From Actinomycetota bacterium (GTDB taxonomy: Bacteria; Actinomycetota; Acidimicrobiia; Acidimicrobiales; Poriferisodalaceae), in assembly GCA_014238065.1 (NCBI GenBank), contig JABABU010000023.1, forward strand, positions 1-55,814: a stretch of 55,814 bases of DNA, written 5' to 3'. A model generated the notes under the pieces. That model ran no database searches. It was not told where the DNA came from and saw only the letters and a program-made list of their open reading frames with translations. Positions 1-55,814 of this stretch are shown here, one piece after another (position 1 is the stretch's first letter; every line of letters starts with the position of its first letter). The position numbers were made by a program, and so were the translations under genes.

Positions 1-49
1 GACCTCTGCCGTGTGAAGGCAGCGCTCTAACCAACTGAGCCAATCGCCC
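1..49 (-). tRNA. tRNA-Val (CAC), 3' part cut by window edge
   Basis: Read on the reverse strand, the 5' half of a tRNA is present: a 7-nt acceptor strand GGGCGAT, TG at positions 8-9, a D-arm beginning GCTC and closing with GAGC, and an anticodon stem CTGCC/GGCAG around the loop TTCACAC. That loop places CAC as the anticodon, which decodes valine GTG codons. The T-arm and 3' acceptor strand lie beyond the left edge. No CCA end can be checked. Confidence 0.93.
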
Positions 50-380
50 GGAGCGGTTGACGATAGCGGGCCGAAACGCCCATCGACACCCGCCTTCCCA
101 ACCCCTAAGACGTTGCGGGCACGCTCGCCTCGGCTACCGAAGGTCAAACGGACGACGTGCAAGACCGCTTACGACACCGCCGAGAAGTACGCCGAATCGA
201 CTCTCGACGACTCGTTCGCCAACCCCAAGATGATCGAGGCATCACGATCGGGACAGCCGTACTACGACGGGCATGTGACGGTGCACCAAAGATGATCAGA
301 AGGCAGCCTCACGGCGATCACTGGAACAACCCCACCACTGAAGGGTCACGAAAACGGCTCGCCAAAGGCTGGTGACCTGA
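50..380. other. Intergenic stretch, no supported gene
   Basis: About 330 bases lie between the tRNA 5' end and the stop of the fucose synthase gene. A 60-codon forward frame (113-295) can be opened here, but it has no recognisable family and no convincing ribosome site. The segment presumably holds the tRNA promoter, because the tRNA is transcribed away from it. I see no clear hairpin or repeat. Confidence 0.5.
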
Positions 381-1334
381 TCAGGCGGTGACGCCCCGCA
401 ACGAACCGAAGTCCTGCTCCGCGAACCATTCGTAGGTGCTGCGTATACCGTCGGCAAGATCGGTTGAGTGCTGCCACCCGAGATCGTGGATCTTCGACAC
501 GTCGAGCAGCCGACGCGGTGCTCCGTCGGGCTTCGTGGTGTCCCAGTCGAGCTCAGCACCTGGGTACACGACATCGCGGATCGCCTCCGCGAGCTCACGG
601 ATAGAGATGTCGACGCCGGTACCGACGTTCACGTGGCCAGCCTCGTCGTAGTTGTTCATCAGATAGGTGCAGCCATCAGCGAGATCGTCGACATGAAGCA
701 ACTCGCGTCGCGGAGCGCCCGTCCCCCACACCGTCACGGCTGGGTCGCCCGCCAGCTTGGCTTCGTGGAACCGACGCAAGAGCATCGGCAGGACGTGGGC
801 GCCTTCGGCGTCGAAGTTGTCGTTGGGGCCATAGAGATTGGTCGGCATCGCGGAGATGAAGTTGGCGCCGTACTGCGCTCGGTATGCGTCGCAGAGTTTG
901 ATGCCGGCGATCTTGGCGATGGCGTACGGTTCGTTCGTCGGTTCGAGCGGTGCAGTCAGCAGCGCCTCTTCGTTCATAGGCTGAGGTGCTTGGCGCGGAT
1001 AGATGCACGTCGAGCCGAGGTACAGCAGCTTGCGAACATCATGTGACCAGGCCGAGTGCACGACAGTGGCGTGGATCATCATGTTGTCGTAGATGAACTC
1101 GGCCGGCCTGGTGCTGTTGGCCAGGATGCCGCCGACAGTTCCCGCGACGAGGAAGACGTAGTCGGGGCGATTGGCTCTGAACCAGTAGTTGACCGCCATC
1201 TGATCGCGAAGATCGAGTTGATGGCGCGTGGCGGTCACGATGTTCCGGTAGCCGGCGTCGAGAAGGTTACGAACAATTGCCGAACCGACCAGCCCACGGT
1301 GACCGGCGACGAAGATACGCGCCTCCGGATCCAT
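381..1334 (-). CDS. fcl: GDP-L-fucose synthase
   Basis: NADPH-dependent epimerase/reductase of the extended SDR superfamily that converts GDP-4-keto-6-deoxy-D-mannose to GDP-L-fucose, a cytosolic sugar-nucleotide donor for surface glycans. The N-terminal glycine motif GxxGxxG is at residues 11-17. The catalytic Ser108 and Cys110 sit in GSTCIYP, Tyr137 and Lys141 in EPYAIAK, and His180 follows. These match the E. coli enzyme residues Ser107, Cys109, Tyr136, Lys140 and His179 with an offset of one. That agreement is why I start at MDPEARIF (317 aa, the usual family length) rather than at in-frame ATGs further upstream (1430, 1463), which overlap the divergent EthD gene region; a GTG at 1361 is also possible. 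The usual partner, GDP-mannose 4,6-dehydratase, is not visible and may lie left of the window. Confidence 0.93.
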   Translation of the reverse strand: MDPEARIFVAGHRGLVGSAIVRNLLDAGYRNIVTATRHQLDLRDQMAVNYWFRANRPDYVFLVAGTVGGILANSTRPAEFIYDNMMIHATVVHSAWSHDVRKLLYLGSTCIYPRQAPQPMNEEALLTAPLEPTNEPYAIAKIAGIKLCDAYRAQYGANFISAMPTNLYGPNDNFDAEGAHVLPMLLRRFHEAKLAGDPAVTVWGTGAPRRELLHVDDLADGCTYLMNNYDEAGHVNVGTGVDISIRELAEAIRDVVYPGAELDWDTTKPDGAPRRLLDVSKIHDLGWQHSTDLADGIRSTYEWFAEQDFGSLRGVTA

Positions 1335-1453
1335 CGGTTCACGCTCAGCAGTTGCACTCACCACGGGGTCCGATCGTCGCCGTTGCGCCCACGCCGAGGG
1401 TACCGATCGCAGGTCGATCGGAGCGGCCATGCCCCACCTTCTAGCATCAGCAC

Positions 1454-2188
1454 ATGGAAACACATTCGGTGATCGAAGAACCGCTCGCCAAGATGATCTA
1501 CCTGATCAAGCGTCGAGACGGAGCGACGCGCGACGAACTCATCGCCCACTGGTTCGCGAACCACATGCCTGCCGTCATCGCCAACGCCCATTCGAGGGCG
1601 GCCGGCGGACAACTCGCTGCTCGTCGGTACATTGCGTCGCTGTTCAACCCGACCGCGGTCGGCGACGTCGAGTGGGATGGCGCTGCACAGCTGTGGTGGG
1701 ATCGCCCATTGCCACTTCCCGATGAGCCGTTCGGGACCGAGCCGACCGACACCTTCCAGCAGCAGGCAAAGCCGTACATGCCATGGGCGACGCGCGAATA
1801 CGTCGTGCTCGACGGCGGTGATCGACTGAAGGCCGAACCGCTCACCCTCAACGAGCCGTTCCCGACGACGCGCAGCGGCTTCTACAAACTGACTGTCCTC
1901 ATCACGGCAAAGGACGGCGCCGACCACGAGGCGTTCTTCAGGCATTGGCTCACGACGCATGCTTCGAACGTCGCCACGGTCATGCAATCTCACGGCGGCA
2001 TCCGCTACACCGTGAGCCTGAGCTCCGATCTCGCGAACGCTCCCTACGCGGGCGCGGCGGAACTCTGGTTCGAGAACGAAGACGCATTCGATGACTACAG
2101 CAACGTGATCGAACCAGACGGAATGGCGCAGTGGGTCGCCAACCGCATCGTGCTGGTCACCACCACCGAAATGGTGGGCATCCCATAG
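1454..2188 (+). CDS. Double EthD-domain protein
   Basis: 244-residue protein built from two related ferredoxin-like (dimeric alpha-beta barrel) halves, about residues 12-110 and 140-240. Each begins with the EthD-type pattern of a strand followed by an acidic helix and a W/H pair (IAHWFANHMP in the first, FFRHWLTTHA in the second). EthD proteins are small accessory proteins first found in ether-degradation clusters; their biochemical role is poorly defined. It is divergent from the fucose synthase gene and convergent with prfC, so it is probably a single-gene unit. There is no signal peptide or membrane segment. The family call is firm, the function is not. Confidence 0.8.
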   Translation: METHSVIEEPLAKMIYLIKRRDGATRDELIAHWFANHMPAVIANAHSRAAGGQLAARRYIASLFNPTAVGDVEWDGAAQLWWDRPLPLPDEPFGTEPTDTFQQQAKPYMPWATREYVVLDGGDRLKAEPLTLNEPFPTTRSGFYKLTVLITAKDGADHEAFFRHWLTTHASNVATVMQSHGGIRYTVSLSSDLANAPYAGAAELWFENEDAFDDYSNVIEPDGMAQWVANRIVLVTTTEMVGIP

Positions 2189-2208
2189 ATCCTGTTGTGA
2201 CCGTTGAC

Positions 2209-3786
2209 TCAGTCGACGAGCACGGCAAGAAGCGTCAAGTGGTCCTTCTCGGACTCGATTCGCCGCAGGTAGTACTCGTTTTCGAAGAGGGCCAGCAGCA
2301 CCCCGTCACTGCGTTCCATGACTTTGGCACCCGGCAGTCGCCTGATCTCGGCGGCAGATTCGGCGTCAGTCCGCCTCGCCACCGAGAATGGCGCAGGGCT
2401 CAGCGCCACAGGCGCGCCGAACTCGTTCTCGAGCCGGTGGGTCGCAACCTCGAACTGCATCTGTCCGACAGCGGCGAGCACAGGTTCGACATCGCCAGTG
2501 TCCTCGTCGCGAAGCACCTGGATGACGCCCTCTTCGTCGAGCTGGACGAGCCCTTTTCGGAACTGCTTGAAACGGCCAGTGTCGGTGGTTCGGATCTTGC
2601 GGAAGAGCTCGGGGGCGAACGAAGGAATGCGCGGATATTCGACTGGCTCCGACTCGTACAGCGTGTCGCCGACCCTGACGTCGCCCGCGTTGACCAAACC
2701 GACCACATCGCCTGGGTAAGCAAGGTCGACCGTCTCTCGTTCGGAGCCGAACAGTGTGTGGGCGTACTTGGTGGCGAATGGTTTGCCGGTACGAGCATGA
2801 GTGACCGTCATGCCGCGCTCGAACACACCAGAGCACACGCGCACGACGGCGATTCGGTCGCGATGACTCGGATCCATGTTGGCCTGGACTTTGAAGGCGA
2901 ACGCAGAGAACGGGGCGTCAACGGCTCGTGGCTCCTCGTTGACGTCGATCCTCGGAGCGGGCGCCGGCGCGAGGTCGACGATGCTCTCGAGCAGCAGCCT
3001 CACGCCGAAGTTGGTGAGCGCCGATCCGAAGAACACTGGCGTCGACTCGCCGGCCAGAAACGACTTCACGTCGACATCGGCCTCGGTCGCGTCGAGCAGC
3101 TCGAGTTCCTCAGCTGCATCGGCCCAGCCGTCGTGCTCGAAAGGATCGACGTCGGCGGCCGGGATGAGCAGCTCGGGAGCTTCGGTCGAACCCCTGGCAG
3201 TGCGGTCGAACTTGACGAACTGGTTGTTGAGCCGATCGACGACACCACGGAAGTCGCCAGGAATGCCAACCGGCCACGTTGCGGGGGTCGTGCGAATGTT
3301 GAGGTGGCTCTCGATGTCGTCGAGCAACTCGAGCGGGGCGAGACCTGGGCGGTCGTACTTGTTGATGAAGGTCAGCAGCGGAACGTTCCGCTGGCGACAC
3401 ACCTCGAACAGCTTCAGCGTCTGAGCCTCGATGCCCTTCGATCCATCGAGCACCATGATCGCCGCATCCGTCGCGGCGAGTACCCGGTAGGTGTCTTCGG
3501 AGAAGTCACGGTGACCAGGTGTATCGAGCAGGTTCAACACCTGACCGCGGTAGTCGAACTGGAGCGCGGTCGACGTGATCGAGATACCGCGCTTTTGTTC
3601 GAGCTCCATCCAGTCGGAGGTCGCCGAGCGTCTGCCCTGGCGCGCTTTGACCGACCCCGCCTCCGCGATAGCTCCGCCGTACAGCAGGAACTTCTCGGTC
3701 AGCGTGGTCTTGCCAGCATCAGGGTGACTGATGATGGCAAAGGTGCGCCGACGGCGCGCCTCGTCGACGACTTCAGGATTGCTCAC
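2209..3786 (-). CDS. prfC: Peptide chain release factor 3
   Basis: Translational GTPase that recycles RF1/RF2 from the ribosome after termination. Starting at a GTG (VSNPEVVDEARRRR) gives 525 residues, close to the roughly 529 of E. coli RF3. An ATG 48 nt upstream would add an unconserved tail, so I prefer the GTG. The G domain shows G1 SHPDAGKTT (about 20-28), the switch region with RGISITSTA, G3 DTPGHRDF and G4 NKYDR (NKxD kept, with Tyr where NKLD is common). The C-terminal part carries the RF3 C-terminal domain ending in a DHLTLLAVL-like strand. The gene is convergent with the EthD gene, with only 20 bases between the stops. It looks intact. Confidence 0.95.
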   Translation of the reverse strand: MSNPEVVDEARRRRTFAIISHPDAGKTTLTEKFLLYGGAIAEAGSVKARQGRRSATSDWMELEQKRGISITSTALQFDYRGQVLNLLDTPGHRDFSEDTYRVLAATDAAIMVLDGSKGIEAQTLKLFEVCRQRNVPLLTFINKYDRPGLAPLELLDDIESHLNIRTTPATWPVGIPGDFRGVVDRLNNQFVKFDRTARGSTEAPELLIPAADVDPFEHDGWADAAEELELLDATEADVDVKSFLAGESTPVFFGSALTNFGVRLLLESIVDLAPAPAPRIDVNEEPRAVDAPFSAFAFKVQANMDPSHRDRIAVVRVCSGVFERGMTVTHARTGKPFATKYAHTLFGSERETVDLAYPGDVVGLVNAGDVRVGDTLYESEPVEYPRIPSFAPELFRKIRTTDTGRFKQFRKGLVQLDEEGVIQVLRDEDTGDVEPVLAAVGQMQFEVATHRLENEFGAPVALSPAPFSVARRTDAESAAEIRRLPGAKVMERSDGVLLALFENEYYLRRIESEKDHLTLLAVLVD

Positions 3787-4134
3787 CAACGCCAGCGTAT
3801 GGGTTGGAAAACGATGTGCTGTCTGTGGCGGCACCGCTGTGATTTCCAGGCCGCGCGTTCATTCGCCTCGCAGACTCCACCCAGCATCACTCACGGACCG
3901 GCAAGGAGACCATCAGCCAAGTGTTGTCAACCCTCAGTAGCCCTTCCGTGGGGATGTCGTGATGCAACCGGGCTCCGATCGTCACCCCGCAACCCGGCGA
4001 CCCCAGGTGGCCGACATCTGACTTCATCGGTCGGAATCAACCGAAAAACGCAACGACACGGGTCTGGCTTTGGCGGCAAGCACCTACTGCGGCACAATCT
4101 CTCTGGCACGTCAACGAACGCGGAGACCACCACC
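3787..4134. other. Divergent intergenic region prfC / LLM gene
   Basis: Nearly 350 bases separate the starts of prfC and the LLM gene and should contain promoters for both directions. A GGAG at 4122-4125 lies nine bases before the LLM start and is a good ribosome site. The imperfect direct repeats GCAACCGGGC and GCAACCCGGC are visible around 3966-3998. I found no confident -35/-10 pair and no gene. The forward frame through this region continues antisense to prfC and is not coding. Confidence 0.4.
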
Positions 4135-5154
4135 ATGAAGCTCGCAACAGGCGCCGGCTACTGGAGCGCAGGGCCACCGGAAGGCGCCCAGCAGGCCATC
4201 CTCGATGCAGAGGCCATGGGCTTCGACTCGTTCTGGACGGCGGAGGCATACGGATCAGACGCTCTCACCCCCCTTGCTTGGTGGGGATCTCAGACCGAGA
4301 CCATCAAGCTCGGCACCGGCATCATCCAACTCTCGGCACGTACCCCGACAGCGACGGCGATGGCAGCCATCACAATGGACCACCTGTCGAACGGCCGATT
4401 CATTCTCGGCCTCGGCGTGAGCGGTCCGCAGGTGGTCGAGGGCTGGTACGGCGAGCCGTATCCACGTCCTCTGGCCCGCACCCGCGAATACATCGACATA
4501 GTCCGCCAAGTCGTTGCCAGGAAAGAACCCGTCAGCTTCTCGGGCGACTTCTACCAGATGCCAAGCGAAGACGGCCTTGGTCTGGGCAAGCCACTGAAGC
4601 CGACCGTGCACCCTCTACGAAACGAGATTCCCATCTACCTCGGAGCAGAGGGACCGAAGAACGTCGCCCTTGCCGCCGAGCTGTGCGACGGCTGGCTTCC
4701 ACTCTTCTTCGCCCCTGAGGACAACCACTTTTACGCCGATTGCCTGCAACGTGGCTTCGACACAGCGGGCAAGAGTGGGCTCGACTTCGAGGTTCTGTGC
4801 CCGGTGACCGTCGTGCCGATGGACGACGTCGAAGCCGCAGCCGACAGGGTCAGACCGATGCTTGCCCTGTACATGGGCGGCATGGGGGCCAAGGGAGCCA
4901 ACTTCCACCACGAGGTGTTCTGCCGCATGGGCCACGAGGACGTGGCTGACGCGGTGCAGGAGCACTACCTGAACGGCCGCAAGGGCGACGCTGCAGCTGC
5001 GATCCCGCTCGAGTTGGTAGAGAAGGTCGCGCTGGTCGGACCTCCTGACAAGATCCGAGAAGATCTGGCCAAGTGGGAAGAGTCGGTGGTGACCACACTC
5101 CAGGTTTCGGGCCCGCCGCAGGTGCTCCGCATGATGGCCGAGATGTGCCTGTGA
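4135..5154 (+). CDS. LLM-class F420-dependent oxidoreductase, Rv3520c type
   Basis: 339-residue bacterial-luciferase-like TIM-barrel protein, a cytosolic oxidoreductase expected to use reduced coenzyme F420. The pattern follows the mycobacterial Rv3520c group closely: an early FDSFWTAEAYGSDALTPLAW segment (about residues 29-48), then GTGIIQLSARTP, FILGLGVSGPQVVEGWYG (about 85-102), IPIYLGAEGPKNVALAAELC and LYMGGMGAKGANFHHEVF. The start is fixed by the ATG nine bases after GGAG. Its stop overlaps the GTG start of the thiolase-like gene (GTGA), so the two are translationally coupled. With the downstream CoA-type enzyme this suggests oxidation of a lipid or sterol-like acyl substrate, but the substrate is unknown. 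Confidence 0.88.
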   Translation: MKLATGAGYWSAGPPEGAQQAILDAEAMGFDSFWTAEAYGSDALTPLAWWGSQTETIKLGTGIIQLSARTPTATAMAAITMDHLSNGRFILGLGVSGPQVVEGWYGEPYPRPLARTREYIDIVRQVVARKEPVSFSGDFYQMPSEDGLGLGKPLKPTVHPLRNEIPIYLGAEGPKNVALAAELCDGWLPLFFAPEDNHFYADCLQRGFDTAGKSGLDFEVLCPVTVVPMDDVEAAADRVRPMLALYMGGMGAKGANFHHEVFCRMGHEDVADAVQEHYLNGRKGDAAAAIPLELVEKVALVGPPDKIREDLAKWEESVVTTLQVSGPPQVLRMMAEMCL

Positions 5155-6626
5155 GCAAACTCGATCCGCGGACACCGGTGATCATCGGTGTCGGCCAGAT
5201 GCTGCAACGTCCCGACGACTTGAGCGACGCCGTAGAGGCGCTCGAGATGATGGCGCTCACCGTCGAGAAGGCCGCTGACGACGCCGGCACCCGCATGGCG
5301 CTGAAAAAGGCCGATGCGATCCGCGTCATCAAGGGCGCATGGTCATACTCCGATCCGGCCCGTCTGTTGTCCGAGCGGTGGGGAGCCGAAGCGACCACAG
5401 GACTCTCCACCGACGGTGGCAACACGCCGCAGTCACTCGTGAATCGGTCTGCACGCGAAATCGAAGCCGGCACCCACGACATCGTCGTCATCGTCGGAGC
5501 GGAGAACATCTGGTCTCGTCGCAGGGCTCGTCGTCAAGAACTGTGGATCGACACCACAGAGCAGACCGATGCAGTCCCGGACGAAGTGCTCGGCAGCGAA
5601 CTGTCGATGAACACGAAGTTCGAAGTCGAGCGTGGCCTCACCCAGCCGATCCACCTGTATCCACTGTTCGAATCGGCGATTCGGCACGCCAACGGCGAGA
5701 CGCTGGAGGAACATCGCGACCGTGTCGCGAGTTTGTGGGCGACATTCAATTCAGTCGCGGTCGAGAATCCGTACAGCTGGGCAACCACCCCCATGACGGC
5801 CGACGACATCCGCGACGCGAGCCCGTCGAACCGCATGATCGGCTTCCCCTACACCAAGGCGATGAACTCGAACTGGGACCTCGATCAGGCCGCGGCCATC
5901 ATCATGTGTTCCGCGAGGACCGCCGATGCACTCGGCGTCCGTCGTCACAACTGGGTGTTCCCACTCGCCGGCACCGACGGCTACGACACCTACGCCGTGT
6001 CGGAACGAGCCGACATGCACTCGTCACCGGCAATCCGCATTGCCGGCCGCAAGTGCCTCGAGTTGGGCGAAGTCGACGTTGACGAACTCGACCACGTCGA
6101 CCTCTACAGCTGCTTCCCGTCCGCTGTGCAGATCGGCGCCGGCGAGCTCGGGCTCTCACTAGATCGCCAACTCACCGTCACCGGTGGCTTGACCTTCGCC
6201 GGAGGCCCGCTCAACAACTACGTGACCCACTCGATCGCGACGATGGTCGATGTACTCAGGAACGACCCCAACACCGTTGGCCTCTGCACCGCAAACGGCG
6301 GTTACACGACCAAGCATGCGTTTGGGCTCTATTCATCGGCCCCGATGAAGGGCGGATTCCGATCGGAGGAGTGTCAGGCCGAGATCGACGCCCACCCGCA
6401 CTCGACACCAGCACCGGATCACACCGGCCCCGTCACCATCGAGGCCTACACCGTGATGCACGGCAGGCAAGGACCAGAGCAGGCACTTATGGCACTCGAG
6501 GTCGGCCCTGGCATCAGGACATGGGGCAGCAGCACCGATCCGGATCTGATGGCGGCGATGGTTGCCGACGAGTTCATCGGGACTTCGGGCCTCATCGACC
6601 AGGGCGGCATCGTCACCGTCAGCTGA
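5151..6626 (+). CDS. Thiolase-superfamily (acetyl-CoA acetyltransferase-like) protein
   Basis: 491-residue protein of the thiolase/SCP-x superfamily. It starts at a GTG that overlaps the stop of the LLM gene. An N-terminal PVIIGVGQ strand (about 9-16) and a C-terminal CTANGGYTTKHAFG loop give the family fold. The position where thiolases carry the acyl-accepting cysteine reads DGGNTPQSLVN (about 88-98), with no Cys. The usual C-terminal GHP region reads NNYVTHS. It is therefore a non-canonical member, like the many acetyl-CoA acetyltransferase-annotated proteins of actinobacteria that may act as structural or retro-thiolase-like partners. Role in CoA-thioester metabolism is inferred from fold and operon only. 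Confidence 0.8.
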   Translation: MSKLDPRTPVIIGVGQMLQRPDDLSDAVEALEMMALTVEKAADDAGTRMALKKADAIRVIKGAWSYSDPARLLSERWGAEATTGLSTDGGNTPQSLVNRSAREIEAGTHDIVVIVGAENIWSRRRARRQELWIDTTEQTDAVPDEVLGSELSMNTKFEVERGLTQPIHLYPLFESAIRHANGETLEEHRDRVASLWATFNSVAVENPYSWATTPMTADDIRDASPSNRMIGFPYTKAMNSNWDLDQAAAIIMCSARTADALGVRRHNWVFPLAGTDGYDTYAVSERADMHSSPAIRIAGRKCLELGEVDVDELDHVDLYSCFPSAVQIGAGELGLSLDRQLTVTGGLTFAGGPLNNYVTHSIATMVDVLRNDPNTVGLCTANGGYTTKHAFGLYSSAPMKGGFRSEECQAEIDAHPHSTPAPDHTGPVTIEAYTVMHGRQGPEQALMALEVGPGIRTWGSSTDPDLMAAMVADEFIGTSGLIDQGGIVTVS

Positions 6627-6737
6627 AAGATCCACACTCTCGGCCACCGGACGGGCCAAGGTCATGACAACCAGAACAGCGATGGCACCGACACCGAATT
6701 GGTCGCCGCCGATCGCCAACTCTGGCAATTTGGGGTG

Positions 6738-8723
6738 ATGCGGCTCGTTGAACACGTCTGGGTGCCGATGAGCGACGGCGTCCGCCTGTCGGCGCGGATC
6801 TGGCTGCCTGAAGATGTCGAAGAGTCGCCGTCACCCGCTGTGCTCGAATACATCCCTTACCGCAAGCGCGATTTCACCCGCGAGCGCGATGAACCAATCC
6901 ACGCCTACCTTGCCGCCAACGGATACGCCGCCATCCGACTCGACCTCCGCGGCTCCGGCGAGTCGGAAGGGGTGATGACCGACGAGTACACCCAGCAAGA
7001 GCTGGACGATGGGTACGAAGCCATCGCCTGGATCGCTTCGCAATCGTGGTGCGACGGCAACGTCGGGATGATGGGAAAATCGTGGGGCGGGTTCAACAGT
7101 CTTCAGGTGGCCGCCATGAGACCTCCGGCGCTGAAGGCGATCACGGCCGTCTGCGCCACCGACGATCGATACGCCGACGACATTCACTACATGGGCGGCT
7201 GTTTGCTCACCGACAAGGCCGAGTGGGCCTCGATCCTGCTGGCCTTCAACGCCCGCCCTCCCGATCCGGCCATCGTCGGAACGGAGTGGTTCGACATGTG
7301 GATCGCCAGGCTCGACGCGCTCACGAGTCCTCTCGACCCGTGGCTCGAGCACCAGACGCGCGACGACTACTGGAAACACGGGTCGATCTGCGAGAACTAT
7401 TCCGACATCACCTGCCCCGTACTGCTGATCGATGGATGGGTCGACGCGTACTCGAACGCTGCCATGCGCATGCTTCATCGACTCGAGGCTCCGACCAAAG
7501 CGATCATCGGCCCGTGGGGCCACATGTATCCCCACGACGGAGTGCCAGGCCCCGCGATCGGTTTCCTCCAGGAACTGGTGGCCTGGTGGGATCACTGGCT
7601 GAAAAACATCCCGAATGCAGTCCCCGATTGGCCAGCATTGCGGACGTTCGCTCTGGACAGTCAGGCTCCCGCCTCCGACACAGTTGAAGCGGCCGGTCGT
7701 TGGATCGAGATCGAAGAGTGGCCGTCGCCATCGGTCGATCGGCATGTGCTGTGGCTCGGCGAACGGAAACTTGTACGCAGCCGGTCGTCGGGCAACGCGA
7801 CCATCAGCCCGAACTTGTTCGTCGGTAGCGCTGCCGGCGACTGGGGCTGCTGGGCGCTGCCTGACGAGCAGCCCGGGGACCAGCGCCCGGAGGACGACGC
7901 ATCGGTCATCTTCGACAGCGATCCATTGGAAGGAGCCATGACCATCGTCGGCGCCCCGAAGGTGAGCCTGACCGTCACTGCCGACGCTCCGTTAGCGATG
8001 CTCGCGGCGAGGCTGTGCGATGTCCGACCGGACGGAAGCGTCGCACGGATCACCTGGGGCGTGGTCAACCTCACGCACCCGGAAGATCATTCAGTCGTCC
8101 GCGAGCTCGAGCCAGATGTCCCGACCAGAGCCGAGATCACGTTGAACGACATCGCCTACACGGTCCCTGAGGGGCACGTGCTCAGACTCGCGCTGTCGAG
8201 CTCGTACTGGCCACTTGTGTGGCCATCACCGACTCCGGTTGGGATCACTCTTGAACTCGCCGAATCGAACCTCACCATTCCTGCCATCGCAGAACCACAG
8301 CCCCTCGCCACCCCGTTCAGTCCCGCGCTTGCAGCTTCCGGCCCATCAATCACGCAGCTGGGTGCAGACTCGATCTTCACCAGACGACTCGAGACCATCG
8401 ACGGCCGACTTGTCAGGACGGTCGACGGCACCGGAGCGACCGGCGGAGGCCTGACGCGGTTCGACGACATCGACCTCACTGTCGGGTACGAAGCCCATCG
8501 TCGCTATGAGATCGGGCTCGACGACCCGACCAGCGCAAGAGTGAGCTACACGCACCGGATCAGCTTCGATCGAGACGATTGGACGGTCACCATCGACAGC
8601 GACACGATGCTGTCGTCGACTGCGACGAACTTCGAGCACGAGGCTGCAGTCGTGGCCAAGCTAGGCCACGAGGTTGTGTTCGAACGCCGTTGGTCGAGAC
8701 ATTCGCCACGCCGCGGCCTCTGA
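6738..8723 (+). CDS. CocE/NonD family serine hydrolase
   Basis: 661-residue two-part hydrolase. An N-terminal alpha/beta-hydrolase domain of the X-Pro dipeptidyl-peptidase S15 type covers about 1-310, and a C-terminal jelly-roll domain (PepX_C type) about 340-560. The nucleophile Ser115 is in GKSWGGFN, the acid Asp236 in GWVDAYSN and the base His262 in GPWGHMYPH. YRKRD and the oxyanion Tyr region near residues 38-45 also match cocaine-esterase relatives. The family cleaves esters or peptides; the substrate cannot be told. It follows the thiolase-like gene after 111 bases and may have its own promoter. The last 100 residues beyond the jelly roll have no motif I recognise. Confidence 0.9.
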   Translation: MRLVEHVWVPMSDGVRLSARIWLPEDVEESPSPAVLEYIPYRKRDFTRERDEPIHAYLAANGYAAIRLDLRGSGESEGVMTDEYTQQELDDGYEAIAWIASQSWCDGNVGMMGKSWGGFNSLQVAAMRPPALKAITAVCATDDRYADDIHYMGGCLLTDKAEWASILLAFNARPPDPAIVGTEWFDMWIARLDALTSPLDPWLEHQTRDDYWKHGSICENYSDITCPVLLIDGWVDAYSNAAMRMLHRLEAPTKAIIGPWGHMYPHDGVPGPAIGFLQELVAWWDHWLKNIPNAVPDWPALRTFALDSQAPASDTVEAAGRWIEIEEWPSPSVDRHVLWLGERKLVRSRSSGNATISPNLFVGSAAGDWGCWALPDEQPGDQRPEDDASVIFDSDPLEGAMTIVGAPKVSLTVTADAPLAMLAARLCDVRPDGSVARITWGVVNLTHPEDHSVVRELEPDVPTRAEITLNDIAYTVPEGHVLRLALSSSYWPLVWPSPTPVGITLELAESNLTIPAIAEPQPLATPFSPALAASGPSITQLGADSIFTRRLETIDGRLVRTVDGTGATGGGLTRFDDIDLTVGYEAHRRYEIGLDDPTSARVSYTHRISFDRDDWTVTIDSDTMLSSTATNFEHEAAVVAKLGHEVVFERRWSRHSPRRGL

Positions 8724-8824
8724 AGGAATTCAGCCGCTCGCCGGTCTTGACAACCCCATGATCGTGATGAAGCGGAAGAGGCCGGACCAGCCGGGAGTTT
8801 TGGTCGGCCGGTAGCGTTCAACCA

Positions 8825-9139
8825 ATGGTCGACATTGCGTGTCCCGCATGCGGAGAACAAGACGAGTTGCTTGGCGAACCCGTCGACGACGGCATCAAGA
8901 TCACGTGTGAGACCTGCGAGACGACGTGGACCCGAGACCCCAGCCCCACCTGCAAGCGATGCGGCAGCCCCGATGTCGAAGGAGCGATCAAAGCTGTGAT
9001 CGAAAAGTCGCGGGGCAGTCAACTGTCGATCGTGGCTACCCAGGTGGTTCACCTCTGCCGTTCGTGCGATGCCGAACTCCTCGCGAGCTACCGGATCAGC
9101 CGTTCGCCGCTGATGCCCGATCAGCTACCAACGCTATGA
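8825..9139 (+). CDS. Small zinc-ribbon protein
   Basis: 104-residue protein with four CxxC pairs, CPAC (7-10), CETC, CKRC and CRSC. The spacing suggests two zinc ribbons. The middle part (about 55-75) is a helix-rich linker without cysteines. There is no DNA-binding or enzyme motif. It lies alone between the CocE hydrolase and a convergent DUF2087 gene. A structural metal role is likely; the cellular function is unknown. Confidence 0.7.
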   Translation: MVDIACPACGEQDELLGEPVDDGIKITCETCETTWTRDPSPTCKRCGSPDVEGAIKAVIEKSRGSQLSIVATQVVHLCRSCDAELLASYRISRSPLMPDQLPTL

Positions 9140-9141
9140 AT

Positions 9142-9169
9142 GTCGACGGCCGGTGTGTCAGGCCTCGAC
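9142..9169. terminator. Hairpin between convergent genes
   Basis: The arms GTCGA-c-GGCC and GGCC-TCGAC pair with one bulged C around a 9-base loop. The hairpin lies directly between the two convergent stops, so it could serve both strands. There is no T-run, so it may be only a partial or Rho-assisted terminator. Confidence 0.4.
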
Positions 9170-9694
9170 GCTTCCACCTGAACGCCAATAGAAGCCGCCC
9201 TCCCTGGTGAGGAAGTTCGCGTCGACCAACCAACGACGAATCGCTGCATAGTCGTCATGCCAACGACCGACAATCGCGTTCACGTCGAGTTCGGCGTAGC
9301 GCAGACCAGGCTCGAAGTCCTGCGCGATCAGGTCGAGAATTACGAGCCTTTTCGAGTGCTGAGTCGGGAGCGAAATCAATCGGTCTCCACGAACGAAGGT
9401 GGCAATGACACGTTCCGACTCGTCGACAGGAAGCGCCGCCGATGGCGCTGCCGACCTGGCCGCTGCACCAAAGGCATCATCGATGAGTACATGAGTTCCA
9501 TCAGAGCCGACGACCACCAGGCCGGCTGAGGCAAGGCGCGCGATCGCGTCGACTGCGGACCGAGCGTCGATGTCGGCCTTGGCCACCACGTCCTGGAGTT
9601 GCCGCGCGCCGAGCACGAGAGCGGCGACGACCCTTCGGCGCGATTCATCAGCGAGCAGTCCGGCCAGCTTGGCCGCGTCAAGTTGTGCAACCAT
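9158..9694 (-). CDS. DUF2087 protein with N-terminal helix-turn-helix
   Basis: 178 residues in two parts. Residues 1-75 read like an ArsR-type winged helix (LAGLLADESRRRVVAALVLG, then a recognition-helix-like segment). Residues 85-175 form a DUF2087 domain with the usual tail (RWHDDYAAIRRWLVD followed by FLTREGGFYWR). Proteins of this layout are taken to be transcriptional regulators, but the DUF2087 part has no known ligand. The gene is followed on the same strand by no partner and is preceded by a 43-base gap to the cyclic-nucleotide-domain gene. Confidence 0.75.
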   Translation of the reverse strand: MVAQLDAAKLAGLLADESRRRVVAALVLGARQLQDVVAKADIDARSAVDAIARLASAGLVVVGSDGTHVLIDDAFGAAARSAAPSAALPVDESERVIATFVRGDRLISLPTQHSKRLVILDLIAQDFEPGLRYAELDVNAIVGRWHDDYAAIRRWLVDANFLTREGGFYWRSGGSVEA

Positions 9695-9737
9695 CGAACC
9701 TCCGGCGAGCTGCGCGCCAACCGAGGATAGGGCGACC

Positions 9738-10169
9738 TCACCCAGCGATCGATGTCGTTTCTGCAGCGTCGGCAGTCAGTCGCGCCGCTAGCCGCGGATT
9801 GCTATTGACGAGGTTCGCCATCACCAGGCTCGGTATGACGAAGGTTCTGACATTCGTCAGTGCCACTGCGGTCGCTGGAATGGCCCGGCCGTAACTTCCG
9901 GCGTCGCCGAAGACGCCACCGGGACCACAGTCGATGGATGTCTCGCCATCGCTCAACTCGACAAGGCCATCGAACACGACGAAACACCGTCGATCAACTT
10001 GTCCGCCGGTCTGAATCGTCGCGTTCTGGGGGAAGTACATCCGCTGCGCTGCTTTACGCAGAAGCTTCAACTCCGCCGGCACGAGGTCGGCAAAGACAGG
10101 ATGATCGGTGACACGGAGCTTGGCCGAAGGCTTCGCTGAACCAATCAACTTGCTCATCGAAGTTGCCAT
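9738..10169 (-). CDS. Single-domain cyclic-nucleotide-binding-like protein
   Basis: 143 residues from the ATG at 10169. The frame is open further upstream to 10502, but that part overlaps the divergent hydrolase gene and has no family character. Residues 20-125 form a cNMP-binding beta roll: FADLVPAELKLLRKAAQ, then a roll ending in the phosphate-cassette position GGVFGDAGSYGRAIPAT. The cassette keeps the Arg but has Asp where cAMP binders have Glu (FGD instead of FGE), so nucleotide binding is uncertain. There is no DNA-binding domain. It resembles the CRP-type single-domain proteins common in actinobacteria. Confidence 0.7.
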   Translation of the reverse strand: MATSMSKLIGSAKPSAKLRVTDHPVFADLVPAELKLLRKAAQRMYFPQNATIQTGGQVDRRCFVVFDGLVELSDGETSIDCGPGGVFGDAGSYGRAIPATAVALTNVRTFVIPSLVMANLVNSNPRLAARLTADAAETTSIAG

Positions 10170-10222
10170 CTCTGTCCACCAGGCCCGTGTCTCTCGGTAT
10201 CGAGGTTTCTCACTCTCCGTGA

Positions 10223-10232
10223 GAACTAGTTC
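10223..10232. promoter_or_regulatory. Perfect 10-bp palindrome in divergent gap
   Basis: GAACTAGTTC lies in the 237-base gap between the cNMP-domain gene (reverse) and the hydrolase gene (forward). The gap is AT-richer than its surroundings (for example the stretch near 10235-10290). The palindrome could be an operator for either gene, but nothing identifies the protein that would bind it. Confidence 0.3.
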
Positions 10233-10406
10233 ACCATAGTTGCTAAATCGACACCATGTATGTAACAAACACACAAAATTCTGGACGATCTCGGCACAAC
10301 CTCGCCTGACGCCGGCGGCAATAGCAGCCGATGATGCGATGTCGGGCGTAACGTTGCACGTCGTGAGAGGCATGCTCGAGACATCGCTGAGTTTCAGGAC
10401 ACACGC

Positions 10407-11150
10407 GTGCTGACGAGTTTCGCTGACGGCACGATGTTCGGTGAGCGGACCGGGACCAACGCTCCCCGAGTTCTCGGACTCCACGGTTGGGGACGCACAC
10501 ACGCTGACCTGCGGTCGGTGCTCGAGGGGTGTGACGCCATTTCACTCGATCTTCCAGGATTCGGTGCCAGCCCGGAACCCGATCACGGATGGACAACCGA
10601 GGAATACGCAGCAGCGCTGGATCCCGTCATCGACACGATGGAACGGCCCATCGTGATCGTTGCCCACAGTTTCGGTGGGCGCGTCGCAGTGCACGTTGCA
10701 GCACGCCGCCCGGCCTCAGTCGCCGGGCTCGTCCTCTGTGGAGTACCACTCCTCCATCTACAGGGCCGTCCGTCCAGGCCAAAGCTCAGCTTCCGGTTCG
10801 CAAGAAGCCTCAACAAGGTCGGCATCGTCAGCGACGCGAAGATCGAACAACTACGGAACAAGTACGGCAGCGACGACTATCAAAACTCGTCCGGCGTGAT
10901 GCGAGACGTGTTCGTCTCGGCTGTCAACGAGTCCTACGAGACAGTGATGGCCAAAGTGAGCTGCCCCGTCGAACTGGTATGGGGCGACAGAGACACCGCA
11001 GCGCCACCAGACATAGCGGTTCGCTCAGAGATGCTGCTGGCCGATGCACGACTCACCGTGGTCGGCGACGTCGACCACTTTCTGCCCCTCACCAATCCGG
11101 AACCTCTGCGCGAAGCACTCGACCGACGCCGAAGGGCAGCAAGACGATGA
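10407..11150 (+). CDS. Alpha/beta hydrolase linked to Mur ligase gene
   Basis: 247-residue alpha/beta hydrolase starting at GTG. The oxyanion strand is HGWGR (26-30), the nucleophile Ser88 lies in VAHSFGGR, the acid is the Asp in WGDRDTAAPP and the base His is in GDVDHFLPL. The last codons overlap the ATG of the MurF-like gene (ATGA), so the two are translationally coupled. The C-terminal RRRRAARR tail is strongly basic. The pairing with a MurF-like and a Ddl-like enzyme suggests an ester or peptide hydrolase working in cell-wall precursor metabolism; this is inference from context only. Confidence 0.85.
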   Translation: MLTSFADGTMFGERTGTNAPRVLGLHGWGRTHADLRSVLEGCDAISLDLPGFGASPEPDHGWTTEEYAAALDPVIDTMERPIVIVAHSFGGRVAVHVAARRPASVAGLVLCGVPLLHLQGRPSRPKLSFRFARSLNKVGIVSDAKIEQLRNKYGSDDYQNSSGVMRDVFVSAVNESYETVMAKVSCPVELVWGDRDTAAPPDIAVRSEMLLADARLTVVGDVDHFLPLTNPEPLREALDRRRRAARR

Positions 11151-12664
11151 CCGCCATCGTCTTGCTGCTGTTCATCACCTCGGCTCCGATCGCGGGAGCG
11201 CGCTGGCTTCGCGTCGCCCAGCGCGAGCACTACCTCGCAGGCGAGGTCACGAAGTTCGCCGCTCGGTGGTGGAGCACCGGCACCCGCAACCGACTGCTGC
11301 TCGCCGCAGCCGTCGCAGCCACCATTGCCTCTGCCTGGATCCCATGGCTCGCCGTCATCTCGATCGAGGTAACGACGCTCGGACCGCTCGGCCTTTCGAT
11401 GCGCGGCAGAACATCTCACCTCGCCTGGACACGACGGCTGAAAACAGTTGCCGCAGCAACATGTGTGTCGATCGGGATCATCGTCACGGTCGCCATCATC
11501 CTCGGAACCGGCTTGGCGGCCATCGCTGTCGCCGGATTGCTCATGCCGCTGGCACTTGATGCATCGCTGCTCGTTCTCGCACCGTTCGAGAGAAAGGCCG
11601 CCTCCAGGTTCGTCAAGTCAGCACAACGGCGACTCGACCGGGTCGGCCCGATGAGAGTTGCGATCACCGGTTCGTACGGCAAGACCACGATCAAGGGATA
11701 CGTACGACACCTCGCCGGTACATCGAAAGTCATCGTCGCGAGTCCGGCCAGCTTCAACAACACCGGCGGACTGTCACGAACAGTCAACGAGATGCTCGCA
11801 CCCGACACCGAGGTCTTCGTGGCCGAGATGGGTACCTATGGGCCTGGCGAGATTCGCGATCTGTGCTCTTGGGTTCGTCCCGACATCGCCGTGCTGTGCA
11901 ACATCGGGCCGGTCCACCTGGAACGATTCGGTTCGCTCGATGTCATCGTCACATCGAAAGCGGAGATCTTCGAGGGCGCAGCCACATGCATCCTGAACAT
12001 CGATGCGCATGGTCTGACAGACATCGCGGCATCGCTTCGCGCATCGGGTCGGGAGGTGATGACCTGCTCGACATCGCGAAGCTCCTCCGCCGACATCACC
12101 GTGACATCACATGAAACGAGCGCCACCGTCGACATCAGCGGATTCCAACACGAAGTCGCGCTTCCAGCACAAGCAGCCGGTGAGAACGTTGCGTGCGCGA
12201 TCGCCGTCGCTCTCAGCGTCGGCGTCACCATCGAGACTGTCGTCGGGCTGCTCCCGACAATTCCAGGAGCCGACCACCGCTGCGAGGTCTCTGTCACGCC
12301 GACCGGCGTCACCGTGGTTGACGACACCTACAACTCGAACCCGGCCGGCGCCGCAGCCGCGTTGGACGCCCTCGCCGCGGTCGAGACCAGGCGGCGGGTC
12401 GTCGTCACCCCCGGAATGGTCGAACTCGGCAAGCAGCAGGTGCCGGCCAATGCCGACTTCGGAGCAGCAGCCGGAGCACTCGCCAACGATGTCATCATCA
12501 TCGGCGAAACGAACAAGGCCGCCCTCACATCGGGGGCGACCCGCGGAGGAGCCGCCATCCATCACGTCAGGACACGCAACGAAGCTGTCGAGTGGGTGAG
12601 AGCGAACCTCGGCGCTGGCGATGCCGTGCTGTACGAGAACGATCTACCCGACCACTACCCATAG
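11147..12664 (+). CDS. Membrane-anchored MurF-like Mur ligase
   Basis: 505-residue ATP-dependent Mur ligase. The first ~150 residues are hydrophobic with about three to four membrane spans (near 1-20, 50-80, 100-145), which ordinary soluble MurF lacks. The ligase core follows: P-loop ITGSYGKTT (173-181), SFNNTGGLSRTVNE, AEMGTYGPGEI, CNIGPVHLERFGS, and the C-terminal domain with DDTYNSNPAGA. These fit the D-alanyl-D-alanine-adding group. Normal MurF joins D-Ala-D-Ala to UDP-MurNAc-tripeptide. The neighbouring Ddl-like gene supports a dipeptide substrate. As there is no mur/fts cluster around it, it is more likely a dedicated second ligase than the housekeeping MurF. Confidence 0.85.
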   Translation: MTAIVLLLFITSAPIAGARWLRVAQREHYLAGEVTKFAARWWSTGTRNRLLLAAAVAATIASAWIPWLAVISIEVTTLGPLGLSMRGRTSHLAWTRRLKTVAAATCVSIGIIVTVAIILGTGLAAIAVAGLLMPLALDASLLVLAPFERKAASRFVKSAQRRLDRVGPMRVAITGSYGKTTIKGYVRHLAGTSKVIVASPASFNNTGGLSRTVNEMLAPDTEVFVAEMGTYGPGEIRDLCSWVRPDIAVLCNIGPVHLERFGSLDVIVTSKAEIFEGAATCILNIDAHGLTDIAASLRASGREVMTCSTSRSSSADITVTSHETSATVDISGFQHEVALPAQAAGENVACAIAVALSVGVTIETVVGLLPTIPGADHRCEVSVTPTGVTVVDDTYNSNPAGAAAALDALAAVETRRRVVVTPGMVELGKQQVPANADFGAAAGALANDVIIIGETNKAALTSGATRGGAAIHHVRTRNEAVEWVRANLGAGDAVLYENDLPDHYP

Positions 12665-12735
12665 AGGCCGTTGCAGCTTCGTTTTCTGGTCGAGGTGGCC
12701 AGACCTCGACCCGATTGTGCGCCACCATGGGCGCC

Positions 12736-13842
12736 ATGAGTCGCCCAGCCGTCTGCTTCGGCAGCCCATCACCAGAACACGACATCTCGGTTCTCACCGG
12801 ACTGCAAGCCGTGCACGCCCTCGGCGGAGCCGGAGCCGACCCCATCGCCCTCTATTGGTCGAAGTCAGGCGATTGGTACCAGGTGTCATCGTCGCTCGAG
12901 GCCACGGACTTCGCAGATGGGCTCCCACGTAACGCCGAGCCCGTGAAACTGCTCACCGGATCTGAGGGCGGATTTCACACCGAGGGCAGAAGAGGCAAGA
13001 CCCAACTCCTCGACATCGTCGCCGTCGTCAACTGCTGCCACGGCGTTCCGGGAGAAGACGGGACGTTGCAGGCAATGTTCGATCTCGCCGGCGTCCGCTA
13101 CACAGGCCCCAGCCAATGGGGGGCCGCCATCGGTATGGACAAACTCGCGTTCTCTGCCGCTATGGCCACAGCCAACATCCCATCGCTCGACACCTGGGCA
13201 CTCACCGATTCGACAGAGGTTCCGGGTCCCGGCCCTTTCATCGTCAAGCCGCGATTCGGGGGGAGTTCGATCGGTATCGAAGTCGCCCAAGACCTCGACA
13301 CCGCGAAAGCGCTCGCACGTTCGCAGCCCCTGCTCAGAGAGGGCGCGATCCTCCAGCGGTATCTCGCCGACGCCATAGATCTGAACATCAGCGTGAAGAC
13401 GTGCCCTGACCGCGCGTTCTCGGTCATCGAGAAACCACTTCGCGCGCCCGATGGACACATCTACACATATGTCGAGAAGTATCTCGATGGCGGCGCAGCA
13501 GGGATGGCGTCTGCTCCACGTGAGATGCCGGCCGAACTGGATCCGAAGATCGAAGGTCGGCTCAGGTCATACGCCGATGCAGTCATGGACGTCGCCCTGG
13601 TGCGGTCAGTTGCCAGGATCGACTTTCTTCTCGACGGTTCGAGCCTGTATGTCAATGAGATCAACACGACGCCCGGATCGTTGAGTTGGTATTTCTGGGC
13701 CCACGAGGGCATCCCGTTCGCCGGCTTGCTCCAGCAGATGTTGCAAGAAGCTGCTTCGGGCCCGACCCGCCGCTTCCGCACCGACGGCGCCGACGGCGTC
13801 GCCCTACGAGGCGCTGGAGGCATGGCCAGAAAACTGGCGTAG
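12736..13842 (+). CDS. D-alanine--D-alanine ligase-like ATP-grasp protein
   Basis: 368 residues from the second of two close ATGs (12727 and 12736); the first would add only MGA. The N-terminal lobe has FGSPSPEHDISVLTG (about 8-22) in place of the GGxSxEHxVS loop. CCHGVPGEDG matches the ligase HGxxGEDG motif, and the ATP-grasp core follows with KPRFGGSSIG and VNEINTTPGS. The last motif differs from the housekeeping and VanA type NEVNTxPGFT and is continued by LSWYFWAHEGI, so substrate choice may differ from plain D-Ala-D-Ala. It lies 71 bases after the MurF-like gene on the same strand, so the two probably act in sequence. Confidence 0.87.
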   Translation: MSRPAVCFGSPSPEHDISVLTGLQAVHALGGAGADPIALYWSKSGDWYQVSSSLEATDFADGLPRNAEPVKLLTGSEGGFHTEGRRGKTQLLDIVAVVNCCHGVPGEDGTLQAMFDLAGVRYTGPSQWGAAIGMDKLAFSAAMATANIPSLDTWALTDSTEVPGPGPFIVKPRFGGSSIGIEVAQDLDTAKALARSQPLLREGAILQRYLADAIDLNISVKTCPDRAFSVIEKPLRAPDGHIYTYVEKYLDGGAAGMASAPREMPAELDPKIEGRLRSYADAVMDVALVRSVARIDFLLDGSSLYVNEINTTPGSLSWYFWAHEGIPFAGLLQQMLQEAASGPTRRFRTDGADGVALRGAGGMARKLA

Positions 13843-13921
13843 CCCTGCTTGGCGCACGACAACCCGGCTACCTCGATGGGTAGAGCCTGCGTGGCGAATG
13901 AACGCTGCGCCGGAAGGGCGG

Positions 13922-14509
13922 TTACGGCACCAGTGCGTTTCGCAAAAAGGCGGTGAGTTCGCCTCTGGCTTGAGCGAGGGATCGGAGAGTGGGTTCGACT
14001 CCCATCGCCCGCATGACTTCTGGTTCGGATGCAACGCCAAGCACGGCCGAGTACGCGCTGAGCAGAAGTAGTCGCGGCTCGTGTCTGCGAAGCCTTCCCG
14101 CGCTCATCTCGTGTTCGAGGAAGCTGCGGGCCCGTTCCATCAGGTCGTTCATGCCGCTGGCCAGGCGAGTGGTGTGCGGGTCACCGAGGCGGGAGACCTG
14201 TCGAAGGAGGCCGAGAAGTTCGGGGCGACGAGCCGCGATTCGAAACGTTGTTCGCACCACGTTCGCGACGCGTTCGAAGCCCACCAGTCCCTGCGTGTCG
14301 GCTTCCTCGTAGACCTTCACCAGCTCGCTTGCCGTGCGGTCAATCACTGCGCCGAGAAGGCGATCCTTTGACGAGAAGTGGTACAGAATCGCCTGCTTGG
14401 TGATGCCGAGTTCGGTGGCCAAGTCATCAAGCGACGTGCCGTCGAAGCCACGGGTGCCGAAGGCCCCCAGCGCGGCGTCAAGCACACGATCTGGCGTGGA
14501 TGCCACCAT
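13922..14509 (-). CDS. TetR/AcrR family repressor
   Basis: 195-residue TetR regulator from the ATG at 14509 (MVASTPDRVL). The N-terminal helix-turn-helix is clear: VLDAALGAFGTRGFDGTSLD, then LATELGITKQAILYHFSSKD. The larger C-terminal domain would bind a small ligand. The gene is divergent from the acyl-CoA reductase operon across a 54-base gap that holds a palindrome, so it probably represses that operon and itself. An acyl-CoA or fatty-acid ligand is the natural guess. Confidence 0.9.
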   Translation of the reverse strand: MVASTPDRVLDAALGAFGTRGFDGTSLDDLATELGITKQAILYHFSSKDRLLGAVIDRTASELVKVYEEADTQGLVGFERVANVVRTTFRIAARRPELLGLLRQVSRLGDPHTTRLASGMNDLMERARSFLEHEMSAGRLRRHEPRLLLLSAYSAVLGVASEPEVMRAMGVEPTLRSLAQARGELTAFLRNALVP

Positions 14510-14534
14510 GGGTCCCCACCATACAGCACCAGGT

Positions 14535-14550
14535 CTTACCAAATGGTAAG
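14535..14550. promoter_or_regulatory. TetR-type operator, inverted repeat
   Basis: CTTACC-AAAT-GGTAAG is a perfect inverted repeat with 6-bp arms, centred between the tetR start (14509) and the reductase start (14564). Its size and symmetry are typical of TetR operators, in particular the TTACC/GGTAA half-sites seen with several lipid regulators. It lies close enough to both starts to block both promoters. Confidence 0.65.
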
Positions 14551-14563
14551 CAACGTGGTAGAA

Positions 14564-16909
14564 ATGAACTCTGTGATCGCACAAGCGCTCTCTGGCACAC
14601 GCATCGCCATCACGGGCGGCACCGGTTTTCTGGGCACCGCGCTCATCGAACGCCTACTGCGGTCGGTGGACGACTGTCACCTGATCCTCCTCGTCCGCAA
14701 ACCTCGTCGTGGTGATGTGGATCGACGGGTGGAACGCGAGATCCTCCGCAATGACGCTTTCGATCGCCTCCGCGAGGAGTGGGGCGACGACTTCACGGAT
14801 CGTGCATCGTCTCGCATCACCGTCGTCGCAGGTGATGTCGCCATCGACGGTCTCGGGCTGACCGAAGCTGACACCGCAGCATTCTGCAGCGCCGACATCG
14901 TCGTTCACAGCGCGGCGACGGTCTCGTTCGACAATCCACTCGACACGTCAGTCGAGATCAACCTGCTCGGCCCGAACCGCGTCCTGACCGTGTTGCAGGA
15001 AGCAAACGTCAGTCCACATCTGATTTCGGTCTCGACGTGCTACGTGGCGGGCAACCGCCGCGGCAAGGCAAGCGAAGAGTTCCTTTCCGACTCGCCGTTC
15101 CACATCAAGGTCGACTGGGAAGCCGAGGTCGACGCGGCCCGACGTACCAGAGCCGACCTCGACGCAACGAGCCGAACGCCCGACATGTTGAAACGGTTCG
15201 GGAAAGAGGCACGGGACGAACTCGGCGCAGCCGGCGTTCCCCTCCTGAGCGCCAAGAGCGAGCAACGCCGCGAAGAATGGGTCGACGACAAGATGGTCGA
15301 GGCCGGGCGAAGTCGAGCCACGAGCCTCGGATGGCCCGACGTCTACACCTACTCGAAGGCCCTGGGAGAGCAGGCGCTGCTCGAAATTCACGGCGACATC
15401 CCGCTCACGGTTGTTCGCCCCTCGATCATCGAGTCGGCGTGGTCTGAGCCGAAGCCTGGCTGGATCCGCGGCTTCAGGATGGCCGAGCCCCTGATCGTCT
15501 CGTTCGCCAAGGGTGAACTCGACCAGTTCCCTGGCTATCCGGAGGGCATCATCGACGTCATTCCGGTCGACATGGTCGCTGCAGCCATCTGTGCCGTCGC
15601 CGCCAAGGGACCCGCCCCTTCTCCGAGCATCTACCAAGTCGCGTCCGGATCGGTGAATCCGCTCCTCTACAAGGTGCTCACGTCCACAGTCCAGAAGTGG
15701 TTCACGGACAACCCGATCTATGACCCGAACGGTAACCCGATCGCCGTCAACGACTGGGTCTTCACTGGTGCCGCTGGTCTCGAAGAAAAGCTCGAACGAA
15801 TCCAGACAGCTTTCGACAAGATCGGACTCGTCGTCAATGCCCTGCCCATCCGGGGCACCAAGGCCAAGATCGCCGAGAAGATGACCGAGAAGCGGAGAAT
15901 TCTCGACCAAGCACATGGCTACATCCAGATCTACGGGGCCTACGGTCGCTGCGAGGCGCTGTACCAGATCGACCGCCTCATGGCCCTGTGGGACGAACTC
16001 GACCAAGACGATCGCGCCGACTTCAGCTTCAACCCATCCGAGATCGATTGGACCCACTACATCACCAACATCCACCTGCCCACGGTCGTGATTCAGGCCA
16101 GGGTGAAGATGACGCCCGACAAGCGCATCGGGCCATCGCGCGAAAGTCGGCTGCGCGCACAAGTGCTCGCCCCTGAGCGCCACTTCGCTGCCTTCGATCT
16201 GGAGAACACGCTCATTGCGTCAAACGTCGTCGAGAGCTATTCGTGGCTTGCCACCCGGCGCCTCGACCCGGCAGCCCGAGTCAGATTCGCGTTGAAGACG
16301 CTGGGTGAGGCTCCGTCATTGTGGACCCGCGATCGACGCGACCGTACCGATTTCCTTCGCCACTTCTACCGTCGATACGACGGTGCTCCCGTCGATCTGC
16401 TCGACGAAGACGCCCAAGAACTCCTGAGTCAGCTCATCATCACGAAGTCGTTTCCTGGAGGCATCCGCCGAATCAGAGAGCACAGGGCAGCCGGCCACAA
16501 AACCGTGCTCATCACTGGCGCTCTCGACCTCGCCGTGAAACCACTCGAGCCACTGTTCGACGAGATCATCGCCGCACGCGTCGATTCGGTCGGCGGCACC
16601 TACACCGGTGAGATGCTCGACGTTCCGCCAATCGGTGAGGTACGCGCTCAGGTCATGTTGGCGTGGGCTTCGAGCCACGGTCTCGACCCGGACCAGGGTG
16701 TCGCATACGCCGACGCGGCCTCCGATCTCCCGATGCTCGAAGCCGTCGGTTTCCCAGTTGCGGTGAATCCCGAGACTCGCCTGATCAACATCGCCGAGAA
16801 ACGGGGCTGGCTCACCGAGAACTGGGGCAGAGCGCCAGGCGGACCGAAGCCGTTGTTCCCGATCGGCCGACAGGTTCGCACCACCAAACGGCGCAAGGTC
16901 GCGTCATGA
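14564..16909 (+). CDS. Fatty acyl-CoA reductase fused to HAD-IB phosphatase
   Basis: 781-residue fusion. Residues about 8-520 are an extended-SDR male-sterility-type acyl-CoA reductase: the NADP motif ITGGTGFLGTALIERLL (15-31), then HSAATVSFDNPL and catalytic Tyr261/Lys265 in YTYSK, with the FAR C-terminal part following. Residues about 540-760 are a SerB-like HAD domain: motif I is D545-L-E547-N-T (Glu in place of the second Asp), and motif IV is YADAASDLPMLE. The reductase half should reduce long acyl-CoA to fatty aldehyde or alcohol with NADPH. The phosphatase half may act on a phosphorylated lipid. The downstream LarA-like and PlsC genes suggest a complex-lipid pathway. I start at 14564 because an earlier in-frame ATG lies inside the operator. 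Confidence 0.88.
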   Translation: MNSVIAQALSGTRIAITGGTGFLGTALIERLLRSVDDCHLILLVRKPRRGDVDRRVEREILRNDAFDRLREEWGDDFTDRASSRITVVAGDVAIDGLGLTEADTAAFCSADIVVHSAATVSFDNPLDTSVEINLLGPNRVLTVLQEANVSPHLISVSTCYVAGNRRGKASEEFLSDSPFHIKVDWEAEVDAARRTRADLDATSRTPDMLKRFGKEARDELGAAGVPLLSAKSEQRREEWVDDKMVEAGRSRATSLGWPDVYTYSKALGEQALLEIHGDIPLTVVRPSIIESAWSEPKPGWIRGFRMAEPLIVSFAKGELDQFPGYPEGIIDVIPVDMVAAAICAVAAKGPAPSPSIYQVASGSVNPLLYKVLTSTVQKWFTDNPIYDPNGNPIAVNDWVFTGAAGLEEKLERIQTAFDKIGLVVNALPIRGTKAKIAEKMTEKRRILDQAHGYIQIYGAYGRCEALYQIDRLMALWDELDQDDRADFSFNPSEIDWTHYITNIHLPTVVIQARVKMTPDKRIGPSRESRLRAQVLAPERHFAAFDLENTLIASNVVESYSWLATRRLDPAARVRFALKTLGEAPSLWTRDRRDRTDFLRHFYRRYDGAPVDLLDEDAQELLSQLIITKSFPGGIRRIREHRAAGHKTVLITGALDLAVKPLEPLFDEIIAARVDSVGGTYTGEMLDVPPIGEVRAQVMLAWASSHGLDPDQGVAYADAASDLPMLEAVGFPVAVNPETRLINIAEKRGWLTENWGRAPGGPKPLFPIGRQVRTTKRRKVAS

Positions 16910-16964
16910 ACACCGTGCCAGCCAACATCATCCCCTACAGCACGACACGTGAGGAACACGCACG

Positions 16965-18551
16965 ATGAGCCCTCGCCCCGGTCTGGTCCTCGATGTCGAG
17001 GCCACCACTCCCCCGATCCTGTTTCACCACGGCGACGGCGTCCGTTTCGAGAAGCTGCCTCCCGGAAGTCGGGTCGTGTACCCCAACGAACCGCTCGACC
17101 CGATCGAGGACGTCGACGGTGCCATCGAACACGCTCTTCTGAACCCCCTCGGTGATCAGCAGCCGCTCGATGCGCTGATGTTCGCCGGCATGAAGCTCAC
17201 GATCGCATTCGACGACATCTCCCTCCCGCTTCCCCAGATGCAAGCGCCTGACATTCGGGGCCGCATCATCGAGAAGGTGCTCGATCTCGCTGCAGCAGCC
17301 GGCGTCGACGACGTCCATCTGATCGCCGCACTCGCCCTCCACCGCAGGATGACGGACCGCGAACTCCGCCACGCCGTCGGCGACCGTGTCTACGACGCCT
17401 TCGCTCCGAGCGGCCAGCTCTACAACTTCGACGCAGAAGATCCTGACGGGCTCACCCATCTCGGCGAGACCAAGCACGGCGAAGAGGTGATCATCTCGAC
17501 CCGCGCAGTCGAGAGCGACCTGCTCGTGTACGTCAACATCAACCTCGTCTCGATGGATGGCGGTCACAAGAGCGTCGCCACCGGCCTGTCGGGGTACCAG
17601 GCCATCCGCCACCACCACAACGTGCACACGATGCACCGCTCGACGTCGTTCATGGATCAGGACAACAGCGAGCTCCACACCCGCAACTGGCGCCAGGGCC
17701 GACTGCTCGCCGACAGCGTCAACATCTTCCAGGTCGAGACCACGCTCAACACCGACACGTTCCCGAAGCCCTTCGACTTCCTTCAGAAGCGCGAGTGGGA
17801 GATGAACGCCAAGGACCGGGCCATGCTGCTCGGCACCAAAGTCGGCCTCGACCGCATGCACACCCGTGTCAAGCGCAACATCATGCAGGGCATCAGGGCC
17901 CCTTACGGCCTCACATCGATCCAAGCCGGCGAGGTCGAAGCGGTGCACACCGTCACGACTGCCAACGTCTATCAGCAGCAGCTCGTCAGGGTCGAAGGTC
18001 AGACCGACGTCATGACCATGGGTATCCCATTTGTCGGGCCGTACAACGTCAACTCGATCATGAACCCGATTCTCGTGGCATGCATGGGGCTCGGCTACTA
18101 CTTCAACCTGTATCGCGGCAAGCCGCTGGTTCGAGAAGGCGGGGTCGTGATCATGACGCACCCGACCAAGCTCGAGTTCCACCCGGTCCACCACCCGAGC
18201 TACATCGACTTCTTCGAGGAAGTACTCGCCGACACGACCGACCCGCTCGAGATCGAGAAGAAGTACGAGAAGCGCTACGCCGAAGACGAGTGGTATCGCC
18301 ACCTCTACCGAACGAGCTACGCCTACCACGGAGTTCACCCGTTCTACATGTGGTACTGGTGCGCGCACGCACTGCAACACCTCAGCCAGGTCATCGTCGT
18401 CGGCGGCGACGTCAAAGCCGTCAGGCGCCTCGGATTCCGGCCGGCCTCGACGATGAACGATGCCCTCGAAATGGCATCGGACACGGTCGGGTCACGTCCA
18501 ACCGTGACGCACTTCCACAACCCGCCGATGCTGATGGCCGACGTGGTCTGA
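16965..18551 (+). CDS. LarA-like (lactate racemase domain) protein
   Basis: 528-residue protein with the LarA/DUF2088 fold. The family signatures are ALHRRMTDRELRHAVGD (about 125-141), matching the LarA GxHRxxTxEE helix, and the MDGGHKSVATGLSGYQAI segment (about 199-216), matching the GGxKxxxPGxxG loop. LarA binds a nickel-pincer nucleotide and racemises lactate; relatives act on other 2-hydroxy acids. This protein is longer than LarA (about 424 aa), with extra C-terminal sequence rich in His, Tyr and Trp (YHGVHPFYMWYWCAHALQ). It sits between an acyl-CoA reductase and a PlsC acyltransferase, so the substrate is likely a hydroxylated lipid or glycerol-type intermediate. No LarB/C/E cofactor-synthesis genes are seen in the window. 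Confidence 0.8.
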   Translation: MSPRPGLVLDVEATTPPILFHHGDGVRFEKLPPGSRVVYPNEPLDPIEDVDGAIEHALLNPLGDQQPLDALMFAGMKLTIAFDDISLPLPQMQAPDIRGRIIEKVLDLAAAAGVDDVHLIAALALHRRMTDRELRHAVGDRVYDAFAPSGQLYNFDAEDPDGLTHLGETKHGEEVIISTRAVESDLLVYVNINLVSMDGGHKSVATGLSGYQAIRHHHNVHTMHRSTSFMDQDNSELHTRNWRQGRLLADSVNIFQVETTLNTDTFPKPFDFLQKREWEMNAKDRAMLLGTKVGLDRMHTRVKRNIMQGIRAPYGLTSIQAGEVEAVHTVTTANVYQQQLVRVEGQTDVMTMGIPFVGPYNVNSIMNPILVACMGLGYYFNLYRGKPLVREGGVVIMTHPTKLEFHPVHHPSYIDFFEEVLADTTDPLEIEKKYEKRYAEDEWYRHLYRTSYAYHGVHPFYMWYWCAHALQHLSQVIVVGGDVKAVRRLGFRPASTMNDALEMASDTVGSRPTVTHFHNPPMLMADVV

Positions 18552-18567
18552 GAACGGGGGTGCACCG

Positions 18568-19536
18568 ATGGATCTCAACAACTTGAAACGACCGGCGATC
18601 AAGCATCTCCACATGTCGACGAAGAAACTCTCGCGGCTACCTCGTCAGGCAATGATCAAGACCCAGTTCCCGGTGCGCTCTGCCCCGACGCCCGCTGGCA
18701 TTGCCCCACTTCAGACGAAACTCCGCGCCAACTACGACACCGAGTGGGCGAGAAAGATGCCGGCGCGAATTGTCAGGCGGCTTGCGCTGGAGACCCTCGG
18801 CCGCGGCGTCGCGAACTACTACGCCGACCAAGAGATCTACAACACCGACAGACTCACCGATCTCGACGGTCCAGTCATCTTCGCCGCGAACCATCACAGT
18901 CACGCCGACACACTGCTGATGAAGGTCGCTCTGCCGGCGCCGTGGCGTCACAAGGTGTTCATCGCAGCAGCCGGCGACTACTTCTTCAACAACCACTCGA
19001 GCGCGATTGTCTCGGCGCTGTTCATCGGCGCCATTCCGATCGAGCGGGAATCAATCAGCCGCAAGTCGATCGAGCAACCCATCGGACTGCTCCGCAAAGG
19101 ATGGTCGATGGTGATCTTCCCCGAGGGGGGCCGGGGCACCGACGGGTGGGGCCGCGACTTCAAGGCGGGTGTGGCGTTCCTCGCCAAACAAGCGAACGTG
19201 CCAGTGGTGCCCATCCACATCGAGGGCACCAGCGCCATCCTTCCGAAGGGCAAGAACTGGCCGTCGCGCAGCCATGTCACCATCAACTTCGGGTCACCGA
19301 TGTGGTTCGGCGATGAGGACAGCAACAAGTCGTTCACCGAACGCCTCGAACACGAGGTGGCGGTGCTCGCCGATGAGGACACCACAGACTGGTGGTCGGC
19401 CAGGCTGCGCTCCCACGCTGGAAACACTCCATCACTGCACGGCCCTGACATCAGCGCATGGCGCCGCCGCTGGGCCAGAGGCGACCGTCGACGCAAACCC
19501 GCCAGCCAAGTCGAAAAGCCTTGGCCGTTCGTCTAG
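18568..19536 (+). CDS. PlsC-type lysophospholipid acyltransferase
   Basis: 322-residue 1-acyl-glycerol-3-phosphate-type acyltransferase. The catalytic NHxSxxD motif is NHHSHAD with His109 and Asp114. The substrate-phosphate motif is FPEGGRG (184-190), and VPVVPIHIEG carries the fourth motif. The N-terminal 60 residues are basic and could lie on the membrane; no full membrane span is obvious. It starts 16 bases after the LarA-like stop, so it is the third gene of the TetR-controlled operon. It may acylate a lyso-ether lipid or a fatty-alcohol-derived acceptor. Confidence 0.9.
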   Translation: MDLNNLKRPAIKHLHMSTKKLSRLPRQAMIKTQFPVRSAPTPAGIAPLQTKLRANYDTEWARKMPARIVRRLALETLGRGVANYYADQEIYNTDRLTDLDGPVIFAANHHSHADTLLMKVALPAPWRHKVFIAAAGDYFFNNHSSAIVSALFIGAIPIERESISRKSIEQPIGLLRKGWSMVIFPEGGRGTDGWGRDFKAGVAFLAKQANVPVVPIHIEGTSAILPKGKNWPSRSHVTINFGSPMWFGDEDSNKSFTERLEHEVAVLADEDTTDWWSARLRSHAGNTPSLHGPDISAWRRRWARGDRRRKPASQVEKPWPFV

Positions 19537-19600
19537 CTGCCAGCGAAGTTATCCACGCGCACATTCAGCGAAGATGTCGCTGTCCTACTACGTTCCCTGT

Positions 19601-20665
19601 ATGGCTGAGATCGATCAGGAAGCGCTGAAGAAATACTCGTTCGCGGTGTGGAGTTACAAGCAGGGCGAGGTGGTCAGCGCGTTGATTCATCTTGGCGATC
19701 GGCTTGGGTTGTTCCACGCGATGGCCGGCGTCGGTCGTGTCGACTCGCACACACTCGGCGAGTCGACGGGTCTGCATGAGCGATTCGTCCGTGAGTGGCT
19801 GAACGGTATGGCAGCGGCTCGTCTCATCAGCCGGGTCGACGACACCTACGAACTGAGCGTCGAGGGTGCCGCCGTGCTCGCCGATGAGGAGGGTGCAGTG
19901 ACCTTCTCGGCCGGGGCGTTCCGCGGCGGGTTCAGCCCCGACACGCTCGACGCCATCGCCGAATCGTTCCGGACAGGCGTCGGCATCACCTACGAGCAGC
20001 AAGGCCCCAGCGCCGCAGCCGGTCTGGCTCGCATGACAGGGCCATGGACTCGCCACGCCCTTGTCTCGACGTTGTTGCCTCGTCTCGACGGCGTCGTCGA
20101 CAAGTTGAACAACGCGGCCCGTGTCGTCGACATCGGCTGCGGCGCCGGGGTCACGACCTGCACGCTCGCCGAATCGTTCCCCAACAGCACCGTCGTCGGA
20201 TACGACCCATCGACCACTGCCGTCAGCCAAGCTCAGGAGCTCGCCGGATCGAAAGGCCTCGACAACGTCGAGTTCATCGCAGCCGGCGGCGAGGACGTTC
20301 CCGATGACGCCAGTGCAGATCTCGTTCTGACGTTCGACTGCCTCCACGACATGCCCCGCCCCGACATCACGATGGAGGCGATCCGAAAGACCATCAAATC
20401 CGACGGGTCATGGGTCATCAAGGACATCCGCTCGAACGGCGACTGGGATCGCGACAAACGCAATCCGCTGCTCGCCATGTTCTACGGGTTCTCAGTGACG
20501 TCGTGCCTGCAGTCAGCGATGTCGGAACCTGGTGGAATGGGCCTCGGCACTTTGGGTCTCCACGAGGCAAAGGCCAGGGAGATGACGGCCGCGGCAGGCT
20601 TCGGCCGGTTCACGACTCACGACATCGCCGAGCCGGCGAATCAGTACTACGAAGTCAAGGTCTGA
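19601..20665 (+). CDS. Class I SAM-dependent methyltransferase with winged helix
   Basis: 354 residues starting MAEIDQEALKKYSFAVW; an ATG at 19574 would add nine residues. Residues 15-95 form a winged-helix dimerisation domain (LGDRLGLFHAM, then a helix and YELSVEGAAVLAD). Residues 165-350 are the Rossmann methyltransferase core, with motif I VVDIGCGAGVTTCTLAE and the acidic motif II end VVGYDPS. Length and order match mycobacterial Rv2258c-type enzymes, whose natural substrates are unsettled. It is separated by 64 bases from the acyltransferase and may or may not belong to the lipid operon. Confidence 0.85.
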   Translation: MAEIDQEALKKYSFAVWSYKQGEVVSALIHLGDRLGLFHAMAGVGRVDSHTLGESTGLHERFVREWLNGMAAARLISRVDDTYELSVEGAAVLADEEGAVTFSAGAFRGGFSPDTLDAIAESFRTGVGITYEQQGPSAAAGLARMTGPWTRHALVSTLLPRLDGVVDKLNNAARVVDIGCGAGVTTCTLAESFPNSTVVGYDPSTTAVSQAQELAGSKGLDNVEFIAAGGEDVPDDASADLVLTFDCLHDMPRPDITMEAIRKTIKSDGSWVIKDIRSNGDWDRDKRNPLLAMFYGFSVTSCLQSAMSEPGGMGLGTLGLHEAKAREMTAAAGFGRFTTHDIAEPANQYYEVKV

Positions 20666-20668
20666 CGC

Positions 20669-20693
20669 CATCACGCCCGATCGGTTGGTGATG
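20669..20693. terminator. Hairpin between convergent genes
   Basis: The arms CATCAC and GTGATG enclose 13 bases that themselves contain the palindrome CCGATCGG. It lies between the methyltransferase stop and the GntR stop. With no T-run it is a weak candidate for a two-way terminator. Confidence 0.3.
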
Positions 20694-20701
20694 ACGACGG
20701 G

Positions 20702-21439
20702 TCAGCGCACCAATCGAAGACCGGCGGGAGCCCACGAAGCATCCTCGTGTGGCAAGTCGACGACGAACTCGGTTCGGTGCGCAGCAAAGACGTGTTCGGC
20801 GAGCAGGACCGCCCGCTTCTCGGTGTCGTAGGTGACCCGCCTGGCCTTCAGCACCGGCGAACCGGTCGGCACCCGCAACAACGCGGCATCATCCGCGCTC
20901 GCGGCGTCGGCGCCGATGGTCTGGGTCGCACCACCGAAGGCGACGTTCAGCAACTCGACGAATGGCGCTCTCTGGACATCAGCTCGCGACAACTCCGCGG
21001 CGAGGCCGGCCGGGCACCAGACCGTCACCTTCGCGAATGGCTGCCCGTCGGCCAGGTTGCACCGCGACACTTCGAGCACATGATCAACTCCGAGGATCTC
21101 GGCGACGTCATCGTCGGCGTCGACGAACGCGAAGCCGAGCACCTTTCGGTCCGACTGCATCCCACTCCCGGCGAGTTGCTCCTCGATGGTCGACAACCGC
21201 GACAACGACTGCGACAACGGGTCTGTTGCCCTGAACCAGCCAAAGCCCTGCCGCGAGTCGACGAGGCCCGCTTCGCGAAGCAGCTCGAGCGACTTGCGCA
21301 CTGTGACCCTGCTGGCCGAGTACGCCGAGCCGAGCTCGGACTCACTTGGCAAGAGGTCACCGAGCCCGAACTCGTCGCCCTCGATCCTGTTTCGAAGATC
21401 GTCCGCGATGTCCCTGTAACGCACCACACGAGAGCTCAT
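20702..21439 (-). CDS. GntR-family regulator, HutC subfamily
   Basis: 245 residues from ATG 21439 ([10 protein letters not shown]). Residues 5-72 form the GntR winged helix with [20 protein letters not shown]. Residues 85-240 form a UTRA ligand domain ending in [19 protein letters not shown], which places it in the HutC subfamily. Such proteins usually repress until they bind a small metabolite. It is divergent from aconitase across 124 bases that hold a HutC-type operator sequence, so aconitase control is likely. A citrate or related effector is a guess. Confidence 0.9.
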
Positions 21440-21464
21440 CGGCGATCCGACCAATCTCGCCCTT

Positions 21465-21492
21465 TTGTCAACTTGTGCCGTACTTGTATCAT
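21465..21492 (+). promoter_or_regulatory. Candidate aconitase promoter
   Basis: TTGTCA (21465-21470) and TATCAT (21487-21492) are separated by 16 bases. That is a good sigma-70-like pair in otherwise GC-rich DNA, about 70 bases upstream of the aconitase start. Confidence 0.45.
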
Positions 21493-21497
21493 CACCT

Positions 21498-21505
21498 GTA
21501 TATAC
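21498..21505. promoter_or_regulatory. HutC-type operator GTATATAC
   Basis: The eight bases match the GTnTAnAC consensus of HutC-subfamily GntR regulators. The site lies just downstream of the candidate -10 box, where a bound repressor would block transcription, and it is next to a gene for exactly that regulator subfamily. Confidence 0.55.
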
Positions 21506-21563
21506 TACCCACCGAAACTCGCATCCCGCCGCACCACCCCGCGGTGCCTCCCAGGAGAACATC

Positions 21564-23840
21564 ATGGCCGTCTACGCAGAGACCCCCATCGAACTCATAG
21601 AGGGCGTATACGCAACGCTCGACGACCGACTTGCCGCGGGTCGCCACAAGCTCGGGCGAGCGCTCACGCTGGCCGAGAAGATCCTCATCAACCACCTCGA
21701 TGACCCAGACCAGGAACTCGAGAAAGCCGTCAGTTACGTCGACCTCAGGCCAGACCGCGTCGCCATGCAGGACGCCACCGCCCAGATGGCGTGGCTCCAG
21801 TTCATGACTGCCGGCCTGTCTGAAGTCGCTGTTCCGACCACCACCCACTGCGATCACCTCATCCAGGCCCGCGACGACGGCAAGCGCGACCTCATGGCCG
21901 CCAACGAGAACAACGAAGAGGTCTACGACTTCCTCCAGTCAGTGTCAGCCAAGTACGGAGCCGGGTTCTGGAAGCCGGGCAGCGGCATCATCCACCAGGT
22001 CGTACTCGAGCAGTACGCCTTCCCCGGCGGAATGATGATCGGCACCGACAGCCACACGCCCAATGCCGGCGGACTCGGAATGATCGCCGTGGGTGTTGGC
22101 GGCGCCGATGCCGTCGACGTCATGACCAGCTTCCCCTGGAACGTCCGTTGGCCAAAGGCCATCGGCGTGCACCTCACAGGAGAGCTCAATGGCTGGACGG
22201 CGCCGAAAGACGTCATCTTGAAGGTTGCCGAGATCCTCACCGTCAAGGGAGGCACCGGCGCCATCGTCGAATACTTCGGCCATGGCGCCAACAGCATCAG
22301 TTGCACCGGAAAAGCAACGATCTGCAATATGGGTGCCGAGATCGGCGCAACGACATCGCTGTTCGGGTACGACGACGCCATGGGTCGCTACCTGAAGGCC
22401 ACCGGCCGCGAGGCCATTGCCGAGGCTGCGAATGCCGTCTCCCATCACCTCCGCGCCGACGACGACGTGCTCGCCGATCCTGGCAGCTACTACGACGAGG
22501 TCATCGAGATCGACTTGTCAACGCTGACGCCGCACATCAACGGCCCGCACACACCCGATCTCGCACGCGAGGTGAAGGACCTCGGTGATGAAGCCAGTGA
22601 GAACGACTGGCCGCTCGAGATCAGCGCGGCGCTGATCGGCAGTTGCACCAACTCGTCCTATGAGGACATCACGCGTGCAGCTTCGATCGCCCGTGAGGCT
22701 GCTGCCAAGGGACTCACCGTCAAGACGAAGCTGATGATCACCCCCGGCTCGGAGCAAGTGAGGGCGACAATCGAGCGCGATGGACTCTTGGCCGACTTCG
22801 AAGCTCTCGGCGCAACGGTCCTGGCGAACGCGTGCGGGCCGTGTATCGGGCAGTGGGACCGTTCGGCCGACCGCGACCCAGGCGTGGCGAACACCATCGT
22901 CACCAGCTACAACCGAAACTTCCCGAAACGAAATGATGGCGACGCGGCGACACTCGCATTCGTGACGTCACCTGAAACGGTGATGGCGCTCGCCCTCGCA
23001 GGCACTATCGACTTCGACCCCGTCACCGAAACACTCACCAACGTCAACGGCGAAGAGGTGTCGTTGTCGGTTCCGGTCGGCATCGAGTTGCCACCCCAGG
23101 GATTCGACGAGGGCGAGAACGGCTTCATCGCCCCGCCCGACGATGTCAGCCAGATCGACATCAGCGTCTCACCCACGTCGGACCGCCTGCAGCTCCTCAC
23201 CCCGTTCGAACCGTGGGACGGCAAGGACTTCGAAGACATGCCCATCCTCGTGCAGGCCACTGGCAAATTCACCACCGACCACATCTCGATGGCAGGCCCG
23301 TGGCTGAAGTACAGAGGCCACCTCGAGAACATCTCAGGCAACCTTTACCTCGGCGCCGTCAACCGGTTCAACCCGGAGCTGGTCGGCATGGGGAAGAACC
23401 AGCTCGCTGGCGAACGAATGAGCTTCCCCGACAGCGCTCGGGCGTACCACGAGGCCGGCCAACCTTGGGTCGTGATCGGCGACGAGAACATGGGCGAAGG
23501 CTCCAGCCGGGAACACGCAGCCATGGAGCCTCGGTTCCGCGGCGGGCGAGTCGCTATTGCTCGTAGCTTCGCCAGGATCCACGAGACGAACCTCAAGAAG
23601 CAGGGAATGCTGGCCCTGACGTTTGCGAACCCAGCCGACTACGACCGGATCGAGGAGGATGACCGGATCTCGATCCGCAACCTCGATCAGCTCGCACCAG
23701 GTCATCAACTCGAGGTCGAGGTGACAACACCCAACGGAAACATCTGGTCGTTCACAACCAATCACACCCTCAACAACGAGCAGATCGAATGGTTCACAGC
23801 CGGCTCAGCGCTGAACATCATCGCCTCAAAGGGTGCATAA
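21564..23840 (+). CDS. acn: Aconitate hydratase, mitochondrial type
   Basis: 758-residue [4Fe-4S] enzyme that isomerises citrate and isocitrate in the TCA cycle. The cluster ligands are Cys361 (GSCTNSS) and Cys424/Cys427 (ANACGPCIG), almost the same positions as 358, 421 and 424 in mature mitochondrial aconitase. The length is also that of the mitochondrial type, not of the AcnA (about 890 aa) or AcnB (about 865 aa) forms. [20 protein letters not shown] (about 155-174) and [10 protein letters not shown] in the swivel domain are intact. The start follows AGGAG at 21553-21557. It is probably controlled by the divergent GntR regulator; citrate synthase lies 3.5 kb downstream. Confidence 0.96.
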
Positions 23841-24048
23841 CCAGGAGCTTTCCAAACCAAGTCGCCGTCATCGCGAAAACAGATGGTTTATATCTATAAT
23901 AAGTGTTGGACAGATTGGCTACCCGTCAGTAACTTAGTGGCCAACGACAGTGGTTCTTTCTTATGAACCGCTCTCAACGCCGAGGCAGAGCCCCCCCTCA
24001 GCCTCGAGCAGTCCGGTAGGATCCCCCTCCGAGCCGGACAAGGTTCGA

Positions 24049-24069
24049 GACCGGCCCCTGAGGCCGGTT
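24049..24069 (+). terminator. Terminator-like GC hairpin
   Basis: ACCGGCC and GGCCGGT (extended by a G-T pair) enclose the loop CCTGA and are followed by TT and, ten bases on, TTTT. It is some 200 bases after the aconitase stop, so it could end that transcript or an unknown RNA from this gap. Confidence 0.4.
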
Positions 24070-24685
24070 TCGCCGTTTTCGGGTTCCGCCGGAAACACCG
24101 CACATCAGGTCAGGCGTGGTCTACTCGTTGATGCTCACGCCTTTGGTGGTGAGAAGCAAGACGTGGCCCGTAGGTCACGATCACGAGTTGAGCCGTTCGT
24201 TCGCCGGCGTAGTCCTCGAACATCGCGCCCGAGGGCTCGCACCCGTCGAACACATGCGGCGATGGAATCAGGAATCCCATGTCCCCGCGGCATCACGCGT
24301 TGTTGCCAGCGTGGACCTCGTGGTGTGATCCCCCACCGCCGACACCCGCTAGTCCGCACACCCAATGCCCGCCACAGCAATCGCCGAGACGTCCCCGCCC
24401 AACACCCCTATCCTCGACCCGGTGGTCATTCCACCAGCCTGCCAGAGGCACACTCCAGACACTCGTCGCAATTCCGAGGACCTGGCGAGACGCACGAGCC
24501 ATGCGTTGAAAACGTCGAGGGAGTGCAGTCCGTGAACGGCGAAACCGGCCTCGAGGGCCGGTCTCAAGCCTGGTCTGAACGGCAAAGGGGGCGCTGTTCA
24601 GACACTATGTCGGCAGCATGTCGGGGGAGACAGTGCCGACGATGTCGAGCGATTCTTGGGGAAGAATCTTTGCTCGTCGTGGACT

Positions 24686-24774
24686 CACCTTACTGGCCGT
24701 TCAATCATCTATCAAACAGTTCCTAGTGATTATTATCATCGTTTTTCTAGATAGCATCACTGGTAAGTAAGGTG
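24686..24774. repeat. Nested inverted repeats upstream of LysR gene
   Basis: CACCTTACT (24686-24694) and AGTAAGGTG (24766-24774) are perfect 9-bp inverted arms. Inside them AGTGAT (24725-24730) and ATCACT (24756-24761) form a second pair, and TGAT-TATT-ATCA (24727-24738) is an LysR-box-like dyad. The segment is AT-rich and ends six bases before the regulator start, so self-regulation is plausible. Confidence 0.4.
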
Positions 24775-24779
24775 GCCTC

Positions 24780-25700
24780 ATGGACGTACGCCAACTCGAA
24801 GCCCTTGTCGCCGTCGCCGAACACAGAACATTCTCGGCGGCGGCGCGAGCTCTACACACCGTGCAGTCGAACATCTCGACGCACGTTGCTCACCTCGAGA
24901 AGGAACTCGGCGTTCTGCTCGTCGATCGAGCGGTCGGAAAGCTCACACCGGAGGGAGAGGTCGTCGTTGCTCGAGCACGACGCGTCGCAGCCGAGATCGA
25001 AGCATTGAGTGCTGACGTTGCCTCGCTGACCTCGGAGGTCTCCGGCCGCGTCAGGGTCGGCACGATCGGTACCACCGGTCGATGGATTGCGCCACACCTC
25101 CTCGATCATCTTGAGCTCTCCCATCCCGGCGTCGAAATGATTCTGACCGAGGGGACGACCTCGGGGCTGCTACCTCTACTCCTGACGGCCCAGATCGATC
25201 TGGCTGTCGTGAACATGCCGCTCAACGATGCCGACGTCGCGGTGCGAACGCTCTTCGACGAGGACCTCATCGTCGTCGCTCCCCTGGAACACCCACTGGC
25301 CCAGTCGACCGGCGTCGTCACATTCAAGGAACTCTCGACTCACCACCTGCTGCTCGGCCCGAAGAGCAGCGTGCTCCGCAACGACATCGACCTGGCGGCA
25401 TCCGAGGCCGGAGTTCGGTTGCGAGCGAAGGCGCAGTTGGACGGCGTGCGCCTCACGGCGACACTTGCTTTCCAGGGTTTCGGCGCTGCCATCGTTCCGG
25501 CAACTGCAATACCCACCTGGGCCGCTCCTTCAACCTTCATCAGACGCGAGATCGCCGAGCAACCCCGACGCAGGGTAGGGCTGGCAGTACGGAGAAAAGG
25601 CATGCTGTCGGCCCCCGCCACCGCGGCTCGCGACGCGCTACAGGAGGTGGTGGACAGCGAGCTGCCGGCCCAGGCAGGCCTCCACACCCCCGAGCCTTGA
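24780..25700 (+). CDS. LysR-type transcriptional regulator
   Basis: 306 residues, the normal family length. The N-terminal winged helix is MDVRQLEALVAVAEHRTFSA to about residue 65, with the recognition segment TVQSNISTHVAHLEKELGVL. Residues 90-295 are the substrate-binding domain, opening with GRVRVGTIGTTGRWIAPHLL. It precedes the carboxyltransferase gene on the same strand with 23 bases between, so unlike most LysR genes it is co-directional with its neighbour. Its likely targets are itself and the following carboxyltransferase. Confidence 0.93.
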   Translation: MDVRQLEALVAVAEHRTFSAAARALHTVQSNISTHVAHLEKELGVLLVDRAVGKLTPEGEVVVARARRVAAEIEALSADVASLTSEVSGRVRVGTIGTTGRWIAPHLLDHLELSHPGVEMILTEGTTSGLLPLLLTAQIDLAVVNMPLNDADVAVRTLFDEDLIVVAPLEHPLAQSTGVVTFKELSTHHLLLGPKSSVLRNDIDLAASEAGVRLRAKAQLDGVRLTATLAFQGFGAAIVPATAIPTWAAPSTFIRREIAEQPRRRVGLAVRRKGMLSAPATAARDALQEVVDSELPAQAGLHTPEP

Positions 25701-25723
25701 CCGATACCCGTTAGGCTCGTCTG

Positions 25724-27118
25724 GTGACCGAAACCGACTCCGCGGCACTCGTCGCCGCCGGCCACGATGATGCACCGTCGGCTCTAGAGCTCCGCTCCCA
25801 CACTCCCGGTGTCGCGTCGATGAGGGTCGAATCAGTCGGCGGTCGAAGCGTCGTCGTCGTGCGCATCGACAACAGCCGTCGCCGCGGGGCACTCGCTCCG
25901 ATCGACGGCGAGAACATCGCCGAGGCCGCGCGAATGGCTCTCGACAAGCGACTGCCCCTCTTGTTGTTCATGACCTCCAGTGGTGCCGACGCCAACGAAG
26001 GTGTCGCTGCGCTGCACGGATGGGGCATCGCAGCCCGCGTACTCACACGCTGCTCCGGCACGGTGCCCATCATCGCGATCGTCGAGGGCGGCGCAGTCTC
26101 CGGGAGCGCCCTTCTCATCGGTCTCGCCGATGTCGTGATCATGACCCGCGATGCGTATGCCTTCGTGTCGGGCCCCATCGGCGTTCGGCAGCTGACGGGT
26201 GTTCGGATCAACAACACCGACCTCGGCGGGGCAGACACCCACGACAGAAGCACCGGTGTCGCCCACGCCATCACCGACACCGCTGAGGAAGCCGAGGCCT
26301 TTGCGGCTTCACTCCTCGCCCTGCTCCCCAATCACACGGACGAACTCCCGCCGTTCAACCGGACCGACGATCCGGTTGGCAGGGCCACCGACGAGTGCGA
26401 GACGATCCTGCCCCAGAGTCCGTCGGGCGGATATGACATACGAGATCTGGCGGCAACCATCGTCGACGACGGCGAACTACTCGAGCTCCGGGCAGGCTGG
26501 GCACAGAACATGGTGACGGCACTCGCCACCATCGGCGGCAACACGGTCGGGATCGTGGCCAACCAGCCTCTCTCGATGGCAGGCACCCTCGACATCGCAG
26601 CTTCACAGAAGGGCGCCAGGTTCGTGGCGTTCTGCGATGCGTTCAACATCCCGTTGCTCACCCTCGTCGACACGCCTGGCTTCTACCCGGGCAAGGACCT
26701 CGAGTGGCGAGGCATGATTCGTCATGGCGCTCAGATGGCATTCGCCTACGCACGAGCCTCGGTGCCGCGGGTCAGCCTCGTCGTCAGGAAGTCGTACGGT
26801 GGCGCATTCATCGTCATGGATTCCAAAACCATGGGCAACGATGTCAACATCGCCTGGCCGACGGCGGAGATAGCCGTCATGGGCGCACGTCAGGCGGCCG
26901 AGATCCTGGCCAGACGAGAGGACGAGGCGGGCAAGGACGCCTTCGTCGTCGACTACGAACAGCGCTACCTCAACCCCTGGGTCGCAGCCGAACGCGGCTT
27001 CGTCGACATGGTGATCGAGCCCTCAGAGTCACGAAGCATCATCGCCGAGGCATTCGACCTTCTGAGGAGCAAGCGTGAGGTACTTCAGGAACGCCGTCAC
27101 GACAACACTCCGCTCTGA
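25724..27118 (+). CDS. Acyl-CoA carboxylase carboxyltransferase-like protein
   Basis: 464 residues from GTG. It has two crotonase-like halves of a biotin-dependent carboxyltransferase. The N half has VEGGAVSGSALLIGLADVVI (about 122-141), and the C half has LVDTPGFYPGKDLEWRGMIR (about 313-332) and KSYGGAFIVMDSKTMGND. AccD5/PccB-type subunits usually have 510-540 residues; this one lacks the first ~60. No biotin carboxylase or biotin-carrier gene is seen in the window, so it must borrow partners or use another CoA substrate. The gene could also belong to a decarboxylase-type family. It probably shares a transcript with the LysR gene. Confidence 0.85.
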   Translation: MTETDSAALVAAGHDDAPSALELRSHTPGVASMRVESVGGRSVVVVRIDNSRRRGALAPIDGENIAEAARMALDKRLPLLLFMTSSGADANEGVAALHGWGIAARVLTRCSGTVPIIAIVEGGAVSGSALLIGLADVVIMTRDAYAFVSGPIGVRQLTGVRINNTDLGGADTHDRSTGVAHAITDTAEEAEAFAASLLALLPNHTDELPPFNRTDDPVGRATDECETILPQSPSGGYDIRDLAATIVDDGELLELRAGWAQNMVTALATIGGNTVGIVANQPLSMAGTLDIAASQKGARFVAFCDAFNIPLLTLVDTPGFYPGKDLEWRGMIRHGAQMAFAYARASVPRVSLVVRKSYGGAFIVMDSKTMGNDVNIAWPTAEIAVMGARQAAEILARREDEAGKDAFVVDYEQRYLNPWVAAERGFVDMVIEPSESRSIIAEAFDLLRSKREVLQERRHDNTPL

Positions 27119-27299
27119 TCACACAGCGTCGACATCGCCTTTGAGAGTGCGACCGCGAACTGCAGCGCTGACCGTTCCTTCTAGTAGCTTGGTCCTCGGA
27201 CACCACATGCGAGCAGCGTCGCTCGGGGTGGTCGGCTTGACTCCTCTTCGCCGACCGAAAGACAACATCAGACGATTGAAAAGTGAGTGAACCTTCAAC

Positions 27300-28571
27300 A
27301 TGTCCGAGAACTCGATCACCATCACCGACAACCGCTCCGGGAGGTCGGCGACGGCGCCGATCGAGCACGGAGTGTTTCCTTCTGCAATGGTCAGGGAACT
27401 CGACAAGGGTCTGTTCATGTACGACCCGGCATTTCTGTCGACCGCGTCGTGTGCGAGCAGCATCACTGACCTGGATGGAGCAAACGGCATCCTGCGCTAC
27501 CGGGGCTACCCGATCGAGCAGTTGGCTGAACAGTCGACATTCCTCGAGGTCGCGTACCTGCTGATCCACGGCGAACTGCCCGACAAGGCGGAACACGAGC
27601 AGTGGGTTCACGACATCACGTTCCACACTTATATCCACGAGAACATCGGCAGCTTCATGCGTGGTTTCAACCACGATGCGCACCCGATGGGGATGATGGT
27701 CTCGGTGATGGCGGCGCTCTCGACGTTCTACCCAGAGGCCAAGGACATCGACGACACTCAGAACCGACTGATCCAGATCACCAGAGTCATCGCGAAGATC
27801 CCCACGATCGCTGCCTTCACCTACAGGCACAGCGTTGGTCTCCCCCGCGAATACCCGGTGAACCATCTCGATTACACGGCGAACTTTCTGAGGATGATGT
27901 GGGCCGTCGCCGATCCGAACCATGAACCAGACCCAGTGCTCGCGAAGGCGCTCGACGTCTTGTTGATCCTCCACGCCGACCACGAGCAGAACTGCTCGAC
28001 GACCACGATGCGCACTGTCGGCTCGGCCCAGGCCGACCCGTTCATCGCTGTGGCCGCTGCGACGTGCGGTCTGTACGGGCCACTACATGGCGGAGCCAAC
28101 GAGCAGGTCATCAACATGCTCCACGAGATCGGATCCATCGACGAGGTTCCCGCATATGTGGAGCGTGTGAAGCGGGGTGAGGTACTCCTCCAAGGCTTCG
28201 GGCACCGGGTCTACAAGAACTTCGATCCCAGGGCCACCATCATCAAGAAGACAGCCGACGAGGTGTTCGCCGTCACCGGCACGAACCCGCTGCTCGACAT
28301 AGCGCTCAAGCTCGAAGAAGTCGCGCTCAAGGACAGCTACTTCATCGACCGCAAGCTGTACCCGAACGTCGACTTCTACTCCGGGCTCATCTACGAGGCC
28401 ATGGGTTTCCCGATGGACTTCTTCACCGTGCTGTTCGCGATCGGTCGTGCGCCAGGCTGGCTCGCTCATTGGGTCGAACTGATCAACGATCCAGAGCAGA
28501 AGATCTACCGCCCACGCCAGGCCTACATCGGCACAGAAGCTCGCGATTACGTGGACATTGACGCCCGCTGA
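27300..28571 (+). CDS. gltA: Citrate synthase
   Basis: 423-residue type II (hexameric, GltA-like) citrate synthase, which condenses acetyl-CoA and oxaloacetate. The conserved blocks are LRYRGYPIEQLAE, HADHEQNCSTTTMR, GPLHGGANEQV with a catalytic His, and FGHRVYKNFDPRA with the second His. The catalytic Asp is in NVDFYSGL. The length and a small N-terminal beta domain agree with GltA rather than the shorter methylcitrate type. The 181 bases upstream hold no gene and presumably the promoter; I see no strong ribosome site, so the start at 27300 rests on homology. Confidence 0.95.
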   Translation: MSENSITITDNRSGRSATAPIEHGVFPSAMVRELDKGLFMYDPAFLSTASCASSITDLDGANGILRYRGYPIEQLAEQSTFLEVAYLLIHGELPDKAEHEQWVHDITFHTYIHENIGSFMRGFNHDAHPMGMMVSVMAALSTFYPEAKDIDDTQNRLIQITRVIAKIPTIAAFTYRHSVGLPREYPVNHLDYTANFLRMMWAVADPNHEPDPVLAKALDVLLILHADHEQNCSTTTMRTVGSAQADPFIAVAAATCGLYGPLHGGANEQVINMLHEIGSIDEVPAYVERVKRGEVLLQGFGHRVYKNFDPRATIIKKTADEVFAVTGTNPLLDIALKLEEVALKDSYFIDRKLYPNVDFYSGLIYEAMGFPMDFFTVLFAIGRAPGWLAHWVELINDPEQKIYRPRQAYIGTEARDYVDIDAR

Positions 28572-28576
28572 GCTTC

Positions 28577-28607
28577 GACGATGACGGTGTCATACACCGG
28601 AATCGTC
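28577..28607. terminator. Stem with GA/GA internal loop, convergent junction
   Basis: GACGAT-GA-CGGTGT-CAT-ACACCG-GA-ATCGTC folds into two perfect 6-bp stems separated by facing GA/GA and capped by three bases. It fills the 34-base gap between the citrate synthase and quinone oxidoreductase stops. It lacks a T-run, but is the only structure there that could end both transcripts. Confidence 0.45.
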
Positions 28608-29586
28608 AGAGGTCGATGAGAATCTTCCCGATGTTGGCGTTCGTCGCCATGTATCGCTGAGCGTCTGCGATCTGCTCCAACGGGTAGCGCGAGTCGACAA
28701 CTGGCATCACCGCGCCCGAGTCGAACATCGGCAGTACTTCGGCCACAACCTTTTGGTTGATGGCGATCTTTTCTTCGATCGGTCGGGACCGCAGGACGGT
28801 GCCGATGAGACTCGCTCGCTTCGGCAGGAGCATGCCGAGCGGGAACGTCACCATCGGGGTGGCCATGACGCCGACCTGCACGACCCTGCCGCCTACCCGG
28901 ATGCATTCGAGGTTCTTGGTGAGGTAGTCACCGCCGATGACGTCGAGAACCGCATCAACGCCTGCTCCCCCAGTCCACTCTCCGACCGCTTCTGCGAAGT
29001 CAGTCGAGTTGTAGTCGATGACGAGGTCAGCGCCGAGCGCCTCGCATGCCTCGACCTTGCCGGCCGAGCAGGTCACGGCCACGAAGGCACCGATCGCTTT
29101 CACGAGTTGGATCGCCGCGGTACCGACACCGCTTCCTCCGGCGTGAACGAGTCCTCGCCGACCGGCCGTGAGACCGCCTTGCACCATCAAAGCGTCGTAG
29201 GCGGTGATGAACACTTCGGGGATAGCGGCCGCGTCTTCGCGAGCCACAGAACCCGGGACGGGCATCAGCATACGTTCGTGCGTCACGACGTACTCGGCCT
29301 GAGCCGCACCAGCGACTATGCCCATCACCTCATCGCCGACGGCGGCCGACTGCACGTGAGCACCGATCTCGACGATGACTCCGGCGAACTCCATGCCAGG
29401 AATCTCGATGTCGCTCGTCGCGAAAGGTTGTGGATACCGCCCCATCCTCTGAAGCAGGTCGGCCCTGTTCAACGCAGAGGAAGCCACCTTGACCTTGACC
29501 TCATCAGGGCCCGGGTTCGGCTCCGGGACGTCTTCGATCGAGAACACGTTCTCGTCGCCGTACTCGGGGATCACTACTGCGCGCAT
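28606..29586 (-). CDS. NAD(P)H quinone oxidoreductase, PIG3 family
   Basis: 326-residue zinc-free medium-chain dehydrogenase. The N-terminal GroES-like part shows SALNRADLLQRMGRYP (about 37-52), the mark of the PIG3/zeta-crystallin group. The NADPH domain has the loop HAGGSGVGTAAIQLVKA (about 148-164). Such enzymes reduce quinones or enones with NADPH. There are no zinc ligands. It is convergent with citrate synthase and divergent from the DUF971 gene. Confidence 0.92.
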   Translation of the reverse strand: MRAVVIPEYGDENVFSIEDVPEPNPGPDEVKVKVASSALNRADLLQRMGRYPQPFATSDIEIPGMEFAGVIVEIGAHVQSAAVGDEVMGIVAGAAQAEYVVTHERMLMPVPGSVAREDAAAIPEVFITAYDALMVQGGLTAGRRGLVHAGGSGVGTAAIQLVKAIGAFVAVTCSAGKVEACEALGADLVIDYNSTDFAEAVGEWTGGAGVDAVLDVIGGDYLTKNLECIRVGGRVVQVGVMATPMVTFPLGMLLPKRASLIGTVLRSRPIEEKIAINQKVVAEVLPMFDSGAVMPVVDSRYPLEQIADAQRYMATNANIGKILIDL

Positions 29587-29612
29587 GGAGGGAGCCTATG
29601 CCGAGCGCGACA

Positions 29613-29651
29613 AACGGGGTGGAGTCAGTCGAAGCTGGTCTCCACCCCGTT
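29613..29651. terminator. Perfect 12-bp hairpin in divergent gap
   Basis: AACGGGGTGGAG and CTCCACCCCGTT are perfect 12-base arms around a 15-base loop, followed by TCTCTTGT. By shape it is an intrinsic-terminator-like hairpin, but it sits upstream of both flanking genes, 27 bases before the quinone oxidoreductase start on the reverse strand. It may attenuate that gene, end an unseen short RNA, or bind a protein. Confidence 0.55.
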
Positions 29652-29774
29652 CTCTTGTCGTGTGTTCGACCGGCTCCTGGCAGATCGGACCCACTATGTG
29701 CGGCATCAGAGTTTTCGGCGACGCGAACGTCTTCCTGTAGGAGTTTTCGATGTGGCAGCCGTACCCTCACGGCG

Positions 29775-30104
29775 ATGGCCGAGACCGAAGACCGACCGAC
29801 CTCCATCGAGTTGGACAGAAACTCTCATCTCGGCCTCGGGTGGGCAGATGGGCTACGGGTGAAGTTCGACATCGTCGACCTCAGGCTGGCCTGTCCTTGC
29901 GCCGGCTGCCGGAGCCGCAGGGAGAAGGGCCAACGTTCGATCCCCGACGACGGAAACGCAGTCGCGGCCACGGATGCTCAGCTCGTCGGTTCGTACGCTA
30001 TCGGCGTCGAATGGCGCGACGGAAGATGCAGCAGCATCTACTCGTTCGATCGGCTCCGTCGATGGGCCGAGAGCGCAAAGGCACCTGAACCAGACATTGG
30101 CTGA
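29775..30104 (+). CDS. DUF971 (GBBH-like N-terminal domain) protein
   Basis: 109 residues from ATG 29775. The DUF971 pattern is intact: SIELDRNSHLGLGWADGLRV at the start, LRLACPCAGCRSRREKG with a possible metal-binding Cys pair (about 39-42), then YAIGVEWRDGRCSSIYSFDR. The domain is also found at the N terminus of gamma-butyrobetaine hydroxylase and next to Mrp/ApbC-type Fe-S proteins. A role in Fe-S or metal handling is possible, but no partner is adjacent. It is followed by an acyl-CoA dehydrogenase gene after 48 bases. Confidence 0.82.
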   Translation: MAETEDRPTSIELDRNSHLGLGWADGLRVKFDIVDLRLACPCAGCRSRREKGQRSIPDDGNAVAATDAQLVGSYAIGVEWRDGRCSSIYSFDRLRRWAESAKAPEPDIG

Positions 30105-30152
30105 CCCGGCCGGCTTCTGACGTGACCAGTAGGCCACGTAGAGTTCACGACG

Positions 30153-31265
30153 ATGGACTATGACTGGCCGGAACACCTCGATGATCTGAGGGAAGAGGTT
30201 CTCGGATTTGTGGCCGAAGCTTCAGCCGATCTTGAACTCGTCGACGACGCGTGGTTGGTTCAGCCATCGAGCGTGTTCAACCGCAGGATGGGAGAGCGCG
30301 GCTACATCGGGATGAAGTGGCCAAGGGCGTACGGTGGCCAGGATGCAGATGCGTTGACCCACTTCACGGTGATGGAGACCCTGCTGCTTGCGGGAGCGCC
30401 CGTGTCAGGAGCGTGGTTTCCCGATCGTCAGATAGGACCTGTGTTGCTGCAGTACGGCTCCGAGGAACAAAAGGCGCGCTGGATCCCTGAAATCGTCGCC
30501 GGGGAGTCGTCGTGGTGCATCGGCATGAGCGAACCAGACGCTGGGTCGAACGTGGCAGGAATCGCCACCAGGGCCGAGCTGCACGGCGATCAGTTCGTGG
30601 TCAACGGGCAGAAGATCTGGACGAGTGGAGCCCACGAAGCCAGTTGGTGTTATCTCATCTGTCGAACAGACCCTGAGCAGCCACCACACCGAGGTATGAG
30701 CGAGCTCGTTGTCGACATGTCCTCGCCTGGTATCACCGTCAACCAGATCACTGATGCTTCAGGCAACGACCACTTCTGCGAGGTGTTCTTCGACGATGTC
30801 GCTGTGCCGAAGGATCACCTGATCGGCCAGATGAACAACAGCTTCGGCCAGACGATGCGCCAGCTCGAACACGAACGCGGTGGCATCGACAGACTGGTCA
30901 GCAACAAACGGCTCTATCTCGACCATGCACGTCAGGCCGACACGACCAACCCGCTCATTCGCCAACGGATGGCCGAGATCGAGACGAAGTACACGATCGG
31001 CCGCCACCTCGTGTTGAGAAACGTCCTGCGCCAGATCGACTCGGTCTACTCCACGGTGACGAAAACGTTCGCCACAGAGTTCGAACAAGAGGTCGCTTCC
31101 TTCGTCGGTGACGTGGCAGGTCCCTACGCAATGCTCTCTGGGCGAGTGGCGAGAAACCTGGTCTACGCGCCGTCGTACACGATCATGGGTGGCACGACCC
31201 AGATTCTCCGAAACGTGATGGGAGAGCGCGTGCTCGGCCTCCCGAGGGAGCCACGCCCAACATGA
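30153..31265 (+). CDS. Acyl-CoA dehydrogenase
   Basis: 370-residue FAD enzyme that introduces a double bond into an acyl-CoA. The landmarks are GYIGMKWPRAYGGQDAD (about 50-66), CIGMSEPDAGSNVAGI (about 122-137), the KIWTSGAHEASWCYLICRT sheet and the C-terminal MGGTTQILRNVMGERVLGLP. The C-terminal part keeps the flavin-contact pattern. It is close to the FadE groups for medium or branched substrates; no ETF gene is nearby. Its stop overlaps the start of the phosphatase gene (ATGA). Confidence 0.92.
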   Translation: MDYDWPEHLDDLREEVLGFVAEASADLELVDDAWLVQPSSVFNRRMGERGYIGMKWPRAYGGQDADALTHFTVMETLLLAGAPVSGAWFPDRQIGPVLLQYGSEEQKARWIPEIVAGESSWCIGMSEPDAGSNVAGIATRAELHGDQFVVNGQKIWTSGAHEASWCYLICRTDPEQPPHRGMSELVVDMSSPGITVNQITDASGNDHFCEVFFDDVAVPKDHLIGQMNNSFGQTMRQLEHERGGIDRLVSNKRLYLDHARQADTTNPLIRQRMAEIETKYTIGRHLVLRNVLRQIDSVYSTVTKTFATEFEQEVASFVGDVAGPYAMLSGRVARNLVYAPSYTIMGGTTQILRNVMGERVLGLPREPRPT

Positions 31266-32035
31266 CATCGCCGCCGCAGACGTACATCCCGCTCGAAGGT
31301 GCATTGAACCTCCGCGACATCGGCGGCTACCGGGCCTTGGATGGCGCGATCGTCACCACCGGTGTGGTGTATCGCAGCGACAACCTCAACACTCTCACCG
31401 ACGCAGATCTCGACGTGTTCGACGAACTCGGGGTTCGGTCGGTGTTCGACTTTCGCGGTGACAGGGAAGTCGAACTCCAGCCATCGCGGTTCTGGTCTTG
31501 CGTCGACAACCCGGTCCGCGTCCCCATCGCAGACGACACGGTGCAGGAGAAGACGTTCGTCGAACGGGTCGAAGCACGCGAACTCGTCGAGGTCACCGAC
31601 ACCGAGGTCGGTGAGAGCTACATCTCGATTCTCGAGGAGAAGGGCCACCAGTTCGGCCCAGTCCTCAGAGCCATCGCCAGTCCAACAAGACGCCCCCTCC
31701 TCTTCCATTGCACTGCAGGCAAGGATCGAACAGGGCTCGCTGCCGCGCTGATCCATGGGATCTGCGGTGTGTCACGCGACGACATCATCCACGACTTCGA
31801 ACTGTCGAACACCTACCGGCTACCTGCACGAGTCGCTGCACTCAAAGACCGATTCGAGCCGATGGGCATCGACATAGAGCCATTGATCCCTGCCCTAGGC
31901 GCACCGCCGAAGGCGATGGAGATGGCGCTCGACCATCTCGAGGCGAATCACGGAGGGGTTGACGGGTACGTGGTTGGACGGCTCGGGCTGTCGACCGCAA
32001 CGACCGACGCCGTGAGGGCTGCGCTTCTCCCCTAG
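31262..32035 (+). CDS. Tyrosine/serine protein phosphatase
   Basis: 257-residue member of the Y_phosphatase3 (MptpB-like) family. The P-loop HCTAGKDRTG contains the nucleophile Cys150 and the Arg, with the Lys-Asp pair typical of this group. The N-terminal LNLRDIGGYRALDG (about 16-29) is the family signature and FDFRGDREV lies near 60. MptpB-type enzymes dephosphorylate phosphotyrosine, phosphoserine or phosphoinositides. There is no signal peptide. It is translationally coupled to the acyl-CoA dehydrogenase and ends five bases before a convergent gene. Confidence 0.9.
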   Translation: MTSPPQTYIPLEGALNLRDIGGYRALDGAIVTTGVVYRSDNLNTLTDADLDVFDELGVRSVFDFRGDREVELQPSRFWSCVDNPVRVPIADDTVQEKTFVERVEARELVEVTDTEVGESYISILEEKGHQFGPVLRAIASPTRRPLLFHCTAGKDRTGLAAALIHGICGVSRDDIIHDFELSNTYRLPARVAALKDRFEPMGIDIEPLIPALGAPPKAMEMALDHLEANHGGVDGYVVGRLGLSTATTDAVRAALLP

Positions 32036-32040
32036 CCGCA

Positions 32041-33312
32041 TCACTCGCTGATGGTGACGCGTCGAGTGAGTGCGATGTTCGGCGTCTCACGCATCCACCG
32101 AACGTCCTCCTGGACCAACACCACTTCCAGGTCGTACTGGCCAGGCACGTTCGGCGCGTCGATTCTGCCGACGAGATGAACGGTCTCGCTGTGGTCGACC
32201 CACCATGGCTGAACCGATCTGACCGGCTCTTCTGGGATACGTCGGCCGTCAGGAGCAATCCATTGCGCAGCGACCCTCGTCGCATGAGTCGGCGCCTCAC
32301 CGACACGAACGGAGCTGCGGTTGATGATGGCGGCACCGAAATACACAGCGGCGCCAGCCGACGCGTTCGCCGGAGGCTCGTCGCAGACAGAGACCTCCAA
32401 CCCACCAGCCTCATGCTCCGACAGCCGTTCGAGCTCCGGGACGATGATCGACGCTCTTGGATGCCCGAACGGAAGGTTGAATCGCGGTGGAACCCAAGTT
32501 CCTTCGACCGAGCGGATGGTGAAGTGTTCTGACTCAGACCCCTGGACGAAGAACGCGTTCACGCCGAGGCTGTCACAGCCAACCAGGTCGTAGCCGAAGG
32601 ATGCTGCGATGTCGTCAAGTGCTGCGAGGCTCGCGCCATGACGCGATGTCTCGTCCCAGTGGTGGTCGGCGTCATATGGCATCACCCATCGACGCGACGT
32701 TCCCAGAGCTGCGTTGTACTCGACCACGATGACACGAGGACGATGCACTTCGCAGATCCGCTCCAAAACCCACGCGTCGTTGCCGTCGATGTCGACCACA
32801 AGCAGATCAAAATCGCGCGCAACGCCAGCGCTCGACAGCAGGTCGACGACGGAGTCGCGGTCGACGAAGGAGTCGAGCACGACGACCTCAGCCGCGTCGG
32901 GTTCACTGTCGCCCTGTGAGCCCCTCAGAAGTCGACGAGCTGCCTCGGCCTTCTCTGGGTCACCCTCAACCCAGACGCCTCCCCAACCGCTGTCGACGAG
33001 AGCACCCGTACAGTTCTCGACTCCGTCGGCGGCACCGATCTCTACGAAGGTCGACGTCGTCGTCCCGATACGTCTGAAGATCTCGGCGATGATCCCGTCC
33101 TCGCCGTTCTGCGACCTCGTCGCGTCCTCACTGTGCAGCAGATGGTCAGCATCGCTCGCCATCTGTTCGACGATCCGGCGCTCTGCCTCGTTCAGCGAGG
33201 AAACGACGTCGCGAACTGAGTCGCGGTCGAGGCGGCCGGAGGGGTGGGACTGGCGTCGGCGAGTAACCACATCGTGGAGCCTCGTCTCGAGCTTGATTCG
33301 CATCCGGCGCAT
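32041..33312 (-). CDS. FkbM-like methyltransferase-fold protein with C-terminal beta domain
   Basis: 423 residues. After a basic N-terminal stretch, residues 65-270 carry the FkbM-related pattern: SQNGEDGIIAEIFRRIG, FVEIGAADGVENCTGALVDS (about 90-109, SAM-loop position) and LLVVDIDGNDAWVLERIC. Residues 290-420 look like an immunoglobulin-like beta sandwich (YDLEVVLVQEDVRWMRE), which resembles domains that bind glycans. Such proteins are often found in polysaccharide clusters as sugar O-methyltransferases. Here no glycosyltransferase is adjacent. The start could also be the Met four residues in. Confidence 0.72.
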   Translation of the reverse strand: MRRMRIKLETRLHDVVTRRRQSHPSGRLDRDSVRDVVSSLNEAERRIVEQMASDADHLLHSEDATRSQNGEDGIIAEIFRRIGTTTSTFVEIGAADGVENCTGALVDSGWGGVWVEGDPEKAEAARRLLRGSQGDSEPDAAEVVVLDSFVDRDSVVDLLSSAGVARDFDLLVVDIDGNDAWVLERICEVHRPRVIVVEYNAALGTSRRWVMPYDADHHWDETSRHGASLAALDDIAASFGYDLVGCDSLGVNAFFVQGSESEHFTIRSVEGTWVPPRFNLPFGHPRASIIVPELERLSEHEAGGLEVSVCDEPPANASAGAAVYFGAAIINRSSVRVGEAPTHATRVAAQWIAPDGRRIPEEPVRSVQPWWVDHSETVHLVGRIDAPNVPGQYDLEVVLVQEDVRWMRETPNIALTRRVTISE

Positions 33313-33369
33313 CCAGCGATCCTGGCACGCTCACGAGCGTGGGAATGACAGCTGATGCCAGCGGCTCGC

Positions 33370-34302
33370 CTACTCCGGTGGCGTAGCGCCCTTCTGGCTC
33401 GTGATGCGATGGTAGTGCTGCGGCTCGCGATGAACGGCGAAATTGAACGTCGTGGTCTTGTAACTGATGGTCGCATCGAGATCGCAGGCAGCAGTGATCA
33501 GCTCGTCTTCCTCGGTGGCGGCTCTGGCGACGACGTCGCCTGACGGAGCGATGATGCAGGTGCCACCGATCATCGGGACTCCTTCCTCGTTGCCGGCCTT
33601 CGCGACACCAACGACCCAGGTGCCGTTCTGGTAGGCCCCTGCCGACATCACGAGTTCGTTGTGGAACCAACTGTGGCGATCGTGATCGGGAGCCGGCGGG
33701 TTCTTGACCGGTGTGTTGTAGCCAATGGCGATGAGCTCGACACCCTGGAGGCCAAGCGAACGGTACGCCTCGGGCCACCGTCGGTCGTTGCAGATAAGTG
33801 AGCCGACGACACCGCCGAACGCACGGCTGACGGTGAAGCCCTCGTCGAGCGGCGGGACCTCGAAGTAACGCTTCTCGAGATGCTGGAACTCGCGCCACGG
33901 CTCGTGCTCGGCGTGACCTGGGAGGTGCACCTTGCGGTACTTGTGCAGAACCTCACCCGAAGGACCGACCCACAGCGAGGTGTTGTAGCGGTGACGGTCC
34001 GGCGTCAGCTCGGCATATCCGAGAACGAATCCGACACCCAGTCGCTTCGCCGCATCGAACAATCGCTTGGTCTCGGGACCAGGCATCTCGGTTTCGTAGA
34101 ACTCATCGAGTTCGGCCTCGTCCTCGATGAACCAACGCGGAAAGAAGGTGGTGAGCGCCAGTTCAGGGAACACAATGACATCGCAACCACGTCGGCCAGC
34201 CTGATCCATGAGAGCCAGGAGACGGTCGACCACCTCTGCCCTTGTGTGTTCACGTTGAATCGGTCCCAGTTGAGCTGCGCCAACGTTGACGATTCGGCTC
34301 AT
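33370..34302 (-). CDS. N-carbamoyl-D-amino-acid hydrolase
   Basis: 310-residue nitrilase-superfamily enzyme. It cleaves N-carbamoyl-D-amino acids to D-amino acid, CO2 and ammonia. The catalytic triad is Glu47 (FPELALTTFFPRW), Lys124 (KYRKVHLPGH) and Cys171 (LICNDRRWPE), beside the 47/127/172 of the Agrobacterium enzyme. FQHLEKRYFEVPPL and the C-terminal REPQHYHRI are also shared with that enzyme. It starts 14 bases downstream of the M20 carbamoylase stop and ends the reverse-strand run. Confidence 0.93.
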   Translation of the reverse strand: MSRIVNVGAAQLGPIQREHTRAEVVDRLLALMDQAGRRGCDVIVFPELALTTFFPRWFIEDEAELDEFYETEMPGPETKRLFDAAKRLGVGFVLGYAELTPDRHRYNTSLWVGPSGEVLHKYRKVHLPGHAEHEPWREFQHLEKRYFEVPPLDEGFTVSRAFGGVVGSLICNDRRWPEAYRSLGLQGVELIAIGYNTPVKNPPAPDHDRHSWFHNELVMSAGAYQNGTWVVGVAKAGNEEGVPMIGGTCIIAPSGDVVARAATEEDELITAACDLDATISYKTTTFNFAVHREPQHYHRITSQKGATPPE

Positions 34303-34316
34303 GCTTGCTCCAGAAT

Positions 34317-35555
34317 TCAGTTGGTTGCCAGTTGCACCAGGGTACGCAGAAGGACGTTCGCCCCGGCTCTCAGGTCGGCGAGGTCGGTCCTCTCTTCGGG
34401 ATTGTGACTGATGCCGTCGATCGACGGGACGAACACCATTCCCGTCGGTGCGACCCTCGCCATCATCTGCGCGTCGTGACCAGCACCCGATGGCATGCGC
34501 ACGACCGAATGACCAAGAGCCCTAGCGTTCGCCTCAACCAGTCCAACAACCGTCTGATCGAACACCACCGGCTCGAATCGGGCAAGCGTCCTTGTCGTGA
34601 CGTCGACGCCCTCCGAACTAGCCAACTTTTCGAGAAATCGGGCCAACCTGGCCTCGGCCTCCTGTAGGAGCTCATCGTCAGTGTTACGCAGATCAACGGT
34701 GATGGTTGCATTGGCTGCAATCACATTCACGAGATTCGGGTGAAGCGTCATCGCCCCACATGTGGCCACTTGATCGCCACTCATCTCATCAGCCAGGCCA
34801 CGTATGAAGGTCGACACAGCAGCTGCGGCATAGCCCGCGTCATGGCGCAGGCGCATCGGGGTCGTGCCGGCATGGTTCGATTGGCCGACGATCTCGATTT
34901 CGGTCCACGAGATGCCCTGGACCGATTCGACCGCGCCGATCGTGACACCGCCCTCCTCGAGTACAGGGCCCTGCTCGATGTGCAGTTCGACGAAGGCATG
35001 AGGCGACAACCCGGGAATCGGTGACGAACCGAGATAACCGATGGAGTCAAGCTCATCGCGCACCTTGGTGCCGTCGATTCCGACCGTGTCGAGCGCCTCT
35101 TCGAGCGGCATACCACCCACATAGACGAGGCTCCCCATCATGTCAGGGGGAAATCGCGCGCCCTCCTCGTTGGAGAAGAACCCGACCGCCATCGGGCGAT
35201 CGGTCGTGATGTCGGCATCCATGAGTGTCTCGATCACCTCGAGGCCGGCGAGGACGCCGAGACAGCCGTCGAAACGGCCGCCGGTCCTCACCGTGTCGAT
35301 ATGACTTCCCGTCATCACAGGGGGCCCTTCGGTGCGGCCCTGCCGGGTGGCGATGACATTGCCGATACCGTCGATCGTGATCTCGAGCCCCAGGTCGCGC
35401 ATCCACGTCACGACGAGATCGCGGCCAGCACCGTCGAGTTCGGTGAAGGCGAGACGGCTCGATCCGCCTGGTTCAAGTGGTCCGATCTCGGCGAGGGCGT
35501 CGAGGCGGGCAGCGAGCCGTTCCACGTCGACGAACAACTGCTCAGCGCCAGTCAC
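34317..35555 (-). CDS. M20-family N-carbamoyl-L-amino-acid hydrolase/amidase
   Basis: 412-residue dinuclear metallohydrolase of the HyuC/AllC/ureidopropionase group. The metal ligands are His85 (GSHIDTV), Asp96 (GGRFDG), Glu130/131 (NEEGARF), a His in HIEQGPVLE and a C-terminal His in SHNPEE. The dimerisation domain between about 210 and 325 has GQSNHAGTTPMRLR. Members hydrolyse N-carbamoyl-L-amino acids, beta-ureidopropionate or allantoate; the exact substrate is open. It overlaps the creatininase gene by four bases (ATGA). Confidence 0.9.
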   Translation of the reverse strand: MTGAEQLFVDVERLAARLDALAEIGPLEPGGSSRLAFTELDGAGRDLVVTWMRDLGLEITIDGIGNVIATRQGRTEGPPVMTGSHIDTVRTGGRFDGCLGVLAGLEVIETLMDADITTDRPMAVGFFSNEEGARFPPDMMGSLVYVGGMPLEEALDTVGIDGTKVRDELDSIGYLGSSPIPGLSPHAFVELHIEQGPVLEEGGVTIGAVESVQGISWTEIEIVGQSNHAGTTPMRLRHDAGYAAAAVSTFIRGLADEMSGDQVATCGAMTLHPNLVNVIAANATITVDLRNTDDELLQEAEARLARFLEKLASSEGVDVTTRTLARFEPVVFDQTVVGLVEANARALGHSVVRMPSGAGHDAQMMARVAPTGMVFVPSIDGISHNPEERTDLADLRAGANVLLRTLVQLATN

Positions 35556-36334
35556 GCGCCACCCTCCATCGGGTACTCGAACGCAGCCACCTCCCTGAGC
35601 GAGGCTCCGAGGTTCGCAACCGCAGCCGCGAACTGCCGTGCGCCGCGTTCGGCTGTGGCACCGGTCGGGTCACCGATGTGCCCATCGGGCCCGAAGTCGT
35701 TCGAGAGCCAGCCGAAGGGAACGGACCCACCGAACTTCACCTTCTCGTTGTCGACCAGTGCTGCCGGCACGTTCCTGACAGCGGCTTGCATGTCGACCAA
35801 CTCTGGCCGCAGATGCAGCATCATCGATGTTTCGCCGAGGCCGCCGTGGATACCCATGCCGTGCTCCTCCTCGGTGGATGGACCGCCCTGATCCGGTGGC
35901 ACAGACGGGTGCATCAGAAATGTCATCAGCCCGTGATGGAGTCGAACCTCGCGCAGCGCAACACTCAACAGACTGCTGTTACCGCCATGACCGTTGATGA
36001 ACACGATCTTCCTCGCAGGAAGCGGCGCAACAGACCGGGCCAAGTCGTCGATCATGGCGAGCAACGTCGTCGGGTTCATCCAGATCGACCCTGGAGACCA
36101 TGCGTGCTCGTTCGACTTCGTGTACGCGAACGGTTCGAGCATGAAGAGGTCGAGTTCCTCACCGAACTCGGTGATCACGGCTCTGCTGATGGCGTCGGCG
36201 ACCACGAGGTCGGTGTTGAACGGCAGGTGCGGGCCGTGTTGCTCGACAGCACCGAACGGTTGGATCAGGATCGATCTCTCGCTGACGACTTCATCAACCT
36301 GGGGTGCTCGAAGCTCGGCAAACCGACGTGTCAT
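35552..36334 (-). CDS. Creatininase-family amidohydrolase
   Basis: 260 residues from ATG 36334. The metal-binding motif is FGAVEQHGPHLPFNTD with Glu31, His33, His36 and Asp42, and NGHGGN and HGGLGETSMML follow in the right order. Creatininase opens the cyclic amide of creatinine; relatives act on other cyclic amides (formamide and mycofactocin precursors among them). In this run a ring-opening step on a hydantoin- or imidazolone-type compound is likely. It is translationally coupled to the M20 gene and nine bases after the phosphoribosyltransferase stop. Confidence 0.9.
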   Translation of the reverse strand: MTRRFAELRAPQVDEVVSERSILIQPFGAVEQHGPHLPFNTDLVVADAISRAVITEFGEELDLFMLEPFAYTKSNEHAWSPGSIWMNPTTLLAMIDDLARSVAPLPARKIVFINGHGGNSSLLSVALREVRLHHGLMTFLMHPSVPPDQGGPSTEEEHGMGIHGGLGETSMMLHLRPELVDMQAAVRNVPAALVDNEKVKFGGSVPFGWLSNDFGPDGHIGDPTGATAERGARQFAAAVANLGASLREVAAFEYPMEGGA

Positions 36335-36342
36335 CTGTGACC

Positions 36343-36849
36343 TCACGCGTCCTTTACGTCGAATCCTTCTGCGCCAGGCACGAGGCCCTGATCGGACCAT
36401 GGGAAGTTAATCCACTGGTCCGTGCGCTTCCACACATACTCGCACTTCACGAGCGAATGGCTCTTCTCGTAGATGACCGCCGACCTCACCTCACCGACGC
36501 GTTCGAGGCAATGGTTACGAACCACCTCGAGTGTCGCTCCGGTGTCGGCCACATCGTCGGCGATCAAGACCTTGGCTTCACTCATGTCAACGAAGTCGAC
36601 ATAGGGCGGCAACATCACCGGCACATCGAGTCGCTGGTCGACGCCGGTGTAGTACTCGACGTTCATGACGTAGATGTTCTTGACGCCCATCGCGTAGCCA
36701 AGGGATGCAGCGGCGAAGAGTCCACCTCGAGCGATGGCAAGGATCAGCTCCGGTTGAAAACCGTCGTCCACAACAATCTGCGCGAGTTCCCTCACTGCTG
36801 TGCCGTAGGTCGGCCAGTCGAGAATCTCGCGTTCACTCACATCCGACAC
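36343..36849 (-). CDS. Purine phosphoribosyltransferase-type enzyme
   Basis: 168-residue type I phosphoribosyltransferase. The PRPP loop is VLIADDVADTGATLE (94-108), with the two acidic residues followed by DTGAT, and an upstream LILAIARGGLFAAASL segment binds the diphosphate. Its size fits the guanine/xanthine/hypoxanthine salvage enzymes, which join a free purine base to PRPP. It sits beside 8-oxoguanine deaminase and the other purine-like hydrolases. The base specificity cannot be read from the sequence. Confidence 0.85.
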   Translation of the reverse strand: MSDVSEREILDWPTYGTAVRELAQIVVDDGFQPELILAIARGGLFAAASLGYAMGVKNIYVMNVEYYTGVDQRLDVPVMLPPYVDFVDMSEAKVLIADDVADTGATLEVVRNHCLERVGEVRSAVIYEKSHSLVKCEYVWKRTDQWINFPWSDQGLVPGAEGFDVKDA

Positions 36850-36933
36850 TGGTATTCGTTCCTCTCGCCCTTGAGTCTGGACGTTGAACTTAGAGCATCG
36901 CAGCGACCACGATGGCCACGGTGCGAGGGGGCG

Positions 36934-38310
36934 TCAAGCCTGCATCCTGGTGGCGACTTCACGGTGGGTGGCAAGTCGTTGCTCTGTCGCGCCCGAGACG
37001 AGCGAACCATCGGCCACCAGGATCTTGCCGGCCACGATCGTGGTATCGGCCCCGATCGGTCCGCACCGCATCCAGGCCTCGACCGGGTCGAGAAGCGCCC
37101 CAGCGAACTTGAATCCCTCGAGACGCCACATCGCGACATCACCGACAGCTCCGACCGACAACTCACCCAACTCTCCGGACCGACCGAGGCACGCCGCGCC
37201 ACCGCGGGTGGCCAACTCGAGGCTGACGCGAGCACTCTGAAGCGACCTCGTTCCGTCAAGGAAGCCTTTCAAACGACCAGACAGCATGGCGTTTCGGGCC
37301 TCGGTCCACATCGAAGCCGAGTCGGCCGATGCCGATCCGTCACACCCGAGGCCGACAGGAACGCCCGCCTCGCGGAGCTGGCGAACTGGGGCGACGCCCG
37401 TGCCGAGAATCATGTTCGAGCTCGGGCAATGAGCGACCCCGGTCCCCCATCGACCCAGCCTCTTCACCTCTTCGGGGTTCGGCTGAACACAGTGCGCGAT
37501 CCACGATCGGTCGCTGCCCCACCCGCAATGTTCGAAATGGTCGATGGGTCGACGGCCGAATTTCGCCATGCAGAAGTCGTTCTCGTCGACATCCTCCGCG
37601 AGGTGGGTGTGCAAACGCACGTCGAGCTTGTCCGCCAGCTCAGCGGTGCGTGTCAACAACTCTGGCGTCACGGAGAACGGCGAACATGGGGCGAGAGCGA
37701 TTCGCACCATGGCCCCGTGCGAGCGATCGTGATGCGACGCCACAGCAGCCTCTGACTCGGCCAGGATCGTGTCGTCGTCCTGCACCACATCATCGGGAGG
37801 GAGACCGCCATCCTTCTCCGACAGACTCATCGAACCGCGTGTGGGATGAAATCGCATCCCGAGTTCCTGAGCCGCACTGATCTCCGCGCTCAACAAATCG
37901 CCGGCACCGGCGGGGTGCACGTAGAGGTGATCGGACGATGTCGTGCAACCTGATTCGGCGAGCTCGGCCAGACCGATCCACGCCGAGATGTAGGCCGCTT
38001 CCTCATCGAGCCGCGCCCATTTGGGGTAGAGCGTCGTCAGCCAGTGAAACAGGTTGCCGTCGAGTGCCGGCGTGTAGGCCCGCGTCAGGTTCTGGTAGAT
38101 GTGATGGTGCGTATTGATGAGTCCTGGCGTCACGAGGCAGCCAGAGGCATCGATCGACACCGTCGCCTCCGGCTCAGAACCGCTGGCGCCGACGCCGTCG
38201 ATCAGCCCATCGGTGATCGCGACCCACCCGCCGGGGATCTCGGCGCGACGGTCGTCGACCGTTGCGACGAGCATCGCATCACGTATGAGCAGGTCGGCCG
38301 GTGACGACAT
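36934..38310 (-). CDS. 8-oxoguanine deaminase-like amidohydrolase
   Basis: 458 residues from ATG 38310; a Met nine residues earlier is less likely. It is a cytosolic metal amidohydrolase of the TRZ/ATZ group. The residues shared with characterised 8-oxoguanine deaminases are GLINTHHHIYQNLTRAY (metal His pair), CTTSSDHLYVHPAG, MRFHPTRGSMS and GLPPDDVVQDD, then a LHTHLAED metal His and CDGSASADS with the metal Asp. The reaction gives urate and ammonia from 8-oxoguanine. A hydroxyatrazine-type role is the alternative. Confidence 0.88.
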   Translation of the reverse strand: MSSPADLLIRDAMLVATVDDRRAEIPGGWVAITDGLIDGVGASGSEPEATVSIDASGCLVTPGLINTHHHIYQNLTRAYTPALDGNLFHWLTTLYPKWARLDEEAAYISAWIGLAELAESGCTTSSDHLYVHPAGAGDLLSAEISAAQELGMRFHPTRGSMSLSEKDGGLPPDDVVQDDDTILAESEAAVASHHDRSHGAMVRIALAPCSPFSVTPELLTRTAELADKLDVRLHTHLAEDVDENDFCMAKFGRRPIDHFEHCGWGSDRSWIAHCVQPNPEEVKRLGRWGTGVAHCPSSNMILGTGVAPVRQLREAGVPVGLGCDGSASADSASMWTEARNAMLSGRLKGFLDGTRSLQSARVSLELATRGGAACLGRSGELGELSVGAVGDVAMWRLEGFKFAGALLDPVEAWMRCGPIGADTTIVAGKILVADGSLVSGATEQRLATHREVATRMQA

Positions 38311-38413
38311 CGCGAAGACGGTACCGCCCAATTTCACTACCGGTCACAGGTACCGATCAATCTCGTTGTGGCTAGTTGAGGGTCCACCTGCGATCCGCAG
38401 TTACCGTAGGTCA

Positions 38414-38929
38414 ATGAGTATCTGCGTCGGGTGCGGCATCTGCTGCGATGGAACCATGTATCCGAACGTGACGCTGACTCCTGACGATCCTCAATCGGGT
38501 CTCTTGCAGGTCGGCGCCGCCATCACCAGCTCCGAGATCGGGTTGAGGCTCACTCAGCCTTGCGGTGCACTCCACGACCGACGCTGTGCGGTGTATGACG
38601 AACGTCCCAGCCTCTGTCGCAGCTATCGCTGCGACCTGCTGAAGGCCACCGAAGCCGGCAAAGTGTCAACCGGCGAAGCCAAACGGACGATCGCGGTAGC
38701 GATCAGACTCCGGGACGAGATCCGTCACCTCCTTCAGCAGGACACTGAGACAACGGATGAACGCTCCCTCGAGTCGCTGAGAGAGCGCCTACGCGAGGGT
38801 TTCGAGAGCGCGAACGACCAGGCCGCCTTCCAACGGCAGCACGCTGAGTTGTTCGCTCGACTCGCTGACATCCAGCATCATCTGCACTCGCACTTCGAGA
38901 AGACAGCACCCTCACCGGCATCGCCGTGA
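38414..38929 (+). CDS. YkgJ-type cysteine-cluster protein
   Basis: 171 residues. The N-terminal CVGCGICCDG (Cys 4, 7, 10, 11) and CGALHDRRCAVYDERPSLCR with a final RC pair form a CxxCxxCC ... C ... C ... C pattern typical of YkgJ/Fe-S or zinc cluster proteins. The C-terminal 80 residues are charged helices, possibly coiled coil. It is divergent from the 8-oxoguanine deaminase (104-base gap) and convergent with the LLM gene; the 220 bases after it hold no gene I can support. Function is unknown. Confidence 0.75.
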   Translation: MSICVGCGICCDGTMYPNVTLTPDDPQSGLLQVGAAITSSEIGLRLTQPCGALHDRRCAVYDERPSLCRSYRCDLLKATEAGKVSTGEAKRTIAVAIRLRDEIRHLLQQDTETTDERSLESLRERLREGFESANDQAAFQRQHAELFARLADIQHHLHSHFEKTAPSPASP

Positions 38930-39149
38930 CTGTCAGCCAGTCCCTGCGAAAGGTTGTTTCCGCGGGGAACCCATCGAAACTTCCCGGCACTGCTCGGTGA
39001 CCTTGCGGGTCCCCGAAGATGGCCGCTACCCCATTTCTTCAGACGAGCGACAGACACCACTCGTCATCAACGAGACCAACTTCGAGTCGGTATCAGGGAC
39101 CACAAGTCACTCCTTGCGACCCACCGACCTCGCTGCAAGGGCTGACGAT

Positions 39150-40175
39150 CTAGATCGACCAATCGGCAAACGCATCGATCATGACGCGAGGGTCGGGGCC
39201 GAGCGGATAAAGGATCGGCTGCGTGCAGCCGTCTGCGATGTAGCCAGCGACCTTCTCCCGGCATTCTGCGGCGGTGCCAGCGGCACAGATCATCTGCACG
39301 ATGTCGTCAGGGACGAACTTCGAAGCTGCGACGACCTGATCGTGGGTCGCAGGCCAGGTCAACACGGATCCGACGTCATCGAGCACTTTCTGCGGTACCC
39401 CAGAGGCCTTCATGATGTGAGGTTGCTGACCGAGGTACTGGGTCACCAGCATGCGGGCACCGTCGAGTGCAGCCTGGCGATCTTGGGGCGAGTCGCTGTC
39501 GGCGACGGAGGCAACGATGAGCTGTGGACGGGCGATGTCATCGACCGTTCGTCCTGACTTGGCTGCTCCGACGGCGAGCTGCTCCATCGCGCGTCGGTTG
39601 TAGTCGGGCGAAACGAGGTAGTTCAACACGACGCCGTCGCCGATCTCACCAGTGAGTTCCATCATCCTGGGCCCTGTCGCCCCGATGTAGATCGGCACGT
39701 CCTTGGGTCGGCGTTCTTGGTGGACGTAGTCCAGCTCGACACCGTCGAGCTGGACGAACTCGCCAGCGTAGGACACCGTCTCGTCGTTCAGCAGCGCACG
39801 AATACTCTCGACCATCTCGCGCATCTGCTTCAGCGGCCTGACTCTGCTGATCCCGACCTTCGATGCGAGCGGGTCCCACCATGCCCCGATGCCGAGAACC
39901 ACTCGTCCGGGAGCTAGATCGTCGAGGGTGGAGAATGTCGAAGCGAGGAGTGCCGCGTTGCGCGTCCAGCTAGCGACAACGCCCGATCCGATCTTGATCG
40001 TGTCGGTGACTGCGGCGAACGCCGCCATCGGGACAACCGCTTCTCTCACCAGGCGCGACTCGGCTTGATACACCGCGTCGAAACCCTTGGCCTCCGCGTA
40101 CTGCACGTATCCCATCGCGTCGCGGATTGGGTGAGCGTCCTGCAGGTACATCGCGACGGACTGTGTTGACCCCAT
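39150..40175 (-). CDS. LLM-class F420-dependent oxidoreductase
   Basis: 341-residue luciferase-like TIM barrel. It shows [20 protein letters not shown] (about 26-45), [19 protein letters not shown] and [18 protein letters not shown], then [20 protein letters not shown] (written [13 protein letters not shown] here). The fold matches methylenetetrahydromethanopterin-reductase relatives, which use F420. It is the last gene of the run that starts with the hydantoinase, six bases after the SsnA-like stop, so it should act on an intermediate of that pathway. The substrate is unknown. Confidence 0.87.
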
Positions 40176-40181
40176 CTTCGT

Positions 40182-41252
40182 TCAGCTCCCGAGTTCTTCG
40201 ATAGATCTGTGGAGACGGGTCGCCGCCTCCGCTGCCTTGGCACGTACCTCGTCGGCATCGACCTTGGTCGCAACGCCATCACTGAGGACTTGTTCGCCGT
40301 CAACGGTGATGTTCAGCGGCCGCACTCCCGTCGAGAACGCCAGGTGCCATGGCTCCATCGTGTCGTAGCTCCACTCGATTGTGTCGGATGTCGCTTCCGG
40401 GAAAAGACCTCGACCTGCTTCGAGCCAACCCCAGGCGCTGTCCGGAGTCGCCTCGACATCGGCCTCACGGTGGCGGAAGTAGGCGAACTGGAACTCGGCA
40501 AGCATGTTGGCACCGATGCCGTCGCTGCCGAGCACCGTTCGGTTTTGGCGTGCTGTTGGATTCGCATAACCGACACCGTTGTTCATGTTCGAGCGCGGGT
40601 TGTGAGCGATGGTTCCAGGAAGATCTCGATCCAGGTGAACGGCATGAACGATGAGCCAGTCATCGGTGGCGAGTGATTCCAGCCGTTGTCCAGCGGCGAC
40701 ATCGTCGACGCCTTCCGCAACGTGAATGTGCACTCCGCTCCCCAGGTCGGCGGCGAGTCCGGCAGCTGCTTCGAGAGTTTCGTCGGTACAGGTGAAGGCA
40801 GCATGGACCCCGACCCGGCCTCGACCGCCGCTGCGAATGAACCGCTCGTTTTCCGCGAGGCCCCGCAGCGCAGCTTCGTGGCCGTGGCGGTCGGTGACCC
40901 CGTACGCACAGTCGACTCGCACACCCACCTCGCGGCAAGCTTGTGCGATCACGTCGAGGCTGCCTTCGATAGCGTTTGGCGACTCGTGATGGTCGATGAT
41001 CGCCGTCGTGCCCGCCTCCAGTGCCTCGAGCGCACCGAGCTTCGCCGACCAGTAGATGGTGTCGAGGTCGAGCGCAACATCGAGTCGCCACCAGACGAGG
41101 TCGAGAATGTCCCGGAAGTTCTGTGGGGAGCGAGGTGGCGCCGGCATGCCCCTGGCCAAGGCCGAGTAGAGGTGGTGGTGAGCGCAGACAAGGCCGGGAG
41201 TGGTTGCGGTCAAGGCCGATTCAGCCCGTGACCTTGACGGGCTGGTGCACAT
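40182..41252 (-). CDS. ssnA: SsnA-like aminohydrolase, N-terminally short
   Basis: Metal-dependent amidohydrolase closely related to E. coli SsnA. The shared blocks are PGLVCAHHHLYSALARGM, LWWRLDVALD (read VWWRLDVALD), AIIDHHESPNAIEGSLDVI, VHIHVAEGVDDV, HNPRSNMNNGVGY and LGSDGIGANMLAEFQFAYFR. SsnA belongs to a hydrolase step in purine breakdown. E. coli SsnA has 442 residues and about 60 before PG-HNH; here only about 20 precede it, so the N-terminal beta sandwich is missing. The ATG at 41252 overlaps the xanthine dehydrogenase end by 32 bases; a TTG at 41213 is the alternative. Metal ligands are intact, so activity is possible. Confidence 0.85.
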   Translation of the reverse strand: MCTSPSRSRAESALTATTPGLVCAHHHLYSALARGMPAPPRSPQNFRDILDLVWWRLDVALDLDTIYWSAKLGALEALEAGTTAIIDHHESPNAIEGSLDVIAQACREVGVRVDCAYGVTDRHGHEAALRGLAENERFIRSGGRGRVGVHAAFTCTDETLEAAAGLAADLGSGVHIHVAEGVDDVAAGQRLESLATDDWLIVHAVHLDRDLPGTIAHNPRSNMNNGVGYANPTARQNRTVLGSDGIGANMLAEFQFAYFRHREADVEATPDSAWGWLEAGRGLFPEATSDTIEWSYDTMEPWHLAFSTGVRPLNITVDGEQVLSDGVATKVDADEVRAKAAEAATRLHRSIEELGS

Positions 41253-43797
41253 TCAGCGGAAGGTGCGTCCTCCATTGGCCGTCGACCTGGCGCATTGCTT
41301 CTGCGACTGCGCCGGCAGTCGGGACAAGACCGATCTCACCGACACCCTTTACACCGTACGGCGAGTTCGGCTGGGGGTCCTCGACCAGAATGACATCAAC
41401 GGGGGGCATGTCCTTTGCCCTGAGGATGCCGAGACTCCTCAGCGTCATGTTGGTGGGGCGGCCGAGTTCGTCCGTCGGAAACTCTTCGGTCAGGGCGTAT
41501 CCGAGGCCCATGTGCACGCTGCCCTCGATCTGACCCTCACACATGAGCGGATTCACGGCCTTACCAACGTCGTGCGCAGCGACAACCCTCTCGATCTCGC
41601 CTGTCGTCTCGTCGGCGATGACGAGCTGTGCTGCGTAGCCGAACGTCGAGTGGATACACGGGTTCTCGACATTGTCGTCGAGCTTGTTTGTCCAATCGAC
41701 CCGATACTCGCCCTCGTAGTCAACCCCCACTTCGCAGCCTCCGTCGGCAGCCACCTTGCAGGCATCGGCGACGGATCCAGCGGTCATCAGCGTGCCGCGG
41801 CTGCCCGTTGTCTGGCCTGCGCCGAGCTCGCGGCTGGTGTCGACGATGACATTCACCTTCGCCGGGTCGAGCCCGAGTTCTTGCACGGCCACCTGAAGAG
41901 CGACGGTGTGCACACCTTGACCCATCTCGGTCCAGCAGTGCCGAACGTCAACAGTGCCGTCCTCGTTGAAACGGACAACGGCCTTGGCGACCTCGAGAAA
42001 CCCGTTGCCGAGACCCGAGTTCTTGAGACCTAGACCGAGACCAACTGCTTTGCCGGACACTCGCGCAGCTTCGTATGGCTCCTTCACAGCCTCGAGACAC
42101 GAGCGAGCGCCTTTGCTGCCGTCGTCCATGATCTGGCCAGGGCCCCACACCGAGCCTGGTACGACAACATTTCGCGACCGAATCTCCCAGCCGCTGATAC
42201 CGACGGCGTCGGCGAGACGATCCATCACGCCTTCCATCGCGAACTGGGCCTGGTTGGCGCCGAAACCCCTGAACGCGCCGCAGACAGAGTTGTTGGTGCG
42301 GACCGCGACAGCCCTGACGTCGATGTTGGGAACTGCGTACGGTCCGCTCGCGTGCCCTGCGGCCCGTTCGAGCACCTTCATCCCGACCGATGCGTACGGG
42401 CCGCTATCACCGAGCATCCTGGCCCGAATGGCCGTGAGATTTCCCTCTGCGTCACACCCTGCCTCGTATTCGAGGTGGATCGGGTGACGCTTGGCGTGGA
42501 CGATGAGGCTTTCTTCCCGAGAGAACGTGCATTTCACGGGACGTTGGAGCAACCAGGCCGCTAGCGCGGTCTGTGCCTGGTTCGCCATGTCTTCTTTGCC
42601 ACCGAACGCGCCGCCGTTGCTGACGAGCGTGACCTCGATCTGCGAGGGATCGATACCCAGCACCTTGGCCGACAGGTTCCTGTCATCCCACACACCCTGG
42701 CCGCCGGAGTACATCAGCAATCGACGATCGTCGCCGATGGTGCAGAGTGTCGATTCCGGCTCGAGAAACGCTTGCTCCACCCGCTGCGTCTCGAATGTCT
42801 CTGTGACGACATGGGCGCTACCAGCGAGCGCGGCATCGACATCGCCTCGCGCATAGGTCGACACGCTCAAAATGTTGCCGTCCAGCCCCCAGACCGCATC
42901 TTCGGCGCTTTCAACAGCGTGCTTCGGGTCGGTGATCGGCCTCAGCACGTCATAGGTGACGTCGATGAGTTTGGCCGCAAGCCTCGCTGTAGGCCGATCT
43001 TCGGCAACGACGAAGGCAATGACATCGCCGAGATAGCTCGTGCGGCCACCGACGGGAATGAAGACAGGCCAGTCCTGGTGAATCAAACCCGTCTTCAGCT
43101 CACCCTGAACGTCTGCCGCGGTGAAGACTCGAACGACTCCTGGCACGGCCTCGGCAGCGCTGACGTCGATGGCTAGCACATCGGCTCTCGAATGATCGCT
43201 GAGCCTCACGGCTGCGTGCAACATGTCGTCGACGACCATGTCGTCGACGAAGTCCTTCACGCCGAGCGTGAGTTCCTCACCCTCATAACGAACAGCTCTC
43301 GATCCGACGCCGGTTGCGATCTCGACGTTGGCTTCAGTCGGCGTTCCCGTTGCAAGTGCCTCTACCGCATCGAGGATCTTGATGTAGCCGGTGCATCGAC
43401 AGAGGTGTCCCCCGAGATGTCGCGCCGCCTTGTCTCTGCTGAGTTCCGCTCCGTTCTTGTCGATGAGCGCCTTCGCCCGCATCACGATGCCGGGAGTGCA
43501 GAAGCCGCACTGAAGTGCGCCTGTCTGAGCGAATGTCGTGGCGAACCTTTGACGCTCTTCTGGGTCGAGACCCTCGAGCGTGGTGATCTCCTTGCCCGCT
43601 GCCTTCTCGAGCGACGTCTGACACGACACCATGGCCTTGCCATCCACGAGCACGACACAACAGCCACACTGGCCGCTCGGTGAGCAGCCATCCTTCGCAC
43701 TGAAAACCTCGAGTTCGTCTCTGAGGGCAGCAAGAAGATGCTCGTGATCTCCGACATCGACCGGAAATCCGTTGAGTGCGAAGGCACTCACTGCCAC
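41221..43797 (-). CDS. Xanthine dehydrogenase, XdhD/selenium-dependent type
   Basis: 858-residue molybdenum hydroxylase. Residues 1-150 hold two [2Fe-2S] domains: CSPSGQCGCC...C, and CGFCTPG with CRCTGY. Residues 160-858 are the molybdopterin part with GGAFGGKEDM, NSVCGAFRGFGANQ and the glutamate loop GVKGVGEIGLVP. The order fused Fe-S then molybdenum matches the XdhD/Se-dependent group. The FAD subunit that usually completes it (YgfM type) has no gene here. The enzyme should hydroxylate a purine such as hypoxanthine or xanthine, or run in reverse. It starts at GTG 43797, 41 bases after the PLP-enzyme stop. Confidence 0.9.
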   Translation of the reverse strand: MAVSAFALNGFPVDVGDHEHLLAALRDELEVFSAKDGCSPSGQCGCCVVLVDGKAMVSCQTSLEKAAGKEITTLEGLDPEERQRFATTFAQTGALQCGFCTPGIVMRAKALIDKNGAELSRDKAARHLGGHLCRCTGYIKILDAVEALATGTPTEANVEIATGVGSRAVRYEGEELTLGVKDFVDDMVVDDMLHAAVRLSDHSRADVLAIDVSAAEAVPGVVRVFTAADVQGELKTGLIHQDWPVFIPVGGRTSYLGDVIAFVVAEDRPTARLAAKLIDVTYDVLRPITDPKHAVESAEDAVWGLDGNILSVSTYARGDVDAALAGSAHVVTETFETQRVEQAFLEPESTLCTIGDDRRLLMYSGGQGVWDDRNLSAKVLGIDPSQIEVTLVSNGGAFGGKEDMANQAQTALAAWLLQRPVKCTFSREESLIVHAKRHPIHLEYEAGCDAEGNLTAIRARMLGDSGPYASVGMKVLERAAGHASGPYAVPNIDVRAVAVRTNNSVCGAFRGFGANQAQFAMEGVMDRLADAVGISGWEIRSRNVVVPGSVWGPGQIMDDGSKGARSCLEAVKEPYEAARVSGKAVGLGLGLKNSGLGNGFLEVAKAVVRFNEDGTVDVRHCWTEMGQGVHTVALQVAVQELGLDPAKVNVIVDTSRELGAGQTTGSRGTLMTAGSVADACKVAADGGCEVGVDYEGEYRVDWTNKLDDNVENPCIHSTFGYAAQLVIADETTGEIERVVAAHDVGKAVNPLMCEGQIEGSVHMGLGYALTEEFPTDELGRPTNMTLRSLGILRAKDMPPVDVILVEDPQPNSPYGVKGVGEIGLVPTAGAVAEAMRQVDGQWRTHLPLNVHQPVKVTG

Positions 43798-43837
43798 AAC
43801 CTCATGTCCGAATTTCTCCTACTGGGTGTTGGTCTGA

Positions 43838-45006
43838 TCATGAACGACGGTGACCGGTGAACAGAACTGCAACCTGTTCACCCGGGGCGATCTCATCCGC
43901 CATCAACATTAATCCAGCGAGACCGGCGGTCCCCGTTGCATCGACGTCGATCCCAGTGTGTCCACGACCAAGATCGAGGGCTTCTACCACGGTCATCTCA
44001 GGAATCACGAGCGGCTCACCACCACTGCTGGCCATCGCTGTCATGAGGGGGACCCAGTCGTAAGTCACGTCGTCCAGAATTCCGGAAGCCGCGCTTTGGC
44101 CGACTTCTTCCCACGGCCACATGAACTCCTCAGCCAGCGCGCCGGCATCGGATCGATCGACGCCTGCGGTGCCTGCTGCATCCCAAGCGCGCCTCAGAGG
44201 AGCAGCCGACTCCGTCTGGACGCCGTAAACGCGTGGCATGGCCGCGAGCGACCCAGCGGCGACGCCGTCAGCGAGACCTGCAGCGAGGCATGCACCCAGC
44301 GCTCCTCCGCCGACTTGGACGAAAACTCGATCGAGCCGTCCAGGACCTCCGCTCTGCTCCGAGAGCGCGTCGGCGAGTTCCCAGCCGATTGTCCTGGCCC
44401 CGTCGAAAGTTCTCGGCACATCCGATCCCTGCACGCTGAAACCAGTCGATCCCGCGGCGACTGCTTCTTTGAAACGCAGGTAGCAAGGGTCGCCGATCTC
44501 GCCCTCACGTCGCTCGCATCGTTCGATCGTCACGTCGAGCGCTTCGAGTTGATCTACCACTGCCTCATCGGCCCACACCGGGATGAAGACGCGAAGGGCG
44601 CGATCGGCAGCCTTGGCGACGACGGCGGCACCCAACGCGGCGTTGCCACACGAAGCAATCACCAGTTCGTCGGAGTCACACTGTGCTTCGTGTTCGTCGA
44701 TGGCGAGGTGCAGAGCGAGCCCGAACAGGTGGCGCGCCTTATGCGAGCCAGAGACGTTGTTGGTCTCGTCCTTGACCCACATGGTCGACGAGGCTTCAAG
44801 CCCGATCGCGCCCGCCAGTTGACGAAACGACGCCGTCGGCGTGACCACGAATCCGGCCCTGCCACTTGCTGCTTCGACCTGAGCGACAGATGCGTCCAGT
44901 CGTTCGACGAGATCGACGAAGCCCATGTCGTCGCGACCGGTCGCTACCCATCGAGTGTATGAATCGAGACGAGTCCGGTAGACGACGAACGGGTTCGCCT
45001 CGGTGG

Positions 45007-45010
<4 letters not shown>
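43838..45010 (-). CDS. Fold-type II PLP-dependent lyase
   Basis: 390-residue PLP enzyme of the threonine synthase/dehydratase superfamily. The PLP lysine is in VSGSHKARHLFG, the phosphate loop partner reads ASCGNAALGAAVV and the glycine loop QVGGGALG. It could be a 2,3-diaminopropionate ammonia-lyase-type enzyme, because YgeX plays that part in the comparable purine clusters; overall similarity to YgeX looks low to my eye. Alternatives are threonine- or serine-type dehydratase. It overlaps the next PLP gene by four bases (ATGA), so they may form one complex. Confidence 0.78.
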
Positions 45011-46518
<1,508 letters not shown>

Positions 46519-46552
46519 GGGGGCGTGGTCTCGATCTCTGTGGAGCGGTGCC

Positions 46553-48163
46553 TCAAGCTGCAGGAGAGAGGTCAGCTCTAAGAGTACGAAGTATTCGGTT
46601 CGCAGCGCTACGCCCCGGGTCAACAATGGATGGTGGCATCGTCATGTCCCCTGCATCGCACAGGAAAAGCCCGTCCACGGGCGTGGCATGATCGTCATGG
46701 CGGTGTCGGCGTGGCAGCGTTCCGAGCGCGGCCCTTGCCGCCAGACCACGCTGGCGGTACGGCTGGAGACCTTCGGCATCGACGGCGGCAGGTGTGATGA
46801 TTCGCCACCCACTGACGGCGGTCGCCAGGTCGTGACCAAAGGCGTCGGCGGCCAGTTCGATCCAGCGAGCCGGTTCTGCTGAACCTGGCCAACCGCCGCT
46901 GAGTTCGTACGGTGCGTGGAACAGCTCGATCGACAGGGTCGACGGGGACGAAACTGCCAACGAGGAGTCGACGCCGGCCACGACCGATATGACCATCGGG
47001 GGCCGCTGTGCGATCGCGCCGTGACGAAGCAGCCGAAAGCCGTTGCTGAGCGCCCTGGCCCCCGGGGTCACGACGATCCCAGATTGAACATCTTCTGGAA
47101 CTCCGCATCGCCCGAGTGAAGCGACGACATCGGCCCGTCTCACAGGAAACTCGGCGAGGACCGCGTCGATTCTTGCAACATGACCCTCTGAAACAGGCGT
47201 TGCCTCCGCCCTTCGGATCAACGACGACGCGACGGCCGGCGCAGGTTTCAGGCATTGAAGAATTGCTCGCCGTGGATCGCATGCAACCACGACACAGCCG
47301 GATTCGAATTCCTCGCCAGAGTCGACAACGACAGAGTGCACTCCTCGGGCATCGGCAACGATGCGAGACACCCGCGCCGAGGTGATGATCGACCCTCCAT
47401 TTTCTCGTACCACCGACGCCAGCGCCGCCGCGACAGGGACAGAACCGGACTTGGCCGTGTCGGTCAGTCCCGAATGCGAGAGGGCGTACCCGAGGGCACC
47501 CAGCCCCGAGCCAGGGAGGTCGGGAGTTCTGCCCGACGCGACAGGTCCACGCACGAGTGCAGCGCTTCGGAGCGGTTCAGTCTCGAAGAACGAGTGCAGA
47601 ACATCGGCTGCGCTGCGACGACTCCACCTTGCCAACGTTGCTGCCGCCGAGTTCCTACGATCGAGTAGCCGGCGGAGTGGAGGGGTTCGCGAATCGTCCT
47701 CTGACAACTCTTGAAGAAGTTCGATCACCGGCTTGGCTGCCGTCAGATACCGCTCGTAGTTGGCCGATTCATACCTGTGGGTGACTCTCAACGCATCGAG
47801 GGTTGCGCGTTCGCTCGCGAATCTGAGGAACGGATCGCCACCAAGCCACGACATCGCAAGCTCTGGGACGTCTCCGGTCGAGGCGACCAGGCCGTGGCGT
47901 TCCAGGTCGAGTTCGTGCGCCACGGTCGAGTTGAATCGAGACCGGGAGTCGAAAGGAACGAATTCGGCGCCGAGCGCCCTCACGCTCGTCGAAGTTCCGC
48001 CCAGATGCGCTCGCGCCTCGAGCACCTTTACCGGCAGGCCGGAGCTTGCGAGGTACGCGGCGCACGTGAGACCGGAGATTCCTCCGCCGATGACGATCGC
48101 AGGGCGCTGGTGGTCGGGTGGCTCGACGTGTTCTGATACGACTCTGGAAGGCACGTCCCACAC
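46553..48163 (-). CDS. CrtI-like FAD-dependent oxidoreductase
   Basis: 536-residue phytoene-dehydrogenase-like flavoprotein. The dinucleotide motif is VIGGGISGLTCAAYLAS (about 24-40), with the following LEARAHLGGTSTS. The C-terminal FAD motif is DGLFLCDAGDMTMPP. It is a clear paralogue of the gene at 49698-51305 (shared ARWSRRSAADVLHSFF region). Typical CrtI proteins desaturate carotenoids, but no carotenoid genes are nearby; here it lies between the hydantoinase and PLP genes. It may supply the redox step that YgfK carries in the related purine clusters; this is inference. Confidence 0.82.
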   Translation of the reverse strand: MWDVPSRVVSEHVEPPDHQRPAIVIGGGISGLTCAAYLASSGLPVKVLEARAHLGGTSTSVRALGAEFVPFDSRSRFNSTVAHELDLERHGLVASTGDVPELAMSWLGGDPFLRFASERATLDALRVTHRYESANYERYLTAAKPVIELLQELSEDDSRTPPLRRLLDRRNSAAATLARWSRRSAADVLHSFFETEPLRSAALVRGPVASGRTPDLPGSGLGALGYALSHSGLTDTAKSGSVPVAAALASVVRENGGSIITSARVSRIVADARGVHSVVVDSGEEFESGCVVVACDPRRAILQCLKPAPAVASSLIRRAEATPVSEGHVARIDAVLAEFPVRRADVVASLGRCGVPEDVQSGIVVTPGARALSNGFRLLRHGAIAQRPPMVISVVAGVDSSLAVSSPSTLSIELFHAPYELSGGWPGSAEPARWIELAADAFGHDLATAVSGWRIITPAAVDAEGLQPYRQRGLAARAALGTLPRRHRHDDHATPVDGLFLCDAGDMTMPPSIVDPGRSAANRILRTLRADLSPAA

Positions 48164-48243
48164 ATTACGACTATGTTACGAAATTGTCCGCGCGCTGTAA
48201 CAATGTCTGAAGCCACTCTTCTGACTGTGGAGAATCGGTTCCG

Positions 48244-49650
48244 TCAGATGAGCAGGTCGGACAGTCCTCGCTTCACGAACCGCCCTCGACCCGTCCTGCC
48301 GACGAACTTGCCGTTGTCGATCACCATCTGTCCCCGCGACATCACCGTTTCGACAGCGCCTGTCAGGTCGAAGCCTTGCCACGCCGAGATATCGGAGTTC
48401 ATATGGTGACTTTCGACGCCGAGTGTGTGTCGACGCGACGGGTCATAGATCACGACGTCGGCATCGCTCCCAGGCGCTATGACGCCCTTCTTCGGGTACA
48501 TCCCGAACAGCCGCGCCGGCGTCGTCGAGCACGTCTCGACCCATCGGGCGATGCTCAGATGTCCATCGACGACGCCCTGGTGGATCAGGTCCATCCTGTG
48601 CTCGATCGAGCCGAGGCCGTTCGGTGTCAGCCGGAAATCGTCAATACCGAGAAGCTTGTCCTTTTCACAGAACGGACAATGGTCGGTGGAGACGACGGAA
48701 AGATCGTCAGCCCTCAGCCCGGTCCACAGCGAACCAGAATGATGGTGTTCGCGAAGTGGAGGCGAACACACATAGGTCAACCCGTCGATACCTTCCTGCG
48801 TGAGATGATCCTCGATCGACAAGTAGAGGTACTGTGGGCACGTCTCGGCGAAGACGTTGCGGCCCCTGTCGCGGGCAGCCGCCACCTCGGCCAGAGCCTC
48901 GGTTGCCGACAGATGCACTATGTAGACCGGCGCCCCCGCCACCGCTGCCAACGAAATGGCGCGATGCGTGGCCTCACCTTCGAGCTCAGAGGGACGGGTC
49001 CTTCCATGCCAGACCGGGTCGGTGTTACCCCGCTCGACGGCTTGCTCGCGGAGCACATCGATGGCGATGCCGTTTTCGGCGTGCACCATCACCATCGCAC
49101 CGGTCTCAGCCGCCACCTGCATGGCCCGCAAGATCTGGCCGTCGTCGCTGTACACGTGGCCGGGGTAGGCCATGTAGTACTTGAAGCTCGTGATTCCCTC
49201 GTCGATGAGGGTCGGCATCTCCTTCAGCGCAGAGTCGGTCACGTCACCCATGCTCATGTGAAACGCGTAATCGATCACGCACTGGCCTTCGGCCTTCGCG
49301 AACTGTTCGTCGACCGATCGCCTGACGTCGTCACCGAGGGTTTGGTTGCAGAAGTCGACGACGGTCGTCGTGCCACCCCACGCCGCGGCCACCGTCCCCG
49401 TTTCGAACGAATCGGACACTGTGGCTTCCGGACTCATCTCGAGCGCCAGGTGCGTGTGGACGTCGACACCACCGGGGACCACGTACCGACCCGTCGCGTC
49501 GATGACCCTTTCGGCAGATTCAGCGGCCGAAGCCGCAAGGCTGCTACCTGGCGCGAGCAGGGCTTCGATGGTCTCACCTTCGACGACCACGTCAGCGGAG
49601 CTCACGCCGGTCGACGACACTACCGAACCGCCTCGAATCACGATGGACAC
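48244..49650 (-). CDS. D-hydantoinase / dihydropyrimidinase
   Basis: 468-residue cyclic amidohydrolase that opens hydantoins or dihydropyrimidines. The binuclear metal site is HTH in GVDVHTHLAL, the carboxylated Lys157 in SFKYYMAY, His in VHAENG and VHLSA, and Asp in STDHCPF. GTTTVVDF and NGLGSIEHRMDL are further family marks. It matches E. coli HyuA in role. It begins the reverse run and is divergent from the second CrtI-like gene with 47 bases between. A likely substrate is a hydantoin- or ureido-ring intermediate. Confidence 0.93.
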   Translation of the reverse strand: MSIVIRGGSVVSSTGVSSADVVVEGETIEALLAPGSSLAASAAESAERVIDATGRYVVPGGVDVHTHLALEMSPEATVSDSFETGTVAAAWGGTTTVVDFCNQTLGDDVRRSVDEQFAKAEGQCVIDYAFHMSMGDVTDSALKEMPTLIDEGITSFKYYMAYPGHVYSDDGQILRAMQVAAETGAMVMVHAENGIAIDVLREQAVERGNTDPVWHGRTRPSELEGEATHRAISLAAVAGAPVYIVHLSATEALAEVAAARDRGRNVFAETCPQYLYLSIEDHLTQEGIDGLTYVCSPPLREHHHSGSLWTGLRADDLSVVSTDHCPFCEKDKLLGIDDFRLTPNGLGSIEHRMDLIHQGVVDGHLSIARWVETCSTTPARLFGMYPKKGVIAPGSDADVVIYDPSRRHTLGVESHHMNSDISAWQGFDLTGAVETVMSRGQMVIDNGKFVGRTGRGRFVKRGLSDLLI

Positions 49651-49697
49651 CCGCTTCCCCTTTCGACCGCTTCATCATCTCGTACCCTCGTGATGAT

Positions 49698-51305
49698 GTG
49701 GCGGACAGTTCCAAGCCGGCGATCGGTGCTCGCCCGATGACCCGAGGCAACGACGCGCAAGTTATCGTGATCGGCGCAGGTCACAACGGCCTCATCTGCG
49801 CGGCGTACCTGGCACGGTCGGGTCACGATGTGCTGCTACTCGAGGCACGGGCCGGGGTCGGCGGTCTGGCGTCAACCGTCAGCGACCTCGGAGCCAGATT
49901 CAACATCTGCAACTGCGATCACAACATGATCAGGGCCAATCCGCTGCTCGACGAACTGGACCTGACAAGCTTCGGCCTCTCGTATCTCGAGCCAGAGCCG
50001 TCTTTCGTGAACATGCTCTGGAGCGGAACCGACCCGTGGCTGAGCTTCTACGACGTCGATCGCACCCTCGCTGGTTTGGCGAAGACGCGACCCGACCAGG
50101 TCGCGAACTATCGCAACTACCTCGAAGTTGCGCTACCTGTCGCAGAACTCCTCGTCGAAGTCGCCGCAGTCACCCCATCGGCACCTCAGCTCATCTCATC
50201 GGTGATGCGAAAGCGAGCCAACGGCGCATCGACGCTGCTGCGATGGAGCCGGTCATCAGCCATCGACGTGATGCGTAGCTTCTTCACCGACGACACCATG
50301 ATCATGCCGGGCATCAGCGTCGGTCCAACCGTCTGGGGTGCACCACCCAACGCGAAGGGAACCGGCCTGGCCGCGGCTGGTTACGCCATGCGTCACACCG
50401 TGCACACGGGCCGCCCGATCGGTGGCAGCGGAGCGCTCACTGACGCAGTATGCGATGCATACGTCGCCGCCGGCGGCATCGTTCAGTGCGGCAGCCGCGT
50501 CGAAACTCTGCTGGTCGAGAACACCAAAGCCGTCGGTGTCGTCCTCGATTCCGGCGAACAACTCCGAAGCGATCTGATCATCGCGGCATGCGACCCTCGT
50601 ATCGTTCTCGGCGAGTGGATCACCGGCGAGTCGAAGCGGGCGCGACCGACAACAGCCAAATGGCGAAACAAACCGGTGCTCGACGGCTACGAATCAAAGA
50701 TCGACGCGGTGGTCAGTGCACTACCGAGATATACCGCACTCGAACGGATCGCCGATCAGTTCGAGGGCGACGATCCGCTCGAACCGACCAGCGTCATCGC
50801 GCCATCCTTTGACGAAGTCATGGAAGCCCACGCATTGTTGGGCGTCGGTGAGGTCGCCGAACGGCCAACTCTTCTCGTCAACTTTCCCTCGGTGCTCGAC
50901 GAGTCGATGCGCACGGCCGAAGGACATCACATCATGAGCTTGGAGGCCTTGTTCACCCCCTATGCCGTGACCGGCGGATGGCCATCGAGCAATGAGCCGA
51001 TGCGCTGGATGACCAAGTGGGCCGAACTGGTTCAACCCGGGTTCCTCGACCACGTCATCAATTGGCGAGCCATGACCCCCGACCGGTACGAAAGCGAGTT
51101 CGAGATGCACCGCGGCCACACGCCGTCATATTCGGGATCACCGGTCGACGCGCTCTTCGGTCTCAACAAGGAGCTCACCCGGTACGACGCTCCGATCGAT
51201 GGACTGATGCTGACGGGGGCGGGCACATACCCCGGTGCCGGCGTGTGGGGGGCATCGGGCCGAAATGCAGCAGCAGCAGCAGTGAAGAAACTTCGGCGGC
51301 GTTGA
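49698..51305 (+). CDS. CrtI-like FAD-dependent oxidoreductase, second copy
   Basis: 535-residue flavoprotein from GTG 49698; an ATG at 49737 would shorten it by 13 residues and is nearly as good. The FAD motif is VIVIGAGHNGLICAAYLARS (about 22-41) and LEARAGVGGLAS follows. The C-terminal flavin loop is DGLMLTGAGTYPGAGVWGAS. LLRWSRSSAIDVMRSFF aligns with the paralogue at 46553. It leads the forward run of LLM proteins and ends one base before the GTG start of the next gene. Catalytic role is unknown; NAD(P) or F420 could be partners. Confidence 0.83.
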   Translation: MADSSKPAIGARPMTRGNDAQVIVIGAGHNGLICAAYLARSGHDVLLLEARAGVGGLASTVSDLGARFNICNCDHNMIRANPLLDELDLTSFGLSYLEPEPSFVNMLWSGTDPWLSFYDVDRTLAGLAKTRPDQVANYRNYLEVALPVAELLVEVAAVTPSAPQLISSVMRKRANGASTLLRWSRSSAIDVMRSFFTDDTMIMPGISVGPTVWGAPPNAKGTGLAAAGYAMRHTVHTGRPIGGSGALTDAVCDAYVAAGGIVQCGSRVETLLVENTKAVGVVLDSGEQLRSDLIIAACDPRIVLGEWITGESKRARPTTAKWRNKPVLDGYESKIDAVVSALPRYTALERIADQFEGDDPLEPTSVIAPSFDEVMEAHALLGVGEVAERPTLLVNFPSVLDESMRTAEGHHIMSLEALFTPYAVTGGWPSSNEPMRWMTKWAELVQPGFLDHVINWRAMTPDRYESEFEMHRGHTPSYSGSPVDALFGLNKELTRYDAPIDGLMLTGAGTYPGAGVWGASGRNAAAAAVKKLRRR

Positions 51306-51306
51306 C

Positions 51307-52275
51307 GTGACGCGTCCGTATGCGGTCACTGCCAACGTCATGCCGGATGCCCCGGCGAGTGCGGTGACCAAGGCCGCGAAGATTGCGGAGGACCTCGGAT
51401 ACGAATCGGTGTGGATCTTCGATGAGGGCCTCGCCATGCGCGATGTCTACGTGACTCTGGCGGCCATCGCTCTCGGAACGCAGACCATCGAGCTCGGCAC
51501 CGGCGTCACCAACCCGTACACCCGGCATCCAGCCGTCACTGCAAACGCGATCGCCACACTCGACGAGATCTCTGAGGGACGGGCGTTCATCGGTATCGGT
51601 GCAGGAGGAGGCATGACTCTCAATCCACTGGTGATCGATCGCGCGGCCCCGGTTGCTGCCGTCCGCGAAATGATCACCGCGCTCCGAATGCTCTTTGCGG
51701 GCGAGGTCGTCGACTTCGATGGCACGACGATGGCCCTTCGTGGAGCACGCCTCCCTGCGACACGGACATCACTGGCCATCTGGTTCGCAGGTCGTGGCCC
51801 GAAGATGTTGGAGATGGCAGGAGCTCACGCAGACGGCGTGCATCTGGGGAACTTGCACAAGGCGACCATCGGCAACTCGGTTTCACAGGTCCGATCCAGT
51901 GCCGGCCGGAAAGTGAAGATCAGCCTCACCATCCCGATCGTCACCACCGACGCCGACTTCGCAACTGCTCGCTCGCAACTCACCTTCCGCCTTCCTGACT
52001 CTCCGCAAGCTGTCCGCGATCGGCTGGCGATCACGGCAACCGATGTCGCCGAATTGCGCGAAGCATTGGCTTCCGGCGGGCCGAGTGGTGCGGCTCAGCT
52101 CATCCGCGAAGAGTGGGTTTCTCAGTTCGTGCTCATGGGCGATGGCTCGGCGTGGCGTTCAGAGCTCGACCAGATCATGACCGGCTACGACATCGACGAA
52201 TTCCAAGTGCAAGTACCGACGGTGTCAGAAGCCCACGCCCGTTTGGAAGCCGCGGCGAAGGTGCTCGCGTTGTAG
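51307..52275 (+). CDS. LLM-class F420-dependent oxidoreductase
   Basis: 322-residue LLM protein from GTG. The F420-binding pattern shows YESVWIFDEGLAMRDVYV, ELGTGVTNPYTRHPAVTAN, FIGIGAGGGMTLNP, and IWFAGRGPKMLEMAGAHADG near 160. The GTGVTNPYTRHP block makes it a paralogue of the two proteins at 53726 and 54706. Translational coupling to the flavoprotein is likely (stop and start one base apart). A role in reducing or oxidising an intermediate of the neighbouring pathway is inferred. Confidence 0.87.
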   Translation: MTRPYAVTANVMPDAPASAVTKAAKIAEDLGYESVWIFDEGLAMRDVYVTLAAIALGTQTIELGTGVTNPYTRHPAVTANAIATLDEISEGRAFIGIGAGGGMTLNPLVIDRAAPVAAVREMITALRMLFAGEVVDFDGTTMALRGARLPATRTSLAIWFAGRGPKMLEMAGAHADGVHLGNLHKATIGNSVSQVRSSAGRKVKISLTIPIVTTDADFATARSQLTFRLPDSPQAVRDRLAITATDVAELREALASGGPSGAAQLIREEWVSQFVLMGDGSAWRSELDQIMTGYDIDEFQVQVPTVSEAHARLEAAAKVLAL

Positions 52276-52284
52276 TTTGCGGCT

Positions 52285-53118
52285 ATGCGACCCGAGGCGG
52301 TACGAACTCCGATGCGGCTGGGCGTGTCACCGTTCGCCAGATCTCAAGACGCAGTCGAGAAGATCGCAGAGGCAGCTGTCCTTGGAGGACTCGACACGCT
52401 GTGGCTCGGCGACGGATACCTCCTCACCTCCGACTTTCCTGGCTGGCGCGGTGCAATGGAGAGCTTCACGACGCTCGGCTGGCTCGCCGGCCGATTCCCG
52501 ACCGCACGTCTCGGCATCACTGCGGCGGTGCTGCCGATGCGCGACGTGCCGTGGGTCGCAAAGCAGGCGAACACATTGCACAGAATCGCGGGCGGAGGGT
52601 TCGTGCTCGCCGCAGCAGCCGGCTTCTGGCCGCACGATCTGGCAGCCAGAGGCGTCGAGTTCGAAGCACGAGGTTCGCGGTTCCGCAATGACGTCGACGA
52701 CCTGCGCACTCATCTCGACGACATCGAGCTTGGGCCAGGGCCTCTCCGGGACGGACCGGTCCCGATCTGGCTCGCCGGCGCTGCTGCCACGATGAAGTTC
52801 AGCATCGATCGTGGCATGCCGTTCCAGTCGAGCAGAGCAACGCCCGACGAACTCGAGCCGATTGCGATGCGGTACTTCGACTCAGGCGGAACAACGCTCG
52901 CTCATCGGGTTCGAGTGACCTTCGGTGACAACACCACAGAAGGCGACCGCGTCGCCTGGCACTCTGTCACTGGCTCGGTGAATCAACTCGTCGAGGAGTT
53001 GTCACGATTCAGAGAGATGGGCGTCATCGATCTGTCGATCATTCCCGGCCACGACGACGACTCGGCATTGACCACCGTCGATGTGCTGGCGTCCGACGTT
53101 CTGCCTCAGCTGTCGTGA
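52285..53118 (+). CDS. Short LLM-class oxidoreductase
   Basis: 277-residue LLM protein, shorter than its neighbours (usual length 310-340). GGLDTLWLGDGYLLTSDFP (about 35-53) and GITAAVLPMRDVPWVAKQAN match the early barrel, and PVPIWLAGAAATMKFSIDRG the later. It lacks the GTGVTNPYTRHP form. It follows the previous LLM gene by nine bases and its end overlaps the convergent AhpD-fold gene by 13 bases. Start alternatives are the ATGs at 52285 and 52312. Confidence 0.82.
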   Translation: MRPEAVRTPMRLGVSPFARSQDAVEKIAEAAVLGGLDTLWLGDGYLLTSDFPGWRGAMESFTTLGWLAGRFPTARLGITAAVLPMRDVPWVAKQANTLHRIAGGGFVLAAAAGFWPHDLAARGVEFEARGSRFRNDVDDLRTHLDDIELGPGPLRDGPVPIWLAGAAATMKFSIDRGMPFQSSRATPDELEPIAMRYFDSGGTTLAHRVRVTFGDNTTEGDRVAWHSVTGSVNQLVEELSRFREMGVIDLSIIPGHDDDSALTTVDVLASDVLPQLS

Positions 53119-53708
53119 CCGGTTGCGACGTGAGCACCCTTCGGCACCGCGTTCGTCGCCTCATGAGTTGTCGTCATGACCGAGCGCAGGCCGAGGCCCA
53201 TGACGACACGATTGATGTAGTTGTAATACGCAACCATGTTGTTCAGATCGACGATGTCGAGATCGTCGAGGCCCACCGACCGGAGTTCGTCGACATCGCC
53301 GTTGCTCATCTCCGTCGGCGAGACCGTGAGCTTGGCGGCGTGTCGCAGGATGGTCCCGAGCCGCTTGTCTGCCACCTCGGCATCGGAGGGCGCGGCCAAG
53401 ATCGCATCCATCGTCACCGAGTCGACTCCGAGCGAGCGAAGCTTCAGCTCGAGGCCAGAGGCGCAATGGGCCGTGCCGTTCAAGAGCGAAGCAACCCATC
53501 CAGCAGCCTGACGCTCGATCTGAGTGAGCGAGCTCTCACAATTCTCGACGACGCGGTACAGCCGAAGTCGCTCCTCGACGATGGCTGGATACATCGAACC
53601 CAACATCGTGAACTCTGCCGGCTCGCCGAGCGCGCCGGCCTGCCAGTCGTAGGCCTCACGGAGCTGTCCCTCAGCCTCTTCCCATCCGATCGTTCGGATC
53701 CACGTCAT
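53106..53708 (-). CDS. AhpD-fold (peroxidase-related) protein
   Basis: 200-residue all-helical protein of the carboxymuconolactone decarboxylase/AhpD fold. The active-site helix reads LLNGTAHCASGLELKLRSLG (about 76-95). The family CxxC is reduced to one Cys because the first position is Thr. NNMVAYYNYINRVVMGLGLR near the end is the second fold signature. With one cysteine it would not work as a classical AhpD disulfide reductase. It is the only reverse gene in the LLM run and is divergent from the LLM gene at 53726 with 17 bases between. Confidence 0.82.
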   Translation of the reverse strand: MTWIRTIGWEEAEGQLREAYDWQAGALGEPAEFTMLGSMYPAIVEERLRLYRVVENCESSLTQIERQAAGWVASLLNGTAHCASGLELKLRSLGVDSVTMDAILAAPSDAEVADKRLGTILRHAAKLTVSPTEMSNGDVDELRSVGLDDLDIVDLNNMVAYYNYINRVVMGLGLRSVMTTTHEATNAVPKGAHVATGHDS

Positions 53709-53725
53709 GTCTTCAACGTAGCCTC

Positions 53726-54706
53726 ATGAACCATCCCGAGGGTGTCCGCTCCGGGGTCTGGGTCTTCCCCGATCGACCGGCACCAGAACTCGTCGAGCTG
53801 GCCGTCTTCTCGGAAGCTCTCGGACTCGACGAGTTCTGGATCGGCGACGAGGGCCCGGCGCGCGAGCCGTTCTCGGTGCTGGCGGCTGCAGCGGCTCGTA
53901 CGGCGACCATCCGGCTCGGCATCGGTGTGACGAATCCGTACACCCGAGCCCCAGGCCTGACCGCTTCCACGGCGATGACGTTGCACGAAATGACCGACGG
54001 GCGTTTCACTCTCGGAATCGGCGCCGGCGGGCAGCTGTCGCTCGGGCCATTCGGACTGTCTGCTGAAGCTCCGGTGCAAGCTGTCGGAGACCTCATCGAG
54101 GTCGTCAAAGCCGCCCGCTCCGGCACCGATCGACCTGGGTACGCTGCGCAGGAGCACGCGGTGAGAGGAAGCGTCGACGGCTGCGAGCCCGCGATCTTCA
54201 TCGGAGCGCGGGGCCGGCGACTGAACGAACTCGCATCGAAAGCGGCCGACGGCGTCTTCATCGCGGGTATGCCTCCGTTCAGATTCGCCGCAGCGATCGC
54301 AGCCGCTCGCTCGCAACGAGATGTCGCCGTCGCCGTGTACCCAGGAGTGGCCTTCGATGCAGAGGCTCTCGACCGGCAACGACCACAGATGATCTGGGCC
54401 CTGCTCGACGCGCCGGACGAAGTCCGAACGAGGTTCGGTCTCAGCGAGTCAGCAGTCCAAGAAGCGGCCGCCGAACTCGTCACCGGCCGCGAGGCTGCGG
54501 CCCGTCGCCTCGTCACAGACGCCATCGCTCGGGAGCTGATCCTCGTCGGCGACCCCGACGTCGTCGGTCGCGAACTCGCGGTGCTCGCACGACAACACAA
54601 GCCGACCAGCGTGGGCCTCGCCCTCATCGAACATCTGGGTACCGATGACCTGGTGCGCTGCGCAGAGGCCATGCGCGTGTTCGCACAGCACCAGGAGAGA
54701 GCCTGA
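53726..54706 (+). CDS. LLM-class F420-dependent oxidoreductase
   Basis: 326-residue LLM protein. LDEFWIGDEGPAREPFSVLA (about 34-53), GIGVTNPYTRAPGLTAST, FTLGIGAGGQLSLGPFGL and IFIGARGRRLNELASKAADG follow the family order. It is a clear paralogue of the gene at 51307 and of the next gene. The stop overlaps the ATG of the next gene (TGATG), so both are co-translated. The substrate is unknown. Confidence 0.87.
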   Translation: MNHPEGVRSGVWVFPDRPAPELVELAVFSEALGLDEFWIGDEGPAREPFSVLAAAAARTATIRLGIGVTNPYTRAPGLTASTAMTLHEMTDGRFTLGIGAGGQLSLGPFGLSAEAPVQAVGDLIEVVKAARSGTDRPGYAAQEHAVRGSVDGCEPAIFIGARGRRLNELASKAADGVFIAGMPPFRFAAAIAAARSQRDVAVAVYPGVAFDAEALDRQRPQMIWALLDAPDEVRTRFGLSESAVQEAAAELVTGREAAARRLVTDAIARELILVGDPDVVGRELAVLARQHKPTSVGLALIEHLGTDDLVRCAEAMRVFAQHQERA

Positions 54707-55641
54707 TGGCAGGAATCATCGGACACGTCGTCAACCCCACACCGGAAGTCGCCACACAACTGGCCGTCGCGGGAGAAGCAGCAGGGGCGGAGTGGATCGG
54801 ACTTGCCGACGCCTTCTGGTGGCGCGATGTGTGGATGCTGTTGGCCGCGGTCGCCGCAGGGACCGACCGCATCCGTATCGGGCCTGCGATGACGAACCCT
54901 TACCTCAGGCACCCCTTTCACACGGCTTCAGCACTGGCCACACTCAGCGAGTTGACCGGCGACCGCACGATGCTCGGCATAGCTGCCGGAGGTTCTGAGG
55001 TGACGCACGCCGCCCACGTCTCGCGAGTCGACGCGGCTGCGCGAACTCGCGACCTGATCGACGTGGTCACGAGGGCCGCGAACTCCGAACCGCTCGACGC
55101 CGACTCTGGACGATCGCTCGACCTCGATATGCCGATGCCAAGAACCCTGATCGCTGGCCGCGGCAAAGCCATGCTGGCTGCCGCAGGCGAACTCGGAGAC
55201 GATGTCTTGCTCTGGGCGATTCCCCGCAGTGATCTCGAGCGAACCGTGTCCATCGTGCGCGAAGCGGCGAAGGCAAGATCAACTCCCCCTCGTCTCATCT
55301 GGGCCCCACTCATCGACCACGGCAGTCATCACAGAGATTCGATGTTGCACGTGGCGGTATACGCGGCGCTCAACAGTGCGCCACAGATCAGATCGGCGTG
55401 GGGACTTGAGGACGAAACAGTCGCCGAGATTCGATCGGCGCTCGTTGCTGGCGGAACGGCTGCAGCGAAGGCGCTCGTGCCACAGGCCGCTCTCGACGAC
55501 CTCGTGATGAGCAGCGACATCGGAGTACTTGCACCGATCGCAAGGTCGCTCGGTGTGGAGGCCATCGCAACACCAGGATTCAGCCCGGAGACCGTTGGGG
55601 AGCAGGTCTCATGGGCCCGTGACCTGGAATCGAGAATCTGA
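54706..55641 (+). CDS. LLM-class F420-dependent oxidoreductase
   Basis: 311-residue LLM protein. EWIGLADAFWWRDVWMLLA (about 29-47), RIGPAMTNPYLRHPFHTAS and TMLGIAAGGSEVTHAAH mark it as a further copy of the 51307/53726 group. The barrel loop DMPMPRTLIAGRGKAML carries the flavin/F420 contact region. It ends the run; 93 bases later a new forward gene begins. Tandem copies with drifted loops suggest related but different substrates. Confidence 0.87.
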   Translation: MAGIIGHVVNPTPEVATQLAVAGEAAGAEWIGLADAFWWRDVWMLLAAVAAGTDRIRIGPAMTNPYLRHPFHTASALATLSELTGDRTMLGIAAGGSEVTHAAHVSRVDAAARTRDLIDVVTRAANSEPLDADSGRSLDLDMPMPRTLIAGRGKAMLAAAGELGDDVLLWAIPRSDLERTVSIVREAAKARSTPPRLIWAPLIDHGSHHRDSMLHVAVYAALNSAPQIRSAWGLEDETVAEIRSALVAGGTAAAKALVPQAALDDLVMSSDIGVLAPIARSLGVEAIATPGFSPETVGEQVSWARDLESRI

Positions 55642-55734
55642 ATGCGAGATGCGTCGCACGGTCCCGTGGTGCCCTCGAGGCTGCGACCTGACATGGTCGC
55701 CAGGACCACGTGACCCACCTCTAGAGTCGTGGAG

Positions 55735-55814
55735 ATGACCTTGCCCACCAACGCGCCGCCCACCAACGCGCCGCCCACCAACGCGCCGCCCACCAACGCG
55801 CCGCCCACCAACGC
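55735..55814 (+). CDS. Start of an unknown protein with PTNAP repeats (partial)
   Basis: A forward ATG opens MTL followed by PTNAP copies (26 codons seen) and runs off the window. The 15-bp DNA repeat sets the repeat unit. Many actinobacterial membrane and secreted proteins begin with proline-rich tails of this sort, but the rest is not visible. A GGAG touches the ATG, too close for a good ribosome site, so the start is uncertain. The same bases read on the reverse strand give VGGAL copies, but that frame is antisense to the LLM gene and less likely. Confidence 0.45.
   Translation, partial: MTLPTNAPPTNAPPTNAPPTNAPPTN
55744..55814. repeat. 15-bp tandem repeat, about 4.7 copies
   Basis: CCCACCAACGCGCCG is repeated exactly four times from 55744 to 55803, and eleven bases of a fifth copy reach the window edge. 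Perfect identity between copies suggests recent slippage or active copy-number change. Three bases per codon are kept, so a coding repeat is expected. Confidence 0.9.

Follow-up and report, generated by a model that had tools for sequence, protein, structure and literature searches.

Gene content of the minus-strand block

The window, by which we mean the whole stretch of 55,814 nucleotides that was analyzed, carries on its minus strand a block (33370-49650) in which almost all steps of the reductive uric-acid (yanthine) pathway have a candidate gene. All of the gene classes named in the original prediction were found at their predicted positions by family profile searches. The block begins with a D-hydantoinase in the role of HyuA (48244..49650; TIGR02033 523 bits, cut-off 393.25) and a CrtO/CrtI-like FAD protein recognized from its family matches (46553..48163), which separates the hydantoinase from PALP539, a CysK-like fold-II PLP enzyme with an N-terminal extension (45007..46518; PF00291 45.5 bits), whose open reading frame covers 45007-46626 with a first ATG at 46518. 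These are followed by PALP390, a threonine-synthase-like PLP enzyme (43838..45010), an XdhD-type Mo hydroxylase with fused [2Fe-2S] and Mo parts (41221..43797), a short SsnA of 356 codons (40182..41252) and, directly behind SsnA, LLM1, a Mer-like F420-type LLM enzyme (39150..40175; PF00296 211.5 bits). Further along the same strand lie genes for an 8-oxoguanine deaminase (36934..38337; NF006055 588.4 bits, cut-off 532), a purine-type phosphoribosyltransferase possibly serving salvage (36343..36849; PF00156 66.3 bits, with a weak score of 52.8 against the XPRT cut-off of 138), a creatininase-family protein (35552..36400; PF02633 214.4 bits), an M20 carbamoylase (34317..35555; NF006769 458, cut-off 452) and a CN hydrolase of the N-carbamoyl-D-amino-acid hydrolase type (33370..34302). 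On the plus strand, a CrtO-like FAD protein (49698..51305; family matches) is the first gene of a divergent run.

Relatives were compared in two sets, one of 147 non-redundant SsnA loci, for which the neighbor genes around SsnA were tallied, and one of 61 whole genomes (the source genome and 60 relatives), 39 with a short-type SsnA and 22 without. An earlier neighborhood count covered the fetched flanks of 100 SsnA loci, with a match kept at 40% identity or above. Many of the genomes compared are drafts. Copies of the short SsnA at 63-76% identity were found in 38 of the 60 relatives; across the class Acidimicrobiia, 177 of 395 genomes carry a short-type SsnA. The conservation in relatives by which the original prediction was to be judged was found, as much of the gene set recurs around SsnA, so the grouping goes beyond chance.

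SsnA and the XdhD-type hydroxylase

SsnA is the top-scoring family for the short SsnA, which stays below both family cut-offs (PRK07203 252.3 of 444; TIGR03314 237.2 of 455.5) and shares 33% identity with E. coli SsnA over 407 columns, with the motifs in common and the first ~50 residues missing. The XdhD-type enzyme, whose gene adjoins SsnA in relatives, scores 820.3 bits with TIGR03311, the family of selenium-dependent XDH, just under the cut-off of 830.45, and is closer to this family than to TIGR03313, the family of E. coli XdhD, to which it is 25% identical over 944 columns. The residue aligned with Glu606 of XdhD, in a gappy stretch of the alignment, is D, and the XdhD of seven relatives has D or E there; E is also found in one of the two canonical XDH rows. 

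The XdhD-type enzyme has neither an FAD domain nor an FAD partner within the block, and in relatives a separate XDH with an FAD subunit lies near SsnA. Selenium genes exceed their cut-offs in the source genome (SelD 365.8 of 125, YqeB 302.3 of 220, YqeC 162.3 of 73). Three SsnA genomes out of the 39 lack SelD, including one that consists of a single contig, and the selenium part therefore cannot be a strict requirement; in one relative, G038, the cluster is present and SelD absent.

Hydantoinase, carbamoylases and PLP enzymes

The D-hydantoinase is 40% identical to E. coli HyuA and matches the solved D-hydantoinase 4kqn at 5.1e-129. Its family is found in 30 of the 39 SsnA genomes versus 5 of the 22 genomes lacking SsnA, with no hydantoinase at E 1e-100 in the other 9 of the 39, and it lies within reach of SsnA in just 12 of the 147 loci. 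For the CN hydrolase the closest solved chain is the N-carbamoyl-D-amino-acid hydrolase 8i99 (6.9e-114), and its Glu, Lys and Cys, which we take to be the catalytic residues, align with those of solved members of this family. A D-carbamoylase is present in 79 of the 147 SsnA loci and together with YgeW in none. The proposal that YgeW is replaced held as to its absence from the window, where no match was detected, and as to its alternation with D-carbamoylase in relatives, but of the replacers named, the CrtI-like flavoproteins and the LLM enzymes other than LLM1 are not conserved. UacY was not seen among the family matches of the block either. The presence of a D-hydantoinase and a D-carbamoylase agrees with published proposals that intermediates of this pathway have the D configuration (PMC12507026, PMC12990295).

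The M20 carbamoylase matches N-carbamoyl-beta-alanine amidohydrolase at 1.8e-88. It occurs in 60 of the 147 SsnA loci, none of which has YgeY, and TIGR03526, with which E. coli YgeY scores 721.6, is absent from its 25 families. PALP390 is never found together with YgeX in the 147 loci, and the two share 2 of the 39 SsnA genomes; no 2,3-diaminopropionate ammonia-lyase family is among its 16 family matches. This exchange, on which the assigned role is based, suggests PALP390 as a candidate replacement for YgeX. YgeX itself (NF006058) had no match at E 1e-50 in the source genome, and the reading of the PLP genes as YgeX is at odds with the family models, though PALP390 alternates with it. The second PLP enzyme, PALP539, matches cysteine synthase at 1.8e-14; its homologs in 24 aligned relatives are mostly 55-64% identical (the rest 46-47%), and it occurs together with YgeX in 4 of the 147 loci; it may be either a partner of PALP390 or a separate enzyme.

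LLM1 and YgfK alternate behind SsnA

At the 147 SsnA loci, LLM1 occurs alone in 82 and YgfK alone in 44; no locus has both, and 21 have neither, some of these stopping at a contig edge. The gene immediately behind SsnA is LLM1 in 64 loci and YgfK in 41, with median gaps to SsnA of 44 and 30 bases, respectively. A tree of SsnA with 126 loci labeled LLM1 or YgfK requires at least four changes of label. In the whole-genome set, LLM1 was found in 30 of the 39 SsnA genomes, YgfK in 7, both in none and neither in 2; among the 22 genomes without SsnA, LLM1 was found in one and YgfK in none. The exchange can be followed among close relatives: G002 retains a 38-codon stump of LLM1 between SsnA and the 8-oxoguanine deaminase gene and has YgfK on a separate contig, whereas G010, from the same genus, has an intact LLM1 at that place, and G008, from the same family, carries the gene set of the window but with YgfK instead of LLM1. 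At another locus (L048), a YgeX above its cut-off directly follows LLM1. YgfK had no match at E 1e-60 in the source genome (10 of 51 candidates scored), and PF01180, expected of a UacX-type reductase, is absent from the Pfam matches of the block. The exchange of the two genes in relatives strongly supports the prediction that an LLM enzyme stands in the place of YgfK.

Both by sequence and by model, the nearest solved relatives of LLM1 are the Mer chains 1z69, 8qpl and 1f07. Identity to Mer is 23-30%, the NF002619 score of 179 is below the cut-off of 276, and, unlike Mer, LLM1 is found in other gene company. In the model comparison the best 15 matches are all F420 enzymes (Mer 34.2-35.5, others 28.7-29.5), and the first flavin enzyme, at 27.8, comes so close behind that it practically ties with the lowest of these. 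The source genome contains cofH. LLM1 is likely to be an F420-type yanthine reductase that substitutes for YgfK. If so, F420H2 would reduce a purine ring, which to our knowledge no member of the LLM superfamily is known to do.

LLM1 might instead deliver electrons or catalyze a side reaction, for example F420-linked reduction of XdhD, while another enzyme reduces the ring. The XdhD-type enzyme needs a donor, given that it lacks FAD domain and partner in the block, and LLM2-5 and the CrtO-like flavoproteins are encoded close by. We nevertheless regard this as unlikely, because LLM1 alternates with YgfK and not with an FAD subunit, the other flavoproteins near it are not conserved, and it adjoins SsnA, an enzyme for which Li et al. 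obtained activity only when YgfK was added (PMC12507026).

A proposed route from urate to pyruvate

Our preferred reading, which we hold with a probability of about 0.7, is that the block encodes a putative reductive uric-acid breakdown cluster in which the F420-type LLM1 would perform the ring-reducing step of YgfK, in the slot of YgfK behind SsnA. The genes, their conserved company and the LLM1/YgfK exchange all support the yge/ygf-like reductive purine block of the original prediction, within which we infer urate as the substrate. Urate would be supplied by the 8-oxoguanine deaminase, from 8-oxoguanine, and by xanthine dehydrogenases, and would be reduced to yanthine by the XdhD-type enzyme. 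LLM1 with F420H2 would reduce yanthine, the short SsnA would hydrolyze the pyrimidine ring of the product to give ureidomethyl-hydantoin, and the D-hydantoinase would convert this to 2,3-diureidopropionate. The N-carbamoyl-D-amino-acid hydrolase may then remove the 2-ureido group (the role of YgeW/UacY) and the M20 carbamoylase the 3-ureido group (the role of YgeY), leaving 2,3-diaminopropionate for PALP390 to convert to pyruvate and ammonia.

Similar enzymes could act on a different nitrogen ring, such as a pyrimidine, a substituted hydantoin or creatinine, since hydantoinases, M20 proteins and D-carbamoylases are broad families, the substrates of Mer-like LLM enzymes vary, and a creatininase-family gene sits in the run. 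This seems improbable as well, considering that SsnA, the XdhD-type enzyme, YgfK or LLM1, YgeX or PALP390 and the 8-oxoguanine deaminase recur as a set, whereas the creatininase-family gene does not (no match kept around SsnA in 100 loci). Lineage history or incomplete assembly, rather than functional exchange, is a still less probable source of the YgfK/LLM1 pattern: the SsnA loci are related by descent and their tree forces only about four changes, many genomes are drafts, and Fisher values on whole-genome counts ignore kinship, yet LLM1 and YgfK occupy one slot with alike spacing, replace one another within one genus and within one family while the remaining cluster is kept, and are both missing in just 2 of 39 SsnA genomes. 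Ordinary oxidation of xanthine to urate and onward breakdown through allantoin could be argued from the name of TIGR03311 (xanthine dehydrogenase) and from the allantoate amidohydrolase family score of the M20 protein. It is very improbable, as relatives encode another XDH, one with an FAD subunit, close by, the oxidative route has no use for SsnA and YgfK/LLM1, and the two families searched for it, uricase (PF01014) and OHCU decarboxylase (PF09349), were found in 0 of 61 genomes, although control genomes gave matches.

Relation to known clusters

Li et al. demonstrated the reductive uric-acid pathway in E. coli and C. difficile in 2025 (PMC12507026), the E. coli cluster consisting of ygeW, ygeX, ygeY, hyuA, ygfK, ssnA, ygfM and xdhD (PMC12507026). 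The block shares with it an XdhD-type enzyme, SsnA and a D-hydantoinase, as well as the logic of reduction followed by opening of two rings, removal of two ureido groups and a PLP lyase step. It differs in that YgfK and YgeX were not found in the genome nor YgeW, YgeY and YgfM in the window, LLM1, the D-carbamoylase, the M20 carbamoylase and PALP390 standing in, and in its short SsnA. Like the C. difficile variant (PMC12507026), it has an XdhD without the FAD subunit YgfM and would remove the 2-ureido group by hydrolysis, but the PydA-like UacX and the D-aminoacylase UacY are absent from the block. An F420 reductase has already been suggested by Li et al. for SsnA clusters of Chloroflexota, in their network and discussion only (PMC12507026), and there too a putative F420-type LLM enzyme lies beside SsnA in place of YgfK/UacX. 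That case belongs to another phylum and is one of co-occurrence, whereas here the exchange takes place in one slot; the LLM enzymes are likened by type, and the SsnA of the block is below the TIGR03314 cut-off. New here are the F420-type variant in Acidimicrobiia, a clade of SsnA below the family cut-off, and natural exchange as evidence. Among the literature matches listed for F420 and urate or purine in Acidimicrobiia, only Li et al. (PMC12507026) dealt with the subject.

With odds slightly better than even, we would extend the preferred reading to a modular pathway, whose ring-reducing slot is swapped among three carriers (a long YgfK with NADPH; a short YgfK without the NADPH part, using ferredoxin or the like; a Mer-like LLM enzyme with F420H2), in which a D-carbamoylase takes the place of YgeW and a threonine-synthase-like enzyme that of YgeX, and which would be the main urate route of Acidimicrobiia, a large environmental lineage, and not a gut speciality. 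A pathway printed for anaerobic and gut bacteria would then be widespread in environmental Actinomycetota, which would bear on the question, raised by Percudani, of whether it has an old origin or arose recently in adaptation to the gut (PMC12990295). Given the LLM1/YgfK exchange, the suggestion of Li et al. that an F420 enzyme reduces yanthine could be put to a direct test with a single purified enzyme.

Accessory genes, transport and respiration

Ilumatobacter, Microthrix and the marine members of Acidimicrobiia live aerobically. The aerobic character considered in the original prediction gained no support from the portion of the source genome covered: E. coli cyoB had no match in 855,814 bases of it or in 170 loci of relatives, and no haem-copper oxidase gene (cyoA, cyoB, cyoC, cyoE) was found in 1,180,609 bases, ~30% of the 3.94 Mb genome. 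No BMP/urate transporter was detected in the window or in 0.8 Mb of the source genome, and a purine-type BMP transporter lies near SsnA in relatives.

The 8-oxoguanine deaminase has a match at 40% identity or above in 48 of the 147 SsnA loci, and the phosphoribosyltransferase occurs in 10 of 100. For the two CrtO/CrtI-like proteins (46553-48163 and 49698-51305) no match was kept at that threshold in 100 loci; CrtI-like flavoproteins were accordingly rejected as pathway parts and as the replacements for YgfK, YgeW and the FAD subunit that had been proposed, and the CrtO-like protein at 49698-51305 is probably outside the pathway. The proposal had also spoken of LLM enzymes in the plural, but the conserved one is LLM1 (39150-40175) only: a gene like LLM2 is found in 4 of 100 loci, and LLM2-5 were rejected as pathway parts, not being conserved in the fetched flanks of these loci. 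The creatininase-family gene and four further LLM genes, within 51307-55641, had gone unnamed in the original prediction.

Organization of the cluster

The window, contig C50 of a 3.94 Mb genome in 56 contigs, carries on its minus strand a run of genes extending from 49650 down to 33370. In reading order, these encode a D-hydantoinase, a CrtO-like flavoprotein, the PLP enzymes PALP539 (45007-46518) and PALP390 (43838-45010), an XdhD-type Mo hydroxylase (41221-43797), a short SsnA of 356 codons (40182-41252), the Mer-like, F420-type LLM enzyme LLM1 (39150-40175), an 8-oxoguanine deaminase (8OGD, 36934-38337), a phosphoribosyltransferase, a creatininase-family protein, an M20 carbamoylase (34317-35555) and a CN hydrolase (33370-34302). 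SsnA and LLM1 are separated by 6 bases, and the XdhD and SsnA genes share 32 bases when translation is taken to start at the first ATG. The 812 bases between LLM1 and 8OGD (38338-39149) hold no recognised gene, whereas this distance is about 100-250 bases in several relatives. On the plus strand, a divergent run (49698-55641) begins 47 bases from the hydantoinase gene and comprises one gene for a CrtO-like flavoprotein, four for LLM enzymes and one for a 204-codon protein that was not recognised (53115-53729). A tRNA match at 1-49 (minus strand) is cut by the contig end.

The reduction of urate to yanthine has been demonstrated with purified XdhD from E. coli (Li et al. 2025, PMC12507026). The same source describes, also with purified enzymes, the formation of ureidomethyl-hydantoin by YgfK or C. 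difficile UacX jointly with SsnA, its opening by HyuA, the removal of ureido groups by YgeW or UacY and by YgeY, and the production of pyruvate by YgeX (PMC12507026). The window cluster is predicted to work alike, yet it stands apart from the E. coli-type cluster and is not counted as one, because searches for YgfK and YgeX in its genome, and for YgeW and YgeY in the window, found none of them. Homology and the gene exchange between LLM1 and YgfK support its reading as a reductive urate cluster whose ring-reduction donor would likely be F420H2.

Conservation around SsnA

Among 395 genomes of the class, 177 gave a match to the window's SsnA at E 1e-80. The best 80 of 508 relatives of this SsnA in named records come mostly from Acidimicrobiia or Actinomycetota assemblies, with a few titled Acidobacteria, Limnocylindrales or Bifidobacterium breve; three loci under the last title (L071, L079, L094) hold Acidimicrobiia-like clusters, and the titles look wrong. 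These 80 plus 20 other loci, duplicates included, gave a set of 100 in which matches were counted at ≥40% identity: SsnA 100, XdhD 84, LLM1 66, CN hydrolase 57, M20 47, 8OGD 37, PALP539 28, PALP390 23, phosphoribosyltransferase 10, hydantoinase 5 and LLM2 4. The genes usually follow the order M20, CN hydrolase, XdhD, SsnA, LLM1. Both CrtO-like proteins, LLM3-5 and the creatininase protein had no kept match in any of the 100 loci. Among 170 loci, an XdhB-like FAD subunit occurs in 66, a BMP/PnrA-type transporter protein in 45 and YqeB in 11.

LLM1 and YgfK exchange at one slot

With 60 more loci, mostly from different genera, 161 were scored (LLM1 at ≥55% and YgfK at ≥33% identity), and removal of 14 near-identical ones left 147. 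LLM1 alone was present in 82, YgfK alone in 44, neither in 21 and both in none. The next gene behind SsnA (same strand, within 900 bases) was LLM1 in 64 loci, YgfK in 41, YgeX in 7 and another in 33, the stretch ending in 2; median gaps were 44 bases for LLM1 and 30 for YgfK. On a quick IQ-TREE tree of the 147 SsnA loci plus E. coli SsnA, the LLM1/YgfK label requires at least 4 changes among 126 labelled loci. The starred set of this tree that includes the window has 11 rows, of which 10 carry LLM1 and the remaining one carries neither gene.

The slot holds 41 YgfK genes. Seventeen are long, with 1116-1214 codons counted from the match start, and one example scored 878 against the YgfK cut-off of 835.3; 18 are short, with 564-612 codons. 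Another 4 extend past the end of the stretch, and the length of 2 could not be measured. Since YgfK frames of 604-788 codons in the 61 genomes analyzed align with no more than roughly the first 415 positions of the model, the NAD(P)H part is probably missing from the short forms. The short form stands behind SsnA in L057, L076, L117 and other loci.

In a matrix of whole genomes, the window's own and 60 relatives, SsnA (≥63% identity) was found in 39 of 61, once as a contig-edge piece and once in two pieces. LLM1 was present in 31 genomes, 30 of them with SsnA, and YgfK with its N-terminal part in 7, all with SsnA; two further genomes matching only YgfK model positions 433-936 were left out of this count. 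No genome had both reductases, and 2 had SsnA with neither; absences in this matrix are strong and not absolute, because the first-look candidates were scored only in part for each genome. Hydantoinase was found in 30/39 SsnA genomes vs 5/22 others, and SelD in 36/39 vs 12/22; Fisher values on this matrix ignore kinship.

In G010 (genus g3), XdhD, SsnA, LLM1 and 8OGD lie in a row, LLM1 being 91% identical to that of the window. In G002, from the same genus, only LLM1 residues 5-42 are left between SsnA and 8OGD, and YgfK lies on a separate 5-kb contig. This pair is suggestive of an LLM1/YgfK exchange within the genus, and no stronger because the G002 assembly has 960 contigs and 4% contamination. 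In G008, a genome of the same family, YgfK lies amid XdhD, CN hydrolase, M20, phosphoribosyltransferase, 8OGD, PALP390 and PALP539, so that this set matches that of the window except that YgfK takes the place of LLM1.

Other candidate replacements in the cluster

Three further pairs never occurred together in the 147 loci: CN hydrolase (79) and YgeW (8), M20 (60) and YgeY (7), and PALP390 (26) and YgeX (19). Across the 61 genomes, YgeX was present in 13, all with SsnA, and PALP390 in 29, 26 of them with SsnA; the 39 SsnA genomes divide into YgeX only (11), PALP390 only (24), both (2) and neither (2). In locus L048, LLM1 is followed by a YgeX scoring above its cut-off (334; cut-off 276). The nearest relatives of the CN hydrolase are N-carbamoyl-D-amino-acid hydrolases. 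Published proposals of D-configured intermediates (PMC12507026; PMC12990295) are in line with a D-hydantoinase and, after it, a D-carbamoylase. PALP539, a large CysK-like PLP enzyme kept with the cluster, may act outside the final lyase step, because in 4 of the 147 loci it occurs together with YgeX.

Li et al. described SsnA clusters of Chloroflexota as having a putative F420-dependent LLM and neither YgfK nor UacX, and their naming of the F420 idea for that phylum limits the novelty here; the SsnA family behind their network is IPR017700 (PMC12507026). The short SsnA scored 237 on TIGR03314, vs a cut-off of 455.5. Because of this score, and as IPR017700 presumably rests on that model, the short-SsnA clade likely lies outside that network. 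No account of the exchange at the slot, of the Acidimicrobiia clade or of the other swaps was found in the literature searched.

Selenium-related genes elsewhere in the genome

A second, selenium-type cluster lies in the same genome (L219, G000:C22:80001-100000, positions 687-9317). It encodes YqeC, YqeB, an XdhC-like protein, an SsnA-like amidohydrolase of 442 codons, a fused Mo hydroxylase of 976 codons (nearest TIGR03313), a TIGR03312-like FAD subunit and a serine/threonine dehydratase. SelD (G000:C53:88268-89185) is itself probably a selenoprotein, because its gene contains one in-frame TGA, as in many relatives.
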